Shown here in pieces: positions 1 to 32,962 of a stretch of DNA of 32,962 bases. The stretch comes from Candidatus Woesearchaeota archaeon (GTDB lineage: Archaea > Nanobdellota > Nanobdellia > UBA10117 > GCA-020343615), in the NCBI GenBank assembly GCA_020343615.1, contig CP070803.1:751118-784079 (forward strand). The letters are read 5' to 3'. Both the position numbers and the translations under genes were made by a program. A model generated the notes under the pieces. That model made no database searches and had not been told where the DNA came from. It saw only the letters and a program-made list of their open reading frames with translations. Each line of letters begins with the position of its first letter. The first letter of the stretch is position 1.

Positions 1-205
1 ATAAATATCTCACATCCCTATTACAAAGTGGGACTTCTTTGAAAGAAGTATATTTACCGCCTTTAGAAGCTAACTCAAGAACTTTCTTTTCACTATCTTT
101 TCTTTCGAACTCTATACTAATAATTTTATCTAGAGTTCCTTCTATTTCTACATCTCCTTTTTTTGCATTTACATCCTTAGCAATTTTCCAAGATAATTTT
201 AACAT
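1..205 (-). CDS. Hypothetical protein, N-terminal 68 residues only
   Basis: An open frame begins with ATG (complement of 203-205) and continues without a stop to the window edge, so the C-terminal part is missing. The visible part begins MLKLSWKIAKDVNAKKGDVE and is charged and soluble-looking, with no membrane segment. A good archaeal TATA box (TTTATA core, 241-250) lies about 40 nt upstream, which supports a real transcribed gene. I do not recognise the family. The gene is read in the same direction as the hypothetical gene ending at 281. Confidence 0.6.
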   Translation of the reverse strand, partial: MLKLSWKIAKDVNAKKGDVEIEGTLDKIISIEFERKDSEKKVLELASKGGKYTSFKEVPLCNRDVRYL

Positions 206-239
206 TTTCAGTTAATCATTTAAACTCAAGTAATATCTG

Positions 240-252
240 TTTTATAAATATT
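240..252 (-). promoter_or_regulatory. TATA-box promoter for the edge gene
   Basis: On the minus strand the sequence reads AATATTTATAAAAC. The TTTATAAA core is a good match to the archaeal TATA box and sits about 40 nt before the ATG at 205. Transcription would start near 215-220, giving a short leader. This is read directly from sequence; activity is inferred. Confidence 0.55.
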
Positions 253-280
253 TCTATTTTTATTATTATCTAGTAATAAA

Positions 281-832
281 TTATTTGATTAAATAAGCGT
301 CCTTAAGAAAAACCTTTTTACAAAATCCCCAGTCACTATCAAAAGTCTTTTTATCCGGTTTCCAAACAACTATTCCGATTGTATTAGAGGTATCGGATTT
401 ACCCTTAAGACAGTAGACATTATATTCATTAAAACTTTCTAATTCACGAGTTATAATCTTCCTAGTCTCACTACCTTCTTTTTCAAGAATCCTTTCTTTT
501 CTATCCATATCAATATCTAATAAAATAGGATAAGGACCGCATACATTTAGAGCTACTTTATAACTATCTCTCTCAAGGTTATGTATCTCATTAACATTTA
601 TTTTTCCCTTTAAAGGCAAATCAATTTCAGGGAAGTCGTTTTTACTATAAGTAGATACACAGTTTATCTCATCCATATTAACTTTTATTAGATCTTTATA
701 CTCTTTACTCTTAAAATAATTTTCAAATATAAATTTTATAGTTTCTTTGTCGAAATTAATACTGGCCAATCTTTCTAATCCTTCTCTTACAATTACTTTA
801 TCCTCTTCTCTAATTTTTCTGAAGATACCCAT
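281..832 (-). CDS. Hypothetical soluble protein, 183 aa
   Basis: A complete ORF starting MGIFRKIREEDKVIVREGLE. It is rich in Lys and Glu, with no signal peptide or transmembrane segment, so a cytoplasmic location is likely. The N-terminal half looks helical; the C-terminal half (residues 90-170) alternates short hydrophobic and charged stretches suggestive of beta structure. I do not recognise the family. A TATA box at 873-884 lies 41-52 nt upstream of the ATG, supporting expression. It is divergent from the membrane-protein pair that starts at 995. Confidence 0.65.
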   Translation of the reverse strand: MGIFRKIREEDKVIVREGLERLASINFDKETIKFIFENYFKSKEYKDLIKVNMDEINCVSTYSKNDFPEIDLPLKGKINVNEIHNLERDSYKVALNVCGPYPILLDIDMDRKERILEKEGSETRKIITRELESFNEYNVYCLKGKSDTSNTIGIVVWKPDKKTFDSDWGFCKKVFLKDAYLIK

Positions 833-871
833 TCTTTTCTACGAAATACAGACTAAGTTAGATGATATAGA

Positions 872-885
872 GATATAAATATTTC
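872..885 (-). promoter_or_regulatory. TATA-box promoter for the 183-aa hypothetical gene
   Basis: The minus strand reads AAATATTTATATC, an archaeal TATA-like element 41-52 nt before the ATG at 832. The region 833-994 is otherwise a short divergent intergenic stretch. Confidence 0.5.
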
Positions 886-947
886 TAATTTTATTATCTT
901 ACAGTAACAAAAAGATAGGCATCAAAACACACACGGTCAAACATAAA

Positions 948-960
948 TTATATAAATAAT
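948..960 (+). promoter_or_regulatory. TATA-box promoter for the membrane-protein pair
   Basis: TTATATAAATAAT is a strong archaeal TATA match. It lies about 40 nt before the ATG at 995. Transcription would begin near 980, leaving a short leader that contains the GGTGA Shine-Dalgarno sequence at 986-990, five bases before the ATG. This gene therefore appears to use a leadered mRNA. Confidence 0.6.
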
Positions 961-994
961 GATTAAGTATTAAGATATAAAAAAAGGTGAAAAA

Positions 995-1552
995 ATGGTA
1001 TATGTGTTTGAGCACGTAATAGACCTCCTTAGAGAATTTGGTTTCTTCGCAGTACTATTGCCTTGGCTGTTAATATTTGCAATATTCTTCGGAATATTAC
1101 AAAAAACGAAGGTACTAGGAGAACAGAAGAACATTAATGCAATAGTAGCATTAGCAGCTGCGTTTTTTGTAGTAGCAGCTACACCCATAGTAGACGCCAT
1201 AAACAGCTTAATACCAGCAGCAGCTTATTTGATAGTAGCAGCTCTGTTAATATTAATGGTACTAGGGTTCTTCATAAAAGACGTTGGAGACGGAATGGTT
1301 AACAAGTGGTACACTAAACTTGGTCTTGTTATATTGATTGTAATAGTATTCCTAGGAGTGATAGATTACACATCATCTGCAAACATCCCTATAATACACC
1401 AATTAGTAGTATTTTTCCTAGGTGGCGGTAACGGTAACGGAATAAGTGTACCAGGCGTAGGTATAAATGAAGAAAGCTTAAAGATATTCGGAGCAGTAGC
1501 GTTGATGCTTATAGTGATCTTTGGAACTATGTACTATATTTCAAGGGATTAA
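995..1552 (+). CDS. Multi-spanning membrane protein, first of a tandem paralogous pair
   Basis: This 185-aa protein has about five hydrophobic segments (roughly residues 17-38, 48-66, 73-93, 107-124 and 164-181) and almost no soluble domain, so it is an integral membrane protein. The motif GILQKTKVLGEQKNINAIVA (residues 34-53) recurs in the next gene as GILSQTKVFGENKNISVIIS, showing a tandem duplication. A Gly-rich loop (GGGNGNG) lies before the last helix. A GGTGA ribosome-binding site precedes the start. I do not recognise a named family. Its position next to a pilus-type locus hints at a membrane accessory role, but that is only inference from location. Confidence 0.8.
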   Translation: MVYVFEHVIDLLREFGFFAVLLPWLLIFAIFFGILQKTKVLGEQKNINAIVALAAAFFVVAATPIVDAINSLIPAAAYLIVAALLILMVLGFFIKDVGDGMVNKWYTKLGLVILIVIVFLGVIDYTSSANIPIIHQLVVFFLGGGNGNGISVPGVGINEESLKIFGAVALMLIVIFGTMYYISRD

Positions 1553-1561
1553 AAATCGAAT

Positions 1562-2104
1562 ATGGCCTCACTTGTGAGCGGAATAGAATTTTTAGACAAG
1601 TTTGGGGCTTATAGAGTTATTTTTCCTTTTTTTTTGATTCTTGCAGTAACTTACGGTATTCTTTCTCAAACAAAGGTTTTTGGTGAAAATAAAAATATAT
1701 CAGTGATAATATCACTAATCGTAGCTTTTGTTTTTGTTTTATCTTCTAAAGCAGTTGAGTTTATTAATACTTTAATTCCTTTTTTTATAACATTTTTAGT
1801 ATTATTATTCCTATTTATGTTAGTTACAGCTTCCACAGGAGTCAACATAGGAGACATAGCTTCAGGAGTAAAAAGAGGTGGATGGTTTCTTGTTATTATA
1901 ATAATGATTGTTATGACTTTTGTAATTATGAATTTAGTATTTCCAGAATATAATCCAGAAACAAGAACAAGCGGACAAGAAGACGAGCCCATTAACGCGC
2001 TCGGAGAAATTTTAGATATATTCTTTACTCCAACAGTTATGGGTTTAATAGTATTATTTGCAGTGTTTGCAGTAGCAGCCTACGTAATAACTATAGGCAA
2101 ATAG
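1562..2104 (+). CDS. Multi-spanning membrane protein, second of the tandem pair
   Basis: A 180-aa integral membrane protein with about five hydrophobic segments, starting 9 nt after the previous stop, so surely co-transcribed. It shares with its neighbour the order: N-terminal amphipathic stretch, helix, loop with TKVFGENKNIS, two helices, a GD-containing loop (NIGDIASG versus KDVGDGMV), then two more helices. The polar loop near residues 128-146 (NPETRTSGQEDEP) is longer and more acidic than in the paralogue. The stop TAG ends at 2104, one base before the stop of the convergent coiled-coil gene. No named family recognised. Confidence 0.8.
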   Translation: MASLVSGIEFLDKFGAYRVIFPFFLILAVTYGILSQTKVFGENKNISVIISLIVAFVFVLSSKAVEFINTLIPFFITFLVLLFLFMLVTASTGVNIGDIASGVKRGGWFLVIIIMIVMTFVIMNLVFPEYNPETRTSGQEDEPINALGEILDIFFTPTVMGLIVLFAVFAVAAYVITIGK

Positions 2105-2105
2105 C

Positions 2106-2663
2106 TTATTTTCTGCCTAGTCTATCAGGTTTAGAGAACCCCTTTAATTTATCTGTTAGATCAGCTAAGTCCTTTATTTTTTCAACGAATGTAGGCATTA
2201 TTTCGCTGAATATTTTCTCCATAACTTTTAGTTCTATTCTAATCTCCTTTATTCCTTTTTGACAATCTGTAAGCCTAACATCAATATCATCTCTGAATCC
2301 ATTTATTCCACCTCTTAGATAACCAATCTCTTTTTCTTGTAACTCTAGTTTAGATATAACATTCTTTTGCCAGACCTTTATATCATCTAATTTTTTTACT
2401 ACCTCCGCTGTTTTTTCTGAGAATACAGATTCAGATATTTCCTCTACTTCTTCTTTAGTAGGAGAAGGAGAAGTAGCTGGAGGAGCCAATGCAGCTATAT
2501 CCTTATCAGGCATTGGAACTGGCTGAGCAGATGGCATTTCTGGAGCCGGAAGTCCCTCTGGAAACGATGGAAAATCTCCACCTGGACCTGTTTGTTGACT
2601 GATATCTGGTAAATTGCCAATATCTGGCATTTTTTCTTTTTTCTTTTTTCCTAAGCTAAACAT
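2106..2663 (-). CDS. Proline-rich/coiled-coil protein, 185 aa
   Basis: The N-terminus is basic (KKKKEK, residues 6-11), followed by a Pro/Gly-rich, probably disordered region (about 20-70: repeated P, G, A and S), then a long heptad-type coiled coil (about 78-170). There is no signal peptide. Second gene of a two-gene minus-strand operon: it starts 2 nt after the stop of the upstream coiled-coil gene, with a GGAAGGTGAT ribosome-binding site inside that gene's end. By architecture it could be a cytoplasmic scaffold or adaptor comparable in role to archaellum FlaC/D/E coiled-coil proteins, but I see no sequence motif proving homology. Confidence 0.75.
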   Translation of the reverse strand: MFSLGKKKKEKMPDIGNLPDISQQTGPGGDFPSFPEGLPAPEMPSAQPVPMPDKDIAALAPPATSPSPTKEEVEEISESVFSEKTAEVVKKLDDIKVWQKNVISKLELQEKEIGYLRGGINGFRDDIDVRLTDCQKGIKEIRIELKVMEKIFSEIMPTFVEKIKDLADLTDKLKGFSKPDRLGRK

Positions 2664-2665
2664 CT

Positions 2666-3097
2666 CTAATCACCTTCCTTGTTTTTATTAATCATATCCA
2701 TTACTTCTTTTTTAGTAACATAACTCAAGGGCTGCCACCATTTAGAATATCTTTCTAATATTTCTATGTCCTCTTTAGGGGCAAGATCCTTTAGTCTATC
2801 TGCAATTCTCATTGTCAATTCATTAATTTCTTGCAGCTTTCCTCTAATCTCTCTCATATCACCTTCTGTTTTATTTATCCTCTTTATAGATGATTTATGT
2901 TTTTCTATCGTGTCTTTTTCAGTTAGCTGAACCTTACTTGACAACGTATCTATTTGCTCTTCTACGATTTTAATTCTTCTCGATAAAGAAGCAATTTCTT
3001 TTTCAACGTAACTCTTCATTGAAGAATAATCCTTTTTGTGTTTTTGCTGGTCCGGTATAGAAGGTGCTTCAAGAGGTTGAGGAATGTTTTGTTCCAT
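2666..3097 (-). CDS. Coiled-coil protein with C-terminal WWxPL motif, 143 aa
   Basis: A short Pro-rich N-terminus (residues 5-16) is followed by heptad-rich helix from about 25 to 108, then a compact C-terminal segment containing ERYSKWWQPLSYVTKKEV (residues 115-132; Trp120 and Trp121). No membrane segment is present. It is first in a two-gene operon with the other coiled-coil protein, transcribed divergently from the secretion ATPase at 3204. That suggests a cytoplasmic partner of the ATPase or platform. The conserved-looking WW-x-PL...TKKEV tail could be a docking peptide. Functional assignment is inference. Confidence 0.75.
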   Translation of the reverse strand: MEQNIPQPLEAPSIPDQQKHKKDYSSMKSYVEKEIASLSRRIKIVEEQIDTLSSKVQLTEKDTIEKHKSSIKRINKTEGDMREIRGKLQEINELTMRIADRLKDLAPKEDIEILERYSKWWQPLSYVTKKEVMDMINKNKEGD

Positions 3098-3122
3098 AAT
3101 TTATATTATGGGCGGTATAAGT

Positions 3123-3132
3123 GTAATAAAAC
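3123..3132 (-). promoter_or_regulatory. Probable TATA element for the coiled-coil operon
   Basis: The minus strand reads GTTTTATTAC about 26-35 nt before the ATG at 3097, the spacing expected for a leaderless archaeal transcript. The match to TATA consensus is moderate. It faces away from the ATPase promoter at 3169-3178. Confidence 0.4.
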
Positions 3133-3168
3133 TTTGTAATTATATTCGAGTAGCACTTTATGAAAAGA

Positions 3169-3178
3169 AAATATAAAA
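3169..3178 (+). promoter_or_regulatory. TATA-box promoter of the large pilus operon
   Basis: AAATATAAAA lies 26-35 nt before the ATG at 3204. No Shine-Dalgarno sequence precedes the ATG, so the first gene of the operon is probably translated from a leaderless mRNA. The following genes are nearly all overlapping, so this promoter may drive a very long transcript. Confidence 0.6.
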
Positions 3179-3203
3179 ACCTACAGATAATACTTCAATA
3201 TAT

Positions 3204-5477
3204 ATGAAGAAAATTAAACCTTGTTCGCACATCGTATCCCAAGAAGGTGGAGACCGCGTTCTTAAAATCAACTGCGAAGGGTGTATTTTTTCCCCATCAA
3301 TAGAAGACCACGCCCTATGCATGCGTAAAAGTATAGATAATATTCTAGAAGAAGGGCACATAACAAAAATTTCGTTTCTACAAAAGCAAGAATACGTCTA
3401 TGATTCAGAACAAACAGCACTCTTAGTAGAAATAGCGAACTTAATCTATAGATTAACAAAAGAGGAAGATATTCTTTCTTCTGAAAAGATAGGTCCTGCT
3501 GGACAAAAATGTACCAGATGTTTTTCAAATAGAAGGGAATTTCTGAGAGACCTTTTCTACAATCAACTTAAAGAAGATCCAATTGTAGCATATAGAAAAA
3601 TAAGAAGAAGAATAATTGAAGAGGGTGTAAGATTAAAACATCCGTTATTAAAAGAATGTATTCAATGTGAAAAAACCTTCATAAGCACCTTAGATTACAT
3701 AAAAAAAGAACTAGAGAAGACTAAAATAATAAGTAGAAGCAAACCATTTCTTAAAGATTATAAAGAAGGAGATAGAACAATATATACTCGATTGTTTAAA
3801 CCAAGTATAAGACCGAATTTTATGTATACTCAAATAGCAAGTAGATATCCTACTGATGCTGAAGAAATAGATAATTATATTCTAGAAGATGGTTCTGAAG
3901 TTTCTATACTAAAATTACCTAATGATGTGAGATATACCTATCATCTGGTACCGCCCGAGTTTAAATTAACAGAGCCAAAATATGAGATACTAAGTAAAGC
4001 TAGAGAGATTATAGCAGAGCACAAACCAAAGAAAGAGGAGTTCATAGATCCACAAAGAACAAGAAGTATTTTTTATAATATAGAAAAGGACCTTATAAGA
4101 GATCTTATTAAAACAGAAAAATTGAAACTGACGTATAAGGAAATAGAAAAATTAAGCGAGATTTTGGTTAGGTATACAATTGGTTTTGGTTTGGTTGAAA
4201 TTCTTTTAACAGATCCAAAAATACAAGACGTTAGTATAAATGCTCCCGTAGGGATTAATAAAGTTAACGTTGTACATGCTGATCATGGGGAATGTATAAC
4301 AAACATCTCTTTTACTGAAAGAGAGATTGATTCTTGGGCAACTAAGCTAAGAATGTTGTCAGGAAGACCATTAGATCAAGCCAATCCTGTTTTAGATGCT
4401 AATCTAGAAATACCTGGTGGTAGATCTAGAGTCTGTGTAATTCAAGACCCATTGTCTCCATTCGGTTTAGCTTTTTCTTTTAGAAGACATAGGGAAAGAC
4501 CATGGACCTTACCATTATTCATAAAAAATGGAATGTTAACACCTCTAGCAGCAGGTTTATTTAGTTTCTTAATAGATGGATCTAGAACAATTCTAATAGC
4601 AGGCACTAGATCTGCAGGAAAAACAAGTTTGATGAGTTCTTTACTAGTAGAAATAATGAGGTCTTCCAGAATAATTACAGTAGAAGATACTCCAGAGCTG
4701 CCTGTCTCATACTTACAAAAGTTAAATTATGATATCCAACCAATGAAAGTAAGGTCAGTAATAGTAGGAGCTGAAGGCGAATTATCTGCAGCAGAAGGTA
4801 TTCGTACTTCATTGCGTCTAGGAGACTCTAGTTTAATAATAGGAGAAGTTAGGTCAAAAGAAGCTATAGCACTTTATGAGGCAATGAGAGTAGGAGCTTT
4901 AGCGAATGTTGTAGCAGGAACAATTCACGGTTCTTCTCCATACGATGTATTCGATAGAGTTGTAAATGATTTAGGTGTTCCAAGAACATCTTTTAAGGCT
5001 ACTGACATAATCGCCGTAGCTAATCCTATAAAGTCAGCGTCAGGACTCGAGAGAAATCGTAGACTAGTCCAGGTTTCAGAAGTTAGGAAATTTTGGGAGA
5101 AGGATCCATTAGACGAAAAAGGATTTGCAGATTTAATGAAATATGATGCTAGAGAAGACAAAATAGTACCTACAGATGTTTTTACACAAGGGGATTCTTA
5201 TATTTTAAAGGAAATAGCCAGTAATGTAAGAGAATGGGTAGGAGATTGGGACGCAGTATGGGACAACATTGTTTTAAGAGCTAGAATAAAGAAAGCTTTA
5301 GTAGACCTTGCAAAAAAAACAGACAATAATGAACTATTAGAAGCTGAATTTGTGGTAGAATCTAATGATAAGTTCCATGAAATTGCTGAAGCAATAAGCC
5401 AAGAGATAGGCGTTACTGATCCAAAAAGAATTTACTCTGAATGGGAACTTTGGCTTAAATCAAAAATAAAAGAATGA
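3204..5477 (+). CDS. Type II/IV secretion-pilus assembly ATPase (GspE/TadA/ArlI type) with Cys-rich N-terminal extension
   Basis: A 757-aa hexameric-type ATPase that would power assembly of a pilus-like machine at the cytoplasmic face of the membrane. The Walker A motif GTRSAGKTS starts at residue 467 (Lys473). The Asp box-like ITVEDTPELP follows at about 494-503. The Walker B-type stretch SLIIGEVRSKEA surrounds Glu548, and GTIHGSSPYD provides the His box near residue 574. The N-terminal 160 residues carry Cys at 7, 24, 27, 39, 103, 106, 152 and 155, including three CxxC pairs that suggest a zinc-binding domain not typical of bacterial GspE. The next gene overlaps its stop by ATGA, coupling it to the platform protein. 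TadA, ArlI and type IV pilus ATPases cannot be separated by eye. Confidence 0.93.
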   Translation: MKKIKPCSHIVSQEGGDRVLKINCEGCIFSPSIEDHALCMRKSIDNILEEGHITKISFLQKQEYVYDSEQTALLVEIANLIYRLTKEEDILSSEKIGPAGQKCTRCFSNRREFLRDLFYNQLKEDPIVAYRKIRRRIIEEGVRLKHPLLKECIQCEKTFISTLDYIKKELEKTKIISRSKPFLKDYKEGDRTIYTRLFKPSIRPNFMYTQIASRYPTDAEEIDNYILEDGSEVSILKLPNDVRYTYHLVPPEFKLTEPKYEILSKAREIIAEHKPKKEEFIDPQRTRSIFYNIEKDLIRDLIKTEKLKLTYKEIEKLSEILVRYTIGFGLVEILLTDPKIQDVSINAPVGINKVNVVHADHGECITNISFTEREIDSWATKLRMLSGRPLDQANPVLDANLEIPGGRSRVCVIQDPLSPFGLAFSFRRHRERPWTLPLFIKNGMLTPLAAGLFSFLIDGSRTILIAGTRSAGKTSLMSSLLVEIMRSSRIITVEDTPELPVSYLQKLNYDIQPMKVRSVIVGAEGELSAAEGIRTSLRLGDSSLIIGEVRSKEAIALYEAMRVGALANVVAGTIHGSSPYDVFDRVVNDLGVPRTSFKATDIIAVANPIKSASGLERNRRLVQVSEVRKFWEKDPLDEKGFADLMKYDAREDKIVPTDVFTQGDSYILKEIASNVREWVGDWDAVWDNIVLRARIKKALVDLAKKTDNNELLEAEFVVESNDKFHEIAEAISQEIGVTDPKRIYSEWELWLKSKIKE

Positions 5478-5707
5478 AAGATGAATATCAAAGTGATTGG
5501 GGCGATGACGAAGAGATAGATAGAGGACTGATATACAGATACAAAAAAAGATTAGAAAGTGAATTAAGCCCTGAAGACGAAGGATTGAATAGGTCATATT
5601 CTCACGATTATATAACATTCAAGCAAGAACAAGCTGGCAAATTTCATCTGTTGTTCGAGTTCCTATGTAGAAAAGCATATAGCATTCTAAAAGTAAAAAT
5701 AAAGTAA
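5474..5707 (+). CDS. N-terminal part of TadC/ArlJ-type platform protein, ending at an in-frame TAA
   Basis: A 77-aa ORF whose ATG overlaps the ATPase stop (ATGA). Its tail (FEFLCRKAYSILKVKIK) resembles the cytoplasmic lead-in that precedes the first T2SSF domain in archaeal TadC-like proteins. The TAA at 5705-5707 is in the same frame as the large platform ORF downstream. The 33 codons between the TAA and the first possible start of that ORF (TTG 5807) are open and protein-like (KDREKIEVFLRLAHFDTSPE..). I therefore read 5474-7597 as one gene broken by one stop, although a naturally split protein is possible. Confidence 0.7.
   Translation: MKDEYQSDWGDDEEIDRGLIYRYKKRLESELSPEDEGLNRSYSHDYITFKQEQAGKFHLLFEFLCRKAYSILKVKIK
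5705..5707 (+). other. In-frame TAA interrupting the platform-protein gene
   Basis: The codons around it read AAA-GTA-AAA-ATA-AAG-TAA-AAA-GAT-AGA-GAA. Upstream and downstream frames are identical, so a single base substitution (for example from CAA, GAA or AAA) explains the break; no indel is needed. TAA, TAG and TGA all terminate other genes here, so code reassignment is unlikely. Confidence 0.85.
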
Positions 5708-7597
5708 AAAGATAGAGAAAAAATAGAAGTTTTTCTAAGGTTAGCCCACTTCGATACTTCTCCTGAGAGCGTATACAGCTTAACATACTTTTTATGCTTA
5801 GTCGCCTTGATTGCTTCAATAGTTGTTACCATGATTATAGGTAATTTTTATGTGATTCTTGTCGGAATAATATTGGTTATATTTGTCTTATTTTATATCC
5901 CGAGTTACCCTAAAACAACATTTATTAAATGGCGTGCCAAAGCTTCTGATCAGTTAGTTCTAGCGGTTATGTATATGGTTATCCAAATGGAGAGAGTTTC
6001 CAATCTAGAATTAGCAATAGAATTTGTAGCTCGGCATACAGCCCCTCCCGTATCTCTTGACTTTATGAAAGTGTTATGGGACGTTGAAAGTAAAATTTAT
6101 TCTTCTGTTTCAGAATCTCTTGAAGAATACATAAAAACTTGGAGAGGTTGGAACGATGATTTTATAGAAGCAGTTCACTTAGTACAGTTCTCTCTTCAAC
6201 AAAAAGATGATGACGAGAGAAGAAGAACCTTGCATAGATCTACTATCGTAGTTTTAGAAGGAACACATCAACACATGTTAAAGTATGCTCATTCCTTACA
6301 AGGACCAATGCAGGCATTGCACATGTTGGGTATCGTCTTACCTGTTATGGCTTTAGTTATGCTGCCTCTAATTGGAGCTTTCATGGGAGCCAACATAAAA
6401 TGGTACCATCTTGTTATAATGTATAATCTGATGTTCCCTGTTTTAGTCTATTATCTTGGAAAAGATATGTTACAGAAAAGACCAGCAGGAACCAGCGGAG
6501 GAGATAGTTACACATACATGCTAGCTAAGTATCATAAACCTTATATAAAAATCGGAAGTTTAAAATTAAGAATACCGCCCGCTTTATTCGGAGTTATTGT
6601 TTTCTTTATAGTAGCTCTTCCAGGATTACTTTACTTTTTTAGTTTAACTATCACCTATATGAGCGGTCTTCCTGGCAAGGAAATACTATTTAGTATACCT
6701 TCCCTTTTATTTACTCTAGATATGATTCTTGCAGTAGGGTTAGGTACAGGAGTATATTTCTATTATTCAGTTCATTATCTGATTAAAGTAAAACATAAAA
6801 TAGAGAGAATTGAAGCAGAATTCCCTTCAGGAGTTTTTCAATTAGCAAATAGAATCAAAGAAAAAGTGCCTGCTGAAGTAGCATTTGAAAAAGTCGCAAA
6901 ATCAATACATAAAAGCGACATAGGAGAAATGTTTTGGCTTATAGACTACAATTTAAAAAAACAGGGCACAGACTTAGAAGACGCTATATTTAATAAAAGA
7001 TACGGAGCTATAGCGTATTATCCCTCAGGGATCATAAGATCAGCTATGGCTGTTCTAGTTGATGCTGCAAAAAAAGGACCTACATCTGCAGCAAAATCTC
7101 TTTTTTCAGTCTCCAAGTATTTAACTAGTTTGAGAAGAGTTAATGATAGGTTAAAGGACCTATTAGCAGACACAACCTCTTCTATGAAAATGCAAATATC
7201 AATGTTCATACCTTTAATCACAGGACTAGTTGTAGGTCTTAATGTGCTAATTACTACGATTCTTAGAAATCTAGGTGCTGTTTTAACTGACCTTCCAATA
7301 CAAGGCGGAGATTCAGCTCAAATGAATTTAGGAACAGATTTATTATCCATATTTCAATTTGAATTTATGATTCCTGCATTTATTGCCGCGCTTGTTGTTG
7401 GTATATATATAATCCAAATTGTCTGTTTAATTTCATACTTAGTTAATGGGATAAATAATGGTTACGATACAATTGAACTGAAGTATCTAATAGGAAGAAA
7501 TTTATTTATAGCAGTGCCGTTCTTTTGTATAGTAGCGGCATTAACCAGTATAATGTTAACAAATATAATAAATATAATGCCTATGGCAGGTGGATAG
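5708..7597 (+). CDS. TadC/ArlJ-type inner-membrane platform protein (two T2SSF domains), main part
   Basis: The inner-membrane platform on which the ATPase acts during pilus assembly. The open frame runs from just after the TAA at 5705; the first canonical start is TTG at 5807, giving 596 aa, but the 33 codons before it look like authentic family sequence. The first cytoplasmic T2SSF-like helical domain spans about residues 40-160 from 5807 and is followed by two membrane helices. A second domain (about 330-460, including FPSGVFQLANRIKEKVPAE) is followed by three more. Two tandem T2SSF domains are the archaeal ArlJ/TadC arrangement. No ribosome-binding site precedes TTG 5807, so efficient independent initiation is doubtful; readthrough, reinitiation, a sequence error or decay are the alternatives. 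Confidence 0.85.
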   Translation, partial: KDREKIEVFLRLAHFDTSPESVYSLTYFLCLVALIASIVVTMIIGNFYVILVGIILVIFVLFYIPSYPKTTFIKWRAKASDQLVLAVMYMVIQMERVSNLELAIEFVARHTAPPVSLDFMKVLWDVESKIYSSVSESLEEYIKTWRGWNDDFIEAVHLVQFSLQQKDDDERRRTLHRSTIVVLEGTHQHMLKYAHSLQGPMQALHMLGIVLPVMALVMLPLIGAFMGANIKWYHLVIMYNLMFPVLVYYLGKDMLQKRPAGTSGGDSYTYMLAKYHKPYIKIGSLKLRIPPALFGVIVFFIVALPGLLYFFSLTITYMSGLPGKEILFSIPSLLFTLDMILAVGLGTGVYFYYSVHYLIKVKHKIERIEAEFPSGVFQLANRIKEKVPAEVAFEKVAKSIHKSDIGEMFWLIDYNLKKQGTDLEDAIFNKRYGAIAYYPSGIIRSAMAVLVDAAKKGPTSAAKSLFSVSKYLTSLRRVNDRLKDLLADTTSSMKMQISMFIPLITGLVVGLNVLITTILRNLGAVLTDLPIQGGDSAQMNLGTDLLSIFQFEFMIPAFIAALVVGIYIIQIVCLISYLVNGINNGYDTIELKYLIGRNLFIAVPFFCIVAALTSIMLTNIINIMPMAGG

Positions 7598-7598
7598 A

Positions 7599-7724
7599 TT
7601 GTCTAAAAAGGGCGATATTTGGCCAACTATGAGGCTTATAATAATATTTGGTCTAGGAATAATAGTGTTAATATTTGTTTTTAAAGTGTTAGGAAAATGG
7701 TTAAAAGACTTTATGATTTCTTAG
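7599..7724 (+). CDS. Small prepilin-like protein, 41 aa (TTG start)
   Basis: Begins with TTG one base after the platform gene's TAG and reads (M)SKKGDIWPTMRLIIIFGLG followed by a hydrophobic helix to about residue 31 and a basic tail. SKKG-D followed by a membrane helix fits an archaeal type III signal sequence, cleaved after Gly by a prepilin peptidase. It overlaps the next gene's start at 7697 by 28 nt. Short size and non-ATG start make it uncertain, but the position and motif match the neighbours. Candidate minor pilin or small membrane accessory. Confidence 0.6.
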   Translation: MSKKGDIWPTMRLIIIFGLGIIVLIFVFKVLGKWLKDFMIS

Positions 7725-7885
7725 GCAAAAGGGGCATTTACCTTTCACTAAGAATGGTGGTTTTACTGGTAGTTTTTTCTTTTATATTCATTGTTCTAGC
7801 TTTTATACTGGTATTATTCTACCCGCAACCATCATTCTTTGATAAACTATATGCAGTATCCTCCAGAATATTCAATTTAGGTTAA
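7697..7885 (+). CDS. Small single-span membrane protein, 62 aa
   Basis: The protein starts MVKRLYDFLGKRGIYLSLRM and continues with one strong hydrophobic helix (about residues 21-44), then a short outside tail. GKRG-IYLS could be a prepilin-type cleavage site, but the 14 residues before it make this weaker than in the neighbours. It overlaps the preceding small ORF and ends one base before the next ATG (7887), so it is part of the operon. No named family recognised. Confidence 0.65.
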   Translation: MVKRLYDFLGKRGIYLSLRMVVLLVVFSFIFIVLAFILVLFYPQPSFFDKLYAVSSRIFNLG

Positions 7886-7886
7886 A

Positions 7887-9101
7887 ATGGCAACTATAAC
7901 TCCAGGGAAAATAGTATTGATAGTAATCTGTATCTTTTTCATATATATCGCTCTTTTTCCAGGAACCACAGTAGTAGCAAAAATGGGGGAACAATCTCCA
8001 GATTCTTTGTGTAAATGGAATGCTGCTATGAATTCCGTAACCCCGATGCATGCATGGTTATTAGCACCTAACTTTGCTTGTCATGCTAGAGCAGTTGTCT
8101 TAGATGCTGAAGGTAAAACAACTGTATTTAAGAATGAGCTAGGCAATGTAGAAGAATGCTCATGCGACCAATTTTACGGACCTCTTATTGATTTTAGTCC
8201 ATCTCTTACTATTGATAATGATATGCTTACATACAGTCGAATTCCAGTATCAGATAATAAAAGTGAAATATCTATGTATGTTTACGACGAGACAGAGTTA
8301 GGTAGCTTGCGAGTCTATTTTAATGATATTGTTTCCACTAACTATACTATTTATACAAAAGAAAAAAGATTTTTTTGGACAAATTATGAAAAATGTACAG
8401 AAGGAGTAATAGTATTAGAAGATGAGATTAATGAACCAGATTTAGCTCCTCTAGAGTGTAGCATAGATGAAACCCAAGGTTCAGCGATTAAAATAACATT
8501 TAAAGACATTGACAGAAATCTACTTCCTATAGAAATTAAGGAAATTGAGGTAAATAATGTTAGTCTAGATAAAATACCTATAAAGAATATACTTTTCAAG
8601 TACTATACAATAAATGACCAACAAGACAAATGTATCTCTGATAGTAATGCAATGGGTACTAAACATTGTACTCCTGTATGGCAGAGGAGATGGGTAACTA
8701 AGAGACTAGCGGAACTAGTAATGAGATGCTGGCAAATGGGAGGAAGCGGAGGCTATTGGGGGGATTTTGATTGCTTTGTAGGATGCGTTTATTATAACTC
8801 AGATGAATCCGACGAGATATACTACACTACCTTAGAGCAAGCTCTAGATGATAATTACTTTAGAAGTTCTACTGAAGATGAATATGTTCCATATAATTCC
8901 TTAATAACTATGGAAAATATAGCTGTAGAGGAAACAGATTCTCTTAAAAATGGGAAGTGCTTTTATATAAAGTATCACCGGGGAGATTTATTACTAATTA
9001 CTGTACCAGGCATGTATGCACCAATTATTATCCCTGCGGACAAACCAAGAGTAATACTTACTTTTGGTAGAACTGTAGAAGAGGCAAGAAGGGATCTATA
9101 A
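7887..9101 (+). CDS. Membrane-anchored surface protein with CW-x-MG motif, 404 aa
   Basis: One N-terminal hydrophobic helix (about residues 8-30) anchors a large domain predicted to be outside the cell. The middle (about 95-260) looks all-beta, with IDNDMLTYSRI aligning with YDGDINTYTSI of the next protein, a pattern seen in discoidin-like folds. Near residues 253-295 a distinctive motif reads C-x3-W-x3-W...LAELVMRCWQMG...DCFVG, which the next protein shares. Ten or more Cys suggest disulfides. Unlike most neighbours, a clear KKG/KKA prepilin site is absent (PGKIVLIV is the nearest). The stop overlaps the next start (TAATG). Probable minor subunit of the pilus-like machine; function unknown. 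Confidence 0.8.
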   Translation: MATITPGKIVLIVICIFFIYIALFPGTTVVAKMGEQSPDSLCKWNAAMNSVTPMHAWLLAPNFACHARAVVLDAEGKTTVFKNELGNVEECSCDQFYGPLIDFSPSLTIDNDMLTYSRIPVSDNKSEISMYVYDETELGSLRVYFNDIVSTNYTIYTKEKRFFWTNYEKCTEGVIVLEDEINEPDLAPLECSIDETQGSAIKITFKDIDRNLLPIEIKEIEVNNVSLDKIPIKNILFKYYTINDQQDKCISDSNAMGTKHCTPVWQRRWVTKRLAELVMRCWQMGGSGGYWGDFDCFVGCVYYNSDESDEIYYTTLEQALDDNYFRSSTEDEYVPYNSLITMENIAVEETDSLKNGKCFYIKYHRGDLLLITVPGMYAPIIIPADKPRVILTFGRTVEEARRDL

Positions 9102-10336
9102 TGTTAGATACAAAAAAAGGAGAAATGTCAGTATTTTGGGTGGTACTTATAATTATAGGCATTGTTGTAGCAATTGTAGTGTGGGTTATATTCTTTTTTG
9201 TTTCAGAAACTGTTTCTGTTGAAGGTGAAATATTTCATACAATTGGATGCCAAGCAAATAACTATGCTGCAGCTTACGGCTTACTCAGGGATATAGGTAT
9301 GCATTTCCCCAAACCTCTCTGCGATCCAATAGAAATAGATATAAACGCAGATGACTGTGATTGTGAAGATTTTACAGCATTTATGCAGACAGAAAATCCT
9401 ATTGGTAATTTATACGATGGGGATATAAATACTTATACTTCGATTGTTGCTGATAAGGGAAAAGTAGTAATGGAGTTTGAAGTTAAACAAGTCTTTGATT
9501 ATAATCTAACTTCTTTTAGAATATACATAGACGGTGTCTTGACAAATCAGCCGGAAAAAGTAGAAATAAAAATTAAAGGAGAAGGTATATTTAGTGGATG
9601 GAAATCATGTGCTTCTGATACAGCATTTGCCCCAGGATGGCATGAGCTTGTAAAATCAGATTGCCCAGTTCCTGCTAAGGGTAAGATAGGCCTTGTATTC
9701 GATACATTATACGAAAAAGGTACAGAGGTAAATATCGTAGATATAGAAATGACTTTTTTCGATGGAGTAAACACCTTTACTCTAACAGACATGTTAAAAA
9801 TTCCTCCAAAAACTTCTGACGAAACTTCCCGAAAATATTCCTATTTATGTAAAACAGAAATGTCTGGTGGAAAATGCTCTGAAACGTGGAAAAAGAAATG
9901 GGTTGCTTTAAAACTAGGAAAGCTAGCAGCTAGCTGTTGGTCTATGGGATTAGAAGGAAGAAGGAATCCCGGAGCATTTGCTTGCTTTGGAGGTAAAATA
10001 GAAAATATAGAGGTTTCCCTTGTAGAGGTTCCTCCAGAGAATGTTATTGATAGCGTAAGTGAAGCTATGAACTGGGCAGATTTACGTGAAAATCTAACAT
10101 ATAGGGAGTATTTACCAAAACCTAAATTAACTGGAAGCTGTCCAGATTTTGTACCTTACCTCAGATCTCCGGAATCATTTGTTTCTTGGTTAATACCTGC
10201 CGTTGAAAATAAAGCAGTTGAAAAAGGCTACCCTGAAGGAAGCAGGTACGCTATTGTATATGCAGATATTCACATTCAAAGTGTTCTCTGGGCTACATTT
10301 AACCCACCCTATAGTGATAAAATCGTTTTCTGCTAA
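9101..10336 (+). CDS. Prepilin-like surface protein, paralogue of the preceding gene, 411 aa
   Basis: The N-terminus MLDTKKGEMSVFWVVLIIIG is a good prepilin-like signal: KKG, an acidic residue at +1, then a helix to about residue 33. Residues 100-235 contain YDGDINTYTSIVADKGKVVM, resembling discoidin (F5/8 type C) jelly-roll domains, often glycan-binding. Residues 258-300 carry the shared motif C-x3-W-x3-W...LGKLAASCWSMG...ACFGG. The overall order matches the preceding gene, so the two arose by duplication. The C-terminal 80 residues have further Cys and aromatic residues. Likely a minor or tip pilin exposed outside the cell; the discoidin call is inference from pattern. Confidence 0.8.
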   Translation: MLDTKKGEMSVFWVVLIIIGIVVAIVVWVIFFFVSETVSVEGEIFHTIGCQANNYAAAYGLLRDIGMHFPKPLCDPIEIDINADDCDCEDFTAFMQTENPIGNLYDGDINTYTSIVADKGKVVMEFEVKQVFDYNLTSFRIYIDGVLTNQPEKVEIKIKGEGIFSGWKSCASDTAFAPGWHELVKSDCPVPAKGKIGLVFDTLYEKGTEVNIVDIEMTFFDGVNTFTLTDMLKIPPKTSDETSRKYSYLCKTEMSGGKCSETWKKKWVALKLGKLAASCWSMGLEGRRNPGAFACFGGKIENIEVSLVEVPPENVIDSVSEAMNWADLRENLTYREYLPKPKLTGSCPDFVPYLRSPESFVSWLIPAVENKAVEKGYPEGSRYAIVYADIHIQSVLWATFNPPYSDKIVFC

Positions 10337-10340
10337 AAAA

Positions 10341-10352
10341 AGCTTTATAAGT
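10341..10352 (+). promoter_or_regulatory. Internal TATA-box promoter in the pilus operon
   Basis: AGCTTTATAAGT, immediately after the stop at 10336, contains a CTTTATAA core 25-32 nt before the ATG at 10375. This is correct leaderless spacing and occurs at one of the few gaps in the operon (38 nt). It could allow the downstream subunits to be expressed separately from the ATPase and platform. Confidence 0.5.
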
Positions 10353-10374
10353 AATGATTGAAGAATAATAAAAC

Positions 10375-10554
10375 ATGAGAATATTGCACGAAAATAGAGC
10401 CACCAGTAGAGCAATACTGGGTTGGACGGCCATACTAATTTTAGCCATTGTTGTTTTAATAATAATCATATCTTATGTAGGTGGAGACCTTTCAACGCTT
10501 TTAAAATCCCTAGTCTCAAATGCATTGGCTAGGTTTATGGGAATAGGTGTATAG
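10375..10554 (+). CDS. Small prepilin-like protein, 59 aa
   Basis: The protein starts MRILHENRATSRAILGWTAI and then has one hydrophobic helix to about residue 36 and a short tail (GGDLSTLLKSLVSNALARF). SRA-ILGW may be the processing site. It is preceded by its own TATA element and ends one base before the next ATG. The size fits a bare pilin helix with no globular head. It was found by reading the gap between larger genes. Confidence 0.6.
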   Translation: MRILHENRATSRAILGWTAILILAIVVLIIIISYVGGDLSTLLKSLVSNALARFMGIGV

Positions 10555-10555
10555 A

Positions 10556-10699
10556 ATGAAAAGAGCAGACATGCCAATTACCCCCTTAATAATATTGATT
10601 CTAACAATAATTTTCCTATTGCTAGCTCTATTTTTCATAACAGGAGTGTTACCGACGAGTCTAGAAGAAGTAGGATCATACTTTAATAAATTGTTATAG
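10556..10699 (+). CDS. Small prepilin-like protein, 47 aa
   Basis: The protein starts MKRADMPITPLIILILTIIF. KRA-D before one hydrophobic helix (about residues 8-30) resembles an archaeal type III signal, with the short acidic tail VLPTSLEEVGSYFNKLL. It starts one base after the previous stop and ends three bases before the next ATG, so it sits tightly in the operon. Too small for fold recognition; probably a bare-helix minor pilin or membrane peptide. Confidence 0.6.
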   Translation: MKRADMPITPLIILILTIIFLLLALFFITGVLPTSLEEVGSYFNKLL

Positions 10700-10702
10700 A
10701 GA

Positions 10703-11833
10703 ATGATATCAAATAAGAAAGGAGGTATAATTACAGCAATAGTGTTTTTAATAATTTTAATAGCCATAGGTGCAGTTATATACATCGTATTTGGAGGTCA
10801 GTTCGAAGAATCTGGAGAAAGATTCACCGAGGAAGCTGCAAAAAGGGCAAAGTCTGAGTACTTGTCTATGAAATTAGCCTTATTAGGTGAGCCTGTAGGG
10901 GAGGATGAGTGCGGCAATGCTCTAGGATATTCTGAGAGGTCTACTGGGCATGCATGTGACCATGCAGACAATAATGAACTCCACGCTTCCAAGATTAGAG
11001 ATTGCTGTTGTTGTGATGTAGTCAACCATACATTTGATTTTGGTAAACCTTATGCGTATAAAGAAGTTGAATTTAGGTTTATTCCTCATACTGAACTTCC
11101 AATAAGTGTACAAGTCTGGTATTCACAATATCCTGATCCTTCTACTTTTGTACATCTTGGTAGCTGTGACCAAACATTTGATGAGTATGATCTGGAAATA
11201 ATAAATAAAGCCAACAAAGAAGGATACATTTTCTCTTGTTACATTAGATCAACTGATGATCTAGAAGACGCTAAATTCAGATATGTAAAACTTGTATCTC
11301 TTAACCAGGACATTGATTATGCTAAAGCAGAAGTTTTTCCAGCATTAAAGCTTTGTGAGGTTGGAGAAGATGATAGGTTACAGCCAGGTAAAGGTTACTG
11401 GGTTTATTCTCATTTAGTAGAGGAAGAAGAAGTAATTATCCCTGGATGGGATTATATGGGTCCAATTGCCATCATTGATGCTGATCCACAATCAGCTCTA
11501 ACTTTTGAAGATATAACATTTGACGGAAGTGCTTCATTTTCACCAATACCTAGCTGTGATATTGTTAATTACCAATGGGATATTGATGGAGATGGGACCT
11601 GGGATTATAGTGGACCTGGTAGCAGTATAATTACTCATGCTTATGAATACGAAGGAATTTACGAAGTTATACTTAGGGTAACTGAAGAAGATAAGGACGA
11701 AAATTGCGACGGAGACTCAGGTATTACTACTACATGGATTACTGTTGTAGATCAATATCCCCATGCCATTTATCATATATGCTACGAAGGATTTTATTAT
11801 ACAGGTAAACCCTCTGGAGTAACATGTACGTAA
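10703..11833 (+). CDS. Prepilin-like protein with discoidin-like and PKD domains, 376 aa
   Basis: The N-terminus MISNKKGGIITAIVFLIILI is a textbook prepilin-like signal. Residues 95-215 form a beta-rich region (FDFGKPYAYKEVEFRF ... FRYVKLVSLNQDIDYAKAEV) that aligns with the gene at 18380 and resembles discoidin-type domains. GKGYWVY and PGWDYMG follow (about 229-250). Residues 254-350 are a PKD domain: ADPQSALTFEDITFDGSAS, YQWDIDGDGTWDYSG, then HAYEYEGIYEVILRVTE. PKD domains are extracellular beta-sandwiches common on archaeal surface proteins. The run CCCC occurs near residue 103. The stop overlaps the next start by 10 nt. Likely an adhesive minor pilin that partners the giant Cys-rich protein encoded next. 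Confidence 0.85.
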   Translation: MISNKKGGIITAIVFLIILIAIGAVIYIVFGGQFEESGERFTEEAAKRAKSEYLSMKLALLGEPVGEDECGNALGYSERSTGHACDHADNNELHASKIRDCCCCDVVNHTFDFGKPYAYKEVEFRFIPHTELPISVQVWYSQYPDPSTFVHLGSCDQTFDEYDLEIINKANKEGYIFSCYIRSTDDLEDAKFRYVKLVSLNQDIDYAKAEVFPALKLCEVGEDDRLQPGKGYWVYSHLVEEEEVIIPGWDYMGPIAIIDADPQSALTFEDITFDGSASFSPIPSCDIVNYQWDIDGDGTWDYSGPGSSIITHAYEYEGIYEVILRVTEEDKDENCDGDSGITTTWITVVDQYPHAIYHICYEGFYYTGKPSGVTCT

Positions 11834-14800
11834 AAGAATTAAGAAATAAGAAATTTCAGAAGATTTTCCTAGCCTCAATTATATGTGTATTCATATTATT
11901 AATTGCTAAATCAGTCCCAGTTGAAGCATGTTGTTCCGACTCTGATTGTCAACCTCCTTGGTGTTATGTGTGTAGTGGTTGGAGTGGAGATCCGCTCAAT
12001 TGCGATGGTTCCTGTACATATACAGGTAGTTGTCCTTGCGGTACATGTAAACACTGCAGCGGTGACGGTTGTAGTTGTGTACCTGACGCAGCAGGTACGC
12101 CATGTGGAACTGGTAATTGTAATGGTTATTTTTTAGGATGGGAGTCAGGTCCTTTATTTGATTGTATGCAGTGTACAGATGCCTCTACTCCCCGATATTG
12201 TAATGGTGCAGGTAGCTGTAATCCTGTAAATTGCGCGGCTCATTGCGGTTCGAGCATAGTTTATGCAGATTGTCAATGTGAAGAAGAAAAAGTGGGATCA
12301 TGTTTAGGTTGGGAAGATCCAAGTAATGTATATTGTACTAACTGCCGGCCACAAATAGTAACTGTACAGGAAAAAGATAAGCCAATAGATTTACACGGAG
12401 CAGACGGTTTACCCTATGAATTTACTGTTGAAATAGAAATATTTGATGCAGATATTCCTGAGAATGACCCTATAGATGTTATTTTTACGAGCCATGCAGC
12501 TGGATTAGATGTTAGAACTTGTAATTTAGAAGCACGTCCTCCATACCCAGATATTGTAGAATGCGAAATTACACCGCAATTACAATATGCAGGTATATGG
12601 TATGATTGGGAGGTAATAGCAGACGATTTGCAATCCGTAAATAATCTAGGTGTGGACTCTGATCAATTTAAATCTAATGCATATCCTGAAATAGAATATG
12701 ATCCTCCACACGAATCAACAGATGTTTCTTTAGAGCCAGTATTAACAGCTACTATTAGTGATGAGGATTTTGCATTTTACTATGACGACGATTCGATAGA
12801 TATATATTTCTATTCTCCTCTTAGATATCTTCTTGCTGTGGAGATTCCTTTTGCTAGATTACTCAGACCTTTTTACTTAGGTCAAATTATCCCAGCAGGA
12901 ACCAGCAGAGATTATAAAGCTACTTATGACTGGAATAATAATGGAGTGATTGATAAGGATAGTAGATGTCTCGAATATAAATATGATATAGAACGCTTAT
13001 GTTACTCGAGAACCTATATCTGGCAAGTTGTAGCAACTGATAAAATTCTAAGAGAGTTTTATGATGATCGTGTCCCAGGAGCGTTTCCAATAAGATTTTA
13101 TTCTCTTTACAGTCATTTTGCTTTTTTTACAACAGAACCTAATTACGCACCTACAGTATCTCTAATATATCCTGCAGATGGGGATGATAATGTACCTTTA
13201 GATCCTACTGTTAAAGTACAAGTCACAGATGATAATAACGATGAAATGGATGTTACATTTAATTTATACGATGCTGGTATGAATCTAATACAAACTGGTA
13301 CTGTAACTGATGTAGAAAACGGTGCCATAGTACCTTTCTTATTTATGGGCTTAGAGGAAAAAGTGGTTTATTTTTGGTCAGTTGAAGCTTGCGACACTCA
13401 CTGGGAAGTGTGCAGCGGTGATCCCGCGGAACAGGAATGCACAACTGCCGGACCTTGGACATTTACGACCCATAACTTAGAGGGAGTTACTGATAGAGTG
13501 TTAGCTAATGAATATGGGGTTTATGACCATACAGAGTATTATGCAGCTCTGCATGAACATTATTGGTTTACATTTATCGCTACTGATAGTTATGATGTTG
13601 AAGACCCTGTAGAAGAACTAAGCTATACATGGCATTTTGGAGACGGACAATTATGTTGGACAGATGAGTTAGAACCTATTCATCAGTGTAGTTGCGGCAC
13701 ATTATTCGACTCAAGTGTAGATACTCATCTTGTGTGGTGTATGGACCAAAATGGCGATACAATCATAGACGAATTCGATGGTTATTGGGACATGAATAAC
13801 GACGATGTTGTTGATATATATGACTGTCTTTGTTTAGACACATGGGACAGTACTTTAGGATTACCTGGTCAAGATGGAATTCTAGACGAGAATGATTTTG
13901 GAGTTATGAATAGAAATGGGGACGGTGAGGATCTCAATGGCGATGGTATTTGGGATCCAAAAACTGAACCTCCCATACTTAACGAAGAAGATTGTACATT
14001 CGGCGCCCTTTATTCAGGATGTAGGGACGTTATAGGAGGGGATCCTCCAGACTGTGTAGATCCAGGTGAACCTGATCCTGATGGAGACGTAGATGACTGT
14101 GATTATCAAGCAGGATACATAGAAATATACGGTGATAGGAATAGGGACGGGGATACAGATATAAGAGACTGTAATTATGCAGGAAGACCCATTTTTTATA
14201 GCGAAGGAAAATCAGAAGCAGTAGGAGATAGATGCGTGATAGTAAAGCATAAATATAGTCATAGTAGAGCGCATACATACATAGTGAATCTAACAGTTAC
14301 AGACACATTAGGTCATAGTACTTCTGAAGTGAAAGATCTTGTAGTAAGAGGCTTAATATGTGATGAAGAAGGGATAGACCCACACACTTGTTGTTATATG
14401 TTGCCTAATTATAAGAGAGACGGGGAATATGCAGAACAAACGCAACCATGTGAGGCAGAACTAGATAAAGATTGTTGGCATGTATACATGTATCATCAAA
14501 GTGATTGTCCTGATCCTAATCAAGCTTGGGGTTGTGTACCGCAAGATTTAGCGACAATAATACATGCGCAGGATGCTGCTCTTCCCTTAGGCTGTGAAGC
14601 AATAGAGCCTCTCAACGACGATCATAGACAAGAGTGTGAACAATTTAGACAAGGCTGTGGCGAGTATGATTGTGGTATATTTACTACTTGTTATTATTCA
14701 TGGCAATGTAAATATTCTCCAGATCAAGCTGCAAGGGTTAACGAATTATGTATTGACGCCAGTTCGACATATGATGAAGGCAATGAACATCTAAAACCAT

Positions 14801-17019
14801 GTTGTATTTCTCTAGGAGCAGACCCTTGTGAAGATGAGGATAAGGTATGTCTAATCCCAGACCCTAGTGATCCGGCTGGTGAGAAGATTACAGTAAATTG
14901 TTACGATGAAAAAGCCTGCAATTGTGCTAAATATGTAAGAGATACTCTTGGTTTACCTGGTGGAGAAGCAGGTATAGTTTTAGATGATTGGGCAGGATGT
15001 CATCCTTGGAGATATTGGAATGACTCGAATAATAAGTATTGCTTTGATGACGAGTATAGATACTACCAGACGGAAGAAGAGTGTGAAAATGATCCTATAA
15101 ACCCACCATCAGAAGATTGCGATTGTGAATATTTTTCTGATGTGTTTAGAGACGATCCTGGTGAATTAGGATGTGTCATAAGGGAAATAATAATTGAAGT
15201 TAAAAATGTTCCTGAAGATGGTGGCTGTACTTTCCGTGAGAGTACAAAATGGACCAATTGGATTATAGAAGCATTTGTAACTTTCTTTAAATTTTTAGCA
15301 TGGATATTCACAGAAGGCATACCTCTTGCTTTTAGAATTGTTTTATATACTCTAGGAGAAGTAATCGAAATTTTGGGATCACCCTACCCTTGTGATATGG
15401 ACTGCTTGGTTGAACAAGATGTTGATGGGAATATAATAGATTGCTTGGCTTTAGACTATCAGCCATTTCATGATAATGATCTGGGTTGTACTATTGAAGT
15501 AGATAGAATGGTGTATTCAAGAGACGAAGTGGGAGCAATGGCGGACGAACAGGAACATAGTTGCATTTCTCCAGATGTTTTTAAGCAGTGTAGAGTGGGA
15601 AATTTAGAAGATGGTTTAGATTGCGATTTCACAACTGAAAGATGTACTTGTCAAGACATAGATACGAAACTTTTCAACTGCTTAAACAAAGGGACACAAT
15701 TAAGAGACACTATTTCAGAAGCTACTATTGATCCTCCTGCAATTATAACATGTATAGGTGCTAAAGAAGGAGAAGAACCCAGAGATGATATTCCTTTGGA
15801 GGATGGAGTGTGTAACATTGGAGAAGTAACTGGCGATGGATATACAATAACAGGCTACAAACCACTTCCTTCTACTCCTAGTGATCCAGACACATATGAG
15901 GACTGTTACTTTAGAGGATATGGTTACGAATATTCTCACGACAAAACCTGCGTCTGTGATAATGGTTTACCATTAAACAAAGAAATTTTCCCAATAAATG
16001 GGCAAAAATGCACAGCTGTACAAGCTTATAGAGGTATTTTGATTTGTGACAGGAGTCATAGTAAAGTAGGTGTTTGGGATGCTTCTGAAGACCACTGCGT
16101 TACTTGTCTTAGAAACCTTGAAGAGTTCAACATTGCGGATAAAGACGGAGCATATCCGAAAGGTAGAAGTGAAAGAGAAGGTGGTTCTAAGAAATGTGAA
16201 TCCGCTTGCGGATCAGACCCATATTGTGACGAAGTAGCACCTCTTGAATATCCAAAGGGATCGGGGTCTGGACAAGAAGAACCGCAGTGCGGTAATAATA
16301 TGCTTAGGATATGTAATAAAGACTGCCAAGCAGTGACTAGTAGTGTATGTTACTCTACTATACACGACCCAGATATATCTAGCGAGGAAGGTGATTCTTG
16401 CCATCTTGAAATAAATCCACAATGTCAACTTAGACCTCCTGGAAGTGTATGTTGTGCTGAAAACAATGGTGATGGAGTGTGTGATGGAGAACCTGGTGAT
16501 ATTGGAGGATTATGTACAGAAGAATGTCAATGCGTAAAACTAGTAGAATATTTCAATTTCGAGTTAAATCCAGGATTAACTTTAATTTCTTATCCTCTGC
16601 TAGAGCCAGAAGAAGGATCGGACATTCACTGGCTCGGATCCAGTAATGATCTGTGCTATAGTATACCCACTTTAAGAGCTGTAGAAACATCGACAATCCA
16701 TGGACCCGTAATTTTCCAACACAACGTAACTACAGTATGTGGCGAATTAGATCAGACTATTATACTGATGTATCCAGATGTGGCTTATTTATTAGATATA
16801 GCAGAATCTCATAAAGTAGGATTCACTCTATGGGGTCAAGTTCCTGAAGGTGATAGAGAAGTAAATATATCTCCAGGATGGAATTGGTTTGGATTTACAT
16901 CACTTATTAGTCACCCTGTTAGTAAAGAATTTGGAGGAGTTTTCGATCTCAAAAAGTTCCCATACATCTACACAGCAGCTCCAAACTGCGCATTAAACTT
17001 ATCAGAGGTACTCGAATGA
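11824..17019 (+). CDS. Giant Sec-exported cysteine-rich surface protein with PKD-like and EF-hand/dockerin-like modules, 1731 aa
   Basis: Residues 1-35 form a Sec signal peptide (helix KIFLASIICVFILLIA, likely cut after VEA). It is followed by a very Cys-dense region (36-175) and Ig/Fn3-like beta domains (about 180-555, including APTVSLIYPADGDDNVPLDP). A PKD-like domain starts near 584 (YTWHFGDGQ). It is split by about 160 residues of Asp/Asn-rich calcium-loop sequence (DQNGDTIID at 641, DMNNDDVVDIYD, LNGDGIWDP, GDRNRDGDTDIRD) before its closing strand AHTYIVNLTVTD near 816-828. More Cys-rich sequence follows, then a hydrophobic pair of helices at about 1145-1183 and a C-terminal module with ISYPL and ISPGWNWFGF. 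ATG overlaps the upstream gene and the stop overlaps the next start. Probable tip adhesin or large surface assembly; role inferred. Confidence 0.85.
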   Translation: MYVKELRNKKFQKIFLASIICVFILLIAKSVPVEACCSDSDCQPPWCYVCSGWSGDPLNCDGSCTYTGSCPCGTCKHCSGDGCSCVPDAAGTPCGTGNCNGYFLGWESGPLFDCMQCTDASTPRYCNGAGSCNPVNCAAHCGSSIVYADCQCEEEKVGSCLGWEDPSNVYCTNCRPQIVTVQEKDKPIDLHGADGLPYEFTVEIEIFDADIPENDPIDVIFTSHAAGLDVRTCNLEARPPYPDIVECEITPQLQYAGIWYDWEVIADDLQSVNNLGVDSDQFKSNAYPEIEYDPPHESTDVSLEPVLTATISDEDFAFYYDDDSIDIYFYSPLRYLLAVEIPFARLLRPFYLGQIIPAGTSRDYKATYDWNNNGVIDKDSRCLEYKYDIERLCYSRTYIWQVVATDKILREFYDDRVPGAFPIRFYSLYSHFAFFTTEPNYAPTVSLIYPADGDDNVPLDPTVKVQVTDDNNDEMDVTFNLYDAGMNLIQTGTVTDVENGAIVPFLFMGLEEKVVYFWSVEACDTHWEVCSGDPAEQECTTAGPWTFTTHNLEGVTDRVLANEYGVYDHTEYYAALHEHYWFTFIATDSYDVEDPVEELSYTWHFGDGQLCWTDELEPIHQCSCGTLFDSSVDTHLVWCMDQNGDTIIDEFDGYWDMNNDDVVDIYDCLCLDTWDSTLGLPGQDGILDENDFGVMNRNGDGEDLNGDGIWDPKTEPPILNEEDCTFGALYSGCRDVIGGDPPDCVDPGEPDPDGDVDDCDYQAGYIEIYGDRNRDGDTDIRDCNYAGRPIFYSEGKSEAVGDRCVIVKHKYSHSRAHTYIVNLTVTDTLGHSTSEVKDLVVRGLICDEEGIDPHTCCYMLPNYKRDGEYAEQTQPCEAELDKDCWHVYMYHQSDCPDPNQAWGCVPQDLATIIHAQDAALPLGCEAIEPLNDDHRQECEQFRQGCGEYDCGIFTTCYYSWQCKYSPDQAARVNELCIDASSTYDEGNEHLKPCCISLGADPCEDEDKVCLIPDPSDPAGEKITVNCYDEKACNCAKYVRDTLGLPGGEAGIVLDDWAGCHPWRYWNDSNNKYCFDDEYRYYQTEEECENDPINPPSEDCDCEYFSDVFRDDPGELGCVIREIIIEVKNVPEDGGCTFRESTKWTNWIIEAFVTFFKFLAWIFTEGIPLAFRIVLYTLGEVIEILGSPYPCDMDCLVEQDVDGNIIDCLALDYQPFHDNDLGCTIEVDRMVYSRDEVGAMADEQEHSCISPDVFKQCRVGNLEDGLDCDFTTERCTCQDIDTKLFNCLNKGTQLRDTISEATIDPPAIITCIGAKEGEEPRDDIPLEDGVCNIGEVTGDGYTITGYKPLPSTPSDPDTYEDCYFRGYGYEYSHDKTCVCDNGLPLNKEIFPINGQKCTAVQAYRGILICDRSHSKVGVWDASEDHCVTCLRNLEEFNIADKDGAYPKGRSEREGGSKKCESACGSDPYCDEVAPLEYPKGSGSGQEEPQCGNNMLRICNKDCQAVTSSVCYSTIHDPDISSEEGDSCHLEINPQCQLRPPGSVCCAENNGDGVCDGEPGDIGGLCTEECQCVKLVEYFNFELNPGLTLISYPLLEPEEGSDIHWLGSSNDLCYSIPTLRAVETSTIHGPVIFQHNVTTVCGELDQTIILMYPDVAYLLDIAESHKVGFTLWGQVPEGDREVNISPGWNWFGFTSLISHPVSKEFGGVFDLKKFPYIYTAAPNCALNLSEVLE
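13744..14170 (+). other. EF-hand/dockerin-like calcium-loop block inserted in a PKD-like domain
   Basis: Within the 1731-aa protein, codons for repeated D-x-[DN]-x-D-x-[IV]-x-x-x-D patterns (DQNGDTIIDEFD, DMNNDDVVDIYD, DRNRDGDTDIRD) cluster between the opening and closing halves of a PKD-like domain. Such loops bind calcium in dockerins and thrombospondin-type repeats. Metal binding is inferred. Confidence 0.65.
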
Positions 17020-18398
17020 GAAAAGCAAGCATAATAATAACCGCGATAATAATCCTTGCAATAATTGTAGGAACACTACTCATTCTTTCGATAGTAAGTA
17101 GTGAAATTTTCGGAGGGATATCACTATTATGGTTGTCCCAAAAACCTTGCGCTTCATTAGACTCATTAACTGAAAAAATGGATATAGCCTGTAAATATGG
17201 GTATGATATGAAAGCAGAGATAAGTATACCTGAAGAGATAGATAATTACAAAATCTTAAGATTACCGAGAGATGAGGATGAAATAAGAAACGATTTGATA
17301 GACGAACACGGGGAAGGTATAGAAAATGACAAAGAAGCTAGGACTATAGGCAAGTACATATACGGTTTGGATATAGGTTCAGGAGGATTTGAGAAGTTAA
17401 CACAAGAATTAGCAGATTTAGAGCTTACAGGATATAATCCAGATATGAATTCAGACTATGAAGAATGTAGAGCAGGTTTATGTATTTGTATGGTTAAGGT
17501 CGGCACAAGAAAAGCACCACGTACACAAAATTGTGATTTTTGTTACCCTGTCGCTAGACAATCAGAGACTCCTGCTTTTTGTTGCGATTATGGAGTATGC
17601 AGGTTTGATAATATAGGAAATATTCCAAATGTTAATTCTAAATTCGTTGGTACCTACACTGGTGAAGAAGAAAGAGAGACCAGAATTTTTCAAGGACTTA
17701 CATTCTTACTTGAAAATAAAACCGATAATCTTACCTGGATTCAATACTACTGTAATGAAACAATTTACAATATTGATAATCGAGATGGAGTGTTTATTAT
17801 AGATTTTTATGGGCATTCGGGTGAAGAAGATCTACCATGGACCTTGTGTGGAAACGGTGTGGTGAATAATGAACAAGGAGAAGAATGTGAAGAAGATTTA
17901 GAGTGTAGTATAGGACCCCCACTAGAAGTCTGCAATGATTGTAAATGTACTACATGCGGTAATGGTATGTTGGATGACCCCCCTGAAGAATGTGACTATG
18001 ATGCGGGAGTCGGCGATTATGTCGGTTGTGTAGGAACAGAAGTCTGCAATGATTGTAAATGTACTACGTGCGGCGACGGTATATTCGATCCTGCTGTAGA
18101 AGACTGTGAACGTACTTCTGATTGTACAGCAGATACAGCAGAAACAGTGTGTAATAATTGTGAATGTGTTGAAAGTATTTTTTCAGGATGCTGTTTTAGA
18201 GAAGATAGACTTATAGGACCATGTGTAAGAGAGCAATTTTCAGCTACAAATAATAAAGATGCACTTGTAGATTTTGTTAGCTTCTCAGAAGGAAGCTGGC
18301 CTTTGAAAGGAAGAATAGCAGTTGAAATACATCCTAACCTTCTCGGAGGTTTAACCTTAAAAATAGGAGAGTATAAAATATGGTGGAAATACGTTTAG
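17016..18398 (+). CDS. Prepilin-like protein with three C-terminal Cys-rich tandem repeats, 460 aa
   Basis: MRKASIIITAIIILAIIVGT begins with RKA-S before a long hydrophobic helix, a prepilin-like signal. The middle region (45-270) is mixed, with C-x-C and CDFCYP motifs around residues 150-195. Residues 277-389 contain three tandem repeats of the pattern CGNGxxxxxxxEECxxD...CNxCxCT, resembling DUF4215-type Cys-rich repeats of secreted proteins. The first two share 'EVCNDCKCTTCG' exactly, and DNA identity extends over about 35 nt. The C-terminal 70 residues look like a beta domain. It overlaps both neighbours (ATGA upstream, 19 nt downstream). Probable minor pilin with a disulfide-rich outer part. 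Confidence 0.8.
   Translation: MRKASIIITAIIILAIIVGTLLILSIVSSEIFGGISLLWLSQKPCASLDSLTEKMDIACKYGYDMKAEISIPEEIDNYKILRLPRDEDEIRNDLIDEHGEGIENDKEARTIGKYIYGLDIGSGGFEKLTQELADLELTGYNPDMNSDYEECRAGLCICMVKVGTRKAPRTQNCDFCYPVARQSETPAFCCDYGVCRFDNIGNIPNVNSKFVGTYTGEEERETRIFQGLTFLLENKTDNLTWIQYYCNETIYNIDNRDGVFIIDFYGHSGEEDLPWTLCGNGVVNNEQGEECEEDLECSIGPPLEVCNDCKCTTCGNGMLDDPPEECDYDAGVGDYVGCVGTEVCNDCKCTTCGDGIFDPAVEDCERTSDCTADTAETVCNNCECVESIFSGCCFREDRLIGPCVREQFSATNNKDALVDFVSFSEGSWPLKGRIAVEIHPNLLGGLTLKIGEYKIWWKYV
17924..18073 (+). repeat. Tandem coding repeat, 114-bp period
   Basis: AGAAGTCTGCAATGATTGTA begins at 17924 and again at 18038. Identity continues through AATGTACTAC to about 35 nt with one A/G difference. 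The 114-bp period is exactly 38 codons, so it encodes a repeated Cys-rich unit within the 460-aa protein. The third unit (from about 18068) is diverged at DNA level. Confidence 0.8.
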
Positions 18399-19291
18399 GA
18401 AAGAAAGGATTTGATACAGCAGCAATAGTGATTGTAGCAGTAATTATAATCCTAGGAGTCCTTTCTTTAATACTTGTTTATTCAACTACATCATCTCCAT
18501 TTAAAGAAACAGGAATTAAATTAAGCGAAAAATCAGAAGAGTATGCTAACGTGTCTTTTGGAAATTTAACATTAGACCCTTCTTTGTACATGGGAAGACC
18601 TTACGATGAATGTGGTAATAAAAGAGGAGTTTCTTCACAAGATGTAAGATTCGATGAAGTTACATTCATAGGTCTAACAGTATACCCAGAGTACTACGAA
18701 TGTGTAGGTTATGATTGTTGTAGAGGATTTGTTTATGAACATATCTTGGACATGGGTAAGGAATACACAGATAAGTTTCTTCATATAGATTATTATCTTC
18801 AAAATACGTTTGAAGTTGACTCATTTGCTAAAGGTTGTACTGGTGACGAATGTTGTCAATTTGACACGGTATACACTGGTGTGACTATAGGAGATATAGT
18901 TTATTGTAAGTATCCTGAACCATATATTTTTCTATTTTATTACTCAGCTACTGGAAAAGAAGCTGATTGGCATAAATTTTATCATACGAGATATTATACT
19001 CCCCCAGATCCTCCTGGAAAACAAGAATTAATTCTCCCAATTGGAGATGAATTTAGATTCATAAAAGTTATCACATTAAATTCCTATTTAGATTATATTA
19101 ATGGGGAAGTTATACCTTGGAAATATCCAGGAAAAAGGTACATAACTGTTTGTAACAAATACCATCCAGATATAGAAGGCACAAATCATCTCTATAACCC
19201 AGATGGAGATGATATCATATTATTAGATCCATTAGAAGGTGGTAATGGGTATATACTTAATATGAGCACAGAGGGTATATGGGACGGATGA
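18380..19291 (+). CDS. Prepilin-like protein with discoidin-like domain, paralogue of the gene at 10703, 303 aa
   Basis: The N-terminus MVEIRLGKKGFDTAAIVIVA has a KKG-F prepilin-like site and a hydrophobic helix to about residue 36. It shares with the 376-aa protein: the small DECGN motif (residue 75 region), CC followed by an FxxGKxY-type strand (EHILDMGKEYTDKFLHIDYY), and a closing strand FRFIKVITLNSYLDYINGEV (versus FRYVKLVSLNQDIDYAKAEV). The latter resembles the ends of discoidin-type domains. A GGNGY motif sits near the C-terminus, but the PKD domain is absent. Like its paralogue, it is followed directly by a Sec-exported Cys-rich protein. Likely minor or tip pilin. Confidence 0.8.
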   Translation: MVEIRLGKKGFDTAAIVIVAVIIILGVLSLILVYSTTSSPFKETGIKLSEKSEEYANVSFGNLTLDPSLYMGRPYDECGNKRGVSSQDVRFDEVTFIGLTVYPEYYECVGYDCCRGFVYEHILDMGKEYTDKFLHIDYYLQNTFEVDSFAKGCTGDECCQFDTVYTGVTIGDIVYCKYPEPYIFLFYYSATGKEADWHKFYHTRYYTPPDPPGKQELILPIGDEFRFIKVITLNSYLDYINGEVIPWKYPGKRYITVCNKYHPDIEGTNHLYNPDGDDIILLDPLEGGNGYILNMSTEGIWDG

Positions 19292-20820
19292 AAATAAATA
19301 AGATAAATTGTAAATTCAGTACCAAGAAAACGATATTCATAATCTTTTCAATTTTTATATTAGTCCCACTTCTCTCAAAATTTTCAATAGCTGAAGACGT
19401 AGCAGGTTGTACTTGTGACAGTTTTTGGCTTACTTGTGGAAGTCATACTATAGAGGACGATGACGACGGACCTACATTTATTGGATTACTTTGGGTAGGT
19501 TGGGATTTAGGCCATCATGAAGATTATTGTGAAGTATATGGTGATCCAAGTAATGGAGAAGAAGGAGATTGTAAACATGATCCATGTAATATAGCTAGTG
19601 ATTGTTTGTTTGGATATGGGGATATAGCTAGATTAAAAAGATGTCCAGCTGCTTCGATTTATAATGGTCATACTTGTTTTCTAAGATGCGATGGGCATAT
19701 CGGCAGTAGCGACTTTACTGGTGCAATCTGGGATGCTTGGGACAGAAAATGTATAACATGCAATGGCGTTCTAGAAAATCTAGTTTACGGAGATACTAGC
19801 GATATTTACTGTAATGATGATGCGTGGGATCCAAAGTTTACTCCCATTGTTGGAGATGGTAATTGTGAATCCGCTTGCGGAGCACATCCAAATTGCGACG
19901 ATAATGTTCCTGGCGAGTATCAAGAAAGTTTCTTCGGTTGGCTTCGCTGTAACAAAGGTGTACCTAATCGTTTAGACTATTGCACGGATTCATGTGGTTT
20001 CGAAGATAGAGAATGTAGTGCTTCTGGACACCTTGGGTGTAATGCTGATGCAAGTTGCGATGGTTTGTATCCGGGAGAGCCCTGTGACGACGGGTTTTAC
20101 TGTACTGACACATGTGAATGTAAGGTCGACTGTCCTCCTTGCCTAGCAGATTGTGACGATGATTCAATTTGTGAGATAGATATCTGCATAGATATAAATA
20201 ATTGTGGAGGATGTGGTCAAGTATGCGATAATGCAGATGATAATAATTTATACACTGATCCGGATACTGGTGAATATGAATGTGTTAATGGGTGGTGTAC
20301 TTGTGATAATACTGAGGACGATGGTGATCCCGTGTATATGAGATATGGGGGTTGTAAACCTCTAACCCAATATAGTTGGATACCTCCAAGTTGTGCAGAT
20401 GGTTCTGATTGGAGCGCATGTCTAACACCTTGGACTCCTTTTACAGGTTTTTCTCTATGGACTAGAACTTCAGGACCAGAAGATAGTGCTGCAGATCTCT
20501 GCGATGGTACCGTTGAATACGTAGCAAAAAGAGAATTCGTTTTAGACGATCTTGAAGAAAAGTACGTGCCTTACTATACAATCTATTCTTGTAACTACCC
20601 TGTTCCCCCTTTTGATAATAATTTTGCTTTAAGTCGTGGAGTAGGATATCTAGTATATCCTGCTATTCCACCACCACCTCCCGGCGGCGGCGGTTGGGCT
20701 CCAGTAAGTTTATATCCAGGAATGAATTTCGTCGGGGTTACAGTGGATAGTATAGCTACTCAAACAGCAATAGATGATTATCTAGATGCTGGGAGGTATG
20801 ATTGGATATGCGGAAAGTAA
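19288..20820 (+). CDS. Sec-exported cysteine-rich surface protein, 510 aa
   Basis: I choose ATG 19288 because it overlaps the upstream TGA (ATGA); an ATG three codons earlier (19279) is possible. Residues 1-34 form a Sec signal peptide (TIFIIFSIFILVPLLSKF, likely cut after SIA). The mature protein is extremely Cys-rich to about residue 345, with modules DGNCESACGAHPNCDD and CITCNGVL that recur in the 1731-aa protein (KKCESACGSDPYCDE, HCVTC). It ends with a GVGYLVY segment (about 451), a Pro/Gly stretch and YPGMNFVG, the same tail layout as its larger relative. It overlaps the next gene by 13 nt. Probable disulfide-stabilised adhesin or tip component. Confidence 0.82.
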   Translation: MKINKINCKFSTKKTIFIIFSIFILVPLLSKFSIAEDVAGCTCDSFWLTCGSHTIEDDDDGPTFIGLLWVGWDLGHHEDYCEVYGDPSNGEEGDCKHDPCNIASDCLFGYGDIARLKRCPAASIYNGHTCFLRCDGHIGSSDFTGAIWDAWDRKCITCNGVLENLVYGDTSDIYCNDDAWDPKFTPIVGDGNCESACGAHPNCDDNVPGEYQESFFGWLRCNKGVPNRLDYCTDSCGFEDRECSASGHLGCNADASCDGLYPGEPCDDGFYCTDTCECKVDCPPCLADCDDDSICEIDICIDINNCGGCGQVCDNADDNNLYTDPDTGEYECVNGWCTCDNTEDDGDPVYMRYGGCKPLTQYSWIPPSCADGSDWSACLTPWTPFTGFSLWTRTSGPEDSAADLCDGTVEYVAKREFVLDDLEEKYVPYYTIYSCNYPVPPFDNNFALSRGVGYLVYPAIPPPPPGGGGWAPVSLYPGMNFVGVTVDSIATQTAIDDYLDAGRYDWICGK

Positions 20821-21908
20821 AAGGAACAGAAGATCTCATAATGTCAATTATTATCGCTATAATCATCACACTAATTTGTGTTTGGGCATGGTATGTGTTT
20901 GTATATGAACCTGTTGCTGGAGGTGTAACAAAAGGGTTAAGAGCAGATCAATATTGTGTCGAAGGAAGAGAAACCTATGGTTACTGGGCTTCAGATTTAA
21001 TAATAGATTTTAATAAAATATATTATGCAAAAGGATTGGCAATTTATATAACTCCAGGAGGGCAGGGTATGCTCAGTCTTCATGCTGAGAAAATATTCGT
21101 TTATGTTTATGATGATAAAGGAGATGAGATTCCTATAGGGTATGTAGGAAAGATAGAAGATGGAGACATTGGTAGAGAGATGCCCTGTATAGTTACTGGC
21201 AGCTTAGGAGCGGGAAAGAAGAACAAATGCCATCATTATGAAGGTCCTATTACAAAAATAAAAGCATCAGCTGAACAACACCCAGCGTGTTATGTAAGTG
21301 CTACATTTGCTTATTTTCATCCTTTAATAAGGGTTATAGAATTTTTTACTGAAACAGATTTAATTACAATTTGTTCAGTAGATAAACTAAAAGTACAATT
21401 ATTCCATCCTTGCATGCAAGAATCTACACTAGTAGAGGGAGATTGCGACGGAGATGGTATAGAAGAAATAGGATGGAATCATCAGTTCCCAATAGAATGC
21501 GAGCCAGATGCAGTTGCACGACATTGTACTATTGAAAGAGGAACATATGTGGTACAAAATATGGATAATATAAGACAGATGAATTTTCCAGGACTTCCCT
21601 TATTACAAGTAGGAGCTAGAGGCGGATGTGAAGGAGTTCAAACAGGTTGTGATATTAAAATATACTTCGGAAAGCCTGTAGAAGATGGTTTAGATCCAGA
21701 GGGATGCGATGATCCTGCAGTGGTGTGGACCCACGTAACAAGTTTTCCGAATTTAGATTATGATTATATCTATTCAAATCCTATAAGTGTTTCAAATTAT
21801 GTAGAAATAGATACAGAAGCTACATATCATAGGAAATGGTGCCTTAAGGTAGAGTCAGGAGGTAATTGTTGGATAAATTCAATTGACGTCCAGAGCTATA
21901 AAAAATGA
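20808..21908 (+). CDS. Prepilin-like surface protein, 366 aa
   Basis: ATG 20808 gives MRKVKGTEDLIMSIIIAIII, a prepilin-like signal with Gly at -1 and an acidic residue nearby; an upstream TTG at 20802 would add only two residues. After the helix (about 11-32) there is a large beta-rich outside domain with scattered Cys and a short Asp-rich loop CDGDGIEE (about 206). It also has the phrase GCEGVQTGCDIKIYFGKP and a Cys-Trp-rich end. I do not recognise the family. It overlaps the preceding gene by 13 nt, and its stop overlaps the next start (ATGA). Confidence 0.78.
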   Translation: MRKVKGTEDLIMSIIIAIIITLICVWAWYVFVYEPVAGGVTKGLRADQYCVEGRETYGYWASDLIIDFNKIYYAKGLAIYITPGGQGMLSLHAEKIFVYVYDDKGDEIPIGYVGKIEDGDIGREMPCIVTGSLGAGKKNKCHHYEGPITKIKASAEQHPACYVSATFAYFHPLIRVIEFFTETDLITICSVDKLKVQLFHPCMQESTLVEGDCDGDGIEEIGWNHQFPIECEPDAVARHCTIERGTYVVQNMDNIRQMNFPGLPLLQVGARGGCEGVQTGCDIKIYFGKPVEDGLDPEGCDDPAVVWTHVTSFPNLDYDYIYSNPISVSNYVEIDTEATYHRKWCLKVESGGNCWINSIDVQSYKK

Positions 21909-23869
21909 GAAAAAAAGCAAGCATGTTGTCAATACTTGCATATTTGATTGCAATTATATTCATAGCTGTAGTTCTCTATAAAGTTTTTACGTTCTCTGTA
22001 GAAAAATATCCAGCAATAGAAGTAAGAGAGCTTTCCAATGAATATGATTACGCATTAAATGCACCGGAAAATGTACACATACCGCATATCTTTCCTGCGA
22101 CGTATTTTGAAGGATGCGGCATAGGGGCAGTTCTGTTTGACGTTAATAAAGATTCGGAGGGGAATTTAGTACATGGAACACATATGGGGATTTCTCGTTG
22201 TGGTGATGGATGTATTGATTATTTTAATTTGATGACAGGTATAATGGCTGCTATGTTGGCATTTGATACTGCTCAAGGAGTTTGGGAAGTAGCAACTGCT
22301 TGGTTTGCGGGTCATCTTGTATCTAGGGCAGTGAGTGAAGCTTTTAAAGAAGGAATGGAGTCAGTAGCTCAAAAAGGCACTAGAGAAATAATGGAAGAGT
22401 TTATTGAGGAGCAAGGAGGATCAGCAGCATCTAAATATATTAAAAAGAAGATGGTGAAAAGTGGCTCAAAATCATACTTAGGTAAAGTATTTGGTACTAA
22501 ATTTTTAAAAGAGGCAGCAGAGCAAGCAAGTGGTGAAGCAGTTGAGAAGACACTGGTTAAACAAGCATGGCAATCAATCAGTAAACAGTTATTAGGCGAA
22601 TCACTAGGTAAAAAAGCAAAAAATTACTTAAAAGAGAAACTAGGACTTCTTTTTAAGGGTGTTGAAGACGTTGTAGGACCTGGAGACCTAGCCAAGAAAG
22701 TACAAGGAGAATTTCTTTCAGAATCTGTTTTAGAACTTTTTGTAAACAACCCAAATCTCAGAGAGGAACTTGTAGAGCAACAATTTGAAACAGCAGCACT
22801 TGCTGTAATGAAGAAATCTGGTAAGTCTGGTGAGGCATTTATGGGAGCTATAGTTCATAAACCACAGACTTTATTACCTTATGACGTAGGCCCAGGACTC
22901 AAAACACTGGATGATTCTATAAATACCCTAACTTGGGTACCTGCCGTATATACTGATGACATTCTAGATTATGTTGAAGCAAATTCTGTTAGGTCCCCTA
23001 CTGTTTGGTATGCTGGAGGTCTAGATGCTGTAGTAAAAGAATGTAGATGGTCTGGAAATCTTGATCCATTACTAGATTTTTTTAAGAGGAACGGTGATTC
23101 TACAGGTATACTCACGGGAGCTACTCAAGACTTTGCTTCAAGTGGCATGATTCCTAATAGCGTTATAAGGCAAGCAGTTATTGATACAGGAGACGATGCC
23201 TTCCAAAAGCATTTTGTAGCTAGGGTACTGGCAAAGGAGTCAGCAGAGGTGTTCTTTACTGGTGCTAGCAAAGAGCTTGTAGAAAAAACTACAAAACTAT
23301 CACTAAGGCCCTCAAAGATAGCGAAAATGTTTGCAAAATATACAGTAGGTCTAGAAATAAAAGTAGCAAAAGCCTACGCATTAAGAGTTGTTCCTGCTGG
23401 AACAGCTACTGGAGCAGGAGCAAGAGACGCAATAGGAATAACTTTTGGTTTCTTTGAAGAACATGTATTAGGTTTACCACATCCCGGCCATTTCTTAGGC
23501 ATGTGTTGTTTTAAGACAGATTACACTACGAGATTTATTATCGAAATGGGTCAATTTGCTTCAGGTCTATTCGGTGCTGTTCCAGGTATGTCCTTTGTTC
23601 AAGCAGCACTAGACAAATTAACACTTGACATTTATTCAGAAGAAATTGACTTATGTAAAAGAGATATATATCTCTATAGCTATATTAAAGACGGAGGGAT
23701 AACGCCCGAGAGTCCAGAGTTCACACCTGAAAAAAAGGCTAAAAGATGGACAGGTCTTATTGAAACAGATACAGTCTTAATTAATTATGTAGATGCTCCT
23801 AGAATACTATTTTTGAATAAAACTATTGAAAATAAAATGGATATTAATGTTATTGTGGGAGGAAGTTAA
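21905..23869 (+). CDS. Large helical protein with prepilin-like N-terminus, 654 aa
   Basis: MRKKASMLSILAYLIAIIFI carries RKKA-S before a hydrophobic helix. Residues 60-110 contain Cys (GCGIG, CGDGCIDYF). The remainder is unlike its beta-rich neighbours: an Ala/Glu/Lys-rich helical region (about 135-330), then mixed segments, and a less polar stretch near residues 485-560 with GHFLGMCCF. It may be a soluble helical domain held outside the membrane by the N-terminal helix, or partly membrane-associated. No family recognised. Starts with ATGA overlap and ends 3 nt before the next gene. Confidence 0.75.
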   Translation: MRKKASMLSILAYLIAIIFIAVVLYKVFTFSVEKYPAIEVRELSNEYDYALNAPENVHIPHIFPATYFEGCGIGAVLFDVNKDSEGNLVHGTHMGISRCGDGCIDYFNLMTGIMAAMLAFDTAQGVWEVATAWFAGHLVSRAVSEAFKEGMESVAQKGTREIMEEFIEEQGGSAASKYIKKKMVKSGSKSYLGKVFGTKFLKEAAEQASGEAVEKTLVKQAWQSISKQLLGESLGKKAKNYLKEKLGLLFKGVEDVVGPGDLAKKVQGEFLSESVLELFVNNPNLREELVEQQFETAALAVMKKSGKSGEAFMGAIVHKPQTLLPYDVGPGLKTLDDSINTLTWVPAVYTDDILDYVEANSVRSPTVWYAGGLDAVVKECRWSGNLDPLLDFFKRNGDSTGILTGATQDFASSGMIPNSVIRQAVIDTGDDAFQKHFVARVLAKESAEVFFTGASKELVEKTTKLSLRPSKIAKMFAKYTVGLEIKVAKAYALRVVPAGTATGAGARDAIGITFGFFEEHVLGLPHPGHFLGMCCFKTDYTTRFIIEMGQFASGLFGAVPGMSFVQAALDKLTLDIYSEEIDLCKRDIYLYSYIKDGGITPESPEFTPEKKAKRWTGLIETDTVLINYVDAPRILFLNKTIENKMDINVIVGGS

Positions 23870-23872
23870 AAT

Positions 23873-24106
23873 ATGGTAAATAAAAAAGGAATGCAGTATA
23901 TTGTAAAGGTAATCGTTTTTGTAATAATATTAGCAATGTTAGCCCTTATAGTTATAGTAAGTGTTGGAATGGGAGGTGTAGAAGAAGCTAACAACTTCTT
24001 CAAAGAGCGTTTTTCAAAGATGATTGGAGCAAATTCCGCGTTTATGATTCCAATAGGAAACATATTTAATTATAATCTAATAGAGGTTATTAAAAGTGAT
24101 ACGTAG
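23873..24106 (+). CDS. Small prepilin-like protein, 77 aa
   Basis: The N-terminus MVNKKGMQYIVKVIVFVIIL has a KKG prepilin-like site and helix to about residue 33. It ends with an amphipathic 45-residue tail (VEEANNFFKERFSKMIG). There is no globular head, so it resembles a minimal pilin. It overlaps the next gene's GTG start by 11 nt. Confidence 0.75.
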   Translation: MVNKKGMQYIVKVIVFVIILAMLALIVIVSVGMGGVEEANNFFKERFSKMIGANSAFMIPIGNIFNYNLIEVIKSDT

Positions 24107-24680
24107 TAAAAAAGGTACTGATGATTTTCGGACAGTAGTTCATATATTAATAGGAGCAATTTTTTTCATTATAGTGGCAATAGCTGTAATGTTTTTTATC
24201 ACAGGACAAGAAATAAAAGCAATATTTGAATCAGGTGCAATAGAAGGGGACAAGATCGCTACAAGAATTATCTTTTCTAAAAATTGCCTCGCTTTAAGTG
24301 AAACAATTACTGCTGATTGGTATCTAAATACTGATGAGAGGCATGAAAGCGAGTTAGTGAGGTTAGGTATTATTGATTACAATAAATGGGACGCTGCTAA
24401 GATTTCTGCCGATGCAAATCCTAAAGATATTAGTAATATAATAAACAAATGTGTAGGCTACACGATTACAGATAAGTATAAATATACCTTAAATATTGGT
24501 CCACCAGAAGGATCTTTTGATGTTGAGGGAATAGCAGGGGATGGTAGTGTTTGTCTTGTAGGAGCATCAATTACCAGAAAAAAATTATATCCTGTTTTAC
24601 TGTATAATGCAGGAAACTATGAAAATAGAGTGTTAAATATGACAATAAGATTTTGTTATCTTAACGAAACAGTAGGATGA
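24096..24680 (+). CDS. Prepilin-like protein, 194 aa (GTG start)
   Basis: GTG at 24096 gives MIRSKKGTDDFRTVVHILIG. SKKG-TDD and the following helix (about 14-35) fit a prepilin signal, and GAGGT at 24082-24086 provides a ribosome-binding site 9 nt upstream. The outside domain has Cys at about 68, 116 and 148, a helical first half and a beta-like second half (YTLNIGPPEGSF, VLNMTIRFCYL) reminiscent of minor pilin heads. The stop overlaps the next start (ATGA). No named family recognised. Confidence 0.78.
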   Translation: MIRSKKGTDDFRTVVHILIGAIFFIIVAIAVMFFITGQEIKAIFESGAIEGDKIATRIIFSKNCLALSETITADWYLNTDERHESELVRLGIIDYNKWDAAKISADANPKDISNIINKCVGYTITDKYKYTLNIGPPEGSFDVEGIAGDGSVCLVGASITRKKLYPVLLYNAGNYENRVLNMTIRFCYLNETVG

Positions 24681-25189
24681 ATAGAAAAAAAGGATTTGGA
24701 GTCATAGGAGGAGTTCTACTCTTAATAATCATTTTCTTAATTACCGTAGTAGTGATATGGTCAGTAGCAAGCCAAGGACTAGCAGGACATCCTCCAGTAA
24801 TGCACTTAAACGCTGTAGTAGTTTCTTCAAATTATACTAATGATTGTGACATCTTTTTACTGAATTTACTTAGATATAAAGATCCAGCCAAGGGGCTTAC
24901 TTATGGAGAAAAGATAATCTTATCTAAGCAGCTAAAAGAGAGCACAGCAGTTGGAATAGAACTAAAGGAAATCATTGAAAATGATATTATTAAAAGGCCT
25001 TTAGATTGTGTTACAGATTGTTTTGAAATAATAGCACAAGGTGAAGGTGACCAAGAGCCTTTTCTAAGTTATGCTCCCTGTGGTAAGTGTGATAAAAGAC
25101 TATCTATAGACTATTGTGAAGCTTATCTTCCTGAATTTAATCCTGAAGATGAACATATAAAGGTGCAATTAGCACTAGAGATTCGATAA
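24677..25189 (+). CDS. Prepilin-like protein, 170 aa
   Basis: The N-terminus MNRKKGFGVIGGVLLLIIIF has a perfect KKG-F site and helix to about residue 31. The head contains six Cys, including DCVTDCFE and PCGKCDKRLSIDYC in the last 60 residues, and a helical segment LTYGEKIILSKQLKES. Start overlaps the preceding stop (ATGA). It is the last gene of the tightly overlapping part of the operon; the next gene follows a 36-nt A-rich gap. Probable minor pilin. Confidence 0.78.
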   Translation: MNRKKGFGVIGGVLLLIIIFLITVVVIWSVASQGLAGHPPVMHLNAVVVSSNYTNDCDIFLLNLLRYKDPAKGLTYGEKIILSKQLKESTAVGIELKEIIENDIIKRPLDCVTDCFEIIAQGEGDQEPFLSYAPCGKCDKRLSIDYCEAYLPEFNPEDEHIKVQLALEIR

Positions 25190-25214
25190 AAATAAAAAAC
25201 AATTGCAAAAACAA

Positions 25215-25219
25215 GGTGA
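25215..25219 (+). promoter_or_regulatory. Shine-Dalgarno sequence for the 211-aa prepilin-like gene
   Basis: GGTGA lies 6 nt before ATG 25226, matching the anti-SD sequence of archaeal 16S rRNA. It marks leadered, internal-operon translation. Confidence 0.55.
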
Positions 25220-25225
25220 AAAGTC

Positions 25226-25861
25226 ATGAATAAGAAAGGAATAGACAATATATGGTATTTTGCTCTATCTATATTTTTCATAATGTTTGTAGCACTTTTA
25301 TGGGTGTCTACAGCAACACCTTTAGAATATACTGTAGAAACAGGAAGAAAACAAGCTATACTCTTCAACATGTATATCACAGCAGAACAAATAAGAAATT
25401 ACGTAGAAGAATCAGCTAGATTATCAACTTTCTATGCTCTAAGACAAATGGAAGTACCGATAGACAGAGCTGATTGTTTTGCTGATGTTGATGGTAAAAT
25501 AGAATTTTCAGAGATTCATTTTACTTTAGCGATGCGAAAGTATCTAGAACTCTATTCTCTAGAAAATATGTATTCTGATGTAAACCCACCTCTTTACGGA
25601 GTCTTTTACTGGAACCCAGCACATACGCCCCCTGTTTCAGAGAGAGGTACCCTTGCAGATGAGGCTACTCATAGCACTGCAGCTAAATCTAGATTATATG
25701 TTCCACCCATAGATGGAGGAACTAAAATAAGAATAACAGGGACTGCTGATGGAGATATTCAAATAATAAATCAGAGGTATTCGGTTATATATTCAGCAAG
25801 CCCTACCTTTGAGATTGAAGTAACTTGTCAAGAATATGAAGACTTTATGGAAGATCTTTAA
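25226..25861 (+). CDS. Prepilin-like protein, 211 aa
   Basis: MNKKGIDNIWYFALSIFFIM has KKG-I-D before a helix ending near residue 32. The helix continues into an amphipathic stretch (about 40-75, AEQIRNYVEESARLSTFYAL), as in long-helix pilins. The C-terminal half is beta-rich and ends with DGDIQIINQRYSVIYSASPT. It ends 11 bp before the stop of the convergent minus-strand gene at 25873, so transcripts from both sides may overlap. Likely a pilin-like subunit. Confidence 0.78.
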   Translation: MNKKGIDNIWYFALSIFFIMFVALLWVSTATPLEYTVETGRKQAILFNMYITAEQIRNYVEESARLSTFYALRQMEVPIDRADCFADVDGKIEFSEIHFTLAMRKYLELYSLENMYSDVNPPLYGVFYWNPAHTPPVSERGTLADEATHSTAAKSRLYVPPIDGGTKIRITGTADGDIQIINQRYSVIYSASPTFEIEVTCQEYEDFMEDL

Positions 25862-25872
25862 TTATATATTTA

Positions 25873-26316
25873 CTAAGGACAAGGATTTCTTGTAGCAAGA
25901 TTATTGTTTTCAGATACTTCTGCTATATTATTTGCAGGATCTACTTCTACAGTTACTGCTCCACCTACAGCCTCGATTAGTAGAGGAAGAACAGCTCCGC
26001 CAGGAAGATCTACTACTACAGTTCTAAATCCAAAACCATCACTAATATCAACTTCAACGTCTTCAATATAGTGTTCACACACGTTGAATACATTAACGTA
26101 CTCTTCGTCACAATTGAAATTTTCATCATCAGCTTTTACTATTAGATCTGATGAACCTTCTGCTACCTGAGGACCTTCAGCAATTTTTATTCCAAGAAGA
26201 CCAGCTTCTTGAATTCTAGGATATAAATATAGACTTAAAAAGAATATAACAATTATAGCAATTGCAATTGCTACAACTATACCAAACCCACTAAAATCAG
26301 CTTTTTTATATTTCAT
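25873..26316 (-). CDS. Prepilin-like protein with CARDB-like domain, 147 aa
   Basis: MKYKKADFSGFGIVVAIAIA carries KKA-D before a hydrophobic helix (to about 32). Residues 55-147 form an Ig-like beta domain that closes with EVDPANNIAEVSENNN, the typical end of CARDB (cell-adhesion related) domains. Its ATG overlaps the stop of the small gene upstream (ATGA), placing it last in a three-gene minus-strand operon. Likely an adhesive minor pilin. Confidence 0.8.
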   Translation of the reverse strand: MKYKKADFSGFGIVVAIAIAIIVIFFLSLYLYPRIQEAGLLGIKIAEGPQVAEGSSDLIVKADDENFNCDEEYVNVFNVCEHYIEDVEVDISDGFGFRTVVVDLPGGAVLPLLIEAVGGAVTVEVDPANNIAEVSENNNLATRNPCP

Positions 26317-26483
26317 GACAGATCTAATGTTATGTTACTTGCTTGGTCTAAGAAATCACTAAGAGTAAATCCACCTTTAGTTAACAAACCTTTAGACATT
26401 AGCCAAAAAATAACCACAAAAGCTAGTATTAGTATAATAACACCTATTACCCACATAAAATTTTGAACAGTTCCTTTTTTCAT
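26313..26483 (-). CDS. Small prepilin-like protein, 56 aa
   Basis: Read on the minus strand from ATG 26483 (or the adjacent ATG 26486), it gives MKKGTVQNFMWVIGVIILIL and a helix to about residue 27. A short Gly/Asp tail ends NITLDLS. GAGGGGGA lies just upstream as a strong ribosome-binding site. Both ends overlap neighbouring genes by ATGA, which strongly supports a real gene despite its size. A minimal pilin-like peptide. Confidence 0.75.
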   Translation of the reverse strand: MKKGTVQNFMWVIGVIILILAFVVIFWLMSKGLLTKGGFTLSDFLDQASNITLDLS

Positions 26484-27187
26484 CATTCTTCCCCCTCGAA
26501 TAGTTCACAATATATTTTTATCTTATCTTCTGCTAGATAGCCTTGTCTGTTAACATCTCCAAAAGGATCCAATGGAAGATCATCAGCTGCGTTACAATCA
26601 GGATCAGCAGCACCCACATCATGCCAATCTGTAACTATTCTCCATCTTAGATTATTATTTCCAGGGTCAACTACCCCTAAATATATACTCACATTTAGTT
26701 CTGTTCCGTCAGGAGTGTCAGGAGATACTTCATAAGTGCCTACAGCATCTCCAATACTAAATTCAAATATCAGAGGACGATACTCGTGCGGAGGGTATTC
26801 ATCTGGATCATTGAAACTACATGCATGAGCATGATTTGTATCTCGATGAGCAGGGTCATCTGCCCAAGTCTCATCTACACTTATATTCACATCTACCCAG
26901 TATTCAGTTTCTACAGGGATTCTAACAGCATAAGTTGAGTAATCATCAATATCATCAGATTGCTTACAATCTTTAATTCCTGCCTCTGCACATTCATCTG
27001 CATCTATAATGGGCATATCATTACATTCCAAAGCTACACCTTCTACCCATTCCTCAGCCTCTTGGACTTTTTCACCCATCACAGGTATTACGTGTCCTGT
27101 AGCCCAATAAGCTATAGATGCTAGGAAAATTACAGCAAGAATAACAAGGGCAACAGTGCCTACTCCTATTTCTCCTCTATCATTCAT
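26483..27187 (-). CDS. Prepilin-like protein with acidic outer domain, 234 aa
   Basis: MNDRGEIGVGTVALVILAVI has DRG-E before a helix (about 9-28), a prepilin-like site with Gly at -1 and Glu near +1. The outer domain is strongly acidic and beta-rich (VDVNISVDETW, PLIFEFSIGD, ELNVSIYLGV) with Cys at about 54, 65, 73, 123, 203 and 228. First gene of the minus-strand trio and divergent from the pilin at 27318. No family recognised; possible minor pilin. Confidence 0.78.
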   Translation of the reverse strand: MNDRGEIGVGTVALVILAVIFLASIAYWATGHVIPVMGEKVQEAEEWVEGVALECNDMPIIDADECAEAGIKDCKQSDDIDDYSTYAVRIPVETEYWVDVNISVDETWADDPAHRDTNHAHACSFNDPDEYPPHEYRPLIFEFSIGDAVGTYEVSPDTPDGTELNVSIYLGVVDPGNNNLRWRIVTDWHDVGAADPDCNAADDLPLDPFGDVNRQGYLAEDKIKIYCELFEGEE

Positions 27188-27205
27188 AATAATATTCTAT
27201 CAATT

Positions 27206-27217
27206 ATAATTTAAATA
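27206..27217 (-). promoter_or_regulatory. TATA element for the minus-strand prepilin trio
   Basis: The minus strand reads TATTTAAATTATA, beginning about 30 nt before the ATG at 27187: leaderless spacing. It is separate from the plus-strand promoter at 27268. Confidence 0.5.
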
Positions 27218-27267
27218 ACTTTACTCATGTTAGTTATAACTTCATAATAGGAACACTGCAACGTAAT

Positions 27268-27278
27268 CTTTAAAAATA
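27268..27278 (+). promoter_or_regulatory. TATA-box promoter for the candidate major pilin
   Basis: CTTTAAAAATA lies about 45 nt before ATG 27318, which would give a leader of roughly 20 nt containing the GTGGT sequence at 27309-27313, a weak Shine-Dalgarno match. A dedicated promoter and leadered start contrast with the operon genes and fit a highly expressed subunit. Confidence 0.5.
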
Positions 27279-27317
27279 ATCAAGAACTACTTTAAGTTAA
27301 AATAAAAAGTGGTAAAA

Positions 27318-27833
27318 ATGGTAAATAAGAAAGGCCAAGGAATTTCCATAAGTTTCATAGTCGTCGCAGCGATAGCGGCTTTGGTTTTAGTATTAGTTAT
27401 TGCATTTGCAACAGGTGGATTAGGAAAGTTCTTCAGCTCTATATTCCAAGCAGGAGAAGGAGGACAAGGCGGAATAGAAGTATCAACAGCACAGGCTAGA
27501 TGCAAAGAGTTGTGTACAGCCGCTGTAAATGGAGGATACGGAGCCTGGAATGACAGCAATTATTGTTGGGATCAATTTGGAATAGATATGAGCGGAGACG
27601 GAGTAATAAATTCAACTACTGAGAGATTTAATTGTTGGGAAGCTCCAATAAGTGAAAGATGTACTCTGACTAAAACAGATGCGTACGGTTACGGGATCAC
27701 TTGTAACCATGACAATTGCGGTACACCTAATGGATGCCCAGGAACTTGCTGCGTAGGTGGAGTGGCTTATAACCCGCGAGATTGTGAAGCCATAGCTGGA
27801 GCAAAGTGGAAACAAGATGTCTCTTGTCCATAG
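27318..27833 (+). CDS. Candidate major pilin-like protein, 171 aa
   Basis: I choose ATG 27318 (MVNKKGQGISISFIVVAAIA); a GTG at 27309 would add three residues. KKG-QGIS then an Ala/Val-rich helix (to about 34) is a classic prepilin pattern. The head starts with ARCKELC, contains YCWDQFG, then a calcium-loop-like DMSGDGVINSTTE and CW, and ends in a cluster of Cys (CNHDNCGTPNGCPGTCC). It shares this order with the next gene. With its own promoter and leader and monocistronic look, it is the best candidate for an abundant subunit, but expression is inferred. Confidence 0.8.
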   Translation: MVNKKGQGISISFIVVAAIAALVLVLVIAFATGGLGKFFSSIFQAGEGGQGGIEVSTAQARCKELCTAAVNGGYGAWNDSNYCWDQFGIDMSGDGVINSTTERFNCWEAPISERCTLTKTDAYGYGITCNHDNCGTPNGCPGTCCVGGVAYNPRDCEAIAGAKWKQDVSCP

Positions 27834-27839
27834 TAATTA

Positions 27840-27855
27840 ATATTTTTTTATTTTA
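27840..27855 (+). terminator. T-rich probable transcription terminator
   Basis: A run of TATTTTTTTATTTTAT directly follows the 171-aa pilin-like gene. Archaeal RNA polymerase terminates at such T tracts without needing a hairpin. Some transcription may continue into the next gene 20-30 nt downstream. Confidence 0.45.
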
Positions 27856-27862
27856 TTAAATT

Positions 27863-28390
27863 ATGATTATGAATAAAAAAGGAGTAATAGGGATTTATTG
27901 GATAGTTGCAGCAGCTATAGCCTTCTTGATTCTTGTGGTTATGATATATTTCATAAGAGGAGGAGTAGCGGAAGGCATGGTTGAAATTGAGAATATTAAA
28001 GACGTTTTTACAAATCCTCTTGAAAAAGAGAGACTAGCTTGTATTAGTTTATGTAATCAAGGTAAATCAACACTATATCGAGACGCAGATGAATGGAGAA
28101 CTTCTCCTTATTGTATGCGATCAGCAACTGTTGATCTTAATGGAGACGGAAAAATAAATACTAGTAGGGAATATGGACTACCTTGCTGGTATATAGGAGG
28201 AGCTAATATCCGCTGCGATATTGATTTAGACGATGGAACTATTTTAACAGAATGCAATTGCACTCAGAATGCTTGTTTATGTGGAGATGGCATTGGTCCT
28301 CCTGCACAAGGATGGGAAGAATGTGATTATGGAATTCCAGGTGTTGGTTGCGCAGTAGGAGAGTGTACTGTTGCGTGTAAATGTAGATAA
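27863..28390 (+). CDS. Prepilin-like protein, paralogue of the preceding pilin, 175 aa
   Basis: Start at ATG 27863 (MIMNKKGVIGIYWIVAAAIA) or the ATG two codons later at 27869. KKG-VIGIY and a helix to about residue 31 form the prepilin signal. The head matches the previous gene in order: ACISLC, YC, the loop DLNGDGKINTSRE, CW, RC, then a Cys-rich end with LCGDGIG...EECDYG...CAVGEC that also resembles the repeats in the 460-aa protein. Likely a second pilin-like subunit arising from duplication. Confidence 0.8.
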   Translation: MIMNKKGVIGIYWIVAAAIAFLILVVMIYFIRGGVAEGMVEIENIKDVFTNPLEKERLACISLCNQGKSTLYRDADEWRTSPYCMRSATVDLNGDGKINTSREYGLPCWYIGGANIRCDIDLDDGTILTECNCTQNACLCGDGIGPPAQGWEECDYGIPGVGCAVGECTVACKCR

Positions 28391-28418
28391 TAATTAATGT
28401 TGTCGTAATATTAGAAAA

Positions 28419-28428
28419 TATTTATAAA
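28419..28428 (+). promoter_or_regulatory. TATA-box promoter of the L10e gene
   Basis: TATTTATAAA, a near-perfect archaeal TATA box, is 26-35 nt before ATG 28454 with no Shine-Dalgarno, so a leaderless mRNA is expected. Confidence 0.65.
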
Positions 28429-28453
28429 CCCTTGTTCTAAAATTTAACTAATT

Positions 28454-28975
28454 ATGGCAAGACTAAGAGCAGCATCAGCTTATCGTAGACTAAAAAGATC
28501 ATACACAAGAAAAAGTAAAGTTAGAGCTAAATCTTACATAAAGAGTACACCTCAAAATAAAATAGTTAGATATGTTATGGGTAATAAGCGTAATTCTTTT
28601 CCCTGCCGTGTAGATTTAATTTCTCTTGAAGATATGAATCTAAGACACAATGCCATAGAAGCAGGAAGAAGGGTAGCTTCCAATTACCTAGAAAAGACAT
28701 TAAACAGGGAAAACTTTAAGCTTGAGATAAGAACCCATCCTCATCATATTCTAAGAGAAAATCCTTTAGCTACTGGAGCAGGAGCTGATAGATTCCAAGA
28801 AGGAATGACAAGAGCTTTTGGAAAACCTATTGGATTAGCTGCAAGAGTAAAGAAAGGAAAGATACTAGTCTCAGTATATGTCAATGAAAAGGGTACAGAG
28901 GAAGCAAAAAGAGCATTAAAAAAAGTAAGTCATAAATATCCTATGAGGACTACTATTAGAGTATCAAAACCATAG
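28454..28975 (+). CDS. rpl10e: Large-subunit ribosomal protein L10e (uL16 family)
   Basis: A component of the 50S ribosomal subunit near the tRNA-binding corridor; the archaeal/eukaryotic counterpart of bacterial L16. Length is 173 aa, normal for the family. The diagnostic block lies at residues 95-136: RTHPHHILREN, then ATGAGADRFQEGMTRAFGKP and IGLAARVKKGK. The N-terminus is basic (RLRAASAYRRLKRSYTRKSK). A strong TATA box at leaderless spacing fits constitutive expression. It is not part of the pilus cluster, and its 38-nt spacing to the PEP synthase gene includes a separate TATA-like element. Confidence 0.96.
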   Translation: MARLRAASAYRRLKRSYTRKSKVRAKSYIKSTPQNKIVRYVMGNKRNSFPCRVDLISLEDMNLRHNAIEAGRRVASNYLEKTLNRENFKLEIRTHPHHILRENPLATGAGADRFQEGMTRAFGKPIGLAARVKKGKILVSVYVNEKGTEEAKRALKKVSHKYPMRTTIRVSKP

Positions 28976-28981
28976 GAAAAG

Positions 28982-28991
28982 TTTTTTATTA
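28982..28991 (+). promoter_or_regulatory. Probable TATA element of the PEP synthase gene
   Basis: TTTTTTATTA, 23-32 nt before ATG 29014. The leading T run may also help terminate the L10e transcript. The match is moderate. Confidence 0.4.
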
Positions 28992-29013
28992 AGCGTATGT
29001 TCTAATCTTACCA

Positions 29014-31305
29014 ATGGGTTGGCTTAAGTGGTTTAGAGAAATACATAAAGGAGATGTAGGTATCGCCGGTGGAAAAGGTGCTAATCTAGGAGAGTTATAC
29101 AACGCTAATTTTCCAATACCACCAGGTTTTATAGTAAGTGCAGATGCTTACAAAGAATTCATCAGTTTATTAGGAATAGACAAAGAAATAAATAAAAAAT
29201 TAGAAGGACTAGATGTAGAAGACTCGGATGAACTGGACAAGGTTTCTGAAGACATTAAAGAATTATTCATGAAAGCAGATGTTCCGAGTAATTTTGTAAC
29301 AATTATTTCAAATGCCTACAAGAATTTACAACTTGATTCCGGACAATTGGAGGGAATAAATCATAAAGCATTAGAGTTAGTTAAGGCAGGGAGAGATTTA
29401 CCATTTGTTGCAGTAAGATCTTCAGCTACTGCAGAAGATTTACCAGAAGCAAGTTTCGCAGGACAGCAATCTACTTTTTTGAACATCAAAGGGAGTGATA
29501 ATTTGATAGAAGCAGTAAAAGGATGCTGGGCTTCTTTGTTTACACCCAGAGCAATCTATTATAGAGAAAAGAATAACTTCCCACACAACAAAGTAGCAAT
29601 AGCTGTGATAGTACAACAGATGGTTGACTCCATAGTTTCAGGAGTAATGTTTTCCGTAAATCCTGCTACAAGTGATGAAAGTCAAATAGTAATTGAAGGA
29701 GCTTTTGGTTTAGGAGAGTCTGTAGTTGGTGGTGAATTAAGCCCCAACGAGTATATTCTAGACAAACAAACAGGGAAGTTGGTAGACAAAAAACAAAGTA
29801 AACAAGAGTGGATGTACACCAGAGATTACACTACAGGTAAAACTGTAAAGAAAAAAATACCGCAAGAAAAATGGTACAATGAAAAGCTTTCCGCAGACAT
29901 GCTAAAACTACTGTGGTCTTTAGCTGTAAGAGTAGAGAAACATTACGGATGTGCTCAAGATATGGAATGGGCTTTCGACCGTAACAGATTATACCTCGTA
30001 CAGTCAAGACCTGTTACAACACTAAAGAAACATGAGGATGTAAAGGAAATAGAGATGCCTACAGGAGAACCCATACTTACAGGTTTGGGCGCGTCACCTG
30101 GCGGGGCATCTGGACCAGTAAAGATAATATTATCTCCTCACGAGTTGAGTAATGTAAAAAAAGGGGATGTTATGGTTACGAAAATGACCAATCCTGACAT
30201 GGTTCCAGCTATGCAGAGAGCAGTGGCTATAGTAACTGATGAAGGTGGAGTTACAAGTCACGCAGCAATTGTTTCTAGAGAGATGGGAACACCTTGTATA
30301 GTAGGAACGGAAAAAGCAACAAGTGTTTTACACGATGGTCAGATTATTACTGTAAACGGATCCAAAGGAGAAGTTTATGAAGGCTCAGTAGAAGTTGAGC
30401 CAGCCCAGGAATTAGAAGAGCCAGTTGAAATTATTCCAACCAACATCAAAGTAAAAGTTGTTATTGATTTACCAGATTATGCAGAAAGAGCAGCAAGACA
30501 GAAACCAGATGGCGTTGGCCTACTAAGACTTGAAGGAATCATTGCTTCAGGTCAGAAACATCCTGCTCAGTTTATGAGAGAAGGAGATTACGATGGGTAC
30601 GTTGACTTAATAGCCGACGGTATTAGAAAAATAGCAAAGGTTTTCGAAGGGAAGCCAGTGTGGGTTAGAACCTCAGACATAAGGAGCGACGAATTCAGGA
30701 ACATAAAAGGAGGCGAGCAAGAACCTGAAGAAGCCAATCCTATGATGGGTTGGCATGGAATAAGAAGAAGCTTGGATGAACCTCAAATACTAAAGGCAGA
30801 ATTCGAAGCAATAAAGCGCGTTAATGATGAAGGATACGATAAAGTTGGAGTAATGTTGCCTCAGATAATCTCTGCAGATGAGGTTAAGGAAGCTAAGAAA
30901 GTCTATGACGAAGTAGGATTAAACTGCGAATTTGGAGTTATGATTGAAACTCCAGGAGCAGCCTTAACCATAGAAAAAATATGTGACGTAGGGATTGACT
31001 TCATCTCATTTGGTACTAATGATCTAACTCAATTTACCCTAGGAGTAGATAGAAACAACAGTAAAGTCCAGAAGTTATACAGTGAGATGCATCCTGCTAT
31101 TCTAAGAGAGATAGCTCACGTAATAAAGACATGCAGGGCTAAAGGTGTAAAGACCTCCATATGCGGTCAAGCAGGTTCAAAACCAGAAATGGCAAAATTC
31201 TTAGTTAAGGAAGGAATCACCTCAATATCTGCAAGTCCTGATGCAGTACAAACAGTAAGAAAAGTAGTAGCTAAAGAAGAAAATGAAGCACAATCTGAAT
31301 TCTGA
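29014..31305 (+). CDS. ppsA: Phosphoenolpyruvate synthase (pyruvate, water dikinase)
   Basis: Converts pyruvate and ATP to PEP, AMP and phosphate; in archaea it serves gluconeogenesis and sometimes glycolysis in reverse. The N-terminal ATP-binding domain shows GGKGANLGEL (20-29) and AVRSSATAEDLPEASFAGQQ (about 132-151). The swivelling phosphohistidine domain has GGVTSHAAIVSREMGTPCIVG with His416. The C-terminal PEP-binding TIM barrel contains VRTSDIRSDEFRNIKGGE, SFGTNDLTQFTLGVDRN and the catalytic CGQAG with Cys717. All three domains are complete; 763 aa is slightly shorter than E. coli PpsA. Its last 23 nt overlap the dph2 N-terminal fragment. Confidence 0.96.
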   Translation: MGWLKWFREIHKGDVGIAGGKGANLGELYNANFPIPPGFIVSADAYKEFISLLGIDKEINKKLEGLDVEDSDELDKVSEDIKELFMKADVPSNFVTIISNAYKNLQLDSGQLEGINHKALELVKAGRDLPFVAVRSSATAEDLPEASFAGQQSTFLNIKGSDNLIEAVKGCWASLFTPRAIYYREKNNFPHNKVAIAVIVQQMVDSIVSGVMFSVNPATSDESQIVIEGAFGLGESVVGGELSPNEYILDKQTGKLVDKKQSKQEWMYTRDYTTGKTVKKKIPQEKWYNEKLSADMLKLLWSLAVRVEKHYGCAQDMEWAFDRNRLYLVQSRPVTTLKKHEDVKEIEMPTGEPILTGLGASPGGASGPVKIILSPHELSNVKKGDVMVTKMTNPDMVPAMQRAVAIVTDEGGVTSHAAIVSREMGTPCIVGTEKATSVLHDGQIITVNGSKGEVYEGSVEVEPAQELEEPVEIIPTNIKVKVVIDLPDYAERAARQKPDGVGLLRLEGIIASGQKHPAQFMREGDYDGYVDLIADGIRKIAKVFEGKPVWVRTSDIRSDEFRNIKGGEQEPEEANPMMGWHGIRRSLDEPQILKAEFEAIKRVNDEGYDKVGVMLPQIISADEVKEAKKVYDEVGLNCEFGVMIETPGAALTIEKICDVGIDFISFGTNDLTQFTLGVDRNNSKVQKLYSEMHPAILREIAHVIKTCRAKGVKTSICGQAGSKPEMAKFLVKEGITSISASPDAVQTVRKVVAKEENEAQSEF

Positions 31306-31537
31306 TGAATTAGCAAAGAAAATAGGCAATGCTAGAAAAGTTGTTCTTCAGTTTCCCGATGGTTTAAAAAACGAAGCCAGGGAAATAGCTCTTGAATTAG
31401 AAAAAAAGACAAATGCAGAGATATTTCTTTGGATGGGATCCAACTTCGGCGGCTGCGATTATCCTTTTTATCTAGAGAAGCTAGGCTTTGATTTGCTTAT
31501 AAATATAGGTCATAATTCTGTTTCCACAAAAATCTAA
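31283..31537 (+). CDS. dph2: Dph2 (2-(3-amino-3-carboxypropyl)histidine synthase), N-terminal fragment, 84 aa
   Basis: Dph2 is the radical [4Fe-4S] enzyme that starts diphthamide synthesis on elongation factor 2. Archaeal Dph2 is normally about 330-350 aa in one chain. This ORF shows the family's first region: KVVLQFPDGLKNEAREIALE (19-38), NAEIFLWMGSNFGGCDYPF with Cys58 at the position of the first cluster ligand, and DLLINIGHNSV (the 'GHS' region). It ends at TAA in the loop right after that. The natural continuation (KTVFVEAG...) begins 1.2 kb later at 32761. It overlaps ppsA by 23 nt and is probably co-transcribed with it. Confidence 0.85.
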   Translation: MKHNLNSDELAKKIGNARKVVLQFPDGLKNEAREIALELEKKTNAEIFLWMGSNFGGCDYPFYLEKLGFDLLINIGHNSVSTKI

Positions 31538-31540
31538 AAG

Positions 31541-31550
31541 TTTATATATT
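31541..31550 (+). promoter_or_regulatory. TATA-box promoter for the 90-aa membrane protein
   Basis: TTTATATATT starts three bases after the dph2 N-fragment stop and is 26-35 nt before ATG 31576: leaderless spacing. It shows that the interrupting genes have their own transcription. Confidence 0.6.
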
Positions 31551-31575
31551 TTTACTACCACTATTTACAACGCCG

Positions 31576-31848
31576 ATGGTATTTAGCGCAGAGTTGGATT
31601 TGATATTAGTTGTCTTTTTGATTGCAGTATTCCTTAGATATAGCGGCTATTTAACCAAAGAAATGAAAAGACCCGTAGGTTACATCTTAGGAGGTACTTT
31701 GTTTCTTTTAATAAACCAAGTATGGGGATTATGGACAGGATTTTATCCTAGCGTTCAGACGTGGATTAGTTACGTTTGGGGAATAATAGCCTTTATTTTG
31801 ATATTGATTGGAGGCCTTTGGACTACTTTTGAGTTTATTAAAGGGTAG
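31576..31848 (+). CDS. Small membrane protein, 90 aa, paralogous to the next gene
   Basis: Three hydrophobic segments (about residues 6-22, 34-50 and 63-86). It shares MVFSAELDLIL...RYSGYLTKEMKRPVGYI with the next gene's MVLFSPTIEIAI...KYSGYMKHISRELGYI, and both end in a similar last helix (IIAFILILIGG versus IIAFILVLIGA), so the pair is a tandem duplication. It has its own TATA promoter and T-rich terminator. Function unknown. It lies within the stretch that separates the two dph2 pieces. Confidence 0.75.
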   Translation: MVFSAELDLILVVFLIAVFLRYSGYLTKEMKRPVGYILGGTLFLLINQVWGLWTGFYPSVQTWISYVWGIIAFILILIGGLWTTFEFIKG

Positions 31849-31849
31849 T

Positions 31850-31873
31850 TTTTCCTTTTTTTTATTTTTTATT
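31850..31873 (+). terminator. T-rich probable terminator
   Basis: An almost unbroken T tract with scattered C and A follows the 90-aa gene, the standard intrinsic archaeal termination signal. Confidence 0.55.
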
Positions 31874-31888
31874 TAGTGGTAAAGAAGG

Positions 31889-31898
31889 TTTTTATATT
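31889..31898 (+). promoter_or_regulatory. TATA-box promoter for the 98-aa membrane protein
   Basis: TTTTTATATT lies 28-37 nt before ATG 31926, consistent with a leaderless transcript starting near that ATG. Confidence 0.55.
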
Positions 31899-31925
31899 TC
31901 GGATGACCGTATTAGATTGATCAAA

Positions 31926-32222
31926 ATGGTGCTATTTAGTCCAACAATCGAAATAGCCATCGGTTTACTAATAGGTATAGCATTGATGAAGTATAGTGGT
32001 TACATGAAGCACATCTCACGAGAGCTAGGGTATATTGCTAGTGCTGCACCATTCTTATTAGTAGCAGCAGTACTACCAACTGTTACACAGACATTCTCAG
32101 GCTCTGGTGCTGTACAGGCAATTGGATGGATAAACATGATCTTCGTAATAATAGCATTCATCCTAGTACTAATTGGTGCAATAACGATGGCAATAACCAT
32201 TTTTTCAAAGCTCAAGCCATAA
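31926..32222 (+). CDS. Small membrane protein, 98 aa, paralogue of the 90-aa gene
   Basis: I choose ATG 31926 (MVLFSPTIEIAI) rather than the TTG at 31917, because it matches the paralogue's start and the TATA box is 28-37 nt upstream. Three hydrophobic segments (about 8-22, 34-52 and 65-92) and the shared KYSGYM...GYI motif define the pair. A small loop (TQTFSGSGAVQ) lies before the last helix. Own promoter and terminator. Function unknown. Confidence 0.78.
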   Translation: MVLFSPTIEIAIGLLIGIALMKYSGYMKHISRELGYIASAAPFLLVAAVLPTVTQTFSGSGAVQAIGWINMIFVIIAFILVLIGAITMAITIFSKLKP

Positions 32223-32258
32223 GGTTTTTGAGTTTTTATTTTTCCTTTTTTTATTTAA
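32223..32258 (+). terminator. T-rich probable terminator
   Basis: Successive T runs (GGTTTTTGAGTTTTTATTTTT then CCTTTTTTTATTT) immediately follow the 98-aa gene; a typical archaeal intrinsic terminator. Confidence 0.55.
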
Positions 32259-32266
32259 TCAAAAAC

Positions 32267-32278
32267 TATTTATAATCA
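32267..32278 (+). promoter_or_regulatory. TATA-box promoter for the HExxH gene and dph2 C-terminal part
   Basis: CTATTTATAATC lies 19-30 nt before ATG 32297. Because the dph2 C-terminal ORF overlaps the HExxH gene's stop, this promoter likely drives both. Confidence 0.55.
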
Positions 32279-32296
32279 ACTAATAAGTAACAGCTT

Positions 32297-32764
32297 ATGA
32301 AAATAAAAGAAGCAGATTTATCTAAATGGAAAAAGAACACTTTATCTTTAGCTAGAGAACTATCATTAGACGAAGAGGTTTTGAATTTACTAGATAACAC
32401 GCAGCTTGAAGTAATTCCACAAGAATTTAGGGGTCGAAACTTTTACGGTTGGGCTCGATATAATCCACCAAAAATTGAAGTATATGAAGCTAATCCTTCA
32501 AAATATCTTCCTAAAAAATTTCAAGAAGTATGGAACCAAAGCGGTATGGATCACGAATTAATAGGTCATATATACAATTATTTTTACGGTAAAGATAAAT
32601 CTGGTAATGAAAAAGAAGCAATAGAAACACAAATAAAATTAGCAAATTATAGAGGAAGAAAAGATCCGCTTTGGAAATTGGCAGCAATATCTATTCCTTT
32701 TTTAACCAAATTCAAAGAAATCAGGAATAATTTTTATACTAAAAGTAATACAAATTTATTATGA
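32297..32764 (+). CDS. Small putative zinc metallopeptidase-like protein (HExxH), 155 aa
   Basis: The motif DHELIGH (residues 94-100; the HExxH zinc-binding signature is residues 95-99 plus neighbours) lies on a predicted helix. It is followed about 20 residues later by NEKEAIETQI, where a Glu could be the third metal ligand as in gluzincins. There is no signal peptide, so it would be cytoplasmic. The N-terminal part has a beta-like PPKIEVYEA strand before the helix, as in minimal zincins. The C-terminal basic stretch lacks a recognisable domain. Its stop overlaps the start of the dph2 C-terminal piece (ATGA), so the two are translationally coupled. Protease activity and substrate are unknown. 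Confidence 0.72.
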   Translation: MKIKEADLSKWKKNTLSLARELSLDEEVLNLLDNTQLEVIPQEFRGRNFYGWARYNPPKIEVYEANPSKYLPKKFQEVWNQSGMDHELIGHIYNYFYGKDKSGNEKEAIETQIKLANYRGRKDPLWKLAAISIPFLTKFKEIRNNFYTKSNTNLL

Positions 32765-32962
32765 AGACTGTATTTGTAGAAGCTGGATCAGATTTGGACC
32801 TAATTCCAGCAGTGGAGAAGAACATTAATGCTCTTAAGAATTATAAGAAAATAGGGTTAATTTCTACAATTCAGCATACCATATCCCTTACGAAGGTAAA
32901 AAAGTATCTAAAAAGCAAAGGTAAGCAGATTTACATAGGTAAAGGCTCTAAAAACTGCAAAT
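32761..32962 (+). CDS. dph2: Dph2, C-terminal portion (start only; continues past the window)
   Basis: The ATG overlaps the HExxH gene's TGA. The 67 visible residues (MKTVFVEAGSDLDLIPAVEK, then KKIGLISTIQHTISLTKVKK and KGKQIYIGKG) match the second region of archaeal Dph2: the 'IFVPA' strand, the '(I/L)-x-T-T-x-QH' segment and the 'G-x-x-V-x-IG(R/K)G' strand. The N-terminal region, including the first cluster Cys, is absent; it is encoded at 31283-31537. The remaining two cluster Cys should lie beyond the window. The frame is open to the edge. Confidence 0.85.
   Translation, partial: MKTVFVEAGSDLDLIPAVEKNINALKNYKKIGLISTIQHTISLTKVKKYLKSKGKQIYIGKGSKNCK

Follow-up and report, generated by a model that had tools for sequence, protein, structure and literature searches.

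The stretch of DNA under study (the window; 32,962 nucleotides, bases 751118 to 784079 of G000:C1) comes from a very small archaeon that probably depends on a host. The genome consists of a single contig of 919,375 bases and is 83.8% complete, and the order is that of Ca. Pacearchaeota. The window encodes an assembly ATPase of the VirB11/CpaF type, a divergent TadC-like platform protein and 19 genes of prepilin type. The open reading frames listed in an earlier note on this DNA were found to exist as given, and the mostly overlapping arrangement described there was confirmed: from the platform gene to base 25861, the genes form one tight operon in which gaps do not exceed 38 nt and the majority of genes overlap. 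On the 3' side of this operon, three genes on the opposite strand are followed by the pair formed by p19 and p20.

The ATPase (757 amino acids [aa]; 3204 to 5477, + strand) is of the VirB11/CpaF/GspE type. It matched Pfam T2SSE with an E value of 5e-14, and profile comparison matched it to the structures 2oap (from A. fulgidus), 8rkd (CpaF) and 4ii7 (FlaI), which places it among the relatives of GspE2, CpaF and FlaI. Alignment revealed a Cys-containing N-terminal extension. Orthologues of full or near-full length were present in nearly all related genomes searched, with 42-61% identity, and the closest named relative was that of Candidatus Pacearchaeota isolate Meg22_810_Bin_147 (61%). The nearest ATPase found outside DPANN, encoded on a Haloterrigena plasmid, shares 36% identity over residues 194-603 and adjoins a second secretion-system gene; the annotation shows no row of pilin-like genes in its surroundings. 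Judged from its sequence, the window protein is an assembly ATPase of the GspE/VirB11 type, as expected of the type IV filament superfamily.

The second motor component, a TadC/FlaJ-like platform protein, is encoded immediately downstream (5474 to 7597, + strand). The window protein itself had no T2SSF match in Pfam and no match in the PDB; among 19 homologues, 5 matched Pfam T2SSF, the best at 5e-5. Through these homologues, the protein is identified as a predicted platform of the GspF/TadC/FlaJ type. An in-frame TAA at 5705-5707 splits the open reading frame into parts of 77 and 596 aa, with the reading frame identical on either side, and relatives have one uninterrupted gene here. Such a stop in an otherwise open frame could mean that the locus is degenerate and the machine inactive in this genome. 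We regard this as very unlikely: the rest of the pilin genes are intact and overlap closely, at least one relative (L162) likewise has a split platform gene, and the system would still work if the product were made in two parts, if the stop were an assembly error or if it were a minority allele.

Upstream of the ATPase lie two pairs of paralogous or related genes. On the ATPase strand, w02 (995 to 1552, + strand) encodes a membrane protein with five transmembrane (TM) segments, a conserved core component for which no Pfam or NCBIfam match was found, and w03 (1562 to 2104, + strand) encodes a four-TM paralogue that clusters with it. In 50 of the 67 testable loci, homologues of this pair precede the ATPase, and in every case they share its strand. 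Divergent from the ATPase are w04 (2106 to 2663, - strand) and its relative by family clustering, w05 (2666 to 3097, - strand), both of which encode soluble coiled-coil proteins. A homologue of w04 occupied this place in 52/67 testable loci, where a coiled-coil pair of the w04/w05 type lies divergently beside the ATPase. All 129 members of the family (129/129) were on the strand opposite the ATPase and none had a TM segment, which suggests a cytoplasmic location for these proteins. Comparison of w05 with Pfam FlaC_arch gave a nonsignificant E value of about 2.4, below those of many unrelated coiled coils, and w04 was unmatched.

Downstream of the platform gene, the + strand carries p01 to p15, x03 and two genes for secreted proteins. 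Three bare-helix prepilin-like genes were recovered by a motif scan of the gaps: p01 (7590 to 7724; 44 aa, GTG start), p02 (7697 to 7885; 62 aa) and p06 (10547 to 10699; 50 aa). A further bare helix, p05 (10375 to 10554; 59 aa), has a weak motif (SRA) that was missed by the strict scan. The product of x03 (7887 to 9101; 404 aa, 13 Cys) is without a class III motif, though its outer domain aligns with, and is homologous to, that of the adjacent p04 (9101 to 10336; 411 aa, 12 Cys), which does carry the motif. The prepilin-like p07 (10703 to 11833; 376 aa) contains a PKD domain (Pfam PKD_4, E = 1e-8) and has, according to outer-domain clustering, a paralogue within the window in p09 (18380 to 19291; 303 aa), itself recognized by its motif. 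Discoidin-like carbohydrate-binding domains, proposed by eye for p04, x03, p07 and p09, were rejected, since Pfam gave no support for them even at E = 10; the model of p04 was of too low quality for a judgement.

Two proteins encoded within the run have N-termini of the Sec-secreted type, not of the prepilin type, and are candidate adhesins. The first comprises 1,731 aa with 111 Cys (11824 to 17019) and gave weak PKD matches; the second comprises 513 aa with 44 Cys (19279 to 20820), and a Cys-rich protein resembling it was found in the locus of a relative (L155). Around them, the motif identified p08 (17016 to 18398; 460 aa, 32 Cys), p10 (20802 to 21908; 366-368 aa), the large p11 (21905 to 23869; 654 aa) and the short p12 (23873 to 24106; 77 aa). 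The operon ends with p13 (24096 to 24680; 194 aa), p14 (24677 to 25189; 170 aa; motif and position) and p15 (25226 to 25861; 211 aa): p13, for which BLAST matches were found at the same position in relatives, opens this conserved 3' trio, and p15 closes the conserved module. The three genes on the - strand, namely, p16 (25873 to 26316; 147 aa, with a weak CARDB match at E = 0.0025), p17 (26313 to 26486; 57 aa) and p18 (26483 to 27187; 234 aa), were also identified by the motif.

The prepilin signals were scored with a rule of our own, used in place of FlaFind or SignalP 6, that required [KR]-[GA] directly before an uncharged hydrophobic stretch of 16 residues within the first 16-22 residues. 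As background, 14 other 20-kb stretches of the same genome (280 kb, 312 called genes) were scanned identically. The motif was present in 15 of the 30 called genes of the window compared to 12/312 elsewhere (Fisher's exact test, p = 2.8e-11), and 4 of these 12 belong to one other pilus locus near 526 kb, a conventional and separate one where a KaiC protein is encoded together with an ATPase and a T2SSF platform. Together with the three short intergenic open reading frames at 7590, 7697 and 10547 and the one at 10375, which has only a weak R-A site, the prepilin-type total came to 19 (18 clear and 1 weak), in agreement with the earlier estimate of about nineteen; x03, by virtue of the outer domain it has in common with p04, is a twentieth candidate. 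Class III prepilin signals, as recognized by this rule, are thus present at the locus.

The case against such signals, namely, that most of these N-termini are ordinary anchors, was not borne out under this rule. Elsewhere in the genome, a stricter form of the motif was carried by just 2 of 32 N-anchored proteins in the sampled stretches, and ordinary anchors therefore do not explain the window motifs. The same figure argues against the idea that the genes encode N-anchored surface proteins that are simply located close to a pilus motor without being polymerized. Several of the products are indeed very large or Cys-rich, and x03 and p05 have no clear class III site; nevertheless, given also the tight co-conservation and the linkage to a prepilin peptidase described below, we consider this explanation improbable.

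We then looked at conservation with the ATPase and platform in 80 loci and 9 longer stretches, considering genes within about 10 kb of the ATPase. In relatives, the motif was found in 129/628 genes downstream of the ATPase and in 13/826 upstream (p = 4e-36, a value somewhat overstated by slight redundancy, since some sampled stretches repeat contigs already counted). Prepilin-type genes are thus co-conserved with the ATPase and platform across the class, and the lack of co-conservation that would have spoken against a common machine was not observed. After the platform, most intact related loci have about 10-21 N-anchored genes with a single helix: within the window's order the number is mostly 10-15, and it rises as high as 21 in G045, which lies outside it; these counts derive from a simple gene caller of our own, and single ones may err by one or two. 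A set of some twenty pilins is thus not peculiar to this genome. As in the window, the loci of relatives combine very small helices with tandem Cys-rich small pilins and giants, and some of their anchored genes have a weaker K-S site or no K-G site. In at least three of the sampled genomes (G053, G039 and G006), the platform is not directly followed by a run of anchored genes; in G006, the pilins begin further on. A restriction of the pilin battery to the window's order, which the 10-kb scan had indicated, was rejected after longer stretches had revealed the battery in further families of the class.

The window contains no prepilin peptidase, as the earlier note had stated. We located an A24 peptidase on the same contig, at 913.5-914.4 kb, with matches to Peptidase_A24 and Arc_PepC_II. 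Moreover, G034 has an A24 peptidase gene inside its pilin run, and in G043 such a gene follows the pilin array; class III processing is thereby linked to these genes.

Full-length profile clustering fused nearly all prepilins. Since the shared helix merges families in this way, families were rebuilt on the outer domains with the helix removed. This yielded a p19/p20 family in 18 loci, an x03/p04 family in about 20, with similarity confined to the C-terminal part, and a p15 family in 13; no outer-domain relatives of p08, p10, p11, p13, p14, p16 or p18 were detected by this clustering. In many relatives, the array ends with a prepilin of 500-740 aa followed by three of roughly 160-290 aa, an order that corresponds by position to p11-(p12)-p13-p14-p15, so that p11, for which no PDB sequence match was found, is the positional counterpart of the large prepilins.

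The tandem genes p19 (27309 to 27833, + strand) and p20 (27863 to 28390, + strand), which are paralogues according to outer-domain clustering and alignment, encode Cys-rich proteins, p19 with a calcium-type loop (DxSGDG). Members of the family were found in 50/52 related genomes; outside the order, about a dozen genomes have them on the same strand as the ATPase and 5-15 kb downstream from it. Cys residues are conserved in the p19 family, and a DxDGDG-type loop is present in 15/21 members compared to 5/312 control proteins. A predicted model of p19 (pLDDT 79) consists of two helices, the N-terminal one long, and a small head rich in Cys. A Foldseek search with this model returned no PDB fold match, so that the head was not assigned to any known pilin fold. 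The tandem arrangement, the Cys-rich character and the calcium-type loop make p19 and p20 the likeliest main subunits, and the remaining prepilins would then be minor pilins or adhesins.

This assignment of roles was weighed against two others. The bare helices of 44-77 aa could instead be the main pilins, in the manner of Flp/Tad pili, with p19 and p20 as minor ones. Flp pilins are the size of these helices, the ATPase resembles CpaF/TadA, and almost every intact locus that has a pilin array includes bare helices. However, almost nothing beyond the helix defines a family, several different ones occur per locus, and a conserved outer domain combined with tandem duplication was seen only in p19 and p20; we therefore hold this alternative to be possible but doubtful. 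It is also conceivable, if unlikely, that the pilins form a secretion-type pseudopilus, that is, a short piston exporting, for example, the two Cys-rich Sec-secreted proteins, in place of a long filament for adhesion. The layout is like that of type II secretion, with a single ATPase and platform, many minor pilins and Sec-exported proteins encoded alongside, and the calcium-type loop of the small pilin recalls GspG, the calcium-binding major pseudopilin. Against such a piston, these archaea have no outer membrane or known secretin, and tandem duplication of the p19 type, which reaches about 6 genes in G025, is typical of the main pilins of filaments (PMC4858521).

With the gene set, the motif enrichment and the co-conservation established, we consider the locus likely to specify one complete machine of the type IV filament superfamily, with p19/p20 as main and the other pilins as minor subunits, probably used for attachment to other cells. 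Since the arrangement recurs across the class, the locus probably represents the subunit set of a little-described pilus, in a form that would be typical of the Nanoarchaeia/Woesearchaeota-Pacearchaeota class. We infer that the prepilins would enter the membrane via Sec and be cut after K/R-G/A by the A24 peptidase at 913.5 kb, and that the ATPase (3204-5477), as a hexamer, would power the TadC-like platform, which would stack the helices into a filament. Roughly 15 prepilins besides p19/p20, from bare helices to the protein of 654 aa, may serve as minor pilins of tip and base, and the two Cys-rich Sec-secreted proteins may be adhesins at the surface or tip. As for the genes upstream of the ATPase, the coiled-coil pair probably assists the motor from the cytoplasm and the two multi-TM proteins from the membrane.

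The earlier proposal of a complex multisubunit surface machine, possibly for host contact, thus stands as regards a pilus-type machine, for which the motif enrichment, the co-conservation, the recurrent families and the peptidase linkage in two relatives argue; contact with host cells is plausible in view of the lifestyle. More tentatively, most of the roughly twenty pilins might assemble into one composite structure whose main pilin has a new Cys-rich, calcium-loop head fold. Such a filament might be the basic cell contact organ of the class, unrecognized because its pilins match no database family. Little is known of the molecules with which DPANN symbionts attach to their hosts, and earlier surveys recovered an ATPase and a platform from these archaea without their pilins (PMC4858521). 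With a class-wide set of candidate pilins now defined, and a likely main subunit among them, the question can be tested directly by proteomics, cryo-tomography and heterologous expression.

Known archaeal type IV pili have few pilins per locus, in contrast to the locus described here. The archaellum (Arl/Fla) has in common with it a related ATPase, class III prepilins and accessory coiled-coil proteins. Identity with the archaellum was rejected: no KaiC match (FlaH) was found among the window proteins scanned, the KaiC homologue being at the 526-kb locus, there was no FlaF/FlaG match at the locus, and the FlaC comparison was not significant. Tad/Flp pili have a CpaF-like ATPase and short bare-helix pilins in common with the locus, which differs from them in its single fused platform (not TadB plus TadC), its large Cys-rich pilins and the lack of a secretin. 

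Three published descriptions are also close, as far as their text goes. Subclade 4F of the secretion ATPases (Makarova et al. 2016, PMC4858521) has a TadC partner and a variable Cys-rich N-terminal region and includes nanoarchaea, for whose members the cognate pilins "could not be identified"; the Cys-containing N-terminal extension of the ATPase is the one feature that agrees. The type IV pilus "dark matter" islands of presumed diverse pilins in DPANN (Makarova et al. 2019, PMC6393860, Fig. 2A) likewise have an ATPase, TadC and many unrecognizable signal peptide proteins; they are given as an example figure, and class-wide conservation, families, order and a main pilin are absent from that text. 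"Locus 2" of Hamm et al. 2024 (PMC11291902), reported across cluster-2 DPANN (Nanohaloarchaeota, Woesearchaeota, Pacearchaeota, Nanoarchaeota, Aenigmarchaeota and Undinarchaeota), comprises CpaF, TadC and coiled-coil proteins; filament proteins are shown there for Locus 1 only. By gene content and taxa, our locus matches Locus 2, each having an ATPase, a TadC-like platform and adjoining coiled coils. The coiled-coil proteins of Locus 2 were likened by these authors to viral attachment proteins, a reading from which the w04/w05 homologues studied here depart in having neither a TM segment nor an export signal. No description of the pilin set itself was found in the text of the literature, whose figures and supplements may already draw parts of it. 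The core as we describe it carries about 20 prepilin-like genes, and what is new here is the class-wide pilin battery, with its recurrent families and order, its candidate main pilin and its linkage to a prepilin peptidase.

Two paralogous proteins with four to five transmembrane segments are encoded directly 5' of the ATPase gene (window positions 995-2104), and this pair is kept across the archaeal class. In the platform gene, a single, in-frame TAA at 5705-5707 divides the gene into two parts; the gene is unbroken in the relatives. The ATPase orthologue of one related genome, G030, was found to contain an intein (L159:16596-19874; Pfam Intein_splicing, 1e-28). In another relative, G032, the frame of the ATPase gene comprises 1966 aa, a length which suggests that this gene harbors further inteins.

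We observed that the pilin arrays of several relatives are broken up by long opposite-strand genes with soluble products, located at 21331-24174, 24000-26903 and 23138-27094 of the joined stretches of G001, G002 and G006, respectively. At the 3' end of the window, downstream of the PEP-synthase-like gene, two small multi-transmembrane proteins are encoded (31576-32222), homologues of which are present at the loci of three relatives. An 84-aa ORF at 31283-31537, which may be truncated, resembles by eye only the first part of a Dph2-like protein for diphthamide synthesis.

Elsewhere in the genome under study, a third pilin of the p19 type (the Cys-rich candidate main pilin) stands alone at 375649-375936 of the single contig, distant from the window locus. 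A third secretion ATPase (T2SSE and PilB3_C) is encoded at ~731 kb (L037:34-1779), with no prepilin-type gene within the same 20 kb. Finally, a second pilus locus at ~526 kb (L039:4114-11066) is of the conventional type and contains a KaiC protein, an ATPase, a T2SSF platform and four prepilin-like genes.
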